Assembly: GCA_009996515.1 (NCBI GenBank)
Contig: JAACZV010000002.1
Location: forward strand, 122,118 to 186,117
Length of the DNA: 64,000 nucleotides
From: Comamonadaceae bacterium
GTDB taxonomy: Bacteria > Pseudomonadota > Gammaproteobacteria > Burkholderiales > Burkholderiaceae_C
Direction of reading: 5' to 3'
The stretch's first letter is position 1. Each line of letters starts with the position of its first letter. Below the pieces are notes generated by a model. It was given only the letters and a program-made list of their open reading frames with translations, was not told the origin of the DNA and searched no databases. Shown one piece after another: positions 1 through 64,000 of the stretch. The position numbers and the translations under genes are program-made.

Positions 1-3
1 CCC

Positions 4-1800
<1,797 letters not shown>

Positions 1801-1816
1801 ACACAGGAGACACGAG

Positions 1817-2608
1817 ATGAGCACCAAAGTCCAAGACCTCTTCGACCTCGACGGCCAGGTGGCCCTGGTCACCGGCGGCTCGCGCGGCCTGGGCCTGCAG
1901 ATCGCCGAGGCGCTGGGCGATGCCGGCGCCAAGATCATGCTGACCTCGCGCAAGGCGGCCGACCTGGAGGAGGCCGCCGCCCAGCTGCAGGCGCGCGGCA
2001 TCGACGCGCGCTGGATCGCGGCCGACGCCGCCAAGCCCGAAGAGGCGCAGCGCGTCGTCGACGAAACCATGGAACGCCTGGGCCGCATCGACATCCTCGT
2101 CAACAACGCCGGCGCCACCTGGGGCGCGCCGGCCGAGGAGCATCCGCTGTCGGCCTGGGACAAGGTCATGGACCTGAACATCCGCAGCCTGTTCGTGTTC
2201 GCGCAGGCGGTGGCCAAGGCCAGCATGATCCCGCGCAAGTCGGGCCGCATCATCAACGTCGCGTCCATCGCGGGTCTCGCCGGCAATACCGGCGCGATGA
2301 AGACCATCGCCTACAACACCAGCAAGGGCGCGGCCGTGAACTTCACGCGCGCGCTGGCCGGCGAATGGGGGCAGTACGGCATCACCGTCAACGCGCTGGC
2401 GCCGGGCTTCTTCCCCAGCAAGATGACGCAGGGCCTGCTGGCCGCGGTGGGCGCCGAGAAGATGGCGTCCCACGCGCCGCTGAACCGCCTGGGCGACGAT
2501 GACGACCTGAAGGGTGCGGCCCTGCTGTTCGCGTCGCGTGCCGGCAAGCACATCACCGGCCAGATCCTCGCGGTGGACGGCGGCGTGTCCGCCGTGCACG
2601 GCAGCTGA
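1817..2608 (+). CDS. Short-chain dehydrogenase/reductase (SDR)
   Basis: NAD(P)-dependent oxidoreductase of the classical SDR family, 263 aa. It shows the Rossmann motif TGGSRGLG near residue 20, NNAG near residue 96, and the catalytic S...YNTSK arrangement near residues 151-171. The C-terminus ends in the usual ITGQILAVDGG. It probably acts on a 3-hydroxyacyl-CoA or similar alcohol because it lies 16 bp behind an acyl-CoA dehydrogenase and 22 bp ahead of a hotdog thioesterase. Gluconate-5-dehydrogenase-like SDRs look similar, so the substrate assignment is inference from context. The ATG is preceded by ACAGGAGA, a good ribosome binding site. Confidence 0.9.
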   Translation: MSTKVQDLFDLDGQVALVTGGSRGLGLQIAEALGDAGAKIMLTSRKAADLEEAAAQLQARGIDARWIAADAAKPEEAQRVVDETMERLGRIDILVNNAGATWGAPAEEHPLSAWDKVMDLNIRSLFVFAQAVAKASMIPRKSGRIINVASIAGLAGNTGAMKTIAYNTSKGAAVNFTRALAGEWGQYGITVNALAPGFFPSKMTQGLLAAVGAEKMASHAPLNRLGDDDDLKGAALLFASRAGKHITGQILAVDGGVSAVHGS

Positions 2609-2630
2609 TCGCGCGACACTGCGGGGCATC

Positions 2631-3068
2631 ATGAAGTTCCCCGTCCACATCCCCTTCGTCGAGCAACTGGGCCTGGCGCTGCACGCCATCGGCGACGGCG
2701 AGGCCGAACTGCGCCTCAGCATCGCCGAGCAGCACCTGAATTCCTGGCGCGTGGCCCATGGCGGCGTCGTCATGACGCTGCTGGACGTGGCCATGGCCCA
2801 TGCGGCGCGCAGCGTGAACCGGCACCTGCCTGACCTGGGGCCGGGCGTCGTCACCGTGGAGATGAAGACCAGCTTCATGCGCCCCGGCGAGGGCGAGCTG
2901 CGCGCGGTCGGCCGGCTGCTGCACCGCTCGACCACCATGGCCTTCTGCGAGGGCTCGGTGTTCGGCGCCGGCGACAAGCTCTGCGCCCACGCCACCGGCA
3001 CCTTCAAATACCTGCGCGCGCTGCCGGCGGGGCGGCAGTTGAAGCCGCTGGGCGGCGAGGGCGACTGA
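2631..3068 (+). CDS. PaaI-like hotdog-fold thioesterase
   Basis: 145-aa single-domain hotdog protein expected to hydrolyse acyl-CoA thioesters in the cytoplasm. The central signature HGGVVMTLLDVAMAHAA near residues 43-57 is the family helix carrying the catalytic acidic residue (D of LLD), followed by the strand VTVEMKTSFMRPG. The ATG at 2631 was chosen because the frame upstream overlaps the preceding SDR and the family normally starts about 40 residues before the HGG motif. Last gene of the three-gene acyl-CoA unit; it is followed by a 308-bp gap. Confidence 0.88.
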   Translation: MKFPVHIPFVEQLGLALHAIGDGEAELRLSIAEQHLNSWRVAHGGVVMTLLDVAMAHAARSVNRHLPDLGPGVVTVEMKTSFMRPGEGELRAVGRLLHRSTTMAFCEGSVFGAGDKLCAHATGTFKYLRALPAGRQLKPLGGEGD

Positions 3069-3169
3069 GACCGGACCGGGCACGGCCCTGCGGGCTGTTC
3101 GAGGCCTGCCCAGCGCAACCGGCCTGCCAGCCGGCCGGCATGAGCCCCCGCAACGCGCTCGGGATTGAT

Positions 3170-3194
3170 CGATGTTTTCTGAAACATCGTTCCA
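3170..3194. promoter_or_regulatory. Inverted-repeat operator candidate upstream of the RpiB-like gene
   Basis: The sequence CGATGTTTTCTGAAACATCG at 3170-3189 is a perfect 8-bp inverted repeat with a 4-bp spacer. It overlaps TGAAACATCGTTCCA at 3180-3194, a near-palindrome of the TGRAAC-N3-GTTYCA type used by IclR-family (KdgR-like) regulators. It lies about 185 bp upstream of the RpiB-like start. No IclR gene is present in the window, so the regulator is unknown. The rest of the 3069-3376 gap shows no gene or further clear signal. Confidence 0.5.
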
Positions 3195-3376
3195 ATAGCG
3201 GGCACAATGCGTTCCGCGCCGGCATCCCACTGCAGGGATGCGTGGTGGGCCAGGTCGCTGATTCTGACCATGCCGTCTTGCCCGATCTCGGGACGGCACC
3301 TGGCACGACGGCCCCCGCGCCGGCCGCCAAGGCCCGCGCCTCGCCCCTCCCGCTTCAGTTTTCGAAAGCTACCGCC

Positions 3377-4018
3377 ATGAAGATCGCCCTCATCATCGAG
3401 AACAGCCAGGCCGCCAAGTCCGAGATCGTGCACAACGCGCTCAAGACCGTGGCCGAGCCGCTGGGCCACAGCGTCCACCACTACGGCATGTACACGCCCG
3501 AGGACAAGGCCTCGCTGACCTATGTGATGAACGGCCTGCTGGCCGGCATCCTGCTGAACTCCAAGGCCGCCGACTTCGTCATCACCGGTTGCGGCACCGG
3601 CATGGGTTCCATGCTGGCCTGCAACAGCATGCCCGGCGTGTTCTGCGGCCTGGTCATCGACCCGACCGATGCCTTCCTGTTCGGCCAGATCAACGACGGC
3701 AACGCCATGTCCATGCCCTATGCCAAGGGCTTCGGCTGGGCCGCCGAGCTGAACCTGCAGGACTGCTACCGCAAGCTGCTGGAGAACGAGCGCGGCGCCG
3801 GCTACCCCAAGGAGCGCGCCGCCATCATGGCCAAGAACCGCGGCATCCTGAAGGACCTGAAGGCCGCGTCCAGCAAGGACATGCTGACGGTGCTGAAGAG
3901 CGTCGACCAGGACCTGCTGAAGGCCACCGTGTCGGGCGAGAAGTTCCAGGAACTGTTCTTCACGAACTGCCAGGACGACGCCATCGCCGCCCACATCAAG
4001 AGCGTGCTGGCCAGCTGA
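3377..4018 (+). CDS. RpiB/LacAB-family sugar-phosphate isomerase-like protein
   Basis: 213-aa protein whose first 130 residues follow the ribose-5-phosphate isomerase B fold. It begins MKIALIIENSQAAK and carries the glycine-rich GCGTGMGSMLACNSMPGV loop near residues 70-87, then IDPTDAFLFGQINDGNAMSM, equivalent to the DP.TA....NDANV segment of RpiB. It is about 60 residues longer than typical RpiB and has a helical C-terminal extension, so it belongs to a divergent branch whose substrate is not known. The ATG at 3377 replaces an upstream in-frame start because the homologous fold begins there. It is monocistronic, with an inverted-repeat operator upstream and a hairpin terminator downstream. 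Confidence 0.82.
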   Translation: MKIALIIENSQAAKSEIVHNALKTVAEPLGHSVHHYGMYTPEDKASLTYVMNGLLAGILLNSKAADFVITGCGTGMGSMLACNSMPGVFCGLVIDPTDAFLFGQINDGNAMSMPYAKGFGWAAELNLQDCYRKLLENERGAGYPKERAAIMAKNRGILKDLKAASSKDMLTVLKSVDQDLLKATVSGEKFQELFFTNCQDDAIAAHIKSVLAS

Positions 4019-4067
4019 TCGCAGTACGCGGGCGGCCACAGGGTGGCTGCTCGCAAGATCTGCAAGG

Positions 4068-4107
4068 AAGGGCGAACGGCCGGCGACGGCGGTTCGCCCT
4101 TGTGCTT
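4068..4107 (+). terminator. Rho-independent-like terminator after the RpiB-like gene
   Basis: AAGGGCGAAC (4068-4077) pairs perfectly with GTTCGCCCTT (4092-4101) across a GC-rich 14-nt loop, followed by TGTGCTTT. The T-run is weak, but position and stem fit a terminator for the gene ending at 4018. Confidence 0.65.
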
Positions 4108-4142
4108 TCCGGGCGCCGGTCCGCGCGCCGCGAGAATGGGCG

Positions 4143-5117
4143 ATGACCAGAAGACATGTCGCGGGTGTGGTGGCCGTCGTCGCTGCGCTGCTGGCAGCGG
4201 GCGTCGTGCTGACATTCGTCGATGCGACGCCAGAGCGGGATGCCGCGCCGGGGCCGGCGCCGTCCATGGCCGGGCCGCCGACGATGATCGCGGGGGCTGC
4301 GGCCGTCGCGGCGCAGGCGTCTGCCGGGTCGGCCGCCTCTGCGGTGCTGCCACCAGCGGCAGCCGCCGCCACGGCCTCCGCCGCATCCGGACCACGCATC
4401 GCGCCGGTCATCGATTGGGGCCGCTATCCCGGCAGCCTGCACACGCAGATCCAGCATGCCCTGCAGGCGGGCGATGGCGTGATGGCGGCCGATCTCGCCC
4501 GCAAGCTCTGGGAATGCAGCATCACGGCCAGGCTCATGACGCCCGACGCGATCCAGCGGCAGGCCGCTGCTGGCGGCGATGCGGCGCTGGCGGCCGCCAG
4601 GAACGCGCAGTTGCAGGACTACCAGCGCATCCTGGCCCGCTGCCAGACGGTGGTCGGCGATCCCGCGCAGCTGCGGCGGGCACTGCTGGATGTGGGCGTG
4701 GCACAAGGCGTGGTCGGGACGTCGTATGAAAGCCATCAACTCGGCGGGAAGTCACCCGAGGTGCTGCACGGCCTCGTGCGCGATGCGCTCGCCGGACATG
4801 TGGCCTCGCTGGTGACCGCCACCTCCAGCAAACCTGCGGAGCTTGGCCTGTCGACAGACCAGCAGCGCATGCTGCGCCATGCCTTCGAGCTGGCGGCGAA
4901 CGACCCCGACGTGGGCAGGATGATCCGGCCCTATGTCGACATGGCCGAAACCCATGCCTTCCACATGGCGGGCGAGTCGAGCCGGCACTTCAATCACGAC
5001 GGCCTGACGGAGGCGATGCGTGCCCAGGCGCGGCTCCTGGCTGCGCAGGTGGTCCGGCGCATCAAGGAGCCCAGGCCGGACGAGGTGATCGGGCCCGAGG
5101 TGCCGCCGGCTCGCTGA
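4143..5117 (+). CDS. Exported or membrane-anchored protein of unknown function
   Basis: 324 aa, not recognised. Residues 1-26 form a positively charged start (MTRRH) followed by a single hydrophobic segment (VAGVVAVVAALLAAGVVL), consistent with a signal anchor or uncleaved signal peptide. Residues 30-85 are a low-complexity Ala/Pro-rich linker. From about residue 90 a mostly alpha-helical domain follows, with two cysteines (WECS near 122 and ARCQT near 157) and no known catalytic motif. It is probably a periplasmic domain tethered to the inner membrane. The helicase start lies just downstream, so co-transcription is possible. Confidence 0.75.
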   Translation: MTRRHVAGVVAVVAALLAAGVVLTFVDATPERDAAPGPAPSMAGPPTMIAGAAAVAAQASAGSAASAVLPPAAAAATASAASGPRIAPVIDWGRYPGSLHTQIQHALQAGDGVMAADLARKLWECSITARLMTPDAIQRQAAAGGDAALAAARNAQLQDYQRILARCQTVVGDPAQLRRALLDVGVAQGVVGTSYESHQLGGKSPEVLHGLVRDALAGHVASLVTATSSKPAELGLSTDQQRMLRHAFELAANDPDVGRMIRPYVDMAETHAFHMAGESSRHFNHDGLTEAMRAQARLLAAQVVRRIKEPRPDEVIGPEVPPAR

Positions 5118-5144
5118 GTGGGGCCGCGCTGCGAGACTGTCGCG

Positions 5145-7445
5145 ATGTCTTTTTCTCCACCCCACCTCACGCTGCGCACGCTGACGCGCGGCGACGGCCT
5201 GCTGGGCCTGCGGCCGCGCGGCCCGCTGGGCCCGCGTGGCGAGCAGGTGACGGTGGCGACGCTGGCACGGCGGGACGCCGAGGCCGAGCAGACGCTGCTG
5301 AAGTTGGGCCTGGTCGCTCTCGACCCCGCCTTGCTGCAATGGCGCGGCGCAGCGCCGCCGCTGGGTGGCGCCTCGCTGTGGACCCTGGTCCAGGAGGAAT
5401 TCTTCGGCGACTTTCACGCCGAGCAGGTGCCGCAGCTGCAGGCCCAGGGCTGGCAGGTGACGACCGCGCCGGGCTTTGCCCACCACAGCCAGTTCGTCAG
5501 CGGCTGGCAGCTGGGCCTCACGGAACACACCGAAGAAGCGCCCACGCCCAGCCGTCGCGTTCAAGGCCTGGGCCTGGAGCGGCGCACCGGTGCCTGGCTG
5601 GTCAGCCTGGGCATGGAAGTCGACGGCCAGCGGCTCGACCTCGCGCCGCTGATCGCCAACTTGCTGCGCCGCGACAAGCGCTGGCTGGATGCCATCGCCA
5701 TCGCCGCCATCGAGGACGACGCCATCGTCTCGCTGCGCGCACCCGGCGGGCGGCGCTATCACGCCCAGGCCGCGCCGCTCAAGGCCATCATGCTGGCGCT
5801 GCTGGACCTGCTCAAGCCCATGGAGCTGGAGAAGGGCAAGCCGCTCAAGCTCAATGAATGGGATGCCGACCGCATCCGCTGCCTGGAGGAGGAGTCGCGC
5901 GGCCGCTGGCAGATCCATGGCGACGAGGGCCTGAAGGCCTTGGGCCGGCGCCTGCTGGCGGCCGGCAGCCCCGTCGCGCTGCCGCAGCCCGAGGGCCTGG
6001 GCCTGGCGTTGCGCCCCTACCAGCTGCACGGTCTGGCCTGGCTGCAATACCTGCGCGAGCAGAATCTGGCCGGCATCTTGGCCGACGACATGGGCCTGGG
6101 CAAGACGGCCCAGGCGCTGGCCCATGTCTGGGCCGAGAAGCAGGCGGGCCGGCTGGACCGGCCGGCGCTGGTCATCGTTCCAACCTCGCTGCTGTTCAAC
6201 TGGCAGCAGGAGGCGGCCCGCATCGCCCCGGGCCTGAAAGTGCAGACCTGGCACGGTGCCGACCGCGCCGGTCTCGACCTGGCGAACGCCGACGTCGTGC
6301 TGAGCACCTACAACCTGGTCTGGCGCGACCTGCGCCTGCTGTCGCCCCAGCCCTGGCATCTGCTGATCCTCGACGAGGCCCAGTCGGTCAAGAACGCGCA
6401 GGCCCGCGCCGCCCGCGCGCTGCGGCGGCTGGACGCGCGCCACCGCCTCGCGCTGACCGGCACACCGCTGGAGAACCACCTCGGCGAGCTGTGGTCGCTG
6501 TTCGACCTGCTGATGCCGGGCTTCCTCGGCGATTCGCGCACGTTCGCGCGCCACTGGCGCAAGCCCATCGAGGTCAACCGCGACGGCCCACGGGCCCGGC
6601 TGTTGGCGGCCCGCGTGCGGCCCTTCATCCTGCGGCGCATGAAGACCGAGGTCGCGACCGAGCTGCCGCCGCTGACCGAGCTGGTCAAGCGCGTGCCGCT
6701 GGTGGGCCAGCAGAAGCAGCTCTACGAGAGCGTGCGCGTCGCGGCCGACCACATGGTGCGCCGCATCCTGGCCCGCGACGGCTTCACGCCCACCAGCCTC
6801 ATCAGCGTGCTGGACGCGATGCTCAAGCTGCGCCAGGTCTGCTGCGACCCGCGCCTGGTCAAGGGCGTGGAGATGGCGCCGCACACCGAGCGGGCCAAGC
6901 TGGCCTGGCTGCGCGAGCACCTGCCCGACCTGGTGGCCCAGGGCCGGCGCCTGCTGGTGTTCTCGCAGTTCACCGAGATGCTGGACCTGATCGGCGCCGA
7001 GCTCGACGTGCTGGCGCTGCCGTATCTGCGCCTGACCGGCCAGACGCCGGCCGGCCAGCGTGGCGAGATCGTGCGCCGCTTCCAGTCGCGCGAGGCGCCC
7101 GTCCTGCTCGCCAGCCTGAAGGCCGGCGGCGTGGGCCTGAACCTGACCGCCGCGGACACCGTCATCCATGTGGACCCCTGGTGGAACCCGGCCGTGCAGG
7201 AGCAGGCCAGCGCGCGGGCTCATCGCATCGGGCAGGACCAGCCGGTCTTCGTCTACCAGCTGGTGGCCCAGGGCAGCATCGAGGAGCGCATGCTGGAGCT
7301 GCAGGCGCGCAAGAAGGCGCTGGCCGACGGCCTGCTGGGTCGCGACGACGGCGCCGCGCTGGCCAAGTTCGGCGCGGCCGAGCTGAAGCTGCTGCTGGCG
7401 CCGCTGGAGGCGCTGGAAGCGGATGGGGCGTCGGGGGATCTCTAG
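5145..7445 (+). CDS. SNF2-family DEAD/DEAH-type helicase (RapA/HepA-like)
   Basis: ATP-driven nucleic-acid translocase of the SNF2 superfamily, 766 aa from the ATG at 5145 (a GTG nine codons earlier, abutting the previous stop, is the alternative). Motif I is DDMGLGKT with K320, motif II is LDEAQ with D410, motif III is LTGTPLENHLGELWSL. The C-terminal helicase domain has VFSQFTEMLDL, LLASLKAGGVGLNLTAAD and DPWWNPAVQEQASARAHRIG (motif VI). The roughly 290-residue N-terminal part lacks the cysteine-rich SWIM motif found in many long bacterial SNF2 proteins. The role could be transcription recycling or repair; the sequence does not decide. Confidence 0.9.
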   Translation: MSFSPPHLTLRTLTRGDGLLGLRPRGPLGPRGEQVTVATLARRDAEAEQTLLKLGLVALDPALLQWRGAAPPLGGASLWTLVQEEFFGDFHAEQVPQLQAQGWQVTTAPGFAHHSQFVSGWQLGLTEHTEEAPTPSRRVQGLGLERRTGAWLVSLGMEVDGQRLDLAPLIANLLRRDKRWLDAIAIAAIEDDAIVSLRAPGGRRYHAQAAPLKAIMLALLDLLKPMELEKGKPLKLNEWDADRIRCLEEESRGRWQIHGDEGLKALGRRLLAAGSPVALPQPEGLGLALRPYQLHGLAWLQYLREQNLAGILADDMGLGKTAQALAHVWAEKQAGRLDRPALVIVPTSLLFNWQQEAARIAPGLKVQTWHGADRAGLDLANADVVLSTYNLVWRDLRLLSPQPWHLLILDEAQSVKNAQARAARALRRLDARHRLALTGTPLENHLGELWSLFDLLMPGFLGDSRTFARHWRKPIEVNRDGPRARLLAARVRPFILRRMKTEVATELPPLTELVKRVPLVGQQKQLYESVRVAADHMVRRILARDGFTPTSLISVLDAMLKLRQVCCDPRLVKGVEMAPHTERAKLAWLREHLPDLVAQGRRLLVFSQFTEMLDLIGAELDVLALPYLRLTGQTPAGQRGEIVRRFQSREAPVLLASLKAGGVGLNLTAADTVIHVDPWWNPAVQEQASARAHRIGQDQPVFVYQLVAQGSIEERMLELQARKKALADGLLGRDDGAALAKFGAAELKLLLAPLEALEADGASGDL

Positions 7446-7481
7446 AATCCGCCCCTTTTTCGCCCGCCCGAGCCGTTTGCC

Positions 7482-8291
7482 ATGGACATCGTCGTCAACG
7501 AAGAACTCAAGGCCTACATCGACCCGTTGACGCCCGAGGAGCATGAAGCCCTGGAGCGCAGCCTGCTGGCCGAGGGCTGCCGCGATGCGCTGGTGCTGTG
7601 GGGCAACGTGCTGGTGGACGGCCACAACCGCTACGGCATCTGCCGCAAGCACGGCCTGCCGTTCCAGACGGTGCAGAACCCGCGCTTCCAGTCCATGGAG
7701 GACGTGCACCTGTGGATGATCGACCAGCACCTGGGCCGGCGCAGCGTCTCGGACTTCCAGCGCGGCGTGCTGGCGCTGCGCAAGCGCGAGATCGTGGCCG
7801 AGCGGCGCGCGCGCAGCGCGGCCGCGGCAGCGTCGGCCGAGGCGCCGCAGCAGGAGGTCGACGCGGTCGCCCCGCCGGCGCAGGCGGCGGCGCAGGCGCT
7901 GGAGACGCGCGAGGCGCTGGCCCGGGCCGCCCGGCTGAGCAGCAACCAGGTGGTGCAGATCGAGAAGATCCAGAAGCAGGGCGCGCCCGAACTGGTGGCC
8001 GCCGTGAAGGCCGGCACCATCTCGCTGAACGCGGCCGCGGCCGTCGCCAGCCTGCCGGCCGAGGAGCAGGCGGCCGCGGCCGCCGCGGGGGCGGAGGAGC
8101 TCAAGCAGGCGGCCAAGCGCGTGCGCGAGGCCAAGCGCAAGCCGCCCGTGCCCGCGCCGGCCGCGGAGGAAGGCGCGGTCGCTGCGCCTCTGGTCGCCGA
8201 ATCCGATGTGGACTCGCTGCGCCGCCGCGTGGCGGAGCTGGAGGCCGAGAACGCGGCCCTGCGGCAGCAGCTGATGGCGCTGCAGGCTTAG
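7482..8291 (+). CDS. ParB/Spo0J-like N-terminal domain protein
   Basis: 269 aa. Residues 5-95 resemble the ParB-like nuclease/partition N-terminal fold (LTPEEHEALERSLLAEG, then WGNVLVDGHNRYGICRKHG). A helix-turn-helix-like stretch follows near residues 145-190 (LSSNQVVQIEKIQ, then AVKAGTISLNAAAAVASLP). The C-terminus is a predicted coiled coil (VDSLRRRVAELEAENAALRQ). It is most like ParB-domain proteins found beside plasmid/phage replication genes and on chromosomes; it lacks a ParA partner here. It starts 36 bp after the helicase and may be co-transcribed. Function unknown beyond probable DNA binding. Confidence 0.72.
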   Translation: MDIVVNEELKAYIDPLTPEEHEALERSLLAEGCRDALVLWGNVLVDGHNRYGICRKHGLPFQTVQNPRFQSMEDVHLWMIDQHLGRRSVSDFQRGVLALRKREIVAERRARSAAAAASAEAPQQEVDAVAPPAQAAAQALETREALARAARLSSNQVVQIEKIQKQGAPELVAAVKAGTISLNAAAAVASLPAEEQAAAAAAGAEELKQAAKRVREAKRKPPVPAPAAEEGAVAAPLVAESDVDSLRRRVAELEAENAALRQQLMALQA

Positions 8292-8364
8292 CCTGCTTGT
8301 TTCTCCATCAGGGCTGCTGCGTGGCCGGGCGCGGCGCGAATGGCATGTCTGGCCGCAAAACGAC

Positions 8365-8387
8365 AAGGGCCGCTTGCTGCGGCCCTT
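8365..8387. terminator. Bidirectional terminator between convergent genes
   Basis: AAGGGCCGC (8365-8373), loop TTGCT, GCGGCCCTT (8379-8387): a perfect 9-bp stem between the rightward ParB-like gene (stop 8291) and the leftward MFS gene (stop 8446). Confidence 0.75.
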
Positions 8388-8445
8388 GCCCTTTCGGGTC
8401 GGAGTTCTCCGACCATGAGGGGCCGCGTTGGCGGCCCGGCATTCG

Positions 8446-9750
8446 TCAGGTTCTGAGCTCGGCGCCAGGGGTCGGCGCGTCGTTCGGGCGATCGAAGTTC
8501 CGATAGCGGCCCAATCCCAGCAAGGCCACGGTGCCCAGGATCAGAAACACGGCGGACAGCATCAGCACGGATTGATAGGAGCCGGTCTTGTCGAAGGCCT
8601 TGCCGAACACCACGGGCGCCAGGCCGGCGCCGAAGGCGAAGAATCCATACTGTGCGCCGTAGATCGCGCTGTAGCTCTTCATGCCGAAGTAGCGCGCCAC
8701 CAGGAAGGCCATCAGGTCGTACTCGATGCCGGCGGCCATGCCGATCAGCACGATGGCGATGCGGGCGCTGCCGGTGGACAGTTGTGCATCGGTCAGCATG
8801 TAGCAGGCGAGGGCAGGCAGGCTGATCATCACCACCGCGACGCCGGGGGCCCACAGACGGTCAATGAGCCAGCCGCCGGCAATGCGGCCGACGATGACCG
8901 ACAGGCCGATCAGGGAGACCAGGGCAATGATGTCGCCATGGGCGAAGCCGGCGACCTTGAGGATGTTCTCCATGTTCGGGATCAGCCCGCCCACCGCGAA
9001 GGAAATCAGCACGAAGGCCAGGGCCAGCAGCCAGAAGCGGTGGTCGCGCAGTGCCGCCCGAAAGCTCAGCCCCGGGGCATCGGCGGCGCGGCGTGTCTGG
9101 GCGGCACGGCGTTCGGCGCTGCTGGTCAGCTTGCCGTCCACGTCATGGAAGGCCAGCAGCGCCACGGGCAGCGAGATCAGCAGCGGCAGCAGGCCCACCA
9201 CCACGTAGGCGGCGCGCCAGCCGTGGTCGGCGATCAGCCAGGCCGTCAGCGGCTTGACCAGGAAGCCGAAGATGCCCGTGCCCAGCAGCGACAGGCCCAG
9301 CGCCAGGCCTTTGTGCAGGTCGAAGCGGTTGTTGACCGCGCGCGTCCAGGTGATGGGCAGCGTGCCGGCGCCGAAGACGGCCATCAGCGCCCAGTTCAGG
9401 TAGAAGAGCTCGATGGCGCCGTTGTTCAGCGCGAAGCTCATGAAGCTGAGGCTGAACAGCACGATGGAGATCAGCGTCACGCGGCGCACGCCGTAGCGGT
9501 CGGCCAGCAGGCCCACCAGCGGGCTGACGATGAGCACGCCCAGCGTCATGATGGGCAGGCCCACCATCATCGCGCTGAACTCCCAGCCGAAGGCCTTGTG
9601 CAGTTCCGGCGCGAGCATGCCGATGGTGTAGAAGGGCACCGGCGACAGCCCCAGGCCTATGCCCAGCATGGCCGCCAGCACCACCCCCCAGCCGCGCCTG
9701 AATTCCTGAGCGCCCGACGGGGCTGCCGCGGCGTTGTTACCGATGTCCAT
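8446..9750 (-). CDS. MFS transporter (OFA/oxalate-formate-like carrier)
   Basis: 434-aa major facilitator protein with 12 predicted membrane helices. It has the loop 2-3 motif GLLADRYGVRRVTL and the repeated half GRIAGGWLIDRLW. Members of this group exchange or import organic anions across the inner membrane. It is separated from the upstream CoA-transferase gene by 173 bp carrying one copy of the TTGTMCGKACAA operator (9816-9827), so it is probably its own unit within the regulon and the inner-membrane uptake step for the cluster substrate or an intermediate. Substrate unknown. Confidence 0.9.
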   Translation of the reverse strand: MDIGNNAAAAPSGAQEFRRGWGVVLAAMLGIGLGLSPVPFYTIGMLAPELHKAFGWEFSAMMVGLPIMTLGVLIVSPLVGLLADRYGVRRVTLISIVLFSLSFMSFALNNGAIELFYLNWALMAVFGAGTLPITWTRAVNNRFDLHKGLALGLSLLGTGIFGFLVKPLTAWLIADHGWRAAYVVVGLLPLLISLPVALLAFHDVDGKLTSSAERRAAQTRRAADAPGLSFRAALRDHRFWLLALAFVLISFAVGGLIPNMENILKVAGFAHGDIIALVSLIGLSVIVGRIAGGWLIDRLWAPGVAVVMISLPALACYMLTDAQLSTGSARIAIVLIGMAAGIEYDLMAFLVARYFGMKSYSAIYGAQYGFFAFGAGLAPVVFGKAFDKTGSYQSVLMLSAVFLILGTVALLGLGRYRNFDRPNDAPTPGAELRT

Positions 9751-9815
9751 CTGAATACGTCCTCGCAGGGGCTGGCGGCAATCCCGGCACGGGGCCGGCG
9801 GCTGCCAAGATAAAT

Positions 9816-9827
9816 TTGTCCGTACAA
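9816..9827. promoter_or_regulatory. Operator site 1 (TTGTCCGTACAA)
   Basis: Exact match to the cluster operator TTGTMCGKACAA, 66 bp upstream of the MFS start on the minus strand. On that strand TAGAAT (5 of 6 matches to the -10 consensus) lies three bases upstream of the palindrome, resembling the arrangement seen at 15698 and 34624. Confidence 0.75.
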
Positions 9828-9923
9828 TTAATTCTATGGAACGCGCCCGGGCCTGCGTCTAGGGCAATCCCGGGCTGACGGCGCCGCGCCGCCGTGCACA
9901 AGGCGCCGGCGACGCGCCCGTCC

Positions 9924-11075
9924 TCAGCGCGAACCGAGCAGGCGGGCGTTGTCGGCGCCCAGCGCCGCGCAGCCCCGACCCGGCAGCCGCTGGCCGTCCA
10001 GCTTGATGGGGTTGGCCAGCACCCGGAAGTCCGGGGCGACCGCGTGCGGCAGCGGCTGCAGCATGCCCACGCGTGCGGCGTAGGCATTGTCCAATGCCTG
10101 TGCCAGCGTCAGCACCGGGGCGATGGGCAGCTTGCCGGCCAGTGCCGCCATCCAGTCCGCGCTGCTGCGCTTGGCGAACTCGGCGTCCAGCAGCGCGATC
10201 AGCTCGGCCTTGTGGGCGCGGCGCTGCGCGGCATCGGCGAAGCGCGGCTCGCGCAGCGCCGGCACCGCCAGCTCGGCCAGCAGCGCCTGCCAGAACTTGT
10301 CCGTCATGCACATGACGAACACATGGCCGTCGGCCGTGCCGAAGATCTGGCAGGGCACGGTGGCCGGATGGGCCGAGCGCGGCTGGCGGCCCGTCACATG
10401 GCCGCCGTTCAGGTACCAGGTGGCGGGGTAGGTGAGCTGGAACAGCGCCGTGTCGAACAGGCTGACGTCGACGTCGCGACCCCGGCCCGTCTTCATCGCG
10501 CCAACCAGCGCGGCCAGCAGGCCGGTGGCCAGCGTCACGCCGGTCATGTAGTCCACCATGGACAGGCCCATGCGCGTGGGCGGGCCGTCGGGCTCGCCGG
10601 TCAGGTCCATGAAGCCGGCCTCGGCCTGCATCAGGTAGTCGTAGCCGGGCCAGGCGGCGCGCTCGTTGTCGCGCCCATAGGCCGACAGATGGGCGCAGAC
10701 GATGGACGGCTTGACCGCCTTCAGCGCCTCGTGCGTGAGGCCCAGCTTGGCCGGCTGGTCGCCGCGCAGGTTGTTCAGCACCGCATCGGCGCCGGCCACC
10801 AGGCGCTCGAAGTCGGCGCGGCCCGGCGGGCTCTTCAGGTCCAGCACCACGCTGGCCTTGTTGCGGTTGAAGGTCTGGAAGAACTGGCTGTCGTGCTCGC
10901 CGAGGAAGTGCGGGCCGGTGGCGCGCGACACGTCGCCGCCGCCCGGGCTCTCGATCTTGATGACCTCGGCGCCCAGGTCGGCCAGGTGCATGGATGCGAA
11001 CGGGCCGGCGCCGTACTGCTCCACCGCGAGGATGCGCACGCCCGCCAGCGGCAGGTCTTGGGGCTGGAGGCTCAT
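9924..11075 (-). CDS. CaiB/BaiF (class III) CoA-transferase
   Basis: 383 aa, formyl-CoA-transferase family, moving CoA between a donor acyl-CoA and a free acid. Family signatures are LAVEQYGAGPFASMHLADLG at the N-terminus, NRNKASVVLDLK, and GYDYLMQAEAGFM near residue 130. MGLSMVDYMTG near residue 160 holds the aspartate that forms the acyl-anhydride intermediate in this family. The start ATG overlaps the stop of the acyl-CoA dehydrogenase (ATGA, 11072-11075), so the two are translationally coupled. It is the last gene of the seven-gene leftward operon beginning at 15664 and probably activates an acid substrate of that operon. Confidence 0.92.
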   Translation of the reverse strand: MSLQPQDLPLAGVRILAVEQYGAGPFASMHLADLGAEVIKIESPGGGDVSRATGPHFLGEHDSQFFQTFNRNKASVVLDLKSPPGRADFERLVAGADAVLNNLRGDQPAKLGLTHEALKAVKPSIVCAHLSAYGRDNERAAWPGYDYLMQAEAGFMDLTGEPDGPPTRMGLSMVDYMTGVTLATGLLAALVGAMKTGRGRDVDVSLFDTALFQLTYPATWYLNGGHVTGRQPRSAHPATVPCQIFGTADGHVFVMCMTDKFWQALLAELAVPALREPRFADAAQRRAHKAELIALLDAEFAKRSSADWMAALAGKLPIAPVLTLAQALDNAYAARVGMLQPLPHAVAPDFRVLANPIKLDGQRLPGRGCAALGADNARLLGSR

Positions 11076-12238
11076 ATCGGATGGCGCGCGATCAGCTGCT
11101 TGGCGATGATGGTGCGCAGCACCTCGTTGGTGCCCTCGCCGATGCACATCAGCATGGCGTCGCGGTAGTAGCGCTCGATCTCGTACTCGGTCGAGTAGCT
11201 GTAGCCGCCGAAGATGCGCATGGCCTCGTTGGCGCAGAACACGCCGGCCTCGGAGCCGGCGAACTTGGCCATGGCGGCCTCCAGGTCGCAGCGCTCGCCA
11301 CGGTCGAACTTGCCGGCCGCCTGCTCGATCAGCAGCCTGGCCGCCTCCACCTGCGTGGCCATCTCCGCCAGCTTGAGCTGGATGGCCTGGTGCTCGGCGA
11401 TGGGCTTGCCGAAGCTCTGGCGCTCCTGCGCGTAGCGCAGCGCCAGCTCCAGCGCGCCGACGGCGATGCCGCAGCCGCGCGCGGCCACGTTGATGCGGCC
11501 CAGCTCCAGCCCGCCGGCCACCTGCGCGAAGCCCTTGCCCTCGACGCCACCGATCAGGCGGTCGGCGCTGACGCGGTAGTTGTCGAACACCAGCTCGCAG
11601 GTGTCGATGGCCTTGTAGCCCAGCTTCTTCATCTTGTTGGCGACGACGAAGCCCTCGGTCTTCTCCGCGATCAGCAGGCTCATGCCCTTGTGGCGCGGGT
11701 TGGCGGCCGGATCGGTCTTGACCAGCAGCAGGATGCCGTGGCCGTTCAGGCTGTTGGTGATCCAGGTCTTGGCGCCGTTGACGACGTAATGGTCGCCGTC
11801 CCGAGTCGCCACGGTGCGGATGGCCTGCAGGTCGGTGCCCGCGTTGGGTTCGGTCAGGCCGATGCCGCCACGGAACTCGCCGGTCGCCATGCGCGGCAGG
11901 AACTCGGCCTTCTGCGCCTCGGTGCCGAAGCGCTCGATGGCCGAGGCCATGATGAGGTGGGAGTTGAAGATGCCCGAGGGCGCCATCCAGGCCGATGCCA
12001 CCTTCGTGACGATCTTGGCGTAGGTGCGGGCCGACAGGCCCAGGCCACCCCACTCCTGGCCGATGGTGGCGCCGAACAGGCCCAGCTCCTTCATCTGCTC
12101 GACGAGTTCGTGCGGGTACTCGTCGGCCTGGTCGAACTTGCGCGCGATGGGGCGGACTTCCTTCTCGACCCAGTGCTCGATGCTGTCGAGGATGGCGCGC
12201 TCGTCCTCCTCGTTCCAGCTCTGCTGTGCGTCGCTCAT
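11072..12238 (-). CDS. Acyl-CoA dehydrogenase (about 390 aa type)
   Basis: 388-aa flavoprotein with the classic four-part acyl-CoA dehydrogenase fold: IGLTEPNAGTD near residue 124, KTWITNS near residue 158, and the C-terminal catalytic motif CIGEGTNEV with E368 as the base. ARRLxGG-type signatures are replaced by AMRIFGGYSYS. It introduces a double bond into an acyl-CoA for the adjacent MaoC hydratase. The stop overlaps the CoA-transferase start and its own ATG shares one base with the stop of the MaoC gene (TGATG). Glutaryl-CoA- or isobutyryl-type substrates are possible; not resolved. Confidence 0.92.
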   Translation of the reverse strand: MSDAQQSWNEEDERAILDSIEHWVEKEVRPIARKFDQADEYPHELVEQMKELGLFGATIGQEWGGLGLSARTYAKIVTKVASAWMAPSGIFNSHLIMASAIERFGTEAQKAEFLPRMATGEFRGGIGLTEPNAGTDLQAIRTVATRDGDHYVVNGAKTWITNSLNGHGILLLVKTDPAANPRHKGMSLLIAEKTEGFVVANKMKKLGYKAIDTCELVFDNYRVSADRLIGGVEGKGFAQVAGGLELGRINVAARGCGIAVGALELALRYAQERQSFGKPIAEHQAIQLKLAEMATQVEAARLLIEQAAGKFDRGERCDLEAAMAKFAGSEAGVFCANEAMRIFGGYSYSTEYEIERYYRDAMLMCIGEGTNEVLRTIIAKQLIARHPI

Positions 12239-12756
12239 CAGTAGCCCACCTTGTCTTCCACGCTGTGGCCCTGGCGGGCGATCAGCATCGTGCGGGTGAA
12301 GTGGCAGACGACCTTGCCGTGCTGGTTGAAGCCGGTGGTCTTGACGGTGACGATGCCGGCGCCGGGGCGGCTGGCGGACTCGCGCTTCTCCAGCACCTCG
12401 GACTCCGCGGTCAGCGTGTCGCCGGCGAACAGCGGGTGGGTCATCTTGATGTCGCCCCAGCCCAGGTTGGCGATGGCCTTCTGCGACACGTCGGTCACGC
12501 TCATGCCCACCATCAGCGCGACGGTGAACGGCGAGCAGACGATGCACTTGCCGAACTCCGAGGCCTTGGCGTACTCGGCGTCGAAGTGCATGGGGTGGGT
12601 GTTCATCGTCAGCAGCGTGAACCAGGTGTTGTCCGTCTCGGTGATGGTGCGGCCGGGGCGGTGCTCGTAGATGTCGCCGACCTTGAATTCCTCGTAGTGG
12701 CGGCCAAAGGTTTCGCGGTAGCGGTTGTCGCCGACGGTCTTGATGTTCTGAACCAT
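12238..12756 (-). CDS. MaoC-type enoyl-CoA hydratase (mesaconyl-CoA hydratase-like)
   Basis: 172-aa hotdog hydratase. The active-site segment is TMNTHPMHFDAEYA near residues 50-63; H57 is in the catalytic histidine position and N52 occupies the place of the usual aspartate, as in several mesaconyl-CoA-hydratase-like proteins. The ATG at 12756 is preferred over the ATG at 12801 (which overlaps the upstream stop) because TTTGGAGC lies at good spacing in front of it. Together with the neighbouring CitE-type lyase this suggests hydration of a methylated enoyl-CoA to a beta-hydroxyacyl-CoA that is then cleaved. That pairing is known for mesaconyl-CoA/beta-methylmalyl-CoA; its use here is inferred. 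Confidence 0.85.
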   Translation of the reverse strand: MVQNIKTVGDNRYRETFGRHYEEFKVGDIYEHRPGRTITETDNTWFTLLTMNTHPMHFDAEYAKASEFGKCIVCSPFTVALMVGMSVTDVSQKAIANLGWGDIKMTHPLFAGDTLTAESEVLEKRESASRPGAGIVTVKTTGFNQHGKVVCHFTRTMLIARQGHSVEDKVGY

Positions 12757-12797
12757 GTGTATTGCTCCAAAGATGTTCGTGTTCGTGGGGGAGTCGT

Positions 12798-13619
12798 TCA
12801 TTCGCCGGCGCGGCGCAGCACGCGCTGCGCGGCCAGCATCACGGGGCGGTCGATGAGGCGGCCGTCCAGCAGCGCCGCGGCGGTGCCGTCGGCGCAGGCG
12901 GCGACGACGCGGCGCGCGCGCGCCAGCACGGCCTCGGCAGGCATCAGGCCTGCATGGACGGGCGCCACTTGCGAGGGGTGGATCAGCGCCTTGGCGGTGA
13001 AGCCCAGCGCGGCGACGCGGGCCGTCTCGGCCTGTGCGCCGGCGGCGTCGGCCACGTCCAGCCAGGGCACGTCGATGACGGCCACGCCGGCCTGCGCGGC
13101 GGCCGCCACCAGCGCCTGGCGGGCCGCCAGCAGCGGCTCCCAGGCGAAGTCGCAGCCCAGCTCGGCGGCCAGGTCGGCGCCGCCCAGCATCAGCGCCTGG
13201 ACCTGCGGCACCGAGGCCATGTCGGCCGCATGGGCCAGGCCTTGCGGGCTTTCGATCAGCGCGATCAGCGGCACGCCGGGCAGCAGGCCGGCCAGCAGCT
13301 GCAGCTCATGCGCGCATTCGGCCTTGGCCAGCATGACGAAGGCCGGCGGCGTGCCGGTAGCGTCCAGCAGCGCGACGAGGTCGCGCGGGTTGTCGGGGCT
13401 GGCGAAGCGGTTGATGCGCAGGCCGTAGCGGTGCTTGCCGGGCTGGGCGCCGATGAAGGCCAGTGCGTCGGCACGGGCCTGCGGGCGCGCGGCCGGGGCG
13501 ACGGCGTCCTCCAGGTCGATGCAGACCAGGTCGGCGCCGGCGGCGCCGGCCTTGACGTAGCGCTCGGGCCGGTCGCCCGGCACGAACAGCAGCGAGCGTG
13601 CGCTGGCGAGCGCACTCAT
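12798..13619 (-). CDS. CitE-like HpcH/HpaI-family C-C lyase (malyl-CoA or citramalyl-CoA lyase-like)
   Basis: 273 aa, TIM-barrel aldolase of the citrate-lyase beta family. It starts ARSLLFVPGDRPERYVKA and has DLVCIDLEDAV near residue 30, the glutamate of LIALIESPQGL near residue 120, and LMLGGADLAAELG near residue 142 carrying the Mg-binding aspartate. These enzymes cleave or form beta-hydroxyacyl-CoA thioesters (malyl-, methylmalyl-, citramalyl-CoA) to acetyl- or propionyl-CoA plus a 2-oxoacid. It lies between a MaoC hydratase and a NodB-fold hydrolase with ATGA coupling at 13616-13619. Exact substrate not determined. Confidence 0.88.
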   Translation of the reverse strand: MSALASARSLLFVPGDRPERYVKAGAAGADLVCIDLEDAVAPAARPQARADALAFIGAQPGKHRYGLRINRFASPDNPRDLVALLDATGTPPAFVMLAKAECAHELQLLAGLLPGVPLIALIESPQGLAHAADMASVPQVQALMLGGADLAAELGCDFAWEPLLAARQALVAAAAQAGVAVIDVPWLDVADAAGAQAETARVAALGFTAKALIHPSQVAPVHAGLMPAEAVLARARRVVAACADGTAAALLDGRLIDRPVMLAAQRVLRRAGE

Positions 13620-14497
13620 GCCTGCACCCGGGGCTGCACGGCAGCGGCGAAATGCTCGGCGATGGCGCGGCGCGTCGTCACCCAGACGCCGCTGGCCCGG
13701 CCCACATGCTCGAAGAAGCGCTGCAGCGCCCAGATGCGGCCAGGGCGGCCGATGATGCGCAGGTGCAGGCCCAGCGACATCATGCGCGGCTGCTCGGCGG
13801 TCTGTGCCTCGGCCAGCATCACGTCGAAGGTGTCGCAGGCGTACTTCAGCCACATGTCGGGCGTGTAGGCCGGCGAGACCCACATCTTCATGTCGTTGGA
13901 GTCCAGCGCATAGGGCACGATGACCATGGGCCGGTCCGAGCCGGGCACGGCGTCCCAGAACGGCGTGTCGGCGCTGTAGTCGTCCATGTGGTAGCGGAAG
14001 CCCTCTTCCTGCAGCAGGCGGCGCGTGTGCTCGGTGTGCAGATAGCGCGACAGCCAGCCCACCGGGCGGGTGCCGGTGGTCGCCTCGAGGCTGTCGGCGG
14101 CGCGGCGGATGAAGTCGCGCTCGGCGTCTTCGTTCAGGCGGAACTGGTGGATCCAGCGGTAGCCATGCGAGCAGGCCTCGTCGCCGCGCGCCTGGATGAT
14201 GCGGCCCAGTTCGGGCGCCACTTCCAGCGACTGGGCGGCGGCCGTCCAGGTGGCGCGGATGCCATGGTCGTCCAGCAGCTTGACGATGCGGCGCGCGCCT
14301 TCCTTGATGCCGTACTGGTAGTTCGATTCGTTGCCGTGCATGCGAATCGGCTTCTTCATGACGACGCCCAGCTCGTCCACCGGCTCGGGGAAGGGGTCGC
14401 CCTTGGCGATGCTGTATTCGGAGCCTTCCTCGACGTTGACGACGATGGACAGGGCCAGCTTGGCCCCGTCGGGCCAGTTCCAGTGGGTGGTGCTCAT
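13616..14497 (-). CDS. NodB-fold hydrolase of the PuuE/cyclic-imidase type
   Basis: 293 aa, polysaccharide-deacetylase (NodB) fold but of the branch acting on cyclic ureides and imides. The first motif is VNVEEGSEYS (like the VNYEEGGE of PuuE allantoinase) instead of TFDDG, and the second is ACSHGYRWIHQF near residue 110. Members include PuuE allantoinase and bacterial cyclic-imide hydrolases of nearly identical length. I infer ring opening of a cyclic amide/imide; a true carbohydrate deacetylase is unlikely in an operon with CoA enzymes. It shares ATGA with the CitE-like gene. Two further NodB-fold genes lie in the divergent operon. Confidence 0.8.
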   Translation of the reverse strand: MSTTHWNWPDGAKLALSIVVNVEEGSEYSIAKGDPFPEPVDELGVVMKKPIRMHGNESNYQYGIKEGARRIVKLLDDHGIRATWTAAAQSLEVAPELGRIIQARGDEACSHGYRWIHQFRLNEDAERDFIRRAADSLEATTGTRPVGWLSRYLHTEHTRRLLQEEGFRYHMDDYSADTPFWDAVPGSDRPMVIVPYALDSNDMKMWVSPAYTPDMWLKYACDTFDVMLAEAQTAEQPRMMSLGLHLRIIGRPGRIWALQRFFEHVGRASGVWVTTRRAIAEHFAAAVQPRVQA

Positions 14498-14504
14498 GCG
14501 GTTC

Positions 14505-15347
14505 TCAGTGGTATTCCTCGCCGCCGGAGACGTTCATGGCTTCCCCGGTGATGTACTGCGCCTGCTCCGAGCACAGGAAGGCGCAGGCGTTGGCGATGTC
14601 GGAAGGCAGGCCGGTGCGGCCCAGCGGGATGCGGGCCGCCATGTCGGCCAGGTACTGCTCCACGCTCTTGCCCTGCGCCTGGGCGAAGTGGGCGTTCTGC
14701 CAGGCGCCCAGGCCGGTGGTGACGTGGTTGGGGCAGACGGCGTTGACCGTGATGCCATGCGCCGCCAGCTCGATGGCGGCCACGCGCGTCAGGCCCACCA
14801 GGCCGTGCTTGGACGAGCAGTAGGCCGAGGCCTGCGGGAAGGCGGACTTGGCGGCCTGGCTGGCGATGTTGACGATGCGTCCGCCGCGGCCCTGCGCGAT
14901 GAAGCGCCTGGCCACGACCTGCGTGGCGGCGAACACGCCGCGCAGGTTCACGCCCAGCACCGTGTCCCATTCCGCCAGGCTCATCTCGACGATGGGCTTC
15001 ATCAGATAGCCCACGCCGGCGTTGTTGACGAGGATGTCGACGCCGCCCAGCTGGCGCTCGGTCTCGGTCACCAGGTGCTCGACGGCGTCGCCGTCCAGCA
15101 TGTTGCAGGGCAGGGCGATGGCCTCGCCGCCGGCGGCGCGGATGTCGCCGGCCACGGCGTTCATCTCGTCGCTCGCGCCGATGGCGCCGGCCGGCAGATG
15201 CGGGCCGGCGGCGGCGCCGATGTCGGCGATGACCACGCGTGCGCCCTCGGCAGCCAGGCGCGCGGCGATGGCCGCGCCCAGGCCGCCGCGGCGGCCGGCG
15301 CCCGTGACGATGGCCACCTTGCCTTGCAGATCGGGGTACTGGCTCAT
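14505..15347 (-). CDS. Short-chain dehydrogenase/reductase
   Basis: 280-aa classical SDR: TGAGRRGGLGAAIA near residues 16-29 (NAD(P) binding), DIG, NNAGVGYL near residue 106, catalytic S and Y-x3-K in ASAYCSSKHG near residues 174-182, and a C-terminal QYITGEAMNVSGG. The slightly enlarged cofactor loop (two extra glycines) is unusual but seen in family members. Second gene of the leftward operon, 11 bp behind the REDY-like gene. It probably interconverts a hydroxy and an oxo group of the cluster substrate. Confidence 0.9.
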   Translation of the reverse strand: MSQYPDLQGKVAIVTGAGRRGGLGAAIAARLAAEGARVVIADIGAAAGPHLPAGAIGASDEMNAVAGDIRAAGGEAIALPCNMLDGDAVEHLVTETERQLGGVDILVNNAGVGYLMKPIVEMSLAEWDTVLGVNLRGVFAATQVVARRFIAQGRGGRIVNIASQAAKSAFPQASAYCSSKHGLVGLTRVAAIELAAHGITVNAVCPNHVTTGLGAWQNAHFAQAQGKSVEQYLADMAARIPLGRTGLPSDIANACAFLCSEQAQYITGEAMNVSGGEEYH

Positions 15348-15358
15348 GGCGGCGGCCC

Positions 15359-15664
15359 TCAGAGGGACTCGGTGACGATGAACAGCGGCGCGTCGGCGAA
15401 GGCCTGGAAGCGCTTCGACACCTCTTGCATCGTGGGCGTGGCGATGTCCGCGCCCAGCTGCTGCATGTCGCGCACCCTCAGGATCTCGACGTACTGGTAG
15501 GGCGACTCGCCGCCGCCCAGCACGCCCGAGGCGCGCAACACCTCGAACTTCTCGATGGAGGGCAGGGCGCCCGCCGTCGGCAGGTCGACCTCGCGGGCCC
15601 ATTGCTCGTAGGCCTCGCGCTGCTGGGGATTCTTCAGGTTGAAGAGAACGATCAGGGTGGTCAT
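15359..15664 (-). CDS. REDY-like (HapK-type) small alpha/beta-barrel protein
   Basis: 101 aa, resembling the small dimeric ferredoxin-like-barrel proteins annotated as REDY-like/HapK: MTTLIVLFNLK start, YEQWAREVDLPT near residue 19, SPYQYVEILRVRDM near residue 54, and the ending FADAPLFIVTESL. In this fold two monomers form a hydrophobic ligand pocket; HapK-like proteins occur in prodigiosin-type and other secondary pathways, mostly uncharacterised. First gene of the leftward operon, 27 bp from the transcription start region predicted at the operator 15686-15699. Confidence 0.72.
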   Translation of the reverse strand: MTTLIVLFNLKNPQQREAYEQWAREVDLPTAGALPSIEKFEVLRASGVLGGGESPYQYVEILRVRDMQQLGADIATPTMQEVSKRFQAFADAPLFIVTESL

Positions 15665-15685
15665 CCAGGCCTCATGCCAAGAATT

Positions 15686-15699
15686 GTTGTCCGGACAAC
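15686..15699. promoter_or_regulatory. Operator site 2 (perfect 14-bp palindrome)
   Basis: GTTGTCCGGACAAC is a perfect palindrome containing the cluster operator core TTGTCCGGACAA (15687-15698). It overlaps the last bases of the minus-strand -10 box and covers the expected transcription start of the leftward operon, the position expected for a repressor. Confidence 0.85.
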
Positions 15700-15725
15700 T
15701 ATAGCGACGAATGAAGGCTTGTCAA
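15698..15725 (-). promoter_or_regulatory. Sigma70 promoter of the leftward REDY-to-CoA-transferase operon
   Basis: On the minus strand TTGACA (15725-15720, exact consensus) is followed by a 16-bp spacer and TATAGT (15703-15698, 5 of 6). The operator palindrome 15686-15699 begins inside the -10 box. The predicted start site is near 15691, about 27 bp before the ATG at 15664. Confidence 0.8.
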
Positions 15726-15741
15726 TCTATTGGGGATCTTG

Positions 15742-15770
15742 TTGATCCACTGTCGAATGCAGGTCAAATT
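15742..15770 (+). promoter_or_regulatory. Candidate sigma70 promoter of the rightward methyltransferase operon
   Basis: TTGATC (15742-15747), 17-bp spacer, CAAATT (15765-15770), a weak -10. The operator copy at 15770-15781 begins at its last base, the same layout as at 34624 and at the divergent minus-strand promoter, which supports the call. Confidence 0.5.
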
Positions 15771-15781
15771 TGTACGAACAA
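15770..15781. promoter_or_regulatory. Operator site 3 (TTGTACGAACAA)
   Basis: One mismatch to TTGTMCGKACAA. It lies at the predicted start region of the rightward operon whose first ATG is at 15867. Confidence 0.65.
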
Positions 15782-15798
15782 CTGTTGCCATGGTGAAG

Positions 15799-15810
15799 TT
15801 GTCCGGATAT
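15799..15810. promoter_or_regulatory. Operator site 4, degenerate half (TTGTCCGGATAT)
   Basis: Left arm and centre match the operator; the right arm is degenerate. It lies 29 bp downstream of site 3, nearly three helical turns, so cooperative binding is possible. Confidence 0.5.
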
Positions 15811-15866
15811 TCTTTTGCGGCCGGTCGCGCGATAGGCGACCTTCATCAACCACGAGGACGGCTTCC

Positions 15867-17084
15867 ATGAGCAGATCCGACGCCCCCCAGCCCAGCTGGC
15901 GCCAGCTGGGCCAGCACGCGGTGTTTCCCAAGGCCACGCATGACGAGGTGGCGCGCTTCGACTTCCTGATGCGGCTCAACATGCACCTGTCGCAGGCGGT
16001 GCTGCCCGGCGTCAAGCTGGCGTACGAGTCGCGCGTCAAGCCTGCCTTCGTCGCCGCCCATGGCCGCGAGCCGGCCGACCGCCACGAGGTCAGGCGCGCG
16101 ATGCAGAAGGACCTGCACTACCAGCTGTGGAGTGCGCTGCGCCGCAACACCATGGAGCAGCGCCAGCAGGCCGGCCGCAGCATCGTCTACCGCCAGCTGG
16201 GCGCGCTGCGCGATGCGGCCGACCAGCTCAACGACGGGGCCGCCACGCTGAAGCTGGACCCGGCGATCCGCTCACCGCGCTACGCCACGGCCGTGGACAT
16301 CCACTGCATGCCCGGCAACTACCACACCGAGGAGGTGCCGCGCGACATCGGCGCCGGCGCCAACTACGACGCCGGCCTGTTCATCACGACCGCCGGCGCA
16401 CTGGGCAGCTACTCGGACGGCGGCGGCCAGGCGTTGGTGGACTGGCTGAGGCAGAACCGCCCCGACTTCAAGCCGCGCCGCATCCTGGACATCGGCTGCA
16501 CCATCGGCCACAACGCCGTGCCGCTGGCCCAGGCCTTTCCGGACGCGCAGGTCGTCGCCATCGACACCGCCACGCCGGTGCTGCGCTACGGCCATGCGCG
16601 CGCGCGCTCGCTGGGCGTGCACAACATCGAGTTCCGCCAGGCCAGCGGAGAGGCCGTACCGGCCGGCGACGGCGAGTTCGACCTCGTCACCACGGCCATG
16701 TTCTGGCACGAGACCAGCAGCACCGCGATGCCGCGAATCATGAAGGAGATCCACCGCGTGCTGAAGCCGGGCGGCCTGACGCTGCACCTGGAGCAGCCTC
16801 AGTACGCCGGCATGGCCCCGTTCGAGGCCTTCATGCGCGACTGGGACGCCTACAACAACAACGAGCCGTTCTGGACCGCGATGCACGAGGTGGACCTGGA
16901 CGCGCTGGTGGTCAACAGCGGCTTCCCCAAGGGCGCCTACTTTGAAACCACGATGCAGGCCAAGGTCGACCGCCGCCTGTTCCCCGCGCCCACCGGCACC
17001 GAGGCCGGTTCCCAGGAGGACTACGGCCGCACGCCGCGCTGGACCGCCTTCGGCGCACAGAAGCCTCAGGAGGCCCGCGCATGA
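15867..17084 (+). CDS. SAM-dependent class I methyltransferase with an N-terminal extension
   Basis: 405 aa. The C-terminal 220 residues are a Rossmann methyltransferase: ILDIGCTIGHNAVPLA near residue 208 (motif I), VVAIDTATPVLRYGHARA near residue 228, GEFDLVTTAMFWHE, and KEIHRVLKPGG near residue 295. The N-terminal 190 residues are mainly helical and not assigned. The ATG at 15867 is preceded by CGAGGACGG; an upstream in-frame ATG at 15711 is rejected because it would put the operators inside the coding region. First gene of the rightward operon, ending in an ATGA overlap with the next gene. Acceptor unknown. Confidence 0.85.
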   Translation: MSRSDAPQPSWRQLGQHAVFPKATHDEVARFDFLMRLNMHLSQAVLPGVKLAYESRVKPAFVAAHGREPADRHEVRRAMQKDLHYQLWSALRRNTMEQRQQAGRSIVYRQLGALRDAADQLNDGAATLKLDPAIRSPRYATAVDIHCMPGNYHTEEVPRDIGAGANYDAGLFITTAGALGSYSDGGGQALVDWLRQNRPDFKPRRILDIGCTIGHNAVPLAQAFPDAQVVAIDTATPVLRYGHARARSLGVHNIEFRQASGEAVPAGDGEFDLVTTAMFWHETSSTAMPRIMKEIHRVLKPGGLTLHLEQPQYAGMAPFEAFMRDWDAYNNNEPFWTAMHEVDLDALVVNSGFPKGAYFETTMQAKVDRRLFPAPTGTEAGSQEDYGRTPRWTAFGAQKPQEARA

Positions 17085-17476
17085 GCACGACCGACACCAC
17101 GCTGCCGCAACCCGACGAGATCGACCCCGTCGTCCTCGCCAACCGTCGCGCCAAGGGCAAGCGACCGAACTTCCTGGACGACCCGGCCGTCGAGCGCGTG
17201 ATGTCCATCGCGATGGCGGTGGCCGGCGAGCTGGCCGTGGCGCGCGAGCGCATGGACACGCTGGAGCGCGTGCTGATCCAGCAGGGCGTGATGCCGGCCG
17301 ACGCGATCGAGGCCTATGTGCCGGACGCCGAGGCGCAGGCTGCGCGCAACCAGTGGGGCCGCGAGTACATCGCCCGTGTGCTGCGCATGCTGGAGCAGGA
17401 CGTGCAGGCCATGAACGGCCCGCAAGACCCGGCGCTGGAGCAGGTCATCGCCGAGCTGCGCGACATCGGCCGCTGA
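17081..17476 (+). CDS. Small conserved-looking helical protein, unknown
   Basis: 131 aa, not recognised. It is cytoplasmic in character, acidic and rich in alpha-helix, with a central segment AMAVAGELAVARERMDTLERVL that could form a coiled coil. Its ATG overlaps the methyltransferase stop (17081-17084), indicating coupled translation and perhaps a subunit or partner of the methyltransferase. No signal peptide or metal motif. Confidence 0.8.
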   Translation: MSTTDTTLPQPDEIDPVVLANRRAKGKRPNFLDDPAVERVMSIAMAVAGELAVARERMDTLERVLIQQGVMPADAIEAYVPDAEAQAARNQWGREYIARVLRMLEQDVQAMNGPQDPALEQVIAELRDIGR

Positions 17477-17503
17477 TCACACGGAGCAGAGAGGGATACG
17501 ACC

Positions 17504-18178
17504 ATGGAACTGTCCAACAAGACCGCCCGCGAGATCTGGGCGGAGGTGAAAGCCAACCCCGCGCGCGCGCGCTTCGGCTACGGCCGCAAGGCCGCGCTGG
17601 TGAACATCGACTTCCAGTGCGCCTACACCCGCGTGGACGAGTTCAAGACCGCCTACGAGACCGACCCGCGCCAGATCGAGTATGTGAACGCGCTGGCCAA
17701 GCGCTTGCGCGCGCTGAACTGGCCGGTGGTCTGGACGCATGTGGCCTATGCGGAGTCCGGCGAGGACGCCGGTGTGTGGGGCACGCGCACCAACACGCCC
17801 GACTCGCTGCAGAACATCAAGCATGGTTCGCGCCGCGCGCAGTTCGACGAGCGCTGCGAGATTGATCGAAGCCGCGACCTCGTCTACTGCAAGCGCATGC
17901 CCTCGCCCTTCTTCGAGACGCCGCTGCAGTCGCTGCTGGTCTGGCACCAGGTGGACACGGTCATCATCACCGGCGGCTCGACCTCGGGCTGCGTGCGCGC
18001 CGCCGCGGTGGACTCGCTGTCGCGCGGCTACCGCACCATCGTGCCGGAGCAGTGTGTGGCGGACAAGCACGAGTCCTACCACTTCGCCAACCTGACCGAC
18101 ATGATGCTCAAGTACGCCGACATCGTCGACGTCAACGAGACACTGGGCTGGCTGGACCAGCAGGTGGCGTCGGCATGA
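17504..18178 (+). CDS. Isochorismatase-family amidohydrolase (N-carbamoylsarcosine/maleamate amidase-like)
   Basis: 224-aa cysteine hydrolase of the isochorismatase superfamily with the intact catalytic triad D36 (in LVNIDFQCAY), K130 (in VYCKRMPSPFF) and C163 (in GSTSGCVRAAA), including the non-proline cis-peptide GGSTS. Family members hydrolyse N-carbamoyl compounds, nicotinamide or half-amides such as maleamate. Placed directly before two NodB/imidase-type genes (ATGA overlap at 18175), it would be a plausible half-amidase following cyclic imide opening; that coupling is inference. AGCAGAGAGGGATACG upstream contains a GAGG-type ribosome binding site. Confidence 0.9.
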   Translation: MELSNKTAREIWAEVKANPARARFGYGRKAALVNIDFQCAYTRVDEFKTAYETDPRQIEYVNALAKRLRALNWPVVWTHVAYAESGEDAGVWGTRTNTPDSLQNIKHGSRRAQFDERCEIDRSRDLVYCKRMPSPFFETPLQSLLVWHQVDTVIITGGSTSGCVRAAAVDSLSRGYRTIVPEQCVADKHESYHFANLTDMMLKYADIVDVNETLGWLDQQVASA

Positions 18179-19122
18179 GCGGTACGGCGACGCTGAAGGC
18201 CGACACCGGCCACTACGATTACTGGGCCTACCGCAACCGGCCCAAGATCCGCTGGCCCAACGGTGCGCGCGTGGCCTTTTGGGTCGCGCCCAACATCGAG
18301 TTCTACGAGCTCAACCCGCCGGCCAACCCGCAGCGCGCGGCCTGGCCGCACCCCTACCCGGCGGTTCCCGGCTACGCCATCCGCGACTACGGCAACCGCG
18401 TCGGCCACATGCGCCAGATGAAGCTGCTGGACAAGTACGGCATCCGCGGCTCCATCTCGCTGTCCACCGCGCTGTGCGACCACCATCCCGAGATCATCGA
18501 GATGTGCCGCGAGCGCGACTGGGAGTTCTTCAGCCACGGCATCTACAACACGCGCTACACCTACGGCATGTCCGAGGCCCAGGAGCGCGAGATGATCCTG
18601 GACTCCATCGAGACGATCAAGAAGCACACCGGCCGCGCGCCGGCGGGCTACCTGGCGCCCGCGCTGTCACACAGCGAGCGCACGCTGGACCTGTTCGCCG
18701 AACTCGGCGGCAGCTACACCTGCGACCTGTTCCACGACGACCAGCCCACGCCGCTGCAGGTGCGCGGCGGCCAGCGCTTCGTGTCGGTGCCCTACTCGCT
18801 GGAGTTGAACGACACCATCGCGTATGTGGTCAACAAGATGGAGCCGCGCCGCTACGGCCAGATCATCAAGGACTGCTTCGACCGCCTCTATGCCGAAGGC
18901 GCCGAGTCGGGCACCGTGATGTGCATTCCGACGCACAACTACCAGGTCAGCTGCCCGCACCGGCTGAAGGCCTTCGAGGATGCGCTGGCCTACATCACCG
19001 GCCACAGCGACGTCTGGGTCACCACCGGCCGCGAGATCGCCGAGCACTACCTGGCGAACCAGTACGACGACGCGCTGGCGGACATCGCCGCCAAGCAGGC
19101 GTCCAGCAAGGGAGGCCGCTGA
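18175..19122 (+). CDS. NodB-fold polysaccharide-deacetylase-family hydrolase (paralogue 1)
   Basis: 315 aa, NodB-type beta/alpha barrel. The motif-1 strand is VAFWVAPNIEFYELNP, motif 2 is WEFFSHGIYNTRYTYG (metal or substrate histidine), and the C-terminal conserved histidine is in IPTHNYQVSCPHR. The classic TFDDG and HTxxH motifs are absent, placing it in the group annotated as polysaccharide deacetylases but related to allantoinase/cyclic imidase. It is followed immediately by a second paralogue (TGATG overlap at 19120-19124), suggesting a hetero-oligomer or sequential action on related substrates. Confidence 0.82.
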   Translation: MSGTATLKADTGHYDYWAYRNRPKIRWPNGARVAFWVAPNIEFYELNPPANPQRAAWPHPYPAVPGYAIRDYGNRVGHMRQMKLLDKYGIRGSISLSTALCDHHPEIIEMCRERDWEFFSHGIYNTRYTYGMSEAQEREMILDSIETIKKHTGRAPAGYLAPALSHSERTLDLFAELGGSYTCDLFHDDQPTPLQVRGGQRFVSVPYSLELNDTIAYVVNKMEPRRYGQIIKDCFDRLYAEGAESGTVMCIPTHNYQVSCPHRLKAFEDALAYITGHSDVWVTTGREIAEHYLANQYDDALADIAAKQASSKGGR

Positions 19123-20051
19123 TGGCGCTCGACCCCATCCACCTGCAATACCCGATGCGCCGTCATGGCATGGACCATGACCGTTATGCCTGGTCCATGT
19201 TGACCGACCGCCCGGCCGTGCGCTGGCCGGGCGACAAGCCGCTGGCCGTGTGGGTCAACGTGAGCCTGCAGCATTTCCCGATGAACCCGTCGGCCAAGCT
19301 CAGGCTGCCCGGCTCGATGACGATGCCGCATCCCGACCTGCGCCACTTCACGCTGCGCGACTACGGCAACCGCGTCGGCATCTGGCGCTTCCTGCAGGCC
19401 TTCGACCGCTTCGGCATCCAGCCCAGCTTCGCGATCAACGCCGAGCTGGCGCAGCGCTACCCCGAGCTGATGGCCGCCATCCGGGACCGCGGCGACGAGG
19501 TGCTGGGTCACTCCTGGTCCATGGACACGCCGCACCACGGCGGGCTGGACATCGAGGTCGAGCGCGCCACCGTGAAGCGCTCGCTCAGCGTGCTGCGCGA
19601 GGCCAGCGGCCAGGCCGTGCGCGGCTGGCTCAGCCCTGGCAAGCTGCAGAGCGCCCACACGCCCGAGCTGCTGAAGGAAGAGGGCGTCGAGTACTTCGCC
19701 GACTGGGTCAACGACGAGCTGCCCTACCGCTTCCACACCGCCGCCGGCGACCTGTGGAACCTGCCGCTGGCCACCGAGATCGAGGACCGTTTCGTCGTCA
19801 TGGACAACCTGCACGACGAAGCCTCGTGGGCCCAGCAGGTCATGGACGCTTTCGAGCTGCTGCTGGCCGAGGGCCGGGAGCAGGGCGGCCGGCTGCTGAC
19901 GTTGTCGCTGCACCCCTGGGTGATGGGCCAGCCGCACCGCATGAAGCACCTCGAAGCCGTGCTGGCCCACATCGCCGCGAGCAGCGAGGTCTGGCAGGCC
20001 GCCCCGGGCGCCATCCTGGACGCCTTCACCGCCCAGCAGGAGGCCGCATGA
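19122..20051 (+). CDS. NodB-fold polysaccharide-deacetylase-family hydrolase (paralogue 2)
   Basis: 309 aa, same fold as its upstream neighbour: AVWVNVSLQHFPMNP, then YGNRVGIWRFL, DEVLGHSWSMDTPHHGG near residue 125, and SLHPWVMGQPHRM near residue 262. The first motif lacks the acidic residue seen in the 13616 protein (EEGSE becomes SLQHF), so the pair may have different catalytic competence. The ATG shares one base with the preceding stop, and the stop shares ATGA with the lyase gene at 20048. Confidence 0.82.
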   Translation: MALDPIHLQYPMRRHGMDHDRYAWSMLTDRPAVRWPGDKPLAVWVNVSLQHFPMNPSAKLRLPGSMTMPHPDLRHFTLRDYGNRVGIWRFLQAFDRFGIQPSFAINAELAQRYPELMAAIRDRGDEVLGHSWSMDTPHHGGLDIEVERATVKRSLSVLREASGQAVRGWLSPGKLQSAHTPELLKEEGVEYFADWVNDELPYRFHTAAGDLWNLPLATEIEDRFVVMDNLHDEASWAQQVMDAFELLLAEGREQGGRLLTLSLHPWVMGQPHRMKHLEAVLAHIAASSEVWQAAPGAILDAFTAQQEAA

Positions 20052-20986
20052 GCGGGCGCGGCATCTTCATCAGCGAAGTGGGCCCGCGCGATGGCCTGCA
20101 GAGCATCAAGTCCATCATGCCGACCGAGGCCAAGAAGGCCTGGGTCAGCGCCGCGGCCGCGGCCGGCGTGCCCGAGATCGAGGTGGGCTCCTTCGTGCCC
20201 GCCCACATCCTGCCGCAGCTCGCGGACACGGCCGAGATCGTCGCCCATGCGCGCACCATCCCCGGTCTGAACGTGGCCGTGCTGGTGCCCAACTTCAAGG
20301 GCGCGCAGGCGGCCATCGCGGCCGGCGCGCACAAGATCACCATCCCGCTGTCGGTCAGCGAGACCCACAGCCTGCGCAACGTGCGCCGCAGCCATGCGCA
20401 GATGCTGGACGAGGTGCGCCAGATCGCCGAGCTGATCCGCAGCCTGCCGGCCGGGCAGCGCCCGCACTTCGAGGGCGGCCTGTCCACCGCCTTCGGCTGC
20501 ACGCTGGAAGGCGTGGTGCCGGAGCAGCGCGTCGTCGAGCTGGCCGTCGCACTGATGGAAGCGGGTTGCGACGAGGTGGGCCTGTCGGACACCACCGGCT
20601 ACGGCAACCCGGCGCAGGTGCGCAGCCTGACCAAGGCCGTCTGGTCCGCGGTGGGCCGCGACAAGCTGACCGGCATCCACCTGCACAACACCCGCGGCCA
20701 GGGCCTGGCCAATGCGCTGGCCGCGCTTGACGTGGGTCTCACCACGCTCGACGCCTCGCTCGCCGGCCTGGGCGGCTGCCCGTTCGCGCCGGGTGCCAGC
20801 GGCAACATCGTCACCGAAGACCTGGTCTTCATGCTCGAGGCCATGGGCCTCAAGACCGGCATCGACATCGACGCGCTGTTCGCCACCCGCGAGCTGCTGG
20901 CCCAGGCGCTGCCTGACGAGCCGCTGTACGGCCTGACGCCGCTGTCCGGCCTGCCCAAGGGCTTCGAGCCCGCCACCAGGAAATAA
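20048..20986 (+). CDS. HMG-CoA-lyase-family protein
   Basis: 312-aa DRE-TIM metallolyase. The active-site residues of HMG-CoA lyase are present: R14-D15 in EVGPRDGLQ, H211 and H213 in GIHLHNTRGQGLAN, and C244 in the loop GLGGCPFAPGASGN. It should cleave a 3-hydroxy-3-methylacyl-CoA (for example HMG-CoA or a citramalyl-CoA-type thioester) to acetyl-CoA and an oxoacid. The following CaiB-type transferase could supply the CoA ester, and the LeuCD-like pair the hydroxy acid. Hydroxymethylglutaryl-CoA lyase of leucine degradation is an alternative, but the neighbours do not resemble that pathway. Confidence 0.9.
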   Translation: MSGRGIFISEVGPRDGLQSIKSIMPTEAKKAWVSAAAAAGVPEIEVGSFVPAHILPQLADTAEIVAHARTIPGLNVAVLVPNFKGAQAAIAAGAHKITIPLSVSETHSLRNVRRSHAQMLDEVRQIAELIRSLPAGQRPHFEGGLSTAFGCTLEGVVPEQRVVELAVALMEAGCDEVGLSDTTGYGNPAQVRSLTKAVWSAVGRDKLTGIHLHNTRGQGLANALAALDVGLTTLDASLAGLGGCPFAPGASGNIVTEDLVFMLEAMGLKTGIDIDALFATRELLAQALPDEPLYGLTPLSGLPKGFEPATRK

Positions 20987-20992
20987 CGCACC

Positions 20993-22192
20993 ATGAGCAG
21001 TACACAGCAAGACCTGCACGACCTCCCGCTGGCAGGCCTGAAGGTCATCGAGTTCACCCACATGGTGATGGGCCCCAGCATCGGCGTGATCCTCGCCGAC
21101 ATGGGCGCCGACGTGACCAAGATCGAACCCGTCAAGGGCGACAACACGCGCCGCCTGAGCGGCTCGGGTTCGGGCTACTTCGCGATGTACAACCGCAACA
21201 AGAAGAGCCTGGCCATCGACACCCAGTCGGCCAAGGGCCGTGATATCGTGCAGCAGCTGCTGGGCGATGCGGACATCGTCATCGAGAACTTCCGCACCGG
21301 TTCCATGGACGAGCTGGGCTTCGGCTACGACGAACTGGCCAAGACCAACCCGCGGCTGATCTACTGCTCGGGCAAGGGCTTCCTGACCGGTCCCTACGAG
21401 CAGCGCACCGCGCTGGACGAAGTCGCGCAGATGATGGGCGGCCTGGCCTACATGACCGGCCTGCCGGACAAGCCCATGCGTGCCGGCGCCTCGGTCATCG
21501 ACGTGACCGGCGCGATGTTCGGCGTCATCGGCATCCTCGGTGCGCTGGAGCAGCGCCACCGCACTGGCCGCGGCCAGCGCATCACGACCTCGCTGTACGA
21601 GACCACGGCCTTCCTGGTCGGCCAGCACATGGCGCAGTTCGCCGTCACCGGCAAGGCCGCGCCGCCGATGTCCATCCGCCAGTCCGCCTGGGCCGTCTAC
21701 GACGTGTTCGAGGCCGGCGACGGCGAGCGGGTGTTCGCTGCCGTCGTCAGCGACACGCAGTGGCGCAAGTTCTGCGAGTCCTTCGGCTTCGCCGAGTTCC
21801 TGGCCGACGAGAGCCTGGCCAAGAACACCGACCGCGTGCGCCAGCGCGAGCGCACGCTGCCCGTCATCCGCGAGCGCTTCAAGCAGTTCGACAAGGCCGG
21901 CCTGATGGCCAAGCTGGAGGAGACCGGCCTGCCGTTCGCCCCCATCGCCAAGCCCGAGGAGTTGCTGGACGACCCGCATCTGAACGCCGCCGGCGGCCTG
22001 GTGCCCGTCACGCTGCCCGATGGCCGCGCCACCAAGCTGCCGGCCCTGCCCATCGAGATGGACGGCCGCCGCTTCGGCCTGCGCCACGACCTGCCGCAGA
22101 TCGGCGCCAACGGCCGCGAGCTGCTGTTGTCGCGTGGCCTGAGCGCGGCGGAGATCGACGAACTGGTGCAGCAAGGCATCGTCGCGGCATGA
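20993..22192 (+). CDS. CaiB/BaiF (class III) CoA-transferase
   Basis: 399 aa, formyl-CoA-transferase family. N-terminal KVIEFTHMVMGPSIGVILAD, RNKKSLAIDTQSAKG near residue 68, and AGASVIDVTGAMFG near residue 164, with the catalytic-position aspartate in SVID. Member of the rightward operon; its stop shares ATGA with the LeuC-like gene at 22189. It probably activates a branched hydroxy- or dicarboxylic acid for the HMG-CoA-lyase-like enzyme. One of three CaiB-type transferases in the supercluster, each in a different operon. Confidence 0.92.
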   Translation: MSSTQQDLHDLPLAGLKVIEFTHMVMGPSIGVILADMGADVTKIEPVKGDNTRRLSGSGSGYFAMYNRNKKSLAIDTQSAKGRDIVQQLLGDADIVIENFRTGSMDELGFGYDELAKTNPRLIYCSGKGFLTGPYEQRTALDEVAQMMGGLAYMTGLPDKPMRAGASVIDVTGAMFGVIGILGALEQRHRTGRGQRITTSLYETTAFLVGQHMAQFAVTGKAAPPMSIRQSAWAVYDVFEAGDGERVFAAVVSDTQWRKFCESFGFAEFLADESLAKNTDRVRQRERTLPVIRERFKQFDKAGLMAKLEETGLPFAPIAKPEELLDDPHLNAAGGLVPVTLPDGRATKLPALPIEMDGRRFGLRHDLPQIGANGRELLLSRGLSAAEIDELVQQGIVAA

Positions 22193-23619
22193 GCGGGCTG
22201 TCCCTTTTCGAGAAGCTCTGGCGCCAGCACGTGGTGACGGAGCTGGGCGACGGCGCCAGCCTGATCCACATCGACCGCGTGTTCCTGCACGAGCGCACCG
22301 GCGGCGTCGCGCTGCGCGCGCTGGACGAGGCCGGCCACCAGGTGCGGCATCCGAAGCTGGACTTCGCGACGCTGGACCACATCGTCGACACCTTCCCCGG
22401 CCGCAACGACTGCTCGCGCAAGGGCGGCGGCTCGCTGATGCCCGGCGGCGACGCCTTCATCCGCACGACGCGCGAGCAGACCGCCGCCAAGGGCATCCAG
22501 CTGTTCGACCTGGGCGACAGGCGCCAGGGCATCGTGCACGTGGTCTCGCCGGAACAGGGCATCGTGCTGCCCGGCGCCACCGTCGTCTGCCCCGACAGCC
22601 ACACCTGCACGCAAGGCGCCCTGGGCGCGCTGGCCTGGGGCATAGGCTCGTCCGAGGCCGAGCATGCGCTGGCGACGCAGACGCTGCGCATCGTCAAGCC
22701 CAAGTCCATGCGCGTGTTCTTCGACGGCCAGCTGGCGCCCAGCGTGACGGCCAAGGACATGATCCTCGCGCTGATCGCCCGCGACACCGCCTCCGGTGCG
22801 CGGGGCTCAGTGGTCGAGTTCGCCGGCGAGGCCGTGCGCAGTCTGAGCGTCGAGGCGCGCATGACGCTGTGCAATATGGCGGTCGAGTTCTCGGCCTTCA
22901 CCGGCCTGATCGCGCCCGACCTCGCGACGCTGGACTATCTGCATGGCCGCCCCTATGCCCCCAAGGGCGAGATGTGGGAGCAGGCCTGCCTGGCCTGGCG
23001 CTCGTTGCACAGCGATGCCGATGCGCGCTTCGACTTCGAGACGCGGCTGGACGTGTCCACGCTCGCGCCCATGCTGACCTGGGGCACCAGCCCGCAGCAT
23101 GCCGTGGGCGTGGACCAATGCGTGCCCGACCCCGCGGCCGTCGCCGACAAGGCGACCCGAGAGGCCATGGAGAAGGCGCTGGCCTACATGGACCTGCAAC
23201 CCGGCCAGGCGCTGGCCGGCGTGCCCATCGACGCGGCCTTCATCGGCTCGTGCACCAACAGCCGGCTGTCCGACCTGCGCGCCGCCGCGGCCGTGCTGGG
23301 CGGCCGCAAGGTCGCGCCCGGTGTCAAGGCGATCTGCGTGCCGGGCTCGACCCAAGTCAAGCTCGCGGCGGAAGCCGAGGGCCTGCACCAAGTTTTCATC
23401 GATGCCGGCTTCGAGTGGCGCGAGTCCGGTTGCTCCATGTGCTTCTTCGCCGGCGGCGAGAGCTTCGGCCTGCGCCAGCGCGTCGTCAGCAGCACCAACC
23501 GCAACTTCGAGAGCCGCCAGGGGCCGCAGACGCGCACCCACCTGGCCAGCCCGGTCACCGTGGCAGCCTCGGCCATCGCCGGCCGCCTGGCCGATCCCCG
23601 TCCGCTGCTGGGGCACTGA
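22189..23619 (+). CDS. Aconitase-family hydro-lyase large subunit (LeuC-like)
   Basis: 476 aa, isopropylmalate-isomerase large-subunit type. The three 4Fe-4S cysteines are C355 (FIGSCTNSRLSDL), C415 and C418 (SGCSMCFF), with the 60/3 spacing of LeuC. VVCPDSHTCTQGALG lies near residue 128. CFFAGG replaces the usual CLGMN after the second cysteine pair. Location behind a CoA-transferase and HMG-CoA-lyase-like gene, with no leuB nearby, argues for a catabolic hydratase (mesaconase-, citraconase- or dimethylmaleate-hydratase-like) instead of leucine biosynthesis. Small subunit follows immediately. Confidence 0.88.
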   Translation: MSGLSLFEKLWRQHVVTELGDGASLIHIDRVFLHERTGGVALRALDEAGHQVRHPKLDFATLDHIVDTFPGRNDCSRKGGGSLMPGGDAFIRTTREQTAAKGIQLFDLGDRRQGIVHVVSPEQGIVLPGATVVCPDSHTCTQGALGALAWGIGSSEAEHALATQTLRIVKPKSMRVFFDGQLAPSVTAKDMILALIARDTASGARGSVVEFAGEAVRSLSVEARMTLCNMAVEFSAFTGLIAPDLATLDYLHGRPYAPKGEMWEQACLAWRSLHSDADARFDFETRLDVSTLAPMLTWGTSPQHAVGVDQCVPDPAAVADKATREAMEKALAYMDLQPGQALAGVPIDAAFIGSCTNSRLSDLRAAAAVLGGRKVAPGVKAICVPGSTQVKLAAEAEGLHQVFIDAGFEWRESGCSMCFFAGGESFGLRQRVVSSTNRNFESRQGPQTRTHLASPVTVAASAIAGRLADPRPLLGH

Positions 23620-23620
23620 G

Positions 23621-24241
23621 ATGGAAAAGTTCGAGATCCACGAGGGCGTCGCAGCCGCGCTGCTGCGCAGCAACGTCGACACCGACGCCATCATCCCGTC
23701 GCGCGAGATGAAGACGGTCGGCAAGACCGGCCTGGCCGCGGGGCTGTTCGCCGGCTGGCGCTACCTGGACGCCGCCACCCGCACGCCCGACCCCGAGTTC
23801 GTGCTGAACCGGCCGGAGCAGCAGGGCACGACCATCCTGCTGTCGGGGCTGAACTTCGGCTGCGGCTCGTCGCGTGAGCATGCCGTCTGGGCGCTGCACG
23901 AATACGGCATCCGCGTCGTCATCGCTCCCAGCTTCGGCGCCATCTTCGCGGGCAACTGCGTGCGCAACGGCCTGCTGCCGGTGGTGCTGCCCGAGGCCCA
24001 GGTCGCCGAGCTGGCCGCGGCGGTCGGCGACGACCCGCAGGGCCGGCGCATCACGGTGGACCTGCAGCGCTGCGTGGTCGAGGCCGGTGGCCGCAGCTAT
24101 CCGTTCACGCTGCCCGCCAGCCAGCGCGAGATGCTGCTGAAGGGGCTGGACCCGATCGCGCTGACGCTGGAGTCGTCGGCCGCGATCGACGCCTTCCAGG
24201 CCGCCGACCGTCAGGCCCGCCCGTGGATCTGGCTGGACTGA
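23621..24241 (+). CDS. Aconitase-family hydro-lyase small subunit (LeuD-like)
   Basis: 206 aa, swivelling small subunit partner of the LeuC-like protein. It has NVDTDAIIPSREMKT near residue 18, NFGCGSSREHAVWAL near residue 75, and SFGAIFAGNCVRNGLLPV near residue 103, all standard LeuD substrate-binding elements. It starts 1 bp after the large-subunit stop. It forms the substrate-specific side of the dehydratase, so its divergence would tell which hydroxy acid is used. It is followed by a 179-bp gap containing a dispersed repeat element. Confidence 0.88.
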   Translation: MEKFEIHEGVAAALLRSNVDTDAIIPSREMKTVGKTGLAAGLFAGWRYLDAATRTPDPEFVLNRPEQQGTTILLSGLNFGCGSSREHAVWALHEYGIRVVIAPSFGAIFAGNCVRNGLLPVVLPEAQVAELAAAVGDDPQGRRITVDLQRCVVEAGGRSYPFTLPASQREMLLKGLDPIALTLESSAAIDAFQAADRQARPWIWLD

Positions 24242-24296
24242 AGTCGCTGGGGCCCCTCGCCCGGCTTTGCGGCGTTGAACGCGCGCAAATCTGGTC

Positions 24297-24388
24297 GATC
24301 CCCCGAGGGGATGGCGATGCTCGCGGGGAAGCCCCCGCTCACACATCGCCTTCGCGGGCCGGCTTGGGGCGGCCCGGCGCTCGGCCCG
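24297..24388 (-). repeat. Dispersed intergenic repeat element, copy 1 (about 92 bp)
   Basis: Read on the minus strand this matches the element at 60371-60462: conserved flank GCGCCGGGCCGC...AAGCCGGCCCGCG, then GGCGATGTG, a central hairpin, then GCATCGCC.TCCCCTCGGGGGA. The central hairpin here is GCGGGG/CCCCGC with a 4-nt loop; in the other copy a different sequence pairs equally well. It lies between the LeuD-like and cupin genes. Confidence 0.8.
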
Positions 24389-24420
24389 AAAGACAAGCAA
24401 CTGCCGCCTGGAGATTTGCG

Positions 24421-25260
24421 ATGTTGAACCGTCCCCACATCGAGTTCGTGCAGGCGCAGATGCTGCCGTGGCGGCGCATTCCGCCCGGAGCGGCCCGGCC
24501 CGACGCCGAATACAAATACCTCAGCCGCGATGCCGACACCGGCGCCTGCACCTGCCTGATCCGCTATCCCATGGGCTGGGCGCGACTGGGCGACGAGGCG
24601 CTGGACGCCGCCGAGGAGTTCTATGTGCTGGACGGTGAGCTCGAGCTCAACGGCGAGCGCTTCGCGGCCGACCACTACGGCCATGTGCCGCGCGGTGCGC
24701 TGCGCCGTTCGATGTCGACGCTGCGCGGCGCCGTCGTGCTGACCTTCTTCGACGCCGAGCCGCGCTTCGCGGCCCGGGCCCGGCCGACCGAGCCCGCCAC
24801 GCGCGCCGATGTGCTGCACATGCCCTGGGACATGCGCGTCAACGACAGCAAGCTCGCCCACCTGGGCATCTCGCGCAAGGACTTGCGCACCGACCCGGTG
24901 ACCGGCGAGCGCAGCTTCCTGTCGATGATGCTGCCGCACTCCGAGCCGCCCGGCTCGCAGGGGCCGCGCGAGTCGCATCCGGTGGTGGAGGAATGCTTCG
25001 TGATCTCCGGCTCGCTGGTCGGGCCGCACGGCGAGATGCATGCCGGCGCCTACTTCTGGCGCCCGCCGGGCATCCCGCATGGGCCCTTCGGCACGCGCTG
25101 GGGCTGCGTGGCGCTGATCCGCTTCGTCGGCGGCCGGCACGTCAATCTCTGGACCGCCGACGAGGCGCCGTTCGACTTCCGTCAGCCCTACCAGCCGGTG
25201 CTGCCGCCCGATCTCGCGCACCTGCGCGCCCAGACCTGGCTGCCCGGCACGGCCTATTGA
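24421..25260 (+). CDS. Cupin-domain protein (two tandem cupin modules)
   Basis: 279 aa with two beta-barrel modules. The first has EEFYVLDGELELNGERFAA near residues 62-80, the second VVEECFVISGSLVGPHGEMHAGAYFWRPPG near residues 190-220 with the tail PHGPFGTRWG; histidines and glutamates in these stretches are typical cupin metal ligands. Bicupin proteins include dioxygenases and epimerases; DUF4437-like proteins look similar. The ATG at 24421 has GGAG ten bases upstream, and an upstream in-frame start would run through the repeat element, so it was rejected. Role in the pathway unknown. Last rightward gene of its operon, converging on the sigma54 regulator. Confidence 0.8.
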   Translation: MLNRPHIEFVQAQMLPWRRIPPGAARPDAEYKYLSRDADTGACTCLIRYPMGWARLGDEALDAAEEFYVLDGELELNGERFAADHYGHVPRGALRRSMSTLRGAVVLTFFDAEPRFAARARPTEPATRADVLHMPWDMRVNDSKLAHLGISRKDLRTDPVTGERSFLSMMLPHSEPPGSQGPRESHPVVEECFVISGSLVGPHGEMHAGAYFWRPPGIPHGPFGTRWGCVALIRFVGGRHVNLWTADEAPFDFRQPYQPVLPPDLAHLRAQTWLPGTAY

Positions 25261-25272
25261 CGCCGGCGCGGC

Positions 25273-27186
25273 TCAGCCGGCGTCGATGTCCTTGAGCCGC
25301 CGCCACAGCGTCGTGCGGCTGATGCCCAGCGCCTGGGCCGCGGCCTGCCGGTTGCCGCCCGCGGCGCGGATGGCGGCGAGGATGCGCTCGTCGTCGGGCT
25401 GCGTCCCGTCGACCGCCTCGCCCGCGGGCAGCTCGGCCAGCTCCGGCGTCTCGCCGAGGAAGCCTTCGTAGTCGACGGCATCCGGGTCGCGCGTGCCGAG
25501 CAGGAACACGGCGAGGCGCTCCATCAGGTTGTCCAGCTCGCGGATGTTGCCGGGCCAGCGGTAGCGCATCAGCAAGGGCAGCAGGGGCTGCAGCGCCGGC
25601 TCCGCCGGCAACGCGCTGCCCAGCGCGCGCAGCTTGGTCTCGAACAGCTGGCGCGCCAGCGCCGGCACGTCCTCGGGCCGTTCGCGCAGCGGCGGCAGCG
25701 TCATGCGCAGGATGTTGAGCCGGTAGTAGAGGTCGGCGCGGAACTGGTTCTCGGCGATGCGCAGCGGCAGCGAGCGGTGCGTGGCCGCGATGACGCGCAC
25801 GTCGATGGAAATGGGCGTGTTGCTGCCCAGGCGCAGCACCTCGCGCTCCTGCAGCACGCGCAGCAGCCGGGTCTGCAGCGACAGCGGCATGTCGCCGATC
25901 TCGTCGAGGAACAGCGTGCCGGTGTGCGCGGCCTCGAACAGCCCCGGCTTGCCGCCCTTGCGTGATCCGGTGAACGATCCTTCGTCATAACCGAACAGCT
26001 CGCTCTCCAGCAGCGACTCCGGGAAGGCGGCGCAGTTCAGCGCGACGAAGGGGCCGCGCTGGCGCGCGCTGGCGTTGTGGATGGCCTGTGCGAACAACTC
26101 CTTGCCGGTGCCGGTCTCGCCGTCGATCAGCACCGTCGACGAGGTGCGGGCGCAGCGCTGCGCGATCGCCCGCGCGCGCTCCAGCGCCGGGCTGGTGCCG
26201 GTGATGAGGTCGAAGGAGTAGCGCGCCGTCAGGCTGCGGGCGCGGCGCTGCGAGCGGATGGTGGTGTCGGCGCGGTGGATGGCGCTGGCGTCGCGCAGCG
26301 TCAGCATCGCCCCCGTCAGGCCGCCGCGGTCCTGGATGGCGCTGCGCGACATCAGGAAGGTGCCTCGGCTCAGGTGCACCACGACGTCCACGTCGTCATC
26401 CTGCCCGGCCAGCACGCCGGCCAGCGACACCTCGCCCGGCAGGTCCGACAGGCGCTGGCCTATGGGGTTGGCGTTCTCCAGCCCCAGGATGCGCGACATG
26501 GGCAGGTTGATGGCCATGATGCGCTGCTGCGAGTCCACCGTCAGGACGGCCTCGTGCAGGCGGGCAAAAGCCATGTTGAGGTGGTCGAAGCGGTCTTCCT
26601 GCCGGATCGCACGCTCGGCCAGCGTGATGGCTTCGTTGAGCGCACGCTCCACGGACGCGATGCCATGCACCATCACGCCCTTGATGCCGTGCTCCTCGGC
26701 CAGTGCGACGACCAGGCTGGAGCCCACGACGACCTTGATGCCCGCCTCGACCAGCGCGAGGACCTGCTCGCGTGCCTCGGCCATGTGGCGGTAGGTGCGG
26801 TGCGTGAGCTGGACGCTGAGCAGGCCATGCAGCCAGTCGAGGTCGGGCAGCACCTCGGTGTGGACCACCAGCCCGACCTGGTCGGCGACCTGGCTGGCCT
26901 GCTGCAGCGCGAACAGCAGGTCCACGCCGCTGAGCTCGATGCTGACGATGGGCTTGTCGACCTGGGCGCGCAGCAGCTCGGCCACCGACGCGGGGCTGAC
27001 GATGACGTCGATGCGGGTGTTGCGGTGCAGCTCGTAGGCGTGCAGCACGGCATCGCCCAGCGTGTACTCGTCGACGACGATGTCCGCCCGGTCCTGCAGC
27101 CGGCTCTCGGCCAGGCGCACGAGGCGCGTCAGGGCTGTGTAGGTCAGCACGCAGATGCGCGGGCGACGCTTTTCAGGGGAATACAT
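25273..27186 (-). CDS. PrpR-type sigma54-dependent transcriptional activator
   Basis: 637 aa. Residues 10-190 form a PrpR_N-like sensor domain, residues 200-300 a PAS-like region, about 330-560 the AAA+ domain (GETGTGKE at 356-363, Walker B LFLDEIGD, sensor RYRWPGNIREL), and about 605-635 a Fis-type HTH (NRQAAAQALGISRTTLWRRL). The sigma54-contacting loop reads GSFTGS at 403-408 instead of the canonical GAFTGA. The ATG at 27186 lacks a strong ribosome site, but upstream in-frame starts would reach the operator at 27283. It is divergent from the TonB receptor and lies in a cluster with a sigma54 promoter at 41584, its likely target. PrpR itself senses 2-methylcitrate; the ligand here is unknown. 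Confidence 0.92.
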   Translation of the reverse strand: MYSPEKRRPRICVLTYTALTRLVRLAESRLQDRADIVVDEYTLGDAVLHAYELHRNTRIDVIVSPASVAELLRAQVDKPIVSIELSGVDLLFALQQASQVADQVGLVVHTEVLPDLDWLHGLLSVQLTHRTYRHMAEAREQVLALVEAGIKVVVGSSLVVALAEEHGIKGVMVHGIASVERALNEAITLAERAIRQEDRFDHLNMAFARLHEAVLTVDSQQRIMAINLPMSRILGLENANPIGQRLSDLPGEVSLAGVLAGQDDDVDVVVHLSRGTFLMSRSAIQDRGGLTGAMLTLRDASAIHRADTTIRSQRRARSLTARYSFDLITGTSPALERARAIAQRCARTSSTVLIDGETGTGKELFAQAIHNASARQRGPFVALNCAAFPESLLESELFGYDEGSFTGSRKGGKPGLFEAAHTGTLFLDEIGDMPLSLQTRLLRVLQEREVLRLGSNTPISIDVRVIAATHRSLPLRIAENQFRADLYYRLNILRMTLPPLRERPEDVPALARQLFETKLRALGSALPAEPALQPLLPLLMRYRWPGNIRELDNLMERLAVFLLGTRDPDAVDYEGFLGETPELAELPAGEAVDGTQPDDERILAAIRAAGGNRQAAAQALGISRTTLWRRLKDIDAG

Positions 27187-27282
27187 GAATGCCGGGTTCA
27201 AGATCCGGACGTCAGCAGCCCGGGCCGACGATGGTAGCGGATGGGATTCCTGGAAGACCTGACGGGGTGGATGCCTGTCTAT

Positions 27283-27294
27283 TTGTCCGGACAA
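27283..27294. promoter_or_regulatory. Operator site 5 (TTGTCCGGACAA)
   Basis: Perfect palindromic core match, about 97 bp upstream of the sigma54-activator start and about 255 bp upstream of the TonB receptor start. One of three copies in this 362-bp divergent region (27187-27548). Confidence 0.8.
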
Positions 27295-27346
27295 AAAGCA
27301 TTGATCAAGTAGGTGCTGTCCCCAATGTCACGGGGCTGCCACATAG

Positions 27347-27358
27347 TTGTCCGGTCAT
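27347..27358. promoter_or_regulatory. Operator site 6, degenerate right arm (TTGTCCGGTCAT)
   Basis: Left arm and centre match. It is spaced 64 bp from site 5 and 69 bp from site 7 (centre to centre), near six to six-and-a-half helical turns. Confidence 0.5.
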
Positions 27359-27371
27359 GACGCAAACCCCG

Positions 27372-27400
27372 TTGCTTCCAGGTGGCGATGAATATAGTAT
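27372..27400 (+). promoter_or_regulatory. Candidate promoter of the TonB receptor
   Basis: TTGCTT (27372-27377), 17-bp spacer, TAGTAT (27395-27400), inside an A/T-rich patch between operator sites 6 and 7. Weak by consensus but well placed, with site 7 at +10 to +20. Confidence 0.45.
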
Positions 27401-27414
27401 TCGATCGAACAAAA

Positions 27415-27428
27415 GTTGTACGGACAAC
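27415..27428. promoter_or_regulatory. Operator site 7 (GTTGTACGGACAAC)
   Basis: Exact consensus core TTGTACGGACAA (27416-27427) with palindromic flanking G and C. It lies downstream of the predicted receptor promoter, followed by a leader of about 120 nt before the ATG at 27549. Confidence 0.8.
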
Positions 27429-27548
27429 ATTTCTTAAAGAAGAAAGATGATGTCCGAGCAGCCACAGATTCAGAGCTCATCCCCGTGTCGCCCCTTGGGG
27501 CCTGCGGCCTGCAGGCCTCCCACCCATCCCAAGAAGACGGAGTTCAAC

Positions 27549-29966
27549 ATGTCCACCCTCAAACCCCTGCTGCTGACCAGCGCGATCCTCGCGGCGCTGC
27601 CCGCGCTGGCACAGACGGCCAAGCCCGAGGAGGCGCCCGCAAGCGCCGGCCAGGCCAGCAGCGCCCCGGCGGCCGAAAGCAAGGAGGCGACGTCCACGGT
27701 CGCCGAACTCGGCCGCATCGTCGTCACGGCCCGACGCATCGGCGAGCGCCTGCAGGATGTGCCGCTGTCCATCATGGCCATGACGGGCAAGGACCTGGAC
27801 GACCGGGGCGTCAAGTCCATCGCCGACCTGTCGCTGCTGACGCCGGGCCTGAGCTACTCGCCCGACTTCGGCCGCTCCGGCGAGCGCCCCATCGTGCGGG
27901 GCATCTCGGTGACGCGGACCGACGCGCCCCAGCCCGTGTCCATCTTCATCGACGGCGTCTATGTGCGTGACGGTGCGCTGAGCCTGGGCCTGGATGACGC
28001 GCAGCGTGTCGAGGTGATCAAGGGGCCGCAGTCGGCGCTGTATGGCCGCTCCACCTATGCCGGCGCCATCAACTACGTGACGGTCAAGCCGGGCGATCGC
28101 CTCGCCGGCAAGGTCGGCGCCACCGTCGCCAGCGATGGCGAGCTGTCGCTGTTCGGCGCACTGACCGTGCCGGTGAAGGAGGACCTGCTGTCGATGCGCG
28201 TTCGCGTCAAGCATTCCGAGTTCGGAGGCCAGTACACCAACCCGCTGGACGGCGGCAAGCTGGGCAAGGAACGCTCGGACTCCGTGGGCCTGCAGTTCTT
28301 CCTGCGTCCGTCGCAGGACTTCGACGCCAACCTGGCCATCGACAGTGCCCGCGACCGCGACGGGCAGTTCGCCGCCACCATCCGGCCGATTCCCATCCAG
28401 TCGGGCGGCGTCGTCACGTCGATGAATGGCTCGACCAATGTGCCCAATGGCGGCATCTGCAACGGCCACCTGATCCAGCTCGTCGGTAACGACCCGAAGA
28501 CGGGGCTGCCCAGCGCCAACGTGCCGGCCTCGGCCGCCACGCGGGCAAACGGCTACCCCTGCGGCGCCATGAGCTACAGCGGCACGGCCTTCGCCCGCTC
28601 CACCGGCCCGCTGTCCCATTACGTCGATCCCAAGACCGGCATCGACTATGGCGATGTCAACGGCCTCAAGCGCGACATCGATCGCGCCGCGCTGACGCTG
28701 AACTGGTACTTTGGCGACGGTTATACGCTGACGTCCCAGACGGCCACGACGCGCCAGCGCGCCAACTCCGGCTACGACCAGTCCTACAACGGCACCGCGC
28801 TGGGCCTGGGCGGATCTTCCGCGCTCAGCTATGACCGCGACCGGCTGGACTACAAGTCGCAGGAGGTGCGCCTGAGCTCGCCCACCGATCAGGACCTCAG
28901 CTGGATGGTCGGCGCCTTCTACTACGACGAGGACTTCAAGGGCCAGACCACCGCGGTGGTGAGCGGCTCGCTGAGCACCGCGGCCCCGCTGACGGACAAG
29001 CTGGCCACCAGCATCCGCAACGTCGCCCCCTTCGGCCGCCTGCAGTACCAGCTCAATCCGGCCACCCGCCTGTCGGTGGAAGGGCGCTACAGCAGCGAGC
29101 GCGTCAAGGTCAGCGGCGTCGTCAATGGCGAGCGCACCTTCTCCGACTTCGCGCCGCGCGTCATCCTGGACTACAAGCCCGCCAGCGGCATGATGGTCTA
29201 TGGCCAGGTCGCCCGCGGCAGCAAGAGCGGCGGCTTCAACACGACGATAGGCATTGATCCCAAGGACTTCGCCTACGACGGCGAGAAGATCACCGCCTTC
29301 GAGTTCGGCAGCAAGAACCGTCTGCTCGACGGCCGCATGCTGTTCAACGCCGCGCTGTTCCAGAACAACATCAACGGCCTGCAGCTGTCCAACGTCATCA
29401 CCTATACCAGCCCGACGACGGGGACGCAGCAGATCAACACGGTGGTCAACAACGTCGGCAAGGCCCGCACGCGCGGCCTGGAGCTGGAGCTGATGTACCA
29501 GGCCACGCCCTGGTTGGTGCTGTCGGGCAACTACGCCTACACCGATGCCAAGGCCATCGCCGGCACCGACGTGACCCACGGCCAGAACTTCGGCGGCAAC
29601 ATGGACGTCGCCGGCTTCATGCTGCCGCGCACGCCCAAGCACTCGGCCGCCGCCTCGGCCGCGGTCGATCTGCCCATCGAGGGCACGGGCCTGCGCTTCA
29701 CGTCGCGCATCGACGCCACCTACCAGTCGCGCCGCTACGCCGACCTGCAGAACCTGATCTGGGCCGATGCCTTCACGCGCATCAACCTGAGCGCCGGCGT
29801 GCGCGGCGGCAACTGGCGCCTGACGGGCTTCGTGCGCAACGCGACCGACGACAACACGCCGATGAACGCCTTCCGCTACATCGACGTGTCCACGTTCCGT
29901 CGCACCGTGGCGGATTTCCTGCCGCGTCTGCGCCAGTACGGCGTGTCGCTGTCCTACGACTTCTGA
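27549..29966 (+). CDS. TonB-dependent outer-membrane receptor
   Basis: 805 aa. The signal peptide is MSTLKPLLLTSAILAALPALA, followed by a Pro/Ala-rich linker, a TonB-box-like region (LGRIVVTARR near residue 58), the plug domain (LQDVPLSIMAMTGKDL, then VIKGPQSALYGRSTYAGAINYV near residue 155) and a 22-strand barrel ending in GVSLSYDF with terminal aromatic F. This FecA/IroN-like architecture in Sphingomonas-type catabolic clusters often imports organic substrates, not only siderophores. The ATG at 27549 was chosen because of GGAG seven bases upstream and the signal peptide; 27447 is an alternative upstream start. Under operators 5-7 it is probably the outer-membrane entry for the cluster substrate. 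Confidence 0.93.
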   Translation: MSTLKPLLLTSAILAALPALAQTAKPEEAPASAGQASSAPAAESKEATSTVAELGRIVVTARRIGERLQDVPLSIMAMTGKDLDDRGVKSIADLSLLTPGLSYSPDFGRSGERPIVRGISVTRTDAPQPVSIFIDGVYVRDGALSLGLDDAQRVEVIKGPQSALYGRSTYAGAINYVTVKPGDRLAGKVGATVASDGELSLFGALTVPVKEDLLSMRVRVKHSEFGGQYTNPLDGGKLGKERSDSVGLQFFLRPSQDFDANLAIDSARDRDGQFAATIRPIPIQSGGVVTSMNGSTNVPNGGICNGHLIQLVGNDPKTGLPSANVPASAATRANGYPCGAMSYSGTAFARSTGPLSHYVDPKTGIDYGDVNGLKRDIDRAALTLNWYFGDGYTLTSQTATTRQRANSGYDQSYNGTALGLGGSSALSYDRDRLDYKSQEVRLSSPTDQDLSWMVGAFYYDEDFKGQTTAVVSGSLSTAAPLTDKLATSIRNVAPFGRLQYQLNPATRLSVEGRYSSERVKVSGVVNGERTFSDFAPRVILDYKPASGMMVYGQVARGSKSGGFNTTIGIDPKDFAYDGEKITAFEFGSKNRLLDGRMLFNAALFQNNINGLQLSNVITYTSPTTGTQQINTVVNNVGKARTRGLELELMYQATPWLVLSGNYAYTDAKAIAGTDVTHGQNFGGNMDVAGFMLPRTPKHSAAASAAVDLPIEGTGLRFTSRIDATYQSRRYADLQNLIWADAFTRINLSAGVRGGNWRLTGFVRNATDDNTPMNAFRYIDVSTFRRTVADFLPRLRQYGVSLSYDF

Positions 29967-30010
29967 CGCTGAAGGGCGGCCGCGCCACGCGGCTCCCCGC
30001 CGGCAAGCAG

Positions 30011-30052
30011 AAGGCCTGACCCCGGCAGTGCGCCGGGGTCAGGCCTTTCTCG
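30011..30052. terminator. Strong bidirectional terminator
   Basis: A 16-bp perfect stem: AAGGCCTGACCCCGGC (30011-30026) with GCCGGGGTCAGGCCTT (30032-30047) and a 5-nt loop, followed by TTCTCGTT. It separates the TonB receptor from the convergent VOC gene. Confidence 0.9.
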
Positions 30053-30073
30053 TTGGGAAAGGAACGGGGGGGC

Positions 30074-30895
30074 TCAGGCGCCTTCCAGCCAGACGCCCGG
30101 TGCCAGCTCATGCATGCCCGTGGCACCGTCCATCGTCAGCCAGGACAGGCCATCCGGTGGTGCCGCCGTCGCGGGCGTGGCCACGCGCTCATCCCGCACC
30201 GCGTCGATCTCGAACAGGCTGCGGCCGGCCCACTGCAGCGTGGCCACCGGCCAGGCGTGATCCAGCGGCCGGTCCAGCGCCCGGCTCAGCACCGTCACGC
30301 GGGTGTCGAAGCGCAGCGTCGCGCGCGGCGCCATCGCGGCGCAGGCGCTCAGCGCGGCTTCCCGGTCGGGCACGGACATCACGCCGATGAACAGCGCGCC
30401 GAGATCCTGCGCCGGCGTCAGCTCGGCGGACAGCGGCAGCTCGAACGGCGGCACCGGCTGCTTGACTTGCGTCAGGTACAGCATCTCGCCCGCGGGGCCG
30501 ATGACCTGCATCGCGCGAATGGCGGGGCTGACCGCCAGGTCCGCCGGCGCGCCGACGATCTCGAAGGCCGAACCCGCCAGGCGCGCGCCCAGCGCATCGA
30601 CATCGCGCACCAGCACCTCCAGCGCCAGCCAGCCGTGGCTCAGCCGCGTGGGCCGCGTTGCGGCCGCAGGCAGCTCGATGAGCCGCAGCAGCGGGCCCGC
30701 GCCGGGGGCGGCCAGCCAGGTGACGGCGCAGCCGGCGAGCGCCGGGCGCTGCCAGGCATGCGCCTGCGCCTCGCCGACGGTGCCGCCGGCCGAAGCGATC
30801 AGGCCCAGCAGCGCATAGGCCTCGATCATCGGCGTCGCATCGGCCACGACCAGGGTCGCGTGGCGCAGCGGGCCGCAGGGTTTATCAGTCGACAT
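30074..30895 (-). CDS. VOC/glyoxalase-superfamily protein
   Basis: 273 aa composed of two beta-alpha-beta-beta-beta VOC modules (HATLVVADATPMIEAYALLG near residue 12; DLGALFIGVMSVPDREAALSACAAM near residue 160). Typical metal ligands are not obvious in the second half, so it may be a non-ring-cleaving lyase, isomerase or binding protein. The ATG at 30895 is only 11 bp from operator site 8, which would cover its leader. It is transcribed leftward, divergent from an enoyl-CoA hydratase. It resembles in layout the VOC protein at 46901, suggesting related ligands. Confidence 0.75.
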   Translation of the reverse strand: MSTDKPCGPLRHATLVVADATPMIEAYALLGLIASAGGTVGEAQAHAWQRPALAGCAVTWLAAPGAGPLLRLIELPAAATRPTRLSHGWLALEVLVRDVDALGARLAGSAFEIVGAPADLAVSPAIRAMQVIGPAGEMLYLTQVKQPVPPFELPLSAELTPAQDLGALFIGVMSVPDREAALSACAAMAPRATLRFDTRVTVLSRALDRPLDHAWPVATLQWAGRSLFEIDAVRDERVATPATAAPPDGLSWLTMDGATGMHELAPGVWLEGA

Positions 30896-30905
30896 GATTT
30901 TCAAC

Positions 30906-30917
30906 TTGTACGGACAA
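30906..30917. promoter_or_regulatory. Operator site 8 (TTGTACGGACAA)
   Basis: Exact consensus copy in the 68-bp divergent region between the VOC gene and the enoyl-CoA hydratase. Its first six bases TTGTAC serve as the likely -35 box of the rightward promoter. Confidence 0.8.
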
Positions 30918-30934
30918 CAATTGCAGTCTATCCT
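30906..30934 (+). promoter_or_regulatory. Candidate promoter of the enoyl-CoA hydratase unit
   Basis: TTGTAC (30906-30911, 4 of 6), 17-bp spacer, TATCCT (30929-30934, 4 of 6), then 29 bp to the ATG. The -35 box is part of the operator palindrome, so binding would block polymerase. Confidence 0.55.
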
Positions 30935-30963
30935 GCCGGACTGAAGATACAGCCCGTACCAAC

Positions 30964-31746
30964 ATGATTGAAGTGCAACGCCAGGACGCCGTCGTCCAGC
31001 TGACTCTGCGCCGCGCAGAGAAGAAGAACGCGATGACCGAGGCGATGTGGGCGCAGCTGCTGCAGGCGCTGGCCGACGTGGCCGACGAGCACCGCCGCAG
31101 CGGCGGTCGCTCGCCGCGTGCGCTGGTGCTGGCCGGCGAGCCCGGCGCCTTCTGTGCCGGTGCCGACATCGCGGAGCTGACACGGATGCTGCGCGATCCA
31201 GTCGCCATGGCCGCCAACAATGCGCTGGTGGCCCGCGCCCAGCTGGCGCTGGAGCAGCTGCCGCTGCCCACGCTGGCGCTGATCGACGGACCCTGCTTCG
31301 GCGGTGGCTTCGGCCTGGCCGCGGCCTGCGACTTCCGCATTTCGAGCCGGCGCGCCAGCTTCGCCATCACGCCGGCCCGGCTGGGCCTGCTGTACAGCAT
31401 CGAGGACACGCGCCGCGTCGTGCGGCTGCTGGGCGATACGCGTGCGCGCCGCCTGCTGCTGCGCGGAGAGCGGCTGGATGCCGAGACGGCGCAGGACTGG
31501 GGCCTGCTGGACGCGCTGGTCGAGCCCGAACAGCTGCAGGCCCAGGCCCAGGCCTGGCTGGCCGACATCTGCTCGCAGTCGCCCACCTCGATGACCGGCA
31601 TCAAGGCCACGCTGGCCCATGTGGGCCGCGCCGGCCTGCTGGGCGAGACCGAGGTGCGCGCGGCCTTTGACGCCGCCTTCGAAGGTGCCGACTTCGCCGA
31701 AGGCGCGGCGGCCTTCCTCGAGCGCCGCCCCGCCCGATTCCTTTGA
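30964..31746 (+). CDS. Enoyl-CoA hydratase/isomerase (crotonase family)
   Basis: 260 aa crotonase fold. Oxyanion-hole segments are GAFCAGADIAEL near residue 61 and DGPCFGGGFGLAAACDFRI near residue 105. The canonical catalytic Glu pair of hydratases is not clearly both present (the second site reads RLGLLYSIEDTRR), so an isomerase, hydratase or C-C hydrolase activity is possible. It leads a two-gene unit under operator site 8, followed 19 bp later by an unknown protein. Confidence 0.88.
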   Translation: MIEVQRQDAVVQLTLRRAEKKNAMTEAMWAQLLQALADVADEHRRSGGRSPRALVLAGEPGAFCAGADIAELTRMLRDPVAMAANNALVARAQLALEQLPLPTLALIDGPCFGGGFGLAAACDFRISSRRASFAITPARLGLLYSIEDTRRVVRLLGDTRARRLLLRGERLDAETAQDWGLLDALVEPEQLQAQAQAWLADICSQSPTSMTGIKATLAHVGRAGLLGETEVRAAFDAAFEGADFAEGAAAFLERRPARFL

Positions 31747-31765
31747 CTTCACGGACAGGACTTCC

Positions 31766-32494
31766 ATGAACAAGCCCCCTCATCACCGCACCATCCGCGG
31801 CACCATCCGCTACACCAGCGACAAGCCCGAACGCCTGGGCCAGGAGCGTGGCCGCGAGTACTTCATGATGACGGACCAGAGCGACGGCAACCGCATCGTG
31901 CACGCGCACTGCGAGATCGACGATGCGCCGGACGTCATCCGCGACGTCGTGCTGGCCCTGGCGCCGGACGGCCGGCCGCTGGACGCCTCCGTGCGGCTGA
32001 GCGTCGGTGGCCGCTTCGAAGGCACGGCCTGGATGCGCTTCGGCGAGCACAGCGCCGAGTGCGAGAGCTACAACCAGCGTGACGGCCGCATCAGCCAGCG
32101 GCTGGAGAGGGACCGCCCGGTCGGCCTGGGGGCGCACCCGATCTGCGGCGACGCGCTGTTCCTGCGCGCCTACGACCTGTCCAAGGGCCCGGGCAAGACC
32201 TTCTTCCCGAATGTCATGCTGACCTCGCCGGACCACCGCGGCGCCACCGGCCCGCTGCTGTTCCCGCTGGGCTTCGGCCTGGAGTTCGTCGGCCGCGAGG
32301 AGATCGAGGTGCCGGTGGGCCGCTTCAACGCGCTGCACTTCCGCTATGTCGACACGGCCGGCAACATGCCGGAGGAGCATCCGGTCTACGACGTCTGGTG
32401 CACCGACGACGACAACTACATCTTCCTGCGCGGCTGCGTGGGCGGCTACATGCAGACCCGCTACGAGCTCGTCGAGCTGCGCGGACTGGAATGA
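31766..32494 (+). CDS. Conserved-looking cytoplasmic protein of unknown function
   Basis: 242 aa, not recognised. It has a beta-rich profile with several aromatic-acidic stretches (REYFMMTDQSDGNRIVHAHCEID near residue 30, YVDTAGNMPEEHPVYDVWCTDDDNYIFL near residue 195). There is no signal peptide, membrane segment or Rossmann motif. The predicted barrel-like strands recall lipocalin/DUF3108-type ligand-binding folds, but this is only an impression. Co-transcribed with the crotonase, so probably a pathway enzyme or a ligand-binding protein. ACAGGA precedes the ATG. Confidence 0.75.
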   Translation: MNKPPHHRTIRGTIRYTSDKPERLGQERGREYFMMTDQSDGNRIVHAHCEIDDAPDVIRDVVLALAPDGRPLDASVRLSVGGRFEGTAWMRFGEHSAECESYNQRDGRISQRLERDRPVGLGAHPICGDALFLRAYDLSKGPGKTFFPNVMLTSPDHRGATGPLLFPLGFGLEFVGREEIEVPVGRFNALHFRYVDTAGNMPEEHPVYDVWCTDDDNYIFLRGCVGGYMQTRYELVELRGLE

Positions 32495-32502
32495 TGTGAA
32501 CA

Positions 32503-32528
32503 GGGCGGGGCGCCCGGGCGTCCCGCCC
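32503..32528. terminator. Hairpin between convergent genes
   Basis: GGGCGGGGCGCCC pairs with GGGCGTCCCGCCC (one G-U pair) without a T-run. It lies between the stop at 32494 and the GntR stop at 32548. Confidence 0.55.
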
Positions 32529-32547
32529 ATTCAAGCGGGTCGCCCGT

Positions 32548-33285
32548 TCAGGGCGACTCGTGCTTGAGCACCGTGGAGATGCGGAACAGGTCGCCGCGGT
32601 GCCAGGAGATGGCCACCAGGATGAGCTTGCCGGCGCGGTCGTAGTAGGCGCGGTGCGCGCGCAGCGACGGCGAGCCCTTCTTGACGCCCAGCTGCGTGGC
32701 GGCCTGAGCGTCCAGGGCGACCGCCTCGAAGGTCTGCTCGATGCGGCCCAGCGTGCGGGCGTCCAGCGCCGTCAGCATGACGGCCAGCGCGGTGTCGATG
32801 TCCAGCAGCTTGGCGCGCCGGCGCGCCGACTGCGGCGGAAACAGCACCTGGCTCAACGCGAACGGGCGGAAGGGCTCCTCGCGCTCCATGCGCACGCCCA
32901 GCAGCTCGATGCAGGCGTCGCCCTCCCGGCAGTGCATCAGGTCGCTCAGCGCGGCGTCGGCCTGCAGTTCGCGGACGGACAGCAGCCGCAGCCGGCTCTG
33001 CGAGCCGTACTGCATCAGGTCCTCGATGCTGTCCACCGTCTGCCGGTAGCGCACCGGCGGCGTGTTCGCGATGACCAGCGAGCCCGAACCCTGGCGGCGC
33101 GAGATCAGCCCCGCCTGCTCCAGGATGCGCAGCGCCTCGCGGATGGTGTGGCGGCTTGCGTCGAGTTGATCGCACAACTCGGCTTCGGGCGGGAGCTGGC
33201 TGCCAATCGGGTAATCCTTTGCCAGGATCGCGTTTGTCAGGTTGTCCGCAATCTCGCGGTAGCGGGGAATCTTCTTCTGATTCAT
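32548..33285 (-). CDS. GntR-family regulator, HutC subfamily (wHTH + UTRA)
   Basis: 245 aa. The N-terminal winged helix occupies residues 8-72 (YREIADNLTNAILAKDYPIG, recognition helix region SRHTIREALRILE, wing GLISRRQGSGSLV). Residues 95-240 form a UTRA ligand-binding domain ending HRAYYDRAGKLILVAISWHRGD. HutC-type regulators bind even-centred palindromes with outer GT...AC steps, which fits the TTGTMCGKACAA sites found only around this cluster. The gene starts 13 bp after the acetyl-CoA hydrolase stop and would be transcribed from the operator-controlled promoter near 34629, giving autoregulation. AAGGGACAG precedes the ATG. The proposed cluster-wide repressor role is inference. Confidence 0.9.
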   Translation of the reverse strand: MNQKKIPRYREIADNLTNAILAKDYPIGSQLPPEAELCDQLDASRHTIREALRILEQAGLISRRQGSGSLVIANTPPVRYRQTVDSIEDLMQYGSQSRLRLLSVRELQADAALSDLMHCREGDACIELLGVRMEREEPFRPFALSQVLFPPQSARRRAKLLDIDTALAVMLTALDARTLGRIEQTFEAVALDAQAATQLGVKKGSPSLRAHRAYYDRAGKLILVAISWHRGDLFRISTVLKHESP

Positions 33286-33298
33286 CTGTCCCTTACCC

Positions 33299-34600
33299 TC
33301 AAATTGACCGCCTCAGTGTATGCCATGAGGCCTCCAGCGAAGCGCGGTGCTCGGGTGCCGCGACCGCGATGAGGGCCCTGGCGCGCGCGTCCACGCCCAG
33401 GCCGCGCAGCGTGGCCACGCCGTGCTCGGTGACGACGTGGTCGATGTCGGTGCGGGCGATGCCTGTCAGTCGATGGTTGAGTTCGGGCACGATGCGCGAG
33501 CGCCGCTCGCGGCCGGCCATCGATGTGGCGGCGATGACGGCGCGCCCGCCCGCGCTGGCGCGGGCCCCGCGCACGAAGTCGACCAGGCCCCCGACGCCGC
33601 TGATCTGCCGGCCTCCGAGCGTCTCGCAGTTCACCTGTCCGAACAAATCAACCTCCAGCGCGGAGTTCACGGCGACGAGGCCGGGGATCGCGGCCAGCGT
33701 GGACTGGGCATGCGTGTACTCGACGCCGGCAAACCGCACCAGCTCGCCGTCGGCCACCAGCGCCTGCAGGGCCGAGCCGCCCAGAGCGACGCCGGTACAG
33801 ACCGGGGGGCGCGCGGCCGAGCGCGGGGCCAGAGCGCCCGCCGCGTGCAGCTGCACGAGGCCGTCCGAAACCATGCCGGCATGCAGGCGCAGGCCGCGGT
33901 GCCCCGACAGCGCGTCCAGCACGCAGGCCTGCAGCCGGCCCAGGCCGAACTGCAGCGTGTCGCCGTCGCGCACCAGGCCGGCGACGTTGCGCGCGACCGC
34001 GTCCAGCGCGCCGTCCTCGGGCTCGGGCGGCAGCGGCGGCAGCGCCACGGCCGCCTCGATCCAGGCGTCGATGCGCGCCACCGGCACCGCGGGGCCGTTG
34101 GTGCGCGGCAGCAGCGGGTTCACATGCGCCAGCACCACGGTCTCGGCCGTGCAGCCGGCCAGCGCCGCGGGCGTGAAATCGGCCGCCAGCGCGAGGCTGC
34201 ACTGACCGTTGGCGTCCGGCGGCGCCACCTGCAGCATCAGCACGTCGAAGCGGCCGGGCGTGCCCAGCTGCCGCACGATCTCGCTGTAATGCAGCGGCAG
34301 GTAGTCGACGGCGCCGCGCTCCCAGCCGGCGCGCAGGTCGCGCGACAGGAAGAAGGTCGTGGCGCGCGCCGCCGGATGCAGCGCGGTGGGGTCGAAGCGG
34401 TTCACGCCCGGGATCCACACGCCGCAGAACTCGACGCCATCGGCCGTTGCGGGCGATTCGGTCAGCCATTGCTGGAACAGCGGCGACTGGCCGGCGCAAC
34501 CCGGCCAGTAGACGCGGCAGCCGGGCTTCAGATGCTCGGCCAGCCGCTGCGGCGTGAGCTCCAGGGGCCGGGATGCGGCGCGTGAGGGCGGTGTTTTCAT
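33299..34600 (-). CDS. Acetyl-CoA hydrolase/transferase family protein
   Basis: 433 aa, class I CoA-transferase-like fold (4-hydroxybutyrate/acetate CoA-transferase type). E316 in AVNSALEVDLFGQVN is in the position of the catalytic glutamate that forms the enzyme-CoA thioester, and GVGGLVDFVRGA near residue 338 is the conserved glycine loop. It moves CoA from acetyl-CoA to another acid or hydrolyses acyl-CoA. It starts 29 bp from operator site 9, divergent from the PrpD operon, with the GntR gene immediately downstream. Confidence 0.88.
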   Translation of the reverse strand: MKTPPSRAASRPLELTPQRLAEHLKPGCRVYWPGCAGQSPLFQQWLTESPATADGVEFCGVWIPGVNRFDPTALHPAARATTFFLSRDLRAGWERGAVDYLPLHYSEIVRQLGTPGRFDVLMLQVAPPDANGQCSLALAADFTPAALAGCTAETVVLAHVNPLLPRTNGPAVPVARIDAWIEAAVALPPLPPEPEDGALDAVARNVAGLVRDGDTLQFGLGRLQACVLDALSGHRGLRLHAGMVSDGLVQLHAAGALAPRSAARPPVCTGVALGGSALQALVADGELVRFAGVEYTHAQSTLAAIPGLVAVNSALEVDLFGQVNCETLGGRQISGVGGLVDFVRGARASAGGRAVIAATSMAGRERRSRIVPELNHRLTGIARTDIDHVVTEHGVATLRGLGVDARARALIAVAAPEHRASLEASWHTLRRSI

Positions 34601-34629
34601 TGCGTGAGTAGAGATTCGACTTATATAAT
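34600..34629 (+). promoter_or_regulatory. Sigma70 promoter of the PrpD-PaaK-amidase operon
   Basis: TATAAT (34624-34629, exact -10) preceded at 18 bp by TTGCGT (34600-34605). Operator site 9 begins at the last base of the -10 box and covers the start site near 34636, a repressor-type arrangement. Confidence 0.75.
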
Positions 34630-34640
34630 TGTCCGTACAA
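34629..34640. promoter_or_regulatory. Operator site 9 (TTGTCCGTACAA)
   Basis: Exact consensus in the 71-bp divergent region between the acetyl-CoA hydrolase (and thus the GntR gene) and the first PrpD gene. Confidence 0.82.
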
Positions 34641-34671
34641 CTTTACACCGATCCGGGCCGAAGAAGACGCC

Positions 34672-36030
34672 ATGTCAAGCTCCCCGTCCCAGGCCGAGCC
34701 GCTGCTGATGCGGCTTGCCGAACTGGCGCACCAGGCCGGCGCCGAGGCTGCCTGGCAGCCGCGCGCCGCACTCCATCTGCTCGACTGGATGGGCTGCGCC
34801 GCATCCGGCGTGCACAGCGCCCAGGGGCAGGCCTTCGGTCGCTGGCTGCAGCAGCAGGGCGAGGGCGGGCGCCCCACGCTGGCCGGGCGGCGCAGCGATG
34901 CGGCGGCCGCAGCGGCCTATCACGGCGCGCTGGGCAGCGTGCTGGAGATGGACGACATCCACCGCAGCTCCATCCTGCATCCCGGGCCCGTCGTCATCCC
35001 GGCGGTGCTGGCGGCGGCCTCGCCGTCGACCCCCGGGGCGCGGCTGCTGGCGGGCATGCTGGCCGGTTACGAGGCGGTGATCCGCGTGGGCCGCGCGCTG
35101 GGCCCCTCGCATTACGGCTTCTGGCATTCGACGGCCACGGCCGGCTGCTTCGGCGCCGCGGCCGGCGCCGCTGTCGTGCTGGGGCTGGACGTGCCGACGA
35201 CGGCCCACGCGATGGCGCTGGCCGGCACGCGCGGCGGCGGGCTGTGGCAGGTGCGGCACGAGAGCAGCCTGGGCAAGAGCTGGCACATGGCCGGTGCGGC
35301 CCGCGATGGCGTGGCCGCGGCGCAGCTGGCGGCCAGCGGGCTGACCGGGCCGCTGGCCATCCTGGAGGGGCCGTCCGGCTGGTTCGCGGCCACCGCGCCG
35401 CAGGCCGATGCCGAGCTCGTGTGCGAAGCGCGCGGGCGTCCGTGGCTGGAAGACGTCAGCTTCAAGCCCTGGCCGGCCTGCCGCCATGCCCACCCGGCGA
35501 TGGATGCGCTGCGCGAAAGCCTGCGCGCCACGGCGCTGCATGCCGACGACGTGGCGGCCGTGCATGTGGACACCTACGATGATGCGCTGCGCTTCTGCGA
35601 CCGCCCGCTGCCGCGCGACGAGGCGCAGGCGCGCTTCTCGATCCAGCATGCGCTGGCCGCCTGGCTGCTGTGGGGCGAGCCGCGCTTCGAGCATTACGCG
35701 GCGGCGGCGATCGCCGATCCGGCGCTGGCGGCGCTGCGCGCCCGTGTCACGCTGGGCCGCGGCGCGGCGCAGCAGGCGCGCTACCCGGCGCATTACGGCG
35801 CGGCCGTGCGCGTCGAATGCCACGACGGCCGCGTGCTGGCCGCCGAGTTGCAGGACTGCTGGGGCGACCCGGCCCGCCCCATGCCCGAGGCCGCCGTGCG
35901 CGACAAGGCCGCGCGGCTGATGGCCCATGCCGGCTGGGTGCCGGCACGGACAGACGCGGCCCTCGCCGCCATCGAGGCATTGCCGCAGGCCGCCGACCTG
36001 GTGGCATTGGAAAGGACGCTGCAGCCATGA
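34672..36030 (+). CDS. MmgE/PrpD family protein (first of a tandem pair)
   Basis: 452 aa, 2-methylcitrate-dehydratase/immune-responsive-gene fold. It shows LHLLDWMGCAASG near residue 32, LEMDDIHRSSILHPGPVVIPA near residue 87 (the D-D-H-HPG active-site region), and FKPWPACRHAHPAMDAL near residue 264, equivalent to the K-x-YPxC-x4-H helix of PrpD. Known activities in the family include 2-methylcitrate dehydratase and cis-aconitate decarboxylase. First gene of a five-gene rightward operon. ATGA overlap with the second PrpD gene at 36027 suggests a heteromeric enzyme. Confidence 0.9.
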   Translation: MSSSPSQAEPLLMRLAELAHQAGAEAAWQPRAALHLLDWMGCAASGVHSAQGQAFGRWLQQQGEGGRPTLAGRRSDAAAAAAYHGALGSVLEMDDIHRSSILHPGPVVIPAVLAAASPSTPGARLLAGMLAGYEAVIRVGRALGPSHYGFWHSTATAGCFGAAAGAAVVLGLDVPTTAHAMALAGTRGGGLWQVRHESSLGKSWHMAGAARDGVAAAQLAASGLTGPLAILEGPSGWFAATAPQADAELVCEARGRPWLEDVSFKPWPACRHAHPAMDALRESLRATALHADDVAAVHVDTYDDALRFCDRPLPRDEAQARFSIQHALAAWLLWGEPRFEHYAAAAIADPALAALRARVTLGRGAAQQARYPAHYGAAVRVECHDGRVLAAELQDCWGDPARPMPEAAVRDKAARLMAHAGWVPARTDAALAAIEALPQAADLVALERTLQP

Positions 36031-37418
36031 CGCTGATGGACCGCCTGCTCGACCATGCCCAGGCGTCGAGCTTTGATCGCCTGCCGCCTGCCGCCGTGCA
36101 GGCCGCGCTGACCTTCATCACCGACAGCGTGGGCGTGGGCCTGGCCGGCAGCCGGCATGCGCGCGTGGCCCAGGTGCGCGCGGCAGCGCAGGGCTGGGGG
36201 CGCGGCGACGAGGCCCACGACTGGGTCAGCGGCGAGGCCTGGCCCGCGCCCACGGCGGCCATGCTCAACGCCTACCAGATTCACAACCAGGAGTTCGACT
36301 GCGTGCACGAGCGCGCCGTCGTGCATCCGCTGGCCACCATCCTGCCGGCCTTGCTGGCCCAGGCCGAACGCCAGGCGCGACGCGGCGCCCCGGTGAGCGG
36401 GCGCGACCTGATCGCCGCGCTGGCGCTGGCGGTGGATGCGGCCGCCACGCTGGGCTGTGCGCATGCCTCGCCCATGCGCTTCTTCCGGCCGGCCATGTGC
36501 GGCGCGCTGGGTGCGACGCTGGGCCTGGCCAAGCTGGCCGGCTGCAGCCGTGCGCAGATGGCCGACGCGCTGGGCATCGCCTACAGCCAGCTGGCCGGCA
36601 CCATGCAGGCCCACAGCGAGGGCTCGCCCATGCTGGCGCTGCAGGTGGGCCTGGCGTCGCGCGCCGCGGTCTGCGCGCTGGACCTCGCGCTGGCCGGCTT
36701 CAGCGGCCCGCACGATGTGCTGGAAGGGCCGTTCGGCTACTTCGAACTGTTCGATGCGCCGCTGGCGCCGCGCCGCGCGCAGGTGCAGGCCTGGTTCGAC
36801 GCGTTGGGCCGCGACTGGCGCATTGCCGAGCTCAGCCACAAGCCTTTTCCCACGGGCCGGGCGGCGCACGGTGCGCTGGACGGCGTCATCACGCTGCAGC
36901 GCGAGCACGGCTTCACAGCCGCCGACGTGGCCGGCGTGCAGCTGGCCGCGCCGCCGCTGGTGCTGCGGCTGGTGGGCCGGCCTGCCAAGGTGGGCATGGA
37001 CGTCAACTACGCCCGCCTGTGCCTGGGCTATCTGATCGCGACCTGGCTGCTGCAGGGCCGGCTGGGCCTGGCCGACTTCGACCGCGCCGCGCTGGACGAT
37101 CCCGAGCGCCTGGCGCTGGCCGGGCGCGTCAGCGTGGTGCCCAACGACTGCGCCGATCCCAATGCCCTGGCGCCCCAGCGCGTGGCGGTGCAGCTGCGCG
37201 ACGGCCGCCAGCTTGCCATCGACCTGCCTGCCGTGCTGGGCCATCCGCTGCGCCCGCTGTCGCCGCTGGCGCAGCGCGCCAAGTTCAACGCCTGCTGCGC
37301 CCATGCGGGCCTGGACGCCGAGGCCGCCCAGGCGCTGCACCAGGCCTGCCGCAGCCTGGCCGACTGTTCCGACGCCGCGACCCTCGTGCGGCGCATGCAT
37401 TCCCCGACTTCCCACTGA
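36027..37418 (+). CDS. MmgE/PrpD family protein (second of a tandem pair)
   Basis: 463 aa. The active-site segment NQEFDCVHERAVVHPLATILPA near residue 88 keeps D and H residues, and ELSHKPFPTGRAAHGALDGV near residue 270 replaces the usual KxYPxC-type motif with KPFPTG-A-H, the cysteine being absent. It is divergent from its tandem neighbour, so not a recent duplication. It is probably a dehydratase or decarboxylase subunit for a branched tricarboxylic or dicarboxylic intermediate. Confidence 0.9.
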   Translation: MTLMDRLLDHAQASSFDRLPPAAVQAALTFITDSVGVGLAGSRHARVAQVRAAAQGWGRGDEAHDWVSGEAWPAPTAAMLNAYQIHNQEFDCVHERAVVHPLATILPALLAQAERQARRGAPVSGRDLIAALALAVDAAATLGCAHASPMRFFRPAMCGALGATLGLAKLAGCSRAQMADALGIAYSQLAGTMQAHSEGSPMLALQVGLASRAAVCALDLALAGFSGPHDVLEGPFGYFELFDAPLAPRRAQVQAWFDALGRDWRIAELSHKPFPTGRAAHGALDGVITLQREHGFTAADVAGVQLAAPPLVLRLVGRPAKVGMDVNYARLCLGYLIATWLLQGRLGLADFDRAALDDPERLALAGRVSVVPNDCADPNALAPQRVAVQLRDGRQLAIDLPAVLGHPLRPLSPLAQRAKFNACCAHAGLDAEAAQALHQACRSLADCSDAATLVRRMHSPTSH

Positions 37419-37431
37419 ATCCGCGAATCCC

Positions 37432-38823
37432 ATGAGCCATCCGACTTACTACGAGTCCTTCGACGTCCGCGAGATCCTGGCGGACTACCCGCTGGGCGAT
37501 GCCTTCGACCCGCTTGCCAGGATCAGCCGCGACGAGCTGCGCGCGCTGCAGAACCGGCGCTTCATGAAGCTGGTGGCGCGCGCCTGGCAGATCCCGTTCT
37601 ATCAGCGGCTGTGGGGCGCCAAGGGCATCACGCCGGCCGACATCCGGAGCCTGGACGACATCGTCAAGCTGCCCAGCTTCGGCAAGCACGAGATCATGGA
37701 AAGCGTGGCGCTGCAGCCGCCGCTGGGCGACTTCCATGGTGCCGACGTGCCCGTCGACGGCCGGCACATCCCCATGATCCTGCACACCACCAGCGGCACC
37801 ACGGGCCGGCCGCAGCCGCTGCTGTTCAGCCCCAAGAGCCGCGAGATCCAGAGCCTGCTGCTGGCCCGCATCTACCGCATGCAAGGCCTGGCGCCGCGCG
37901 AGGTGGTGCACTCGGTCTACGGCCACGGCATGATCAACGGCGGCCACTATGTTCGCGAGGCGGTGCTGCACTACACCAACGCGCTGCTGATCACGCCGGG
38001 CACCGGCGTGGAGACGCCGTCGGTGCGCCAGGTCGAGCTGATGCGCGACTTCGGCGTCAACGTCGTCGTGGGCTTCGCGGACTACATCAAGCGCCTGGCC
38101 GACGTGGCCCGCCAGCAGGGCATAGAGCCGGGCCGTGACATCCCGGTCAAGCGCATCTGCGGCCACCTGGGTCGCGAGTCGCGCGAGACGCTGTCGGCCG
38201 CCTGGGGCGGTGCCGAGATGTTCGACTGGTACGGCGTGGGCGACACCGGCGCCGTGGCCGGTGAGGGCCCGGACCATGACGGCCTGTACCTGATGGAGGA
38301 CGCGCAGTACGTGGAGGTGGCGGATGTCGACACCGGGGTGCCGGTGGCCGACGGCGAGAAGGGCGACATGATCGTCACCTGCCTGTACAAGGACGACATC
38401 TACCCCATCATCCGCTTCAACACGCACGACGTGACGCAGGTGCTGACCACGCCGTCCAAGCTGGGCTGGACCTTCAAGCGCATTGCCGGCTTCCTGGGCC
38501 GCAGCGACAACATGGTCAAGATCCGCGGCATCAACGTCTTCCCGCAGGCCATGGGCCCGCTGTTCGAGGAGCGCGCCGACTTCGCCGGCGAGTTCCTGTG
38601 CACCGCGGTGCGCGACGCCACCGGCCGCGACGACCTCATCGTCTCCATCGAGACGCGAGGCCCTTGCGACGAGGTTGCCGCCCAGCCCTACAAGGACTTG
38701 CTCAAGCGCGCGCTGGGCGTGGAGATGCAGGTGCAGCTCGTCGAGCCGCGCGCGCTGGCCGCGCTGACCGGCATCGAGACGCGCCAGAAGCCCATCCGCC
38801 TGATCGACAAGCGCTTCGCCTGA
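37432..38823 (+). CDS. Phenylacetate-CoA ligase-like (PaaK family) adenylate-forming enzyme
   Basis: 463 aa, ANL-superfamily ligase of the PaaK branch. The P-loop is HTTSGTTGRPQPL near residue 117, the substrate/AMP region FDWYGVGDTGAVAGEG near residue 264, IRFNTHDVTQVL near residue 324 and LGRSDNMVKIRGINVFP near residue 357 (hinge and C-domain). It should adenylate an aryl or other carboxylate and form the CoA thioester. It follows two PrpD genes by 13 bp and precedes an amidase by 3 bp. Substrate not assignable. Confidence 0.9.
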   Translation: MSHPTYYESFDVREILADYPLGDAFDPLARISRDELRALQNRRFMKLVARAWQIPFYQRLWGAKGITPADIRSLDDIVKLPSFGKHEIMESVALQPPLGDFHGADVPVDGRHIPMILHTTSGTTGRPQPLLFSPKSREIQSLLLARIYRMQGLAPREVVHSVYGHGMINGGHYVREAVLHYTNALLITPGTGVETPSVRQVELMRDFGVNVVVGFADYIKRLADVARQQGIEPGRDIPVKRICGHLGRESRETLSAAWGGAEMFDWYGVGDTGAVAGEGPDHDGLYLMEDAQYVEVADVDTGVPVADGEKGDMIVTCLYKDDIYPIIRFNTHDVTQVLTTPSKLGWTFKRIAGFLGRSDNMVKIRGINVFPQAMGPLFEERADFAGEFLCTAVRDATGRDDLIVSIETRGPCDEVAAQPYKDLLKRALGVEMQVQLVEPRALAALTGIETRQKPIRLIDKRFA

Positions 38824-38826
38824 GCC

Positions 38827-40164
38827 ATGCCGAGTACCGATCTCCACCTCGGCGACCTGACCACCCAGAGCCAGGCGCTGGCGGCCGGGCGCGTCAGCAG
38901 CGTCGAGCTCACGCGGGCGCAGCTGGATGCCATCGCGGCCCGCCCGGCGCTCAACGCCTACCTGCACCTCGATGCCAAGGGCGCGCTGCGCGCCGCGGCC
39001 GCCAGCGATGCGCGCCGCGCGGCCGGCCTGGCGCTGGGGGCGCTGGACGGCCTGGCGCTGGCCGTCAAGGACAACATCGACGTGGCCGGCATGCCCACCA
39101 CGGCCGGCATGGCGACGCGGCGCGGCCGCGTCGCCGCGCAGGACGCCTTTGCCGTCGCGCGGCTGCGCGAGGCCGGCATGGTGGTGCTGGGCAAGCTCAA
39201 CATGCACGAGGCCGCGCTGGGCGCCACCAACGACAACCCGCACTACGGTCGCTGCGAGAACCCGCAGCGTGCCGGCTACACGCCGGGCGGCTCCAGCGGC
39301 GGCTCGGCCTGTGCCGTGGCCGCCGGTCTGTGCGCGCTGGCGCTGGGCAGCGACACCATGGGCTCGGTGCGCATCCCGGCGGCCTACTGCGGCGTGGTGG
39401 GCCTGAAGGCCAGCTACGGCCGCATTTCCACCGGCGGTAGCGTGGCCTGCAGCTACGCGCTGGACCACATCGGGCCGCTGACCCGTTCACGCCGCGACCT
39501 GGCGCTGGTCATGCCGGTGCTGGCGGCGTTCGATGCCGGCTGCGCCGACGCGCGCGACCTGGCCTCGCGCCCGGCGCTGGAGGCGCCACACTGGGTGGCG
39601 GCCGCGGACGTCGAGGCGCTGGGCGTCAGCCCCGCCGTCGCGGCGGCCTACCGCGGCGCGCTGCAGGCGCTGCGCGCACGCGGCGACGCGGTCTGCGAGA
39701 TCGCGCTGGCGGGCTACGACTTCGGCCGCGCCCGCCGCGCCGGGCTGCTGGTCGTCGAGGCCGACCTGCTGGTCGAGCATGCCGAGGACTGGCGCGCCTG
39801 CCCCGACCAGTTCTCCTCCGAGCTGACGCGTCTGCTGCGCTATGCCGACCGCCAGCCCGCCGCCGCCTACGCGGCCGCGATGCGAACCGTGGCCGCGGCC
39901 CACGTCGAGGTGGCGCGCTGGTTCGCGCATGGCGACGTGATGCTGCTGCCCACCACGCCGCAGCAGGCCTTCGCGTTCGGCGCGCCGGTGCCGGCCAACC
40001 AGGCCGACCTCACCAGCATCGCCAACATGGCCGGCGTGCCGGCGCTGTCGGTGCCGCTGCCGGTCGCCGCGGGCGAGCTGCCCGTGGGTCTGCAGCTGAT
40101 CGCGCCCGTGGGCGCCGAGGCGACGCTGCTGGCGGCCCGCCTGGACGGAGTCTGCGCGGCATGA
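38827..40164 (+). CDS. Amidase-signature hydrolase
   Basis: 445 aa amidase-signature enzyme with the Ser-cisSer-Lys triad: K81 in LAVKDNIDVAGMPTTAG, S156/S157 in GGSSGGSACAVAAG, and nucleophile S180 in GSDTMGSVRIPAAYCG (M replaces the usual G of DTGGS). It hydrolyses a carboxamide or similar. It shares ATGA with the CoA-transferase gene (40161-40164). Placed between a CoA ligase and a CoA-transferase it may release an acid from an amide intermediate, consistent with other amide-hydrolysing genes in the cluster. Confidence 0.9.
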   Translation: MPSTDLHLGDLTTQSQALAAGRVSSVELTRAQLDAIAARPALNAYLHLDAKGALRAAAASDARRAAGLALGALDGLALAVKDNIDVAGMPTTAGMATRRGRVAAQDAFAVARLREAGMVVLGKLNMHEAALGATNDNPHYGRCENPQRAGYTPGGSSGGSACAVAAGLCALALGSDTMGSVRIPAAYCGVVGLKASYGRISTGGSVACSYALDHIGPLTRSRRDLALVMPVLAAFDAGCADARDLASRPALEAPHWVAAADVEALGVSPAVAAAYRGALQALRARGDAVCEIALAGYDFGRARRAGLLVVEADLLVEHAEDWRACPDQFSSELTRLLRYADRQPAAAYAAAMRTVAAAHVEVARWFAHGDVMLLPTTPQQAFAFGAPVPANQADLTSIANMAGVPALSVPLPVAAGELPVGLQLIAPVGAEATLLAARLDGVCAA

Positions 40165-41321
40165 AGCTCGAAGGCATCAAGGTGCTGGACCTGTCCATGT
40201 TCCTGCCCGGCCCGCACCTGACGATGATGATGGCCGACCATGGCGCCGAGGTCGTCAAGATCGAGCCGCCGCAGGGCGAGCCGGTGCGCGAGGTGGGGCT
40301 GCGCCAGAACGGCCACAGCGTCTGGTTCCGCAACACCCACCGCAACAAGCGCTGCATCACGCTGAACCTGAAGACGGCCGAGGCGCGCGAGGTCTTCATG
40401 GCGCTGGCACGTGAGGCCGACGTCATCGTCGAGGCCTTCCGCCCCGGCGTCGTCGAGCGCCTGGGCATAGGCTACGCGGCGGTGAAGGCCGTCAATCCGC
40501 GCATCGTCTACTGCTCGATCTCGGCCTTCGGCCAGACCGGCCCGCTGGCGCACAAGCCGGCGCACGACCTGTCCGTGCAGGCCGAGGCGGGCCTGGTGTC
40601 GGTCAACCTCGGGCCGGACGACCAGCCGGCCATGCCGGGCGTGCCCTCGGCCGACCTGGCGGCGTCGCTGATGGCCTTGTCGGGCATCCTGATGGCGCTG
40701 CTGCGCCGCCAGCAGACGGGGCAGGGCGACTACCTGGACATCGCGATGTACGACGCGCTGCTGGCCTGGACGCCCAACGTCATGGGCCCGCCGTTCGCCG
40801 AGGACCGCGCGGCCGTCGTCAAGGACGAGCGCTCCTGGGGCGGCTCGTCGTTCTACGGCATCTACGCGACGGCCGACGGCCGCCACCTCACGCTGGGCGG
40901 CGGCGAGCACAAGTTCGTCGAGACGCTGCTGCACGCGCTGCAGCGGCCCGACCTGATCGCGGTGGCGCTGCAGCCGCCGGGGCCGGCCCACGAGCCGGTG
41001 CGCGCCTTCCTGCGCGAGGCCTTTGCGCAACGCTCCCTCGCCGACTGGTGCGAGTTCCTCGCGCCGCTGGACCTGGCCTGGGCGCCGGTGCGCGACCTGC
41101 ACGAGGCCATCCACAGCGAACACGCCGCGGCGCGCGGCATGCGGGTGGAGCAGCCCGACGGCCAGCCGCACCTGGGCCTGCCGATCAAGTTCGCCGCCGA
41201 GCCCGGGCGGCTGGACGGCCGGCTGGACGAGCGCGGCGGCTCCACCGACGCCGTGCTGGCCAAGGCCGGCTATGCGCCGGAGGCCATCGCCGCGCTGCGC
41301 GAGCGCGGTGCCGTCGGCTGA
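40161..41321 (+). CDS. CaiB/BaiF (class III) CoA-transferase
   Basis: 386 aa: KVLDLSMFLPGPHLTMMMAD start, RNKRCITLNLKTAEARE near residue 63, HDLSVQAEAGLVSV near residue 135, and MPGVPSADLAASLM near residue 156 with the conserved aspartate. Third CaiB-type transferase of the cluster and last gene of the PrpD operon; a good terminator follows 21 bp downstream. Donor and acceptor unknown. Confidence 0.92.
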   Translation: MKLEGIKVLDLSMFLPGPHLTMMMADHGAEVVKIEPPQGEPVREVGLRQNGHSVWFRNTHRNKRCITLNLKTAEAREVFMALAREADVIVEAFRPGVVERLGIGYAAVKAVNPRIVYCSISAFGQTGPLAHKPAHDLSVQAEAGLVSVNLGPDDQPAMPGVPSADLAASLMALSGILMALLRRQQTGQGDYLDIAMYDALLAWTPNVMGPPFAEDRAAVVKDERSWGGSSFYGIYATADGRHLTLGGGEHKFVETLLHALQRPDLIAVALQPPGPAHEPVRAFLREAFAQRSLADWCEFLAPLDLAWAPVRDLHEAIHSEHAAARGMRVEQPDGQPHLGLPIKFAAEPGRLDGRLDERGGSTDAVLAKAGYAPEAIAALRERGAVG

Positions 41322-41342
41322 GCCAGCCGCCCGCCGCCCCGC

Positions 41343-41370
41343 ATGCCGCCCCTGGGCGGCATTTTTCTTT
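41343..41370 (+). terminator. Rho-independent terminator of the PrpD operon
   Basis: ATGCCGCC (41343-41350), CCTG loop, GGCGGCAT (41355-41362), followed by TTTTCTTT. Closes the unit ending at 41321. Confidence 0.9.
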
Positions 41371-41396
41371 CCGACGCGCGATCCGCGCGTCCGCCG

Positions 41397-41420
41397 CGTT
41401 TCATGAACGCTATTGAAACG
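41397..41420. promoter_or_regulatory. Inverted repeat, candidate enhancer (UAS) for the sigma54 promoter
   Basis: CGTTTCA (41397-41403) and TGAAACG (41414-41420) form a 7-bp inverted repeat with 10-bp spacing; a further GTGAAAC half-site follows at 41435. It lies about 175 bp upstream of the -24/-12 promoter, the range used by sigma54 activators. The remaining part of the 41322-41642 gap contains only the terminator, operator 10 and the promoter. Confidence 0.5.
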
Positions 41421-41559
41421 TCGCCGGGTGTCGCGTGAAACATGCCCTCGCCATGGCGTGTGGCGGCGCGTCGGCCGATTCGGCGCCAGCGCGCCTATGG
41501 CTGCCCAAAAAGGTGGCAGATCGGTGCCGCCGTGCGGTCCGGCTTCGGTGCTTACCCTG

Positions 41560-41571
41560 ATGTCCGGACAA
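41560..41571. promoter_or_regulatory. Operator site 10 (ATGTCCGGACAA)
   Basis: One mismatch in the outer position; the core TGTCCGGACA is a perfect palindrome. It ends 13 bp before the -24 element of the sigma54 promoter. Confidence 0.72.
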
Positions 41572-41583
41572 ATTCGGAAATCC

Positions 41584-41598
41584 TGGCATATGTCTTGC
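41584..41598 (+). promoter_or_regulatory. Sigma54 (-24/-12) promoter of the redox operon
   Basis: TGGCATATGTCTTGC matches TGGCAYR-N4-TTGC with the GG and GC dinucleotides exactly 12 bp apart. It lies 45 bp upstream of the ATG at 41643. A PrpR-type sigma54 activator is encoded in the same cluster (25273-27186). Confidence 0.82.
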
Positions 41599-41642
41599 GC
41601 TGAAGGGCTCATTCAACCTTTTGCCGCGAGGACAAGACCGAC

Positions 41643-42323
41643 ATGGAATTCAATGAACTGGCCGTGCTGCGTTGGGCGCACATCATCGCGATGGTCTATT
41701 GGCTGGGAGGCGAGTGGGGCGTGTTCCAGACCTCCTACAACGTCATCAACCGCAAGCTGGGCCTGGACGAGCGCAAGCGCCACATGGAGACGGCCTACCG
41801 CATCGACATCCTGGCCCGCACCGGCATCATCCTGCTGCTGCCGCTGGGCCTGCACATGGGCCATCTGTGGGGCATCCAGCCGCTGGGCGGCGCCTGGCTG
41901 ACCGGCATGTGGATCGCCTTCGCCGCCTGGCTGGCGCTGTGCTGGGGCGCCTTCATCAAGCGCGAGACCGACGTCGGCATCCGCCTGACCAAGATCGACG
42001 AGGCCATCCGCTTCGTCGTCATCCCGGCGCTGTTCATCGTGTCCATCGCCTCGCTGCTGGGCCATGGCCCGCTGGAGGCGGAGCCGGGCCAGCGCTGGTA
42101 CTCGGCCAAGATGTTCGTCTACGGCATCACGCTGATCATCGGCCTGAAGCTGCGCTTCATCATGCGCGAGTGGACCTCGATGTTCCGCATCCTGGCCCAG
42201 GGCCCGAATGCCGAGGTCGAGACCAAGCTGGACAAGTCCATCCGCTTCGGCCGCAACATCGCCTACTTCTACTGGGTCTGCATCTCCACCGTCGCCTTCT
42301 TCGGCGCCGTGAAGCCCTTCTGA
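41643..42323 (+). CDS. Polytopic inner-membrane protein (DUF2269/CopD-like)
   Basis: 226 aa with about six predicted membrane segments (for example VLRWAHIIAMVYWLGGEWG at 9-27, GIILLLPLGLHMGHLWGI at 60-77, MWIAFAAWLALCWGAFI, FVVIPALFIVSIASLLG, MFVYGITLIIGLKLRFI, IAYFYWVCISTVAFFGAV). Membrane histidines (H13, H71, H74) could ligate haem, as in small cytochrome-b-like or CopD-like proteins. It heads an operon containing a cytochrome c and three flavoproteins, so an electron-transfer role to the respiratory chain is plausible but unproven. Confidence 0.78.
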   Translation: MEFNELAVLRWAHIIAMVYWLGGEWGVFQTSYNVINRKLGLDERKRHMETAYRIDILARTGIILLLPLGLHMGHLWGIQPLGGAWLTGMWIAFAAWLALCWGAFIKRETDVGIRLTKIDEAIRFVVIPALFIVSIASLLGHGPLEAEPGQRWYSAKMFVYGITLIIGLKLRFIMREWTSMFRILAQGPNAEVETKLDKSIRFGRNIAYFYWVCISTVAFFGAVKPF

Positions 42324-42354
42324 TGTCGCCACACCGCGTCGCAGCGAGCCCCCG

Positions 42355-43419
42355 ATGAACGAAGCCAGCAAATCCGTCGCGCCCTACCAGGCACTGGCGC
42401 TGCAGTCCGCCTGCCATGCGGTCAACCGCTGTGCCGGCACGGCACAGGCACGCGAGCGCATGATGGACAACATCGCGCGCGTCCACCGCCAGGTGCAAGC
42501 CAGCAAGGCCTTCATCGGGCCCGACCTGAAGCTGGTGGTGGCGCCCGAGTACTTCCTGACCAGCTACCCGCTGGGCGACTCGCTGCCGGGCTGGGCCGCC
42601 AAGGCCGCGATCGCGCCGGACGGCCCGGAGTACGCCCGGCTGGGCGACCTGTGCCGCGACGCCGGCATCTATTTCTCCGGCAACGCCTACGAGACGGACC
42701 CGCATTTCCCGGGCCTGTACTTCCAGACCAGCTTCATCATCGACGACGCCGGCCGCGTCATCCTGCGCTACCGCCGCTTGGTGTCCATGTACGGCCCCAC
42801 GCCGCACGACCTCTGGGAACGCTATCTGGAGATCTACGGCCTGGACGGCGTGTTCCCGGTCGTCGACACGCCGCTGGGGCGTCTGGCCTGCGTGGCCTCG
42901 GAGGAGATCCTCTACCCCGAGATCGCGCGCTCGCTGGCGCTGCGCGGCGCCGAGGTGCTGCTGCATTCCAGCAGCGAGGTGGCCAGCCCGCGACTGACGC
43001 CCAAGGACGTGGCCAAGCGCGCGCGCGCCTACGAGAACTGCGTCTGGCTGGTGTCGGCCAACAGCGGCGGCATCCGCGACGTGGACATCCCCGAGAACTC
43101 GGCCGACGGCATGTCCAAGGTCGTGGACTACCTCGGCGAGGTGCGCGCCGAGGCCGCCGGTGGCGAGAGCATGGCCGCCAACGCAACCATAGACATCGCG
43201 GCGCTGCGCCGCCAACGCCGCAAGCCGGGCATGGGCAACGTGCTGTCGCGCCAGCGCCTGGAGCTGTTCGCCGCCACCTACGCCGGCAGCGTCTACCCGG
43301 CCAACACCATGCTGGACGAGCAGCGCCAGCCCTTCGTGCCCGAGCGCGCCCATTTCGGCGCCCGCCAGCGCGAGGCCATCGACATGCTGACCGCGCGCGG
43401 CGTGCTGGCCCGCGACTGA
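42355..43419 (+). CDS. Nitrilase-superfamily (carbon-nitrogen hydrolase) protein with altered catalytic residues
   Basis: 354 aa, alpha-beta-beta-alpha nitrilase fold. E65 in LVVAPEYF is the catalytic glutamate. At the lysine position the protein reads RYRRLVSMYG (R141), and at the nucleophile position, by alignment to the C-x4-[FY]-P-E motif, VASEEILYPEIARSLALRGAE gives S182; the nearest cysteine, C179, is three residues upstream. It may therefore be catalytically altered or non-hydrolytic. Second gene of the sigma54-controlled operon, 31 bp after the membrane protein. Confidence 0.85.
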   Translation: MNEASKSVAPYQALALQSACHAVNRCAGTAQARERMMDNIARVHRQVQASKAFIGPDLKLVVAPEYFLTSYPLGDSLPGWAAKAAIAPDGPEYARLGDLCRDAGIYFSGNAYETDPHFPGLYFQTSFIIDDAGRVILRYRRLVSMYGPTPHDLWERYLEIYGLDGVFPVVDTPLGRLACVASEEILYPEIARSLALRGAEVLLHSSSEVASPRLTPKDVAKRARAYENCVWLVSANSGGIRDVDIPENSADGMSKVVDYLGEVRAEAAGGESMAANATIDIAALRRQRRKPGMGNVLSRQRLELFAATYAGSVYPANTMLDEQRQPFVPERAHFGARQREAIDMLTARGVLARD

Positions 43420-43448
43420 CCGCCTCACTTTCTCCGGATCCCCAAGCC

Positions 43449-45032
43449 ATGAACGACGACCAGCTGTTGGCCGCCCTGCGCGCCGCCCTCGGCGCCGAGC
43501 GCGTGCTCGACGACGCGACCACCCGCGACTATTACTCGCACGACCTGTACTGGTACGGCAAGCCCCCGGCCTGCGTGGTGCGGCCCACCGACGCCGACCA
43601 GGTGCAGGCCGTCGTGAAGATCGCCGCCGAGGCCGGCCGCCCGCTGGTGCCGCGCGGTGGCGGCATGTCCTACACCGGCGGCTATGTCGCCGACGACGCC
43701 CGCGCCATCCTGCTGGACCTGGCGGGCATGAACCGCGTGCTGAAGATCGACGCGGTCAACCGCTACGTCACCGTCGAGGCCGGCTGCACCTGGGCGCAGC
43801 TGCACGAGGCGCTGGCGCCGCTGGGCCTGCGCACGCCCTACTGGGGCCCGCTGTCGGGCCAGCGCGCCAGCGTGGGCGGCACGGCGTCGCAGAACAGCGT
43901 GTTCTTCGGCTCGGTGCGCCACGGCAGCGCCGCCGAGACGGTGCTGGGCGTGGAGGTGGTGCTGGCCGACGGCCAGCGCCTGGTCACCGGCAGCGCGGGC
44001 CGCCACCACGGCGTGCCTTTCGTGCGCTGGGGCGGGCCGGACCTGACCGGCCTGTTCATCGGCGACGCCGGCGCCTTCGGCATCAAGGTGGCCGTCAGCC
44101 TGCGCCTGGTCACGCCGGCCGAGGCGGTGGGTTTCGGCTCCTTCGGCTTCTCCGACTTCGCCACCATGATCGCCGCGCAGGCCGACCTGGTGCGTGCCGG
44201 CCTGGGCGCGGAGACCTTCGGCATCGACGCCTACAAGGCCCGCAACTCGGCGCAGACCGGCCGCAAGCTGGGCGAGGCGACCAAGACGGCGCTGGGCGTG
44301 CTCAAGAGCGGCAAGTCGCTGCTGTCGGGCCTGAAGGACGTGGCCGGCATGGCCATGGCCGGCACCAGCGACCTGGAGAGCGCGGCCTACTCGCTGCACC
44401 TCACCGTGGAGGGCGACACCGAGCAGGACACCGACCGCCAGCTGAAGAAGGTCGAGGCCATCATCGAGCGCAACCACGGCTGGGTGCTGCCGCCGGTGGT
44501 GCCCAAGGCCATGCGCGGCCGACCCTTCCCGCCGCTGCGCTCGGCGCTGGGCGTGGACGGCCAGCGCTGGGTGCCGGTGCACGGCATCCTGCCGCTGGGC
44601 CACGCGGCCGCCTGCGTGGCCGAGGTCGAGGCCATGCTGGCCGCGCGCCAGGCCGAGCTGGAGCAGCACGGCGTGCTGTACTCGCCGCTGACCACCAACG
44701 TGCCCAACGGCATCCTGTACGAGCCTTGCTACTACTGGATGGACGAGGTCACCTCGCTGCACATCGACGCCACCGAGCTGACCGACCCACCGGCCGAATG
44801 GGCCCGGCGCGCCAACCGCCCGGACCTGCGCGCCTACGTGATGGGCCTGTGGCAGGACACCGCGCGCATCATGGCCAAGCATGGTGCGGTGAACTTCCAG
44901 ATCGGCCGCGCCTACCCCTTCCTGGACACGGTGTCCGCGCCCTACGCGGCGCTGATCGAGCAGCTCAAGCACACGCTGGATCCGCAGGGCCGCGTCAACC
45001 CGGGCGCGCTGGGCCTGCCGCGGAGCGCCTGA
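43449..45032 (+). CDS. FAD-linked oxidase, GlcD/PCMH-type flavoprotein
   Basis: 527 aa. The N-terminal PCMH FAD domain has VVRPTDADQVQAVVKIAAEAG near residue 42, PLVPRGGGMSYTGGY near residue 64, GLRTPYWGPLSGQRASVGGTASQNSVFFGS near residue 125 and the C-terminal Q-x-R-V-NPGALG. It resembles the vanillyl-alcohol oxidase / 4-cresol dehydrogenase / D-lactate dehydrogenase branch. A cytochrome c gene is two genes downstream, as in flavocytochrome PchFC-type systems, but no signal peptide is visible here. It probably oxidises an alcohol or methylene group of the substrate. Confidence 0.87.
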   Translation: MNDDQLLAALRAALGAERVLDDATTRDYYSHDLYWYGKPPACVVRPTDADQVQAVVKIAAEAGRPLVPRGGGMSYTGGYVADDARAILLDLAGMNRVLKIDAVNRYVTVEAGCTWAQLHEALAPLGLRTPYWGPLSGQRASVGGTASQNSVFFGSVRHGSAAETVLGVEVVLADGQRLVTGSAGRHHGVPFVRWGGPDLTGLFIGDAGAFGIKVAVSLRLVTPAEAVGFGSFGFSDFATMIAAQADLVRAGLGAETFGIDAYKARNSAQTGRKLGEATKTALGVLKSGKSLLSGLKDVAGMAMAGTSDLESAAYSLHLTVEGDTEQDTDRQLKKVEAIIERNHGWVLPPVVPKAMRGRPFPPLRSALGVDGQRWVPVHGILPLGHAAACVAEVEAMLAARQAELEQHGVLYSPLTTNVPNGILYEPCYYWMDEVTSLHIDATELTDPPAEWARRANRPDLRAYVMGLWQDTARIMAKHGAVNFQIGRAYPFLDTVSAPYAALIEQLKHTLDPQGRVNPGALGLPRSA

Positions 45033-45034
45033 GC

Positions 45035-46483
45035 ATGGCCGCGCCTGCCCACCACCCCACCCGGCCCACCCGCCGCCGCCTGCTGGGCGCCGCCGCGCTG
45101 GGCGGCCTCGGTGCGCTGGCCCGGCCGCTGTGGGCCGGCGAGCGCGACGTGGACGTCATCGTGCTGGGCGCCGGCCTGGCCGGCCTGAACGCGGCGCTGC
45201 TGCTGGAGCAGTTCGGCCTGGGCGTGAAGGTGCTGGAGGCGCGCGAGCGCGTCGGCGGCCGGCTCTACACGCTGGACGATGTGCCGGGCCGCCCCGAGGC
45301 CGGCGGCAACCAGCTGGCCCCCGCCTATGCGCGCACGGTGGCCATGGCCGAGCAGCTGGGCGTGGCGCTGGCCACCAGCGCGACCTCGCCGCTGCTGCAG
45401 CCGCAGCGCATGCTCTACGACATTGGCGGCCAGCGCATTGCCGCGGCGGATTGGCCCAAGTCGCCTCTGAACCCGCTGCCCGCGCCGCTGCGCGCGCAGC
45501 CGCCGGACCGCGCGCTGCTGGCGCTGGGCGGCGCCAGCCCGCTGGCCCAGCTGGCCGACTGGCGCGAGGAGTTGTCGCGTGCGCAGGACGTGTCGGTGCT
45601 GGCGCGGCTGCGCGAGCAGGGCGTGGACGCCGCCACGCTCGCCCTGCTGGCGGCCAACAACAGCTACGGCAGCAGCCTGGCCGAGACCGCGCTGCTGACG
45701 CTGCACTATGTGCAGAGCAACCTGGGCGAGATCCGCAAGATCGCGGGGCCGCTGCAGAACGTCAGGGGCGGCAACCAGCGCCTGCCGGAGGCCATGGCCG
45801 CGGCGCTGAAGGGCCCTCTGTTGCGGGGCCAGCGCGTGGTGGCCGTGGATGCCGGTGCCCGGGGCGCCAGCGTGCGCTGCGCCGACGGCAGCGTGCACCG
45901 CGCCCGCCACGTCGTCTGCGCGCTGCCGCTGCCGGCGCTGCGCGGCATCCGCTTCACGCCGGGGCTGGACCCGCTGCATGCCGAGGCCGTGCGCGCCGTG
46001 CCCTATGCGCAGATCACGCAGCTGCACCTGGAGGTGCTGCGCCCGTTCTGGGATGAGTCGGGGCCGGCGCCCTATGTGTGGTCGGACGGCGCGCTGGGCC
46101 GCGTCTTCCCCAACGATGAGCAGGGCAGCGGCCGCGCCGAGAGCCTGGTCGTCTGGTCCAACGCGGCCGGCGCGGCGCGCTGGGACCGCCTGGCCGACGC
46201 CGACGCCGAAGCGCTGGCGCTGGCCGAACTGGCGCGGCTGTTCCCGGCCTCGCGCGGCGCGCTGCGGCTGGCGCGGCGCGTGTCCTGGCAGCAGGACCCG
46301 CTGGCCGGCGGCGCCTGGGCCAACTGGGCCCCGGGCCAGGCCACGCGGCTGGCCAAGGCCTGCGCCGCCGCGCAGGGCCGCATCCACTTCGCCGGCGAGC
46401 ACACCGGCGCCACGATACGCGGCATGGAAGCCGCGATGGAGTCCGGCGAACGCGCGGCCTCCGAAATCCTGTCCACCCTTTGA
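45035..46483 (+). CDS. Tat-exported flavin amine-oxidase-family protein
   Basis: 482 aa. The N-terminus is a twin-arginine signal (TRRRLLGAAALGG, hydrophobic core, ending LWAG near residue 35), so it probably folds with FAD and is exported to the periplasm. The dinucleotide fold VIVLGAGLAGLNAALLLEQFG starts near residue 41, GGRLYTLDD follows, and the C-terminal FAD motif is HFAGEHTGATIRGMEAAMESGERAA. It is 2 bp after the GlcD-type gene and 13 bp before cytochrome c, which may take its electrons. Substrate could be an amine or a non-amine; unresolved. Confidence 0.88.
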   Translation: MAAPAHHPTRPTRRRLLGAAALGGLGALARPLWAGERDVDVIVLGAGLAGLNAALLLEQFGLGVKVLEARERVGGRLYTLDDVPGRPEAGGNQLAPAYARTVAMAEQLGVALATSATSPLLQPQRMLYDIGGQRIAAADWPKSPLNPLPAPLRAQPPDRALLALGGASPLAQLADWREELSRAQDVSVLARLREQGVDAATLALLAANNSYGSSLAETALLTLHYVQSNLGEIRKIAGPLQNVRGGNQRLPEAMAAALKGPLLRGQRVVAVDAGARGASVRCADGSVHRARHVVCALPLPALRGIRFTPGLDPLHAEAVRAVPYAQITQLHLEVLRPFWDESGPAPYVWSDGALGRVFPNDEQGSGRAESLVVWSNAAGAARWDRLADADAEALALAELARLFPASRGALRLARRVSWQQDPLAGGAWANWAPGQATRLAKACAAAQGRIHFAGEHTGATIRGMEAAMESGERAASEILSTL

Positions 46484-46496
46484 GAACTGACCCCCG

Positions 46497-46901
46497 ATGC
46501 TGAAGAAGTCCCTGCTCCACGCCACGGCGGCCCTGCTGCTGATGGGCGCCACCGCCGCCGGCGCGCAGACCGCCGCGGATGTCCAGAAGGGCAAGCTCGC
46601 CTTCATGCGCTGCGCCGCCTGCCACACCGTCGAGGCCGGCGGCAAGCACCGCGTGGGCCCCAACCTGGCGGGCATCGTCGGCGCCAAGGCCGGCCGGCAT
46701 GCCGACTTCGGCTACTCGGCCGCGATGAAGAAGGCCGCGCAGGACGGCCTGACCTGGGACGCCGCGACGCTGCAGCGCTGGATCGCCCGCCCGGTGGCGG
46801 TGGTGCCCGGCACGTCCATGGCCTATGCCAACAGCCTCAATGACGCCGAGATGAAGGCCTTGCTGGCCTACCTCGCCGCCCAGGCGCCCGCCAAGCGCTG
46901 A
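46497..46901 (+). CDS. Class I c-type cytochrome, periplasmic
   Basis: 134 aa with Sec signal peptide ([24 protein letters not shown]), haem-binding RCAACHT near residues 38-44 and a methionine axial ligand in [13 protein letters not shown] near residue 103. The [13 protein letters not shown] segment is typical of cytochrome c-550/c2-like electron carriers. It is embedded among flavoproteins and is the likely electron acceptor for one of them. Its TGA overlaps the ATG of the VOC gene. Confidence 0.93.
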
Positions 46902-47893
46902 TGGCCATGCAGGGGCCATCCTTCGAAGTGCGGGGCTTCAACGAGGCCGTGCTGATCGTGCGCGACGAGCGTCCGCACCTGGACTGCTGGGTGGGTGTGG
47001 GCGGCTTCGAGCTGCGTCACCGCGGCCCGGTCGACGCACGGCTGCTGGCCGCCTGGGGCCGGCCCGGCGCCACGGGCGAGGAATGGTTGCTGGCCCACCC
47101 GGCCTGCGCCACGGGCTTCGTGCGCCTGGTGAAGCTGGCCGGCGCCGCGCCGCAGGCCGACGTACGGCCCGACGACCAGTGCTGGGACAGCGGCGGCATC
47201 TTCGATCTCAACGTGCGCGTGCTGGACTTGCAGCGCCAGGCGGCCCGGCTGCGCGCGCTGCACTGGCACGGCGCGTCGCCGCCCATCGCCTGGGACTTCG
47301 GCCCCGCGCTGAAGGTCAAGGAATGGCTGGTGCGCGGGCCCGACAACGTGCGCCTGGCGCTGATCGAGCGCGTGGCGCCGCCGCTGCAGGGCTTCGACCA
47401 CCTGCGCGAGTTCAGCCAGGTCTTCAACTCCAGCCAGATCGTACGCGACGTCGACGCCGCGCTGGCCTTCTACCGCGACGTGCTGGGCTTCCAGACCGTC
47501 ATGCACTACGAGCGGCCCGGCTTCCCGCCCGGCGCCAACCTGTTCGGCATCCCGCCCGGTCTGTCCGACCGCATCGGCCTGAACCTGTACATCGTCCATC
47601 CGCAGGGGCAGAACGAGGGCTCCATCGAGCTGGTCGCCAACCCCGGCGCCCAGGGGCTGGACCTGGCCGCCGATGCGCGCCCGCCCAACTACGGCATGGC
47701 CGCGCTGCGCTTCCCGGTGCGCGGCGTCGCGGCGCTGGCCGACCATGTCCGCGCGCTGGGCGTGGAGCCGGCGGTGCCCCTCTCCACGCTGACGCTGGCG
47801 CCCTGGGGCACGGTGCGCCTGCTGGCGCTGCGCGCGCCCGACGGCGCCTGGCTTGAATTCGTGGAGCCGGTTGACGCGCCGGCTCTTTCCTGA
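46901..47893 (+). CDS. Two-module VOC-superfamily protein (extradiol-dioxygenase/lactoylglutathione-lyase-like)
   Basis: 330 aa. Two VOC modules: residues 10-155 (GFNEAVLIVRDERPHLDCWV, then CWDSGGIFDLNVRVLDLQRQ) and residues 170-325 (SSQIVRDVDAALAFYRDVLGFQ, then NEGSIELVAN with a metal-type glutamate, ending DGAWLEFVEP with another). The second module keeps plausible H/E ligands, so a metal-dependent lyase, epimerase or dioxygenase is possible. A second VOC protein at 30074 belongs to the same regulon. Confidence 0.82.
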   Translation: MAMQGPSFEVRGFNEAVLIVRDERPHLDCWVGVGGFELRHRGPVDARLLAAWGRPGATGEEWLLAHPACATGFVRLVKLAGAAPQADVRPDDQCWDSGGIFDLNVRVLDLQRQAARLRALHWHGASPPIAWDFGPALKVKEWLVRGPDNVRLALIERVAPPLQGFDHLREFSQVFNSSQIVRDVDAALAFYRDVLGFQTVMHYERPGFPPGANLFGIPPGLSDRIGLNLYIVHPQGQNEGSIELVANPGAQGLDLAADARPPNYGMAALRFPVRGVAALADHVRALGVEPAVPLSTLTLAPWGTVRLLALRAPDGAWLEFVEPVDAPALS

Positions 47894-47914
47894 ACCCTCA
47901 CCCGAGAGGATCAC

Positions 47915-48808
47915 ATGCGCAAACCCAACAAGATCTCCCTGCTGCTGGCCACCGTGCTGGCCCTGGGCCACGGCGCCGCCGCGGCCCTGGACCTGAACAA
48001 GCCCGAGGACAGCTACCAGGCGATGCTGCGCGTCGTCGGCGACCTCAGCGGCAAGCCCGTCTTCAAGGACTGGGACGCCACCATCTTCGCGCAGCTGCCC
48101 GGCGAGAAGGCCAGGCCCATCCTGCGCACCATAGGCTTCAACGCCGGGCGGCTGATCAAGCAGCCGGACGGCAGCTACCACTGGGTGACGCGCGAGGTGT
48201 CGTTCTACGTGGACCTGAAGACCGGCCAGATCATCGACAGCTGGGCCAACCCGTTCAACGGCAAGACGGTCAAGGTGGTGCAGGTGGCCAACGACCCGGT
48301 CAGCAACAAGTTCCCGGTGGTCGAGCCCGGCAAGCCGAACATGTTCGCGGCCTTCAGCAAGTTCGAGGTGCGCGGCGACGTGGCCTGGATGCGCTGGGAC
48401 GTGCCGCTGAAATACCCCAACGAGCTCAAGCCCGCGGACTACCCCGAGGAGTCGCACGGCGACACCTACATCGCGTCCGAGCATTTCCATTTCTTCGTCA
48501 ACACCGCCGAGGCGCAGGCCGACAAACCCACCAGCACGGCCACGCATTACTCCTGGTTCCGCACCGGGCCGTGGCTGCCGTGGATGAAGATGGGCCAGGC
48601 AGCGGGCGTGCTGCTGTACAGCGGCAACGGCCGCAAGTACGACAGCTTCGAGGCGCTGCCCGAGCAGCTGCGCGAGTACACGCGCAAGCACTACCCGAAG
48701 TTCATGGACGCGCCCACCAGCTTCTACCAGCCCAACGAGACCAGCTGGTCCTACTACCGCAAGCTCCGCGAAGCCGAAGCCGCCGCAGCAAAGCCGGCCG
48801 GCAAGTGA
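47915..48808 (+). CDS. Exported DUF1838-like protein
   Basis: 297 aa with signal peptide (KISLLLATVLALGHGAAAA, cleavage near residue 24). The mature part begins LDLNKPEDSYQAMLRVVGDL and contains FYVDLKTGQIIDSWANPFNGK, ASEHFHFFVNTAEA and TSFYQPNETSWSYY, which I recognise as the DUF1838 type found in catabolic clusters; no activity is established for the family as far as I know. Conserved aromatic and histidine residues suggest a small-molecule binding cavity. Periplasmic location fits the TonB entry route and the Tat flavoprotein. Confidence 0.78.
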   Translation: MRKPNKISLLLATVLALGHGAAAALDLNKPEDSYQAMLRVVGDLSGKPVFKDWDATIFAQLPGEKARPILRTIGFNAGRLIKQPDGSYHWVTREVSFYVDLKTGQIIDSWANPFNGKTVKVVQVANDPVSNKFPVVEPGKPNMFAAFSKFEVRGDVAWMRWDVPLKYPNELKPADYPEESHGDTYIASEHFHFFVNTAEAQADKPTSTATHYSWFRTGPWLPWMKMGQAAGVLLYSGNGRKYDSFEALPEQLREYTRKHYPKFMDAPTSFYQPNETSWSYYRKLREAEAAAAKPAGK

Positions 48809-48843
48809 CACCTCTTCAAGAACGCATCCAAGGAACACAGTAA

Positions 48844-50346
48844 ATGGCCAGTTTGAATTCCGTCCCCGCCTGGGACCATGAAGTCGACGTGCTGATCTGC
48901 GGCTTCGGCATGGCCGGCTCTTCGGCCGCCATCGAGGCGATCGACACCGACCCCCAGGCCGATGTCCTCATCATCGAGAAGATGCCCGAGCGCTATGCCG
49001 GCGGCAACGCCCGCGCGTCGGGCCAGTCGCTGATGATCAACAAGAACCCGCAGGCGCTGAAGGACTACCAGCGCGCGATGAGCCAGCCCAACCCCATCCC
49101 CGAGGACATGCTGGACATCTGGGCCGACCGCATGTCCAAGCTCGAGCCCTGGATCCAGGCGCGGGCCGAGGAGGTGGGCGCCAGGTTCATCAAGGGCACG
49201 GGCTTCTCCGAGCGCGAGGCGGTGCTGGAGTTTCCCGAGTTCGGCGCCCGCGAGGCGGTGGCCTACACCTCCACCATCCTGCCGATTCCCTCCGGCGTCT
49301 GGCTGGCCTTCAAGGCCAACGTGGACAAGCGCCCGGTCAAGGTGATGTACGAGACGCCGCTGGTGGACCTGGTGCAGGACCCCGACACGCTGGAGGTGTT
49401 CGGCGCCATCGTCGAGCACCAGGGCAAGCGCGCCGCCATCAAGGCGCGCCGCGGCGTGGTCATCGCGGTGGGCGGCTACGAGGCCAACCTGGAGATGCAG
49501 CGCAACTACTGCGGCTACCAGGAGATCCACCCGCTGGGCACGCCGGGCAACACCGGCGACGGCATCAAGATCCTGCAGAAGGCCGGCGCCGAGCTCTGGC
49601 ATATGCGCAACAACGGCCAGTCCGGCGGCATCTGGCCGGGCATCCAGCACCCGGACTTCCAGACCGTCTTCATGCGCAACTTCTTCATGCAGACCTTCAG
49701 CTGGCTGGAGATCTGCGCGGACAACCAGCGCTTCTACAACGAGACGGCCGAGCTGCAGCTGACCCACTACAAGGAGAAGAAGCACGGCTTCTTCACCGAC
49801 ACGCCGCACATCAACGCCCAGCCCGTGCACATGATCTTCGACGAGGAGACCCGGGTGAACAACTGCCTCATCGTCAAGGCCTTCACCTGGAACGTGGCCA
49901 CCGAGCAGCTGGACTGGAGCGAGGACAACAGCGCCGAGGTCGAGAAGGGCTGGATCCTGAAGGCCGACTCCATCGCCGAGCTGGCCGCCAAGATGGGCCG
50001 CGACCCGGCCGCCGTCGAGGCCACCGTCGCCAAGTACAACGCCGCCTGCGCCAAGGGCGAGGACGAGTTCGGCCGCCATCCGGCCACGCTGCAGCCCATC
50101 GCCAAGGGCCCGTTCTATGCGCTGAAGATCGTGCCGGCCGTGGTCTGCACCAGCGGCGGCGGCAAGCGCAACATGGAAGGCGAAGTCATCGGCACCAACG
50201 GCAAGCCCATTCCGCGCCTGTACGAGGCCGGCGAGTGCGGCTCCATGTTCTCGCACCTGTACCAGAACGGCTGCTACCTCACCGAGGCGATGATCTCGGG
50301 CCGCGCCGCCGCGAAGAACGCCGTGTCCCTGAAGGCCTGGGGCTGA
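48844..50346 (+). CDS. FAD-dependent oxidoreductase, fumarate-reductase/ketosteroid-dehydrogenase type
   Basis: 500 aa. The N-terminal dinucleotide fold is VLICGFGMAGSSAAIEA near residue 17, with GGNARASGQS near residue 56, VVIAVGGYEANLEMQ near residue 205, and the C-terminal GGGKRNMEGEVIG...YEAGECGSM..YQNGCYL typical of the KstD/fumarate-reductase flavoprotein group. No flavocytochrome or covalent-FMN domain is attached. It probably introduces or removes a ring double bond adjacent to a keto group. Cytoplasmic by sequence (no signal peptide). Confidence 0.9.
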   Translation: MASLNSVPAWDHEVDVLICGFGMAGSSAAIEAIDTDPQADVLIIEKMPERYAGGNARASGQSLMINKNPQALKDYQRAMSQPNPIPEDMLDIWADRMSKLEPWIQARAEEVGARFIKGTGFSEREAVLEFPEFGAREAVAYTSTILPIPSGVWLAFKANVDKRPVKVMYETPLVDLVQDPDTLEVFGAIVEHQGKRAAIKARRGVVIAVGGYEANLEMQRNYCGYQEIHPLGTPGNTGDGIKILQKAGAELWHMRNNGQSGGIWPGIQHPDFQTVFMRNFFMQTFSWLEICADNQRFYNETAELQLTHYKEKKHGFFTDTPHINAQPVHMIFDEETRVNNCLIVKAFTWNVATEQLDWSEDNSAEVEKGWILKADSIAELAAKMGRDPAAVEATVAKYNAACAKGEDEFGRHPATLQPIAKGPFYALKIVPAVVCTSGGGKRNMEGEVIGTNGKPIPRLYEAGECGSMFSHLYQNGCYLTEAMISGRAAAKNAVSLKAWG

Positions 50347-50365
50347 GCGGCCCGGAGAACCCGAT

Positions 50366-50587
50366 ATGCGAGTCAACACCCTCTCGATGAAGCTCAACGT
50401 GCGCATCGAGGAAGCCGGCATCAAGGACGGTGCCATCGTGATGACCGGGTTCGCGGGCGCCATGCCCTGCGAAACCGTCGTCGCGGCGGACGAGGCCGCG
50501 CACATGCTGCGCCTGTGCCTCAAGCCCGCCATCATCAAGCTGGTGCTCAAGGCCTTCTTCGCCCGACCCGCCAAGACCGCAGACTGA
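50366..50587 (+). CDS. Small protein of unknown function
   Basis: 73 aa: MRVNTLSMKLNVRIEEAGIKDGAIVMTG start, a central AMPCETVVAADEAAHMLRL and a basic-hydrophobic tail. It is tightly placed between the KstD-like gene (19 bp) and the aldehyde dehydrogenase (15 bp), and CGGAGAA precedes the ATG, so it is very likely a real gene. It may be an accessory subunit of the flavoprotein. Confidence 0.7.
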   Translation: MRVNTLSMKLNVRIEEAGIKDGAIVMTGFAGAMPCETVVAADEAAHMLRLCLKPAIIKLVLKAFFARPAKTAD

Positions 50588-50602
50588 GATCGAACGAATC
50601 CC

Positions 50603-52030
50603 ATGACAGACACCGCCGCCGCCACCCTGTCCGTCCGCAACCCGCGCACCGGGCAGCCCGACTACGAACTGCCGGTGCACGACGCCGCGCAGGTGGCGGC
50701 GGTGGCGCGGGCGCTGCGCGAAGCCCAGCCGGCTTGGCAGGACGGGGGGCTGCCGGCCCGGCTGGCCGCCATCGCCGCCTTCGCCGAGGCCATTCTGGCC
50801 GGGCGCGAAGCGCTGGTCGCCGCGCTGACGGCCGACACCGGGCGCCGCCGCGAGTCGGTCATGGAGGTGGACGCCATGGCCGCGACGCTGCGGCGCTGGA
50901 TCAACGACGCGCCGGCGCTGCTGGCCGATGCGCCGCCGCGGCGCTCGCAGATCCCGCACATCCGCATCGAGGAGCGCAAGCGCCCCTATCCGGTGGCCGG
51001 CGTCATCAGCCCCTGGAACTTCCCGCTGATCCTGTCGCTGATCGACGCGGTGCCGGCGCTGATCGCCGGCTGCGCGGTGCTGGTCAAGCCGTCGGAGGTC
51101 ACGTCGCGCTTCGTGCCGGTGCTGGAGCGTGTCATCGCGACCGTGCCGGGGCTGCCGGCCGTGCTGCGCTTCGTCACCGGCGCGGGCGCCACCGGCGAGG
51201 CGGTGGTGCGCAACAGCGACGTGCTGTGCTTCACCGGCAGCGTGCGCACGGGCCGCCGCGTGGGCGAGCTGGCGGCGCAGGTCTTCATCCCCTGCCACCT
51301 GGAACTGGGCGGCAAGGATGCAGCCATCGTCTGCGCCGATGCCGACATCGAGCTGGCGGTGCGGGCGCTGACCTTCGGCAGCATGGTCAACGCGGGCCAG
51401 ACCTGCATGTCCATCGAGCGCTGCTATGTGCATCGCAGCATCCATGACAAGTTCGCCGCGGCGCTGGCCGCATCGGTGGGCCGGCTGCGGCATTGCCACC
51501 CGGGTCTGGACGACGGCGAGATCGGCCCCATCATCGCGGCCATCCAGGCGCCCATCGTGCAGCGCCATCTGGAGGACGCCTATGCCCGCGGCGCCCGCGC
51601 GCTGACCGGCGGCCGGCTGCTGCACCACGGCGGCGGCGACTGGCTGCAGCCCACGGTGCTGGTGGACGCGACGCAGGACATGGCCATCGTCCGCGAGGAG
51701 ACCTTCGCGGCGGTGCTGCCGGTCATGCCCTTCGGCGACGAGGAAGAAGCCATACGCCTGGCCAACGACACGGACTACGGCCTGTCCGGCTGCGTCTTCT
51801 CGCGCGACCTGGAGCGGGCCCGCCGCATCGCGGGCCGCCTGAACGCCGGGGCCATCTCCATCAACGACGCCGCGCTCACGGGCATGGTGCACGACGCGCC
51901 CAAGCAGTCCTTCGGCTTCTCGGGCCTGGGCGGCTCGCGCATGGGCAAGCCCAGCCTGCAGCGCTTCTACCGCATGCAGGCGCTGCTGATCAACGAGGGC
52001 GAGCCCTCGCCGTGGTGGTTCGATCGCTAA
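50603..52030 (+). CDS. NAD(P)-dependent aldehyde dehydrogenase
   Basis: 475 aa ALDH superfamily. NAD-site SPWNFPLILSLID near residue 135, general base E234 in LELGGKDA, catalytic C268 in NAGQTCMSIERC, and the cofactor-loop motif EETFAAVLPVM near residue 370. It oxidises an aldehyde formed by the upstream flavoproteins to an acid. Last gene of the ten-gene operon from the sigma54 promoter; a weak GC hairpin (52043-52072) follows before the convergent GH19 gene. Confidence 0.93.
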   Translation: MTDTAAATLSVRNPRTGQPDYELPVHDAAQVAAVARALREAQPAWQDGGLPARLAAIAAFAEAILAGREALVAALTADTGRRRESVMEVDAMAATLRRWINDAPALLADAPPRRSQIPHIRIEERKRPYPVAGVISPWNFPLILSLIDAVPALIAGCAVLVKPSEVTSRFVPVLERVIATVPGLPAVLRFVTGAGATGEAVVRNSDVLCFTGSVRTGRRVGELAAQVFIPCHLELGGKDAAIVCADADIELAVRALTFGSMVNAGQTCMSIERCYVHRSIHDKFAAALAASVGRLRHCHPGLDDGEIGPIIAAIQAPIVQRHLEDAYARGARALTGGRLLHHGGGDWLQPTVLVDATQDMAIVREETFAAVLPVMPFGDEEEAIRLANDTDYGLSGCVFSRDLERARRIAGRLNAGAISINDAALTGMVHDAPKQSFGFSGLGGSRMGKPSLQRFYRMQALLINEGEPSPWWFDR

Positions 52031-52082
52031 GCCGCAGGGCGGCGGCGGCCCGGGCTTGCGCCTCTGCCGCCGACAGGCGGGC

Positions 52083-52871
52083 TCAAAGCCCCAGCAAGGC
52101 CTTGGCCCGTGCCAGGTGCTCGAGGCGGTCGTCCAGGCCGTTGTAGCCGCCATTGATGCGCTTGGTGACGGCCCTGGCGTCATCGGCCTCGGCCAGCGGA
52201 CCGATCTTGCGGGTCTGCCAGAACCAGCAGGCGACGTCGACGCAGGCGAACGGGTCCAGCGCCAGCCGGCCGGGGTTGCCGACATAGTCGATGCCGGTGA
52301 ACTGGCTGTAGTCGCGGTAGTTGTTGCGGCCGGTCAGCTGGATCAGACCCCGGCCCTTGAAGCGCGGGCCGTCGCCGGGCTCGGTGTTGCCCAGGTCGGT
52401 GCGGCCGTCGTAGGCGCTGCCGTCGGCGAGCTCCTCGGCGTACAGCAGCGAGCCCGACTCGTGCGCCAGCTGCGCGATGAAGTGGGCGATCTGCAGCGGG
52501 CTGTCTATGCCGTAGCGGGTCATGCCCCTGACCAGCGGTTCGTAGTACAGGTCGATGCGCTTGGGCATGGCGCGCGGCATCACGATGCCCAGCTTCTCCT
52601 TCGTCGGGCCGGGCGGCAGGCCGGCCAGCAGCCTGGCCATCGTGGCATCGCCCGGCGCCACCAGGCCGTCGGACGCCGGCAGGCCCAGGGCCCGGGTCTC
52701 GAAGGCCCGGATCGCGTCTATGGTGTTGGGGCCGATCTGCCCGTCCACGGCCAGTTGCTGCCGTGTGGCGCCGCTCCAGGCCTCGGTGTTCAGGTTCAGC
52801 AGGATCTGGACGATGCGGACGTCCGCGACGTCGTTGCGGGCGCCCAGCCCGACGCTCTTGGCGATGCACAT
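52083..52871 (-). CDS. GH19 chitinase/endolysin-like protein with N-terminal peptidoglycan-binding domain
   Basis: 262 aa. Residues 15-70 form a PG-binding-1-like module (QQLAVDGQIGPNTIDAIRAFE). Residues 95-260 are a GH19 lysozyme/chitinase domain with the catalytic-glutamate motif AQLAHESGSLLYAEE, then LGNTEPGDGPRFKGRGLIQLTG, NYRDYS and KRINGGYNG. The second cluster of motifs is standard for phage-type endolysins. No signal peptide is visible, so it may be a prophage-derived or secretion-system-delivered muramidase; no other phage genes are nearby. It starts within a stand-alone leftward unit. Confidence 0.88.
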   Translation of the reverse strand: MCIAKSVGLGARNDVADVRIVQILLNLNTEAWSGATRQQLAVDGQIGPNTIDAIRAFETRALGLPASDGLVAPGDATMARLLAGLPPGPTKEKLGIVMPRAMPKRIDLYYEPLVRGMTRYGIDSPLQIAHFIAQLAHESGSLLYAEELADGSAYDGRTDLGNTEPGDGPRFKGRGLIQLTGRNNYRDYSQFTGIDYVGNPGRLALDPFACVDVACWFWQTRKIGPLAEADDARAVTKRINGGYNGLDDRLEHLARAKALLGL

Positions 52872-52967
52872 GCGAGGCTCCGTGCCGGACCGGCTTGGCC
52901 AGCCACCTTAGGCGCCCGGCGGCGGGCGCGAATCCCCAATGCGGAGGAGGCAGCCGGTGCCGGCCGC

Positions 52968-53780
52968 CTAGGGCAGCGGCTTGATGCTGCCGCTCAGGCT
53001 GCCCGGCGGATGGCTGTCGTTGAGCAGCTGCCAGATGCGGCCGGACCTGGCCGCCTGCGAGAAGACCTGGCGCAGATGGCGGCGGTCGGCCTCGTTCAGC
53101 GTGCGGCGCGACAGGTAGACGCCGCTCTCGGACCAGCCCAGCTCGTCCAGCGGCTCGACGCGCATCTGCTGGGCCAGCGGGGTCAGCTCGGCCTCCTGCA
53201 GCAGCGTGCCCATGAAGATGGACGCCGTCATCACCGTGCCGTGGGCCAGGCCCTGGCGCAGCGCCCGCGCGACGCCGGCGACGCTGGATTCCTCGACCAG
53301 GCGTTTTTGCTGGCGCAACGCCGCCAAGGTGCTCTCGTAGGCGGGGCCGTAGGTGAAGCCGCGCACGACGGCGAGCTTGAGATGGGGCTGCGTGGCCAGC
53401 TCGGCCAGCGAGCGCGGCAGGGGGCCGTCGCGCGCCAGCGTCACCAGGCTGGCGCGGACCTGCAGCAAGGGCACGAACTCGCCTTCGCGGTCGCGCGACG
53501 GCGCTGCCGAGGCCGGCATCAGCAGGTCGGCCTGGCCGGTGTCGAACATGCGTTGCAGCCGGGCGCGCGGCACGCGCTGGATCTGGAACTCGCAGCCGCT
53601 GGCGGCGCCCAGTTCGCGCAGCAGCGTCGGATAGATGCCGCCGCTGCGGTCGCCGTCGAAGCTGACGCTGAGCCCCACCGGCGCCATCGGCACGCTGATG
53701 GGGCGGGAACAGCCGGCCTCGGCGGCGGCCGCCGCCAGCATGCAGACCACCCACCAGCACGCTTTCAACGTCGTGTTCAT
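52968..53780 (-). CDS. Periplasmic solute-binding protein, SBP_bac_3-like
   Basis: 270 aa with signal peptide (MNTTLKACWWVVCMLAAAAAEAG). The mature part follows a type II binding-protein pattern (LSVSFDGDRSGGIYPTLLRELG near residue 36, ADLLMPASAAPSRDREGEF near residue 83). It lacks its own permease or ATPase nearby and its ATG overlaps the stop of the upstream fused OpuBC-like transporter (ATGA, 53777-53780), so it may be a non-transport sensor or auxiliary binding protein for that system. Confidence 0.82.
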   Translation of the reverse strand: MNTTLKACWWVVCMLAAAAAEAGCSRPISVPMAPVGLSVSFDGDRSGGIYPTLLRELGAASGCEFQIQRVPRARLQRMFDTGQADLLMPASAAPSRDREGEFVPLLQVRASLVTLARDGPLPRSLAELATQPHLKLAVVRGFTYGPAYESTLAALRQQKRLVEESSVAGVARALRQGLAHGTVMTASIFMGTLLQEAELTPLAQQMRVEPLDELGWSESGVYLSRRTLNEADRRHLRQVFSQAARSGRIWQLLNDSHPPGSLSGSIKPLP

Positions 53781-55306
53781 GCCCTTCCGTCCCTGGGTTT
53801 ATGGCTGCCATTGTGCGCGACCCGCCGTTCCAGCGCACCAAACAGCAGTTGCACGACCAGGGCCAGCGCGGCGGCGGGCAGGGCGCCGGCCAGCATCAGC
53901 GTGCTGTCGTTGACGGCCAGGCCCGCCACGATGCGCTCGCCCAGGCCGCCCGCGCCGACGAAGGCCGCGACGGTGGCCGTGCCGACGTTGGTGACGGCCG
54001 CCGTCTTCACGCCGGCCATCAGCGTCGGCAGGGCCAGCGGCAGCTCCACGGCGCGCAGCGTCTGGCCGCGCGTCAGGCCCAGCGCCAGCGCCGACTCGGT
54101 CAGTCCGGCGGACACGGCCTGCAGGCCCGCATGCGTGTTGCGCACGATGGGCAGCAGCGCGTAGACGAACAAGGCCAGCAGCGCCGGCAGGAAGCCGATG
54201 CGGCCCACGAGGGCGATCAGGAAGGCCAGCAGGGCCAGCGACGGCAGCGTCTGCAGCAGGCCGGCCAGCGCCATCAGCGGCGCGGCCAGCCCGGGCCGGC
54301 GGTGGGCCGCCACGCCCATGGGCACGGCCACGGCGACGGCCAGCACCAGCGAGCCCAGCACCAGGGCCAGGTGCTGGGCCAGCAGCAGCGCGAGGTCGGG
54401 CGCCAGCAGCCGCGCCATCAGGCCCTGGCGTGCCGTGGCGCCGGCGTCGTCGCGCAGGAAACCGCGGGCCACGTCGGCAAAGGGGCGCCCCTCCAGCTCG
54501 ACCGCGGCGTTCAGCCCCGTCATCCGGGCTTCGGGCAGGCGCCCGGCCAGGCCCAGCAGCGGCCGCTCGTCGAGCGTCGCGCGCATCAGCAGCACGGCGT
54601 CGTAGCGCGGGAAGAAGCCGCGGTCGTCGCGCAGCACGCGCAGCGGCTGGCGGGCGAGCTGGGCGTCGGTGGTGTAGACGTCGATCAGGTCGACCTGGCC
54701 GGCGGCCAGCGCCGCATAAGCCAGGCCATGGTCCAGGCCGGTGCCGGGCGCGAGCCCGAGGCCGTAGGCGCGTCGCAACGCCGGCCAGCCGTCCGCCCGG
54801 GCCAGGAACTCGTGCGACAGCCCGGGCCGCAGCGCCGGCGCCTTGGCGGCCAGGTCGGAGATCGTCTCTATGCCCAGCCGCGCCGCGTCGGCCTCGCGCA
54901 GCGCCAGCGCATAGCCGTTGTTGAAGCCCAGCGGCACGGCGGCCTTCAGGCCCAGCGGCCGCAGCCAGGCGTTGATCTGGGCCAGCGGCGCCTGCGCGTC
55001 GGCGGGCGACTCGCGCCGCAGCAGCTCGCGCACGATGGTGCCGGTGTACTCCGGGTAGAGGTCGATCTGGCCCTGCTGCAGCGCCGCGGCCAGGATGGCC
55101 GTGTTGCCCAGGCCGGGGCGGTGCTCGGCGGCGATGCCCTGGGCGACGAAGGTCTGCGTGACGATCTCGCCCAGCAGATAGCTCTCGGTGAAGCGCTTGG
55201 AGCCCACCTGCAGCGCCGGTGCGGCCTGGGCGCTGCCCACCAGCCAGGCCGTCAGCCAGGGCAGCAGCAGGGGCAACAGCAGTCGCAGCGGCCGGCCGGT
55301 CGTCAT
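53777..55306 (-). CDS. Fused osmoprotectant-type (OpuAC/ProX + permease) ABC transporter subunit
   Basis: 509 aa. The signal-like segment LLLPLLLPWLTAWLVGSAQA precedes an OpuAC-type binding domain (VGSKRFTESYLLGEIV, then LYPEYTGTIVREL and GLGNTAILAAAL), followed from about residue 300 by a BPD_transp_1 permease with about five membrane helices and the EAA-like loop GLTRGQTLRAVELPLALPTL. It resembles glycine betaine/choline/quaternary amine permeases in which both parts are fused. No ATP-binding gene is adjacent, unlike typical opu operons. The start ATG at 55306 is preferred over 55324 because it precedes the hydrophobic signal region directly. Confidence 0.86.
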   Translation of the reverse strand: MTTGRPLRLLLPLLLPWLTAWLVGSAQAAPALQVGSKRFTESYLLGEIVTQTFVAQGIAAEHRPGLGNTAILAAALQQGQIDLYPEYTGTIVRELLRRESPADAQAPLAQINAWLRPLGLKAAVPLGFNNGYALALREADAARLGIETISDLAAKAPALRPGLSHEFLARADGWPALRRAYGLGLAPGTGLDHGLAYAALAAGQVDLIDVYTTDAQLARQPLRVLRDDRGFFPRYDAVLLMRATLDERPLLGLAGRLPEARMTGLNAAVELEGRPFADVARGFLRDDAGATARQGLMARLLAPDLALLLAQHLALVLGSLVLAVAVAVPMGVAAHRRPGLAAPLMALAGLLQTLPSLALLAFLIALVGRIGFLPALLALFVYALLPIVRNTHAGLQAVSAGLTESALALGLTRGQTLRAVELPLALPTLMAGVKTAAVTNVGTATVAAFVGAGGLGERIVAGLAVNDSTLMLAGALPAAALALVVQLLFGALERRVAHNGSHKPRDGRA

Positions 55307-55355
55307 GCCCGCATGGTGCCTCAAACGGCGCCTCGGGCGCCGGCCAGGGGGCCGC

Positions 55356-55700
55356 TCAGCCGGGCGGCAGCGCGCGCAGCCGTTGCGCCAGCGCCTCGAT
55401 GCCGGGCGCCACGCGGGCCGCGCGGGCGTCGTCCAGGTGGGCGCGCAGCACCCGCCTGAGCGTCTCCGGCTGCGGCGTCAGCGGGCCGGCGAAACGCACA
55501 TGGCGGTCGTCGGCGATCAGCAGCGTCGGGAAGGTCTCGATGTCCAGGTCGCCCACCAGCTCGGCCTCGTCCTCGATGTCTATCCAGCGCGTGCGCAGGC
55601 CGGGCTGCGCCAGCTCGGCGCAGGCGGCCTCGAAGACTTGGGCGTAGGACTCGCAGGTGCGGCACCAGGCGGCGCACAGGCAGGCGACATAGAGACTCAT
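55356..55700 (-). CDS. Thioredoxin-like protein
   Basis: 114 aa thioredoxin fold with the active-site motif AAWCRTCES (CxxC) near residues 11-17 and the conserved cis-Pro region ETFPTLLIADD near residue 55. No signal peptide, so cytoplasmic. The ATG at 55700 was chosen because the family begins about 12 residues before the CxxC. Probably a disulfide or thiol oxidoreductase; partner unknown. Confidence 0.8.
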   Translation of the reverse strand: MSLYVACLCAAWCRTCESYAQVFEAACAELAQPGLRTRWIDIEDEAELVGDLDIETFPTLLIADDRHVRFAGPLTPQPETLRRVLRAHLDDARAARVAPGIEALAQRLRALPPG

Positions 55701-55800
55701 GGGCCGGCATGGTGCCATGGCCCGGCCTTGGCCCGAGCAGCGGGGGAAATGGGGCCCAGTTGGGCGTTTGGCCACGGCGCGGCGGCGGCAAGATGCGGGC

Positions 55801-56373
55801 GTGGTTTACAGCATCAACAATTCCCTGCTCAGCTATCTGTCGGCTCCAGGCGCGGACGCCGCGGCAGCCCAGCCCAAGTCGGCCGGCAAGACCGCCGCGC
55901 TGCCGCAGGCCGCGCTGGAGCGCGCGGCCGGCACGGCCAAGTCGGCTGGCGCGGCTCGCAACCTGGAGAGCGCCCAGAAGGCGCTGGCGGCGGACCTGCG
56001 TGCGGCGCTGGACAAGGCCGGCGTCAAGCTGGGCGGCGCCGTCGAGTTCACGGTCAAGAGCGACGGCGGCGTGGAGCTCAAGGGCAGCGAGGCCGACCGG
56101 GCGGCGGTAAAGGCCTTCCTGAGCGCCGACCGCAGCCAGCCCGGCTTCGCGGCCCGCATCGCCAACCAGGCGCGCGACGCGCTGAAGCTGTCCACCACCA
56201 TCCAGCAGAGCGCCGCCATCTCGCAGGCCGCCAGGCTGGCCAAGAGCACGGGCGGCGTCATGTCGCTGTATGCGTCGTTGATGCAGCAGACGGGCGCCAC
56301 CAGCGTCGTCTACTCCGTGTCGGCCAACGCCAGCTCGCTGACCTACCCGGGCTCGCTGGCGGCCAAGGCCTGA
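55801..56373 (+). CDS. Unknown Ala/Ser/Lys-rich protein, GTG start
   Basis: 190 aa from GTG at 55801, not recognised. It starts VYSINNSLLSYLSAPGADAA, has an Ala/Lys-rich helical middle and a C-terminal segment LYASLMQQTGATSVVYSVSAN. No signal peptide or known motif. The frame is open further upstream to 55699 but that start lies in the thioredoxin promoter region. Start choice uncertain; a GTG start without a strong ribosome site lowers confidence. Confidence 0.5.
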   Translation: MVYSINNSLLSYLSAPGADAAAAQPKSAGKTAALPQAALERAAGTAKSAGAARNLESAQKALAADLRAALDKAGVKLGGAVEFTVKSDGGVELKGSEADRAAVKAFLSADRSQPGFAARIANQARDALKLSTTIQQSAAISQAARLAKSTGGVMSLYASLMQQTGATSVVYSVSANASSLTYPGSLAAKA

Positions 56374-56375
56374 GG

Positions 56376-57548
56376 CTAGGGCGAGGCCGAGGGCGCAACG
56401 CCCGCGGCCTGCGCCGCCAGCGTGCCCAGTTCGCCGTACAGCGGCAGCACATTGGTGCCGGCCGCCGGATGCACGCGGTTGGACAGCAGCACGTAGAAGC
56501 TGCGGCTGGTCGGGTCCAGCCAGAACACGCAGCCGGTGAAGCCAGTGTGGCCGTAGCTGCTGGCCGGGTAGAGGCTGCCGCGCGGGCGCGCATAGGGCGA
56601 GGCGATGTCCCAGCCCAGGCCGCGCTTCTCGGCCAGCCCGGCCGGCGACTGCGGCGTGGTCAGCAGCGCCACGCTCTCGGGTGACAGCAGGCGCCGGCCG
56701 TCCTCGGCCACGCCGCCGGCCAGCAGCATGCGCGCGAAGCGGGCCAGGTCGGCCGTCGTCGTGAACAGGCCCGCGTGGCCGGCCACGCCGCCCATGCGGC
56801 GCGCCGTGGGGTCGTGCACCTCGCCGCGCAGCACCTGGCCGTCGGCCTGGCGCTCCGTGGGGGCGATGCGCGCGGCGGCCATGCGCTGCAGCGGCAGATA
56901 GCCGCTGTCGGCCATGCCCAGCGGCTGGAACAAGGCCTGCTCGGCAAAGCGCTGCAGCGGCATGCCGGCCTGGCGCTCGATGATGCGGCCCAGCAGCACG
57001 AAGTTCACGTCCGAGTAGCGGAACAGCGTGCCGGGCGCGGCCGTCGGCGCCAGCGCGCAGGCGGTGCGCTCGGCGCCGTCCGCGCCGCTCCAGTCGCCCG
57101 CCGGGCCGCTGCGCGGCAGGCCCGAGGGCAGGCCGGAGGTGTGCGTGAGCAGATGGCGCAGCGTGATGCCGGCCTTGTCCGCGCCGCCGCAGTCGGGCAG
57201 GTAGCGCTGCAGCGGCGCGTCCACGTCCAGCTGGCCGCGCTCGCGCAGCAGCTGCACCAGAGTGGCCGTGACGACCGGCTTGGTCAGCGAGGCGGCGTCG
57301 AAGACGGTGGCCTCGTCCAGCGGCTCGGCCGCCGGCTCGACGGCGCGCTGGCCGTAGGCGCGGTGGTAGGGGGCCTGGCCCACCCGCTCCACCCACAGCG
57401 CCGCGCCGGGCAGCTGGCGCTGGGCGATGAAGCGCTCGATGGCCGCGTCGGCCTGGGCCAGCGGCTGCGGTGCGAGGGCGCGGGGCGGGTGGGCGCAGCC
57501 GGCCAGCAGGCCGGCGGCGAGGAGGAGGCTGAGCAGGGGATATCGCAT
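56376..57548 (-). CDS. Beta-lactamase-family serine hydrolase lipoprotein
   Basis: 390 aa with lipoprotein signal (LLLAAGLLAGCAHPP, lipobox LLAGC near residue 18), then a class C beta-lactamase/DD-carboxypeptidase fold: SLTK near residue 87 (catalytic S-x-x-K), YSDVN near residue 174 (Y-x-N type) and HTGFTG near residue 328 (KTG-like). Such proteins are often esterases or peptidases acting at the cell envelope. The ATG at 57548 starts just before the signal sequence. Not linked to the sulfonate operon upstream. Confidence 0.87.
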   Translation of the reverse strand: MRYPLLSLLLAAGLLAGCAHPPRALAPQPLAQADAAIERFIAQRQLPGAALWVERVGQAPYHRAYGQRAVEPAAEPLDEATVFDAASLTKPVVTATLVQLLRERGQLDVDAPLQRYLPDCGGADKAGITLRHLLTHTSGLPSGLPRSGPAGDWSGADGAERTACALAPTAAPGTLFRYSDVNFVLLGRIIERQAGMPLQRFAEQALFQPLGMADSGYLPLQRMAAARIAPTERQADGQVLRGEVHDPTARRMGGVAGHAGLFTTTADLARFARMLLAGGVAEDGRRLLSPESVALLTTPQSPAGLAEKRGLGWDIASPYARPRGSLYPASSYGHTGFTGCVFWLDPTSRSFYVLLSNRVHPAAGTNVLPLYGELGTLAAQAAGVAPSASP

Positions 57549-57607
57549 GCGGCCAGTGTGCCGCATGCAATAGTGGTTAGAGCCTGTTCACCCGCTGGGA
57601 GCAGGCC

Positions 57608-58396
57608 CTAGACCTCCGCGGGCGGCGCCAGGATATGCCGCAGCACCCGGTCCTCCAGCTCCGCGAAGCCCGGGGCCGCGCGCGAACGCGGGCGGGGCAG
57701 GGCCACGTCGGCGTCCAGCGCGATGCCGCCGCGGTCGATCAGCAGCACACGGTCGGCCAGCGCCACCGCCTCGCCGACGTCGTGCGTGACCAGCAGCGCC
57801 GTGAAGCCGTGGCGGCGCCACAGCTGCTCGATGAGGCGGTGCATCTCCAGCCGCGTCAGCGCGTCCAGCGCGCCCAGCGGCTCGTCCAGCAGCAGCAGGC
57901 GCGGCCGGTGCACCAGCGCGCGCGCCAGCGCCACGCGCTGGCGCTGGCCGCCGGACAGCGTGGCGGGCCAGTCGCCGCCGCGGCCGGCCAGGCCCACCTG
58001 GGCCAGAGCCTCCATCGCGCGTGCCCGCGCGTCGGCCCCGTCCAGCCCCAGCGCGACGTTGTCGACCACGCGCTTCCACGGCAGCAGCCGGGCGTCCTGG
58101 AACATCAGCCGGCGCTCGTGCGCCGCGCCGGCCTCGACGCGGCCGGCGCTGGGCGCGTCCAGCCCGGCGATGAGGCGCAGCAGCGTGCTCTTGCCGCAGC
58201 CGCTGCGACCCACCAGTGCGACGAACTCGCCGGGCGCGACGCTCAGGTCCAGGTCCTGCAGCACATGACGGGCGCCGAAGGACTTGGCGACGCCGCGCAG
58301 CGCCAGCGCCAGGCCCGGCGGCGCGCCGCGCGCCGGGGCGGTGCCGGCCGCGGCCTCACGCGGCAGCACGGGGGCATCGATCTCGGTCAACCACAT
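57608..58396 (-). CDS. ssuB: Aliphatic sulfonate ABC transporter ATP-binding protein SsuB
   Basis: 262 aa ABC ATPase. Walker A is GRSGCGKST near residue 64, Q-loop FQDARLLPW, signature [15 protein letters not shown] near residue 147, Walker [13 protein letters not shown] and the switch histidine [12 protein letters not shown]-terminal 30 residues are an extra linker. Energises uptake of alkanesulfonates with SsuA and SsuC. It starts 2 bp from the SsuC stop and is the last gene of the leftward ssu operon. Confidence 0.92.
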
Positions 58397-58398
58397 GC

Positions 58399-59160
58399 TC
58401 ACACTCCTTCGCTCGCGTAGCCGCGATGCCAGGGCAGCCAGGCGCGCTCCAGCGCGCGGGCCACCACGTCGGCCAGCTTGCCCAGCAGCGCGTACAGCAG
58501 GATGCCCACCAGCACGATGTCGGTCTGCAGGAACTCGCGGGCGTTCATCGTCAGGTAGCCGATGCCGGCCTGGGCCGACAGCGTCTCGGCGACGATGAGC
58601 AGCACCCACATCAGCCCCAGCGAGAAGCGCAGCCCGACGAGGATGGACGGCAGCGCGCCGGGCAGGATGACCTGGCGGTACAGCTGCCAGCCGCCGAGGC
58701 CGTAGCTGCGCGCCATCTCGATGAGGTCGCGGTCCACATTGCGTATGCCGTGGAAGGTGTTCAGGTAGACGGGGAAGAACACGCCCACCGCCACCAGCAC
58801 CAGCTTGGCCGCCTCGTCGATGCCGAACCACAGGATGACCAGCGGGATCAGCGCCAGCGCAGGGATGTTGCGCAGCATCTGCAGCGTGGTGTCCAGCAGC
58901 GCCTCGGCGCGGCGCCAGGTGCCGGTCAGCAGGCCCAGCAGCAGGCCCAGGCCGCCGCCCAGCGCCAGCGCCGAGAAGGCCCGGGCCGTGCTGACGGCCA
59001 CATGGTGGGCCAGCTCGCCGGAGCGCAGCAGCTGCCAGAACGCGGCCAGCACGGCGGCCGGCTCGGGCAGGATGCGCGCGGACAGCCAGCCGCTGCGCGA
59101 GGCCAGCTCCCAGGCCACGAGGATGGCCGCGGGCAGCAGCCAGGGTGTCAGGCGGCGCAT
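58399..59160 (-). CDS. ssuC: Aliphatic sulfonate ABC transporter permease SsuC
   Basis: 253 aa, six predicted membrane helices, BPD_transp_1 fold with the cytoplasmic EAA-like loop [24 protein letters not shown] near residue 143. Forms the transmembrane channel with SsuB. It lies immediately after ssuD in the same orientation, so the order here is E-A-A-D-C-B. Confidence 0.92.
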
Positions 59161-59164
59161 GGCA

Positions 59165-60337
59165 TCAGCTCGCGGAGACGGCCCGGGGCGCGTAGCTGTT
59201 GGCCACCACCTCGCCGAACGGTCCGGTCAGGGCGGGGGCGCCGAGCTTCTCGCGCAGGCTCAGCGGCAGCAGCGGGAACACCAGCTCGGCGAAGCGGTGC
59301 GCCTCGTCCAGATGCGGGTAGCCGCTGAGGATGAAGTACTCCAGGCCCAGCTCGGCGTACTCCCTGATGCGCTCGGCCACCTGCTGCGGGCTGCCCACCA
59401 GGGCCGTGCCGGCGCCGCCGCGCACCAGGCCCACGCCGGCCCACAGGTTGGGCGAGATTTCCAGCCCGCGGCGCACGTCGGCCTTGTCGAAGCGCCCGCC
59501 GTGCAGCTCGGCCATGCGGCGCTGGCCGACCGAGTCCATGCTCTTGAAGCGTGCCTGGGCCGCGGCCACGGTGGCCTCGTCCAGCTCCGACAGCAGCTCG
59601 CCGGCGGCGCGCCAGGCCTGCTCCTCGGTCTCGCGCACGACGACGTGCAGCCGGATGCCGTAGCGCAGCGAGCGTCCCCGCGCGGCGGCGCGCTCGCGCA
59701 CGTCGGCCAGCTTCTTCCCGACCTCGGCCGGCGGCTCGCCCCAGGTGAGGTAGGTGTCGACCTGCTCGGCCGCCAGCTCGTGCGCCGGCCCGGAGGAGCC
59801 ACCGAAGAACACCGGCGGGTAGGGCCGGTTCAGCGGCGGGTAGAGCAGCTTGCCGCCCCTCACGCCGAGGTGCTCGCCGTCGAAGTCCAGCGACTCGCCC
59901 AGGTGCGAGCGGGCCAGCAGCTCGCGCCAGATGCGGATGAACTCGGCCGACTGCGCATAGCGCTCGGCGTGGCCGAGGAACTGGCCGTCGCCCGCCAGCT
60001 CCTCGGCGTCGCCGCCCGTGACGAGGTTGACGAGCAGGCGCCCGCCGGAGAGGCGGTCCAGCGTGGCGGCCATGCGCGCGCTCTGCGCAGGCGCCACCAG
60101 CCCTGGCCGCAGCGCGACGAGGAACTTCAGCCGTCGGGTGGCATCGATCAGGCTGGCCGCGACGATCCAGGAGTCCTCGCAGCTGCGGCCGGTCGGCAGC
60201 AGCACGCCCTCGTAGCCCAGGCTGTCGGCCGCGATGGCGATCTGCTTGAAGTAGGCGTGGTCGGCCACGCGGGCGCCCCGCGAGCTGCCCAGGTAGCGGC
60301 TGTCGCCGTGGGTGGGGATGAACCAGAAGATCTTCAT
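59165..60337 (-). CDS. ssuD: FMNH2-dependent alkanesulfonate monooxygenase SsuD
   Basis: 390 aa bacterial-luciferase-family TIM barrel, near the normal length of SsuD. Recognisable segments are [37 protein letters not shown] near residue 45, [26 protein letters not shown] near residue 105, and the C-terminal [22 protein letters not shown]. It cleaves alkanesulfonates to aldehyde and sulfite using reduced flavin from SsuE. It follows the second ssuA gene after 21 bp. Confidence 0.93.
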
Positions 60338-60358
60338 GGCTGTGGTCCGTGGGTCGAC

Positions 60359-61429
60359 TCAAGAAACTTGCGGGCCGTGCGCCGGGCCGCTCCCAAGCCG
60401 GCCCGCGCCGGCGATGTGCATGCCGGTGGATCCGGCATGCATCGCCGTCCCCTCGGGGGACCGGCCAAGGTAGGCCTTGGACGAGGGGTTCACGGCATCC
60501 AGCACGCGGATGGGACGGGGAATCAGCCCGAGCTCGGCGAAGGCGTCGGCGACCTGCTGCTGCTCGGCGACGAGCTGGGCCGTCAGCGGGCCGACCGGCG
60601 CGGCGCCGCGGCGCTCCACCATGCGCTGCACGGTGGCCGCCGGCAGGCCGGCGAACTCGGCATAGCGTTGCACCGCGTCGCGGCGGTCGGCCTGCACTCG
60701 GGCGTCGGTGTCGGTCAGCGCCTGGAACAGCGTCTTCAGCAGCGCCGGCTGCCGGCTCAGCGCGCGCGACGCGAGGTAGAAGGTGTTGTTGCTGCTCAGC
60801 CCGCGGCTGGTGGCCAGCGCGCGCAGCTCGCCGCTGATCTCGGCCGCGGCGTAGTAGGGGTCCCACACGGCCCAGGCGTCCACGGAGCCGCGCTCGAAGG
60901 CGGCGCGGGCCTCGGCCGGCGGCAGATAGACGGGCTGGATGTCGTGCCAGCTCAGGCCCGCCTTCTTCACGGCCTGCACGGTCAGGAAGTGGGCGCTGCT
61001 GCCCTTTTGCAGCGCGATGCGCCGGCCCTTGAGGTCGGCCAGGGCCCTCAGTGCCGAGTCGGGCTTGACGAGCAGGGCCGAGCTGTCGGGCTTGGGCGGC
61101 TCGGCGCCCACGTAGACGACGTCCTTGCCGGCCGCCTGGGCGAACACGGGCGGCGCGTCACCGGTGGCGCCCAGGTCCACGCTGCCCAGCGCCAGCGCCT
61201 CCAGCAGCTGCGGGCCGGCGGGAAACTCGGTCCATTGCACCTTGGCGCCGGGCAGGCGCTGCTCCAGCAGGCCGTAGCTCTTCAGCAGCGCGAGGTTGAG
61301 GGAGCCCTTCTGGAAACCGATGCGCAGCGGCTGCTGAGGGGCGGGCGGCTGCGCCTGCGCGTGGTGCCAGGCGGCGGCGGTCGTTGCGAGGATGGCGAGC
61401 GCGGCGCGGCGGCTGGTGTGCGTGCTCAT
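60359..61429 (-). CDS. ssuA: Aliphatic sulfonate-binding protein SsuA (second copy, with repeat-derived tail)
   Basis: 356 aa with signal peptide (SRRAALAILATTAAAWHHAQA), then a type II binding fold: LRIGFQKGSLNLALLK near residue 36, WTEFPAGPQLLEALA near residue 67, and a glycine/aspartate-rich SVDLGATGDAPPVFAQA. The normal SsuA end is near LIPRPIRVLDAVNPSS. The final ~30 residues are encoded by the dispersed repeat element 60371-60462, so translation reads through it; this extends the C-terminus beyond the usual length. It shares ATGA with the first ssuA stop at 61426-61429. Confidence 0.9.
   Translation of the reverse strand: MSTHTSRRAALAILATTAAAWHHAQAQPPAPQQPLRIGFQKGSLNLALLKSYGLLEQRLPGAKVQWTEFPAGPQLLEALALGSVDLGATGDAPPVFAQAAGKDVVYVGAEPPKPDSSALLVKPDSALRALADLKGRRIALQKGSSAHFLTVQAVKKAGLSWHDIQPVYLPPAEARAAFERGSVDAWAVWDPYYAAAEISGELRALATSRGLSSNNTFYLASRALSRQPALLKTLFQALTDTDARVQADRRDAVQRYAEFAGLPAATVQRMVERRGAAPVGPLTAQLVAEQQQVADAFAELGLIPRPIRVLDAVNPSSKAYLGRSPEGTAMHAGSTGMHIAGAGRLGSGPAHGPQVS
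60371..60462 (+). repeat. Dispersed repeat element, copy 2 (about 92 bp)
   Basis: Matches the copy at 24297-24388 in reverse orientation. Flanks CGGGCCGTGCGCCGGGCCGC and GCATCGCCGTCCCCTCGGGG are shared; the centre is a 9-bp stem GCATGCCGG/CCGGCATGC with loop TGGAT. The element covers the last coding part of the second ssuA gene, between it and ssuD. Confidence 0.82.
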
Positions 61430-62388
61430 CGCGGGCCCTCCGCAACGGTGGCGGTGCCCGGCAGCGCGTCGGCCACGCGGATGGGCCTGGGAATCAGCCC
61501 GAGCGTGTGGAAGGTGTCGGCGATCTTCTGCTGCTCCGCGGCGACGGCGGCGGACAGCGGTTTCACGCCGAACTGGTAGCGCGTGAGGCTCTTCTCGACG
61601 ACTTCGGGCTCCAGCCCCTGCAGCGGCGCGATGACGGCCGCGGCGGCGCGGATGTTGGCCTTCAGCGCTGCGGCCTGGGCCTGGGTGTCGTCGAACAAGG
61701 CCTGGATGACCTGCGGCTGCTGGCGCGCATAGCCGCGCTCGGCCAGGTAGTAGGAGTAGTTGTTGACGAGGCCGCGGCCGTCCTGCAGCACGCGGGCGCC
61801 GCTCTGCTTCTCGACGGCGGCGAGGAAGGGGTCCCAGATCACCCAGGCATCCACCGCGCCGCGCTCGAAGGCCGCGCGCGCATCGGCCGGCGGCAGGTAG
61901 ACGGGCTGGATGTCGGTGAGCTTCAGGCCCTGCCTCTCCAGCGCCTTCACGAGCAGGTAGTGGACGTTGCTGCCCTTGTTCAGCGCGACCTTCCTGCCCT
62001 TGAGTTCGGCGACCGACTTGATGGCCGAATCCCTGGGCACGACGATGGCCTCGGCCTCCGGGGCCGCGGGGTCGTGGCCGATGTAGACGAACTTGGCGCC
62101 GGCGGCCTGCGCAAAGATGGGCGGCGCCTCGCCGACGAAGCCCACGTCGACGGCGCCGACGTTCAGGCCCTCCAGCAGCTGCGGGCCGGCGGGGAACTCC
62201 ACCCATTTGACGGCGACGCCCAGCGGCGCCAGGCGCTTCTCCAGCGAGCCGCTGGACTTCTGCAGCGTCAGCAGGCTGGCGGATTTCTGGAAGCCGATGC
62301 GCAGCGTGTTCGTCTGCGCGGCGGCGTGGAGGCTGAACGCGGCCAGCAGCGGCAGCGCGGTCCAGCGAAGCAGGGAGCGAAAGAGCAT
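61426..62388 (-). CDS. ssuA: Aliphatic sulfonate-binding protein SsuA (first copy)
   Basis: 320 aa with signal peptide (MLFRSLLRWTALPLLAAFSLHAAAQ). The mature protein follows LRIGFQKSASLLTLQKSSG, WVEFPAGPQLLEGLNVGAVDVGFVGEAPPIFAQ near residue 61, and SNVHYLLVKALERQGL near residue 138. It is clearly homologous to the next gene, giving tandem binding proteins probably with different sulfonate preferences. The ATG at 62388 has an AGGACA ribosome site; an upstream in-frame start would run through the hairpin. Confidence 0.92.
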   Translation of the reverse strand: MLFRSLLRWTALPLLAAFSLHAAAQTNTLRIGFQKSASLLTLQKSSGSLEKRLAPLGVAVKWVEFPAGPQLLEGLNVGAVDVGFVGEAPPIFAQAAGAKFVYIGHDPAAPEAEAIVVPRDSAIKSVAELKGRKVALNKGSNVHYLLVKALERQGLKLTDIQPVYLPPADARAAFERGAVDAWVIWDPFLAAVEKQSGARVLQDGRGLVNNYSYYLAERGYARQQPQVIQALFDDTQAQAAALKANIRAAAAVIAPLQGLEPEVVEKSLTRYQFGVKPLSAAVAAEQQKIADTFHTLGLIPRPIRVADALPGTATVAEGPR

Positions 62389-62403
62389 GAGATGTCCTGT
62401 GCA

Positions 62404-62453
62404 AAAAGATCCCGGCACTCGGGCGCACCCGATCGGCGCCCGAGCGCCGGGAT
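62404..62453 (-). terminator. Strong hairpin with T-run in the ssuE-ssuA gap (terminator or attenuator)
   Basis: On the minus strand ATCCCGGC-n-CTCGGGCGC pairs with GCGCCCGAG-n-GCCGGGAT (62453 to 62409) and is followed by CTTTTTGC. Only about 16 nt separate it from the ssuA start at 62388, leaving no room for a separate promoter, so read-through control (attenuation) is likely. Confidence 0.75.
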
Positions 62454-62523
62454 GAAGTCGCCGATCCCGATCCGGGTGGCGAGGAGACAAGCGGTGGTGT
62501 GAGGGGGAGGGCGGCCGGCAGCG

Positions 62524-63084
62524 TCAACAGCTGAGCGCGGTCTGCGGCCGCGCCGGCATTCGCGGCCTGTGCGACGCGAGCGGCGCCAGCGCGCGGTCCA
62601 GCCGGGCGATCAGGTCGGGCTCGGGCACGAAGCCGCCGGCCTCGTGGCGGCGCAGCTGGGCATCGGTGGCGAACACGCCGTCCAGCACATGGCGGGCGCC
62701 CAGCGCCGACAGCACGGGCTTGAGCGCGTAGTCCAGCGCCAGGAAATGCGCCGGGCTGCCGCCGGTGGCCAGCGGCAGCACCAGCTTGTCGCGCAGCGCG
62801 TCGGGCGGCAGCAGGTCCAGGAAGACCTTCAGCAGCCCGCTGTAGGCCGCCTTGTAGATGGGAGTGCCGATGACGACCAGCTCGGCCTGCTCGACGGCCC
62901 GCACGGCGGCGGCGATGGCCGGCTCCTGCACATCGGCTGCCAGCAGCGCCGCGGCGGGCAGTTGGCGCAGCACGATGTCGTCGTGGCCGCCGCCACGGCC
63001 TTCCAGGCGGGTCAGCGCGAACTGCGTGAGCCAGGTGGAGCGCGAGCGTTCGCTGGGGCTGGCGGAGAGGCTGGTGATGTGCAT
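62524..63084 (-). CDS. ssuE: NADPH-dependent FMN reductase SsuE
   Basis: 186 aa flavodoxin-like fold: ITSLSASPSERSRS near residue 3 (FMN phosphate loop), ELVVIGTPIYKAAYSGLLKVFLDLLPPDAL near residue 69 and VLPLATGGSPAHFLALDYALKP near residue 102. It supplies reduced FMN to SsuD. First gene of the leftward ssu cluster; the hairpin downstream may limit transcription into ssuA. Confidence 0.92.
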   Translation of the reverse strand: MHITSLSASPSERSRSTWLTQFALTRLEGRGGGHDDIVLRQLPAAALLAADVQEPAIAAAVRAVEQAELVVIGTPIYKAAYSGLLKVFLDLLPPDALRDKLVLPLATGGSPAHFLALDYALKPVLSALGARHVLDGVFATDAQLRRHEAGGFVPEPDLIARLDRALAPLASHRPRMPARPQTALSC

Positions 63085-63192
63085 GGTGGCCTGGGTGGTT
63101 CAGGCCGCCACGATAGGGACGGCAACGCCGCCGCGGAACGAAGGAAAAGTGGCTTGCTTATGCGACGGCTGGTGCGGCGGCTGGTGCGGCGA

Positions 63193-63708
63193 TCAGCGCA
63201 CGCCCTGCAGCGCCGCGCCGCGGGCCCGCACGACGGGCCAGTTCGCGACGATCTTGGTGCGGGTCAGCTCCACCTCGCCCCTGTCCTCGGCGGCCAGCAC
63301 GGCCTCCTCGGAGGTCAGCGTGCGCGGCGTGACGCCGGGCTTCCAGCGCACCATGACCAGCACCCACAGCGGGCTGTAGCTCGCATCCGTGTTGGCGCCG
63401 CCCACGGGCCGCGGGATGGAGGGCAGCACCGTCGCCTGCTCGTCGCCCGGGAACTTGTAGGCCCGCTCCACCGGCATGCCGGGCCTGAGCGTGTCGGCCA
63501 GCGCGGGCACGTAGTTGATGCCCTGCTTCTTCGCGATGCCGGGGTCGGAGATGTCGGTGCTGACGTAGTGGACGATCTGGCCCTCGAACCAGGCCTCCTT
63601 GACGGGCAGCGTGATCTCGCCGTCGGCCGCCCGGCCGGCGCTGGCCAGGCCCAGCAGCATGAGGGCGCACAGCGCGCCCGGTGCGTGGCGATGGAGGAGT
63701 GAAGGCAT
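63193..63708 (-). CDS. Secreted protein of unknown function
   Basis: 171 aa with signal peptide (MPSLLHRHAPGALCALMLLGLASAGRA, cleavage near residue 29). The mature beta-rich domain begins ADGEITLPVKEAWFEGQIVHYVSTDIS and includes YVPALADTLRPG and DASYSPLWVLVMVRWKPGV. It is not recognised; similar small exported proteins occur in many proteobacteria. AGGAGATCG precedes the ATG. A 108-bp gap separates it from ssuE. Confidence 0.75.
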   Translation of the reverse strand: MPSLLHRHAPGALCALMLLGLASAGRAADGEITLPVKEAWFEGQIVHYVSTDISDPGIAKKQGINYVPALADTLRPGMPVERAYKFPGDEQATVLPSIPRPVGGANTDASYSPLWVLVMVRWKPGVTPRTLTSEEAVLAAEDRGEVELTRTKIVANWPVVRARGAALQGVR

Positions 63709-63814
63709 CGCGATCTCCTGGCTGAGGGCAGGCCCAGATTCTGGCGCGCCGGGGCGGGCGGGCAAGGGCCCATGTTGCGCGGGCGCGGTCGGGTGCGCGC
63801 TACGGTGCCCGCTG

Positions 63815-64000
63815 CTAGGGCTTGCCCTCGTTCCTGGGCAAGGTCTTGACCGGACCGACCTCCACCGCGCCGCGCACCGAGCGGTAGACGGCCTGCTCCA
63901 CCAGCGTGTTGAGCTGCGTGACGATCTCGGCCGGCGAAACCTGCTCGACCACGTCGATGGACTTGGACTTGGGGTCGCTGAACTTGGTGTGCGAGAACTG
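63815..64000 (-). CDS. 3' end of an unidentified gene running off the window
   Basis: Open frame of 61 codons to the window edge, ending at TAG (63817-63815). The translation ends QAVYRSVRGAVEVGPVKTLP plus eight residues and contains EIVTQLNTLVEQ. The reading frame is clean and of good codon use, but no family is recognised from this piece. Confidence 0.6.
   Translation of the reverse strand, partial: QFSHTKFSDPKSKSIDVVEQVSPAEIVTQLNTLVEQAVYRSVRGAVEVGPVKTLPRNEGKP

Follow-up and report, generated by a model that had tools for sequence, protein, structure and literature searches.

What controls the 40 called genes between positions 8446 and 52030 of this 64-kb stretch of DNA (the window), and do the copies of a short palindrome interspersed among them answer to a single regulator? 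The initial annotation had proposed ten intergenic copies of a GntR-type operator ahead of cluster genes, with every transcription unit served by at least one. Judging from sequence comparisons, we consider these sites to be, in all probability, operators of a HutC-type GntR repressor encoded within the cluster itself.

Exact copies of TTGTMCGKACAA number six in the window, as originally counted, versus a shuffle mean of 0.00, and eight across the 4.58 Mb genome, versus one for a reversed-pattern control and 0.17 expected from base composition; the genome-wide scan suggested in the initial annotation therefore reveals strong enrichment at the cluster. Allowing a single mismatch brings the genome total to 10 and that of the control to 4. 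All ten sites lie at the coordinates first reported and are wholly intergenic on a codon-usage gene map, in which intergenic DNA makes up 4.2% of 8446-52030. When the 40 called genes were divided by strand and gap into ten units, 10/10 had a site upstream or in a common divergent gap (Table 1), which bears out the claim that every unit has one; the 179-bp gap preceding the cupin gene, a possible further promoter, contained nothing closer than five mismatches. The absence of full copies outside the cluster holds for the remainder of the window but not for the genome, which has exact sites at just one other locus, where two copies (C6:98278 and 98297) precede an unlinked TonB receptor. The operator can also locate distant regulon members such as this receptor. 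Two weaker genome matches to WTGTNCGNACAW, at C1:365626 and C30:5617, are both isolated: the gene caller returned no gene at the former, and 18 bp separate the end of the latter from a small gene that belongs to a series of such genes.

Table 1 Operator sites and transcription units of the cluster (positions in the window).
Feature	Position	Strand	Remarks
MFS transporter unit	8446..9750	-	
Operator, exact TTGTCCGTACAA	9816..9827	.	65 bp upstream of MFS transporter gene
Seven-gene unit	9924..15664	-	HapK/EthD-like, SDR, PuuE-like hydrolase, HpcH/RipC-like lyase, MaoC/RipB-like hydratase, acyl-CoA dehydrogenase, CaiB CoA-transferase
Operator, exact TTGTCCGGACAA	15687..15698	.	22 bp upstream of HapK/EthD-like start
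Operator, 1 mismatch TTGTACGAACAA	15770..15781	.	Mid divergent gap
Weak operator, 2 mismatches TTGTCCGGATAT	15799..15810	.	Not above chance taken alone
Ten-gene unit	15867..25260	+	Methyltransferase, 131-aa protein, isochorismatase-like amidohydrolase, two PuuE-like hydrolases, HMGL-like lyase, CaiB CoA-transferase, LeuC/LeuD-like hydratase, cupin
PrpR-like sigma-54 activator	25273..27186	-	Above PrpR family cut-off (515 vs 499.2 bits)
Operator, exact TTGTCCGGACAA	27283..27294	.	96 bp upstream of PrpR-like gene
Weak operator, 2 mismatches TTGTCCGGTCAT	27347..27358	.	Not above chance taken alone
Operator, exact TTGTACGGACAA	27416..27427	.	121 bp upstream of TonB receptor start
TonB-dependent receptor	27549..29966	+	
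273-aa protein, without family match	30074..30895	-	Weak match to a solved Photorhabdus protein, E 1.6e-4
Operator, exact TTGTACGGACAA	30906..30917	.	Divergent gap 30895(-)/30964(+)
Enoyl-CoA hydratase and protein with sub-threshold DUF3108 match	30964..32494	+	One unit
GntR-family regulator with UTRA domain (HutC subfamily), proposed repressor	32548..33285	-	Pfam
CoA-transferase (acetyl-CoA hydrolase family)	33299..34600	-	Upstream of GntR gene, common unit
Operator, exact TTGTCCGTACAA	34629..34640	.	Divergent gap, CoA-transferase/GntR unit (-) vs PrpD unit (+)
Unit of two MmgE/PrpD proteins, PaaK-like CoA ligase, amidase, CaiB CoA-transferase	34672..41321	+	
Operator, 1 mismatch ATGTCCGGACAA	41560..41571	.	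71 bp upstream of 41643-52030 unit
Ten-gene unit	41643..52030	+	226-aa protein, nitrilase-like, FAD-linked oxidase, amine oxidase, cytochrome c, glyoxalase-like, DUF1838, FAD-dependent dehydrogenase, 73-aa protein, aldehyde dehydrogenase

The four imperfect sites carry one or two mismatches each, none the three that had been allowed for, and it is possible, if rather doubtful, that the exact sites alone are operators, with 15799, 27347 and perhaps 15770 and 41560 being chance matches. Matches with up to three mismatches do occur in the window at the chance rate (18 versus a mean of 18.58), so that the two-mismatch sites are credible through position alone; an extra two-mismatch copy, at 33635, falls within a gene. 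Yet beyond the eight exact copies the genome contains just two one-mismatch matches, 15770 and 41560, all four imperfect sites fall ahead of units within the ~4% of DNA that is intergenic, and the form at 41560 recurs in relatives.

The placement of the operators relative to predicted promoters suits a blocking role. A looser in-house promoter scoring covered 28 units, for one of which (the C6 TonB unit) the start assumed was later judged unlikely. In 12 units no more than 3 bp separated the operator centre from the predicted start (null 1.66 when the core was preserved, 5.74 when the flanks were), and in 20 the operator overlapped the predicted promoter; a strict scan of 26.5-42 kb returned one promoter versus 0.7 expected, and not at an operator. 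In the window, the 15687 operator sits at the predicted start of a TTGACA-16-TATAGT match, 15799 falls inside the top-scoring promoter match for the methyltransferase unit, the left half of 30906 is the -35 match (TTGTAC-17-TATCCT) of the + unit, and the first base of 34629 is the last base of a TATAAT. Bound to palindromes so placed, a GntR dimer would cover the -35, the -10 or the start of transcription and block RNA polymerase; the substrate or a pathway intermediate may then bind the UTRA domain and release the dimer, inducing uptake and the whole pathway together, and the site at the regulator's own unit would allow autoregulation. GntR might instead bind as an activator or dual regulator, since the operator lies off the best promoter match in 8/28 units (including the 41643 unit and the methyltransferase units of the relatives G037 and G299) and the distance from sites 15770 and 27347 to the predicted starts downstream is 45 and 55 bp, but the counts above make this unlikely.

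The candidate repressor has the domains of the HutC subfamily (HutC, PhnF, DasR, NagR/YvoA), with an N-terminal winged helix-turn-helix (Pfam GntR, PF00392; 71 bits versus a cut-off of 27, E 6.4e-20) and a C-terminal UTRA domain (PF07702; 59 bits versus 23.8, E 5.7e-16), and its nearest solved structures are DasR and YvoA. It scored below the NCBIfam equivalog cut-offs for HutC (97.2 of 220 bits), PhnF (83.7 of 156.8), PhnR (81.4 of 296.75) and TreR (65.9 of 211.95). As in the subfamily, divergent gaps harbour sites and the regulator's own unit has one; unlike in the subfamily, the regulator is linked to a large catabolic cluster. The 26 pooled sites (consensus AAGTTGTMCGKACAACTT) share the GT-N4-AC spacing known for HutC-subfamily operators (PMC4494728), which, together with the GntR/UTRA gene in the cluster, supports the GntR-type assignment originally made. 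At the centre they read CG (98% of pooled positions, with the sites partly chosen by pattern) where the subfamily consensus GTMTAKAC, which is not universal, has TA (PMC4494728).

Alignment with two orthologues places the recognition helix of the cluster GntR at SRHTIREALRIL, beginning Ser-Arg-His-Thr. AraR, a regulator of arabinose use, has an effector domain of LacI/GalR type, whereas the cluster GntR carries UTRA. The two are alike in the CG-centred core of the operator, the Bacillus subtilis box being At(T/A)tGTaCGTAcaa(A/T)T (PMC4218819), and in the start of the helix, which is identical to AraR Ser62-Thr65. The operator of PobR, TTGTCCGATSATCGGACAR (PMC8222616), has the letters TTGTCCG in common with that of the cluster, but its arms are seven bases further apart and PobR belongs to a different regulator family, IclR, for which no match was found among the scanned cluster genes of the window. 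By these comparisons of sequence, the regulon is new and its mode of switching well known, combining HutC spacing with an AraR-like CG centre. No account of this specific GntR regulon was found in the literature searches made, so that the description as previously unrecognized suits the regulon but not the form of its motif, which is already known.

The CG centre looks like a trait of this HutC branch, because WTGTNCGNACAW also occurs in the 300 bp ahead of 8/16 family GntR paralogues (null mean 0.007); the other eight have no such site upstream. CG-centred sites were likewise found at 6/7 order-level loci, four adjoining the GntR start and two ~2.2 kb off before a PuuE-like gene, with none upstream of or within the seventh (L153); these paralogues and relatives represent a small number of genera, a single genus supplying four of the order loci, and the counts are not independent. 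The four other UTRA genes of the genome have no such site in their 3.4-kb loci. The operator represents a CG-centred branch of the HutC type. A sole role of the residue at position 39 of the helix in determining the CG centre was not borne out: His, Phe and Tyr are each present beside CG-centred sites, and paralogues L016 and L017 have His but no such site (L018 and L024 are absent from this comparison and included among the 16). Four family genomes contain at least four exact sites, and a GntR match at E<=1e-30 was present in three of these, compared with 18/299 (P 0.0007, a count that includes G000 itself and uses a cut-off chosen afterwards), and the three same-genus genomes sampled have neither at least four exact sites nor a GntR match.

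The operator is kept before orthologous units in other genera and in another family, as the suggested scan of relatives would have it. GntR orthologues 62-63% identical are found in rearranged clusters of G037 and G299, which retain 31/40 and 25/40 cluster genes, and all listed sites are intergenic (7/7 in each). In both genomes the HapK, methyltransferase, TonB, FAD-oxidase and DUF1838 units are preceded by sites, and in G037 sites also occupy the ECH/273-aa and PrpD/CoA-transferase-GntR gaps. At up to one mismatch, G037 has no site at its HMGL/CaiB unit, and G299 none in the ECH/273-aa gap (best two mismatches) or for the cupin; at this level, G037 gave 10 matches versus 3 for the control, three of them off the cluster, and G299 gave 13 versus 31, no excess. 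In G572, from another family, the GntR is 36% identical and sites occur at the HapK, DUF1838 and FAD-oxidase units and in the GntR/PrpD gap, counting only those on the cluster contig because the loose pattern gave 14 versus 8 for the control.

These relatives also bear on whether GntR is a passenger and a different regulator, such as the PrpR-like protein or an unlinked factor, binds the sites. The gap upstream of the PrpR-like gene contains three of them, and the protein exceeds its family cut-off; ownership by PrpR is nevertheless improbable, as the G037 and G299 clusters retain the sites but have no PrpR-like tblastn match, the -24/-12 pattern is at chance in the window (2 versus 2.42 expected), and paralogous GntR genes have palindromes of the same type upstream of themselves. 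No other regulator was recognized among 20 proteins (all 12 of the unassigned G037 genes checked for and eight from G299). It is barely credible that the motif, short, palindromic and recurrent, is just a structural element or a repeat to which no regulator binds, given that similarity ends at ~18 bp amid unrelated surroundings and that its place before orthologous genes survives rearrangement.

With one candidate repressor and one operator named for 40 called genes, the inducer becomes a handle on the pathway substrate. We tentatively propose that GntR controls a hitherto undescribed route for bilins or other remnants of tetrapyrroles (phycobilins, products of heme or chlorophyll); no published account of such a catabolic cluster was found, judging from the leading search entries alone. 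A bilin-derived substrate is plausible because a CpeT/CpcT (bilin-lyase family) gene lies inside the clusters of three relatives. A CpeT search of 12 genomes was above cut-off in 2/12, the window's genome not among them. On this proposal, TonB receptors would import bilins, the CpeT/CpcT-type protein of the three relatives would handle them, and oxidases would split them into substituted maleimides. The three PuuE-like hydrolases could open these rings, the isochorismatase-like enzyme remove the amide, and LeuCD, MaoC and PrpD enzymes hydrate the substituted maleates, with CaiB transferases and HMGL or HpcH lyases cutting these and GntR sensing one of the pathway acids. Should a bilin prove to be the substrate, the use of photosynthetic pigments by bacteria could be put to a simple test. 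Solved-structure searches returned nothing useful for the 226-aa protein, the CpeT-like protein or the gene after the C6 receptor. The 131-aa protein of the 15867-25260 unit is conserved by alignment.

The short palindromic operator that precedes the units of the catabolic cluster defines a new regulon, very probably under a repressor of HutC type. Switches of this kind are known, and the interest of the regulon lies mainly in the pathway under control. The initial annotation, which had proposed a previously unrecognised GntR-type regulon, was right in outline: the feature is real. A scan with TTGTMCGKACAA recovered all ten sites that it had listed in the window, six of them exact (shuffle mean 0.00); the other four, said to carry up to three mismatches, carry one (two sites) or two (two sites). 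All ten are wholly intergenic, as claimed, in a cluster with 4.2% intergenic DNA, and an extra two-mismatch copy at 33635 falls within a CoA-transferase gene. The genome-wide scan proposed as a check found eight exact copies in the 4,576,037 bases of the organism's own genome (G000), against one of the reversed pattern and a composition expectation of 0.17, and ten copies with at most one mismatch against four in the control. When up to three mismatches are allowed, 18 matches occur in the window (18.58 expected), so that mismatch counts alone leave weak sites unproven.

The remaining exact sites, at 98278 and 98297 of contig C6, start 19 bp apart and head an unlinked gene for a TonB-dependent receptor, so that the regulon extends beyond the cluster. 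The likely receptor start is a GTG at position 10389 of this locus (L011), preceded by AGGAG; the pair begins 110 bp and ends 80 bp before it. The best NCBIfam model for this receptor is a siderophore-receptor subfamily, with a score below the cut-off, and its similarity to the receptor encoded in the cluster (38% over 136 residues, 23% over 393) marks the two as distinct proteins. On contig C30, TTGTCCGAACAT (L138:4118) immediately precedes one of a long same-strand run of small genes, perhaps a mobile element.

Coordinates of cluster units, the unlinked receptor, orthologous loci and CpeT/CpcT-related genes
Feature	Location	Strand	Remarks
MFS gene	start 9750	minus	
Seven-gene unit	15664-9924	minus	
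Ten-gene unit	from 15867	plus	
PrpR-like gene, sigma-54 activator	25273-27186 (start 27186)	minus	
TonB receptor	start 27549	plus	
Divergent units	starts 30895 and 30964		
Divergent units	starts 34600 and 34672		
Ten-gene unit	41643 to 52030		
Unlinked TonB-dependent receptor and operator pair	L011:10279-12578, own contig C6		Pfam
Close locus	Burkholderiales MAG CAIQBO010000035.1		G299
Close locus	Betaproteobacteria MAG VGHB01000010.1		match position agrees with G037 C10
CpeT/CpcT-family gene	L132:6527-7567 (G299)		66.8 bits, cut-off 21; after TonB receptor, operator-headed unit
CpeT/CpcT homologue	L089:12401-13240 (G037)		35%; after TonB gene; not over the cut-off in the Pfam search
CpeT/CpcT-family gene	L164:3023-4000 (G572)		98.3 bits, over cut-off; 41%; after LeuD

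A purpose-written codon-usage caller placed 40 genes in 8446-52030, grouped into ten units by shared strand and short spacing rather than by transcript data. Upstream of the cupin gene, a 179-bp gap that could hold a further promoter contains no operator site. Exact-peptide seeds scanned across 84,980 species genomes yielded 48 loci, of which two are close (62-63%). Within 60 kb of each of the relatives G037 and G299, tblastn found counterparts of 31/40 and 25/40 cluster genes, respectively, at 46-86% identity and in a gene order differing from that of the window. Among the matches listed, all sites with at most one mismatch in these two clusters are intergenic (7/7 in each), and the HapK, methyltransferase, TonB, FAD-oxidase and DUF1838 units are operator-headed in both. 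Sites also occupy the ECH/273-aa and PrpD/CoA-transferase-GntR gaps of G037 and the 226-aa/DUF3108-like gap of G299; the G299 ECH/273-aa gap has a two-mismatch match only, the G299 cupin gene a three-mismatch match, and the HMGL/CaiB unit of G037 no match under five mismatches. Outside the clusters, G037 has three one-mismatch matches (genome total 10, control 3) and G299 six (total 13, control 31), so that the enrichment in G299 consists of its five exact sites only, all on one contig. The FAD-oxidase unit continues into a TRAP transporter in G037 and into genes of similar size and order in G299, where the one scanned is DctP. Although the gene for the PrpR-like activator lies within the regulon, tblastn gave no match to it in either orthologous cluster, and no -24/-12 pattern rose above chance. 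A 131-aa protein without family match (17081-17476) follows the methyltransferase gene in the window, both orthologous clusters and three more distant loci.

The proposed regulator (32548-33285, minus strand) has GntR and UTRA domains, with DasR and YvoA as its closest solved relatives. It is one of five UTRA proteins in G000, and WTGTNCGNACAW is absent from the 3.4-kb loci of the other four genes. Its own unit is operator-headed in the window, in G037 (one mismatch) and in G299, where the site precedes the DUF1838 gene that begins the unit, and a Pfam scan of 12 unassigned cluster genes of G037 and 8 of G299 revealed no regulator among those 20. A second GntR/UTRA-like gene of G037 (28%; L091:8255-10094, contig C21) lies in a unit that two one-mismatch sites separate from a divergently oriented one, and cross-talk between paralogues of this genome is possible.

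Pooling 26 sites (12 from G000, seven each from G037 and G299) gave the consensus AAGTTGTMCGKACAACTT, whose symmetry is imposed because each site was pooled with its own reverse complement, and whose core is conserved partly through selection because 24 of the 26 either came from the initial annotation with no more than one mismatch or were picked by that limit; this selection does not affect the A/T and G/C preferences of the flanks (52-77%). HutC operators have the usual spacing GT-N4-AC and consensus GTMTAKAC (PMC4494728), and the AraR box has a CG centre (PMC4218819). AraR and the cluster GntR protein share the recognition helix start Ser-Arg-His-Thr. The histidine was rejected as the sole determinant of the CG centre, since paralogues with Phe or Tyr there also show CG-centred sites.

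An order survey of 399 genomes with a three-row GntR alignment (E<=1e-45) matched seven other genomes, with CG-centred sites at six of the seven loci (counted without a null) and none in locus L153. Four of the loci (L151, L152, L154 and L155) come from a single genus and have the site beside the start of GntR, between GntR-methyltransferase and PrpD-PrpD-PaaK-amidase; the two others (L149 and L150), from a second genus, have it about 2.2 kb off, before a PuuE-like gene. L155 belongs to G572, a genome of another family of whose contig more was read than at the other order loci. Here, a DUF1838-ECH-nitrilase-ALDH unit faces a FAD-oxidase/273-aa unit with TTGTCCGGACAA before each, and the same sequence heads a HapK-SDR-PuuE-HpcH-MaoC unit; the regulon is thus kept down to 36% GntR identity. 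Like the C6 pair, two exact operators stand 16 bp apart on another G572 contig (C1:48705 and 48721).

Across 299 genomes of the family, exact sites occur in 29, most in G000 (eight), with four each in G037, G192 and G266. A GntR match at E<=1e-30 is present in three of these four genomes, versus 18/299 overall (P 0.0007, including G000 itself and with the GntR cut-off picked afterwards); in G192, one of the sites has a weaker GntR relative (29.9%) about 1.5 kb away. Eight of 16 family paralogues (31-38%, several from the same genus) have WTGTNCGNACAW within 300 bp upstream, versus 0.007 expected from resampled sequence, and among the eight without it, L024 carries an exact copy of the operator 99 bp downstream. 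Before other GntR/UTRA genes (L023, L026, L027, L028, L029), ATGTTCGAACAT-like palindrome pairs 24 to 27 bp apart form a sister operator class, in which the CG centre is flanked mostly by T in place of A or C. Contig C406 of G266 (L133, L134) holds a diverged catabolic cluster with RipC-, PrpD-, HMGL- and CaiB-like genes, amidases, a GntR at 35%, and copies of the window cluster's operator that are exact or differ at one position.

Promoters were called by a home-made score in 28 units, with divergent gaps counted twice and the C6 unit scored from a start now judged wrong. In 20 of the 28, operator and best promoter match overlap (about 10.9 expected, a rough estimate). In 12, the operator centre falls no more than 3 bp from the predicted start; the null for this count was 1.66 when the 12-bp core was retained (maximum 6 in 100 runs) and 5.74 when six flanking bases were retained (maximum 10). 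A strict promoter tool, applied to 26.5-42 kb, found no promoter at the operators there. We infer, as the favoured mechanism, that the GntR protein would repress by blocking RNA polymerase at the operator, and that a pathway acid binding to UTRA would lift repression.

The matched families indicate a catabolic route that includes several C-N hydrolases (three PuuE-like enzymes, an isochorismatase-like and a nitrilase-like one, and one amidase), together with CoA-transferases, hydratases (LeuCD, MaoC, two PrpD), lyases (HMGL, HpcH) and oxidases. Similarity links the isochorismatase-like protein to N-carbamoylsarcosine amidohydrolase and to entries 3ot4/3uao, which are maleamate amidohydrolase, and one PuuE-like protein to PuuE allantoinase. 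Among the papers listed by literature searches on the pathway, none concerned such a cluster. The CpeT/CpcT family attaches bilins to phycobiliproteins; it occurred only in the cyanobacterium among 14 control genomes and in 2 of 12 genomes searched, G000 lacking it at the profile cut-off. Its presence in relatives' clusters suggests a bilin substrate, and a bilin or other tetrapyrrole, broken to substituted maleimides, would fit the gene content: imide-opening PuuE-like enzymes and maleate-type hydratases could process such maleimides. The three relatives carrying this gene inside orthologous clusters look non-photosynthetic.
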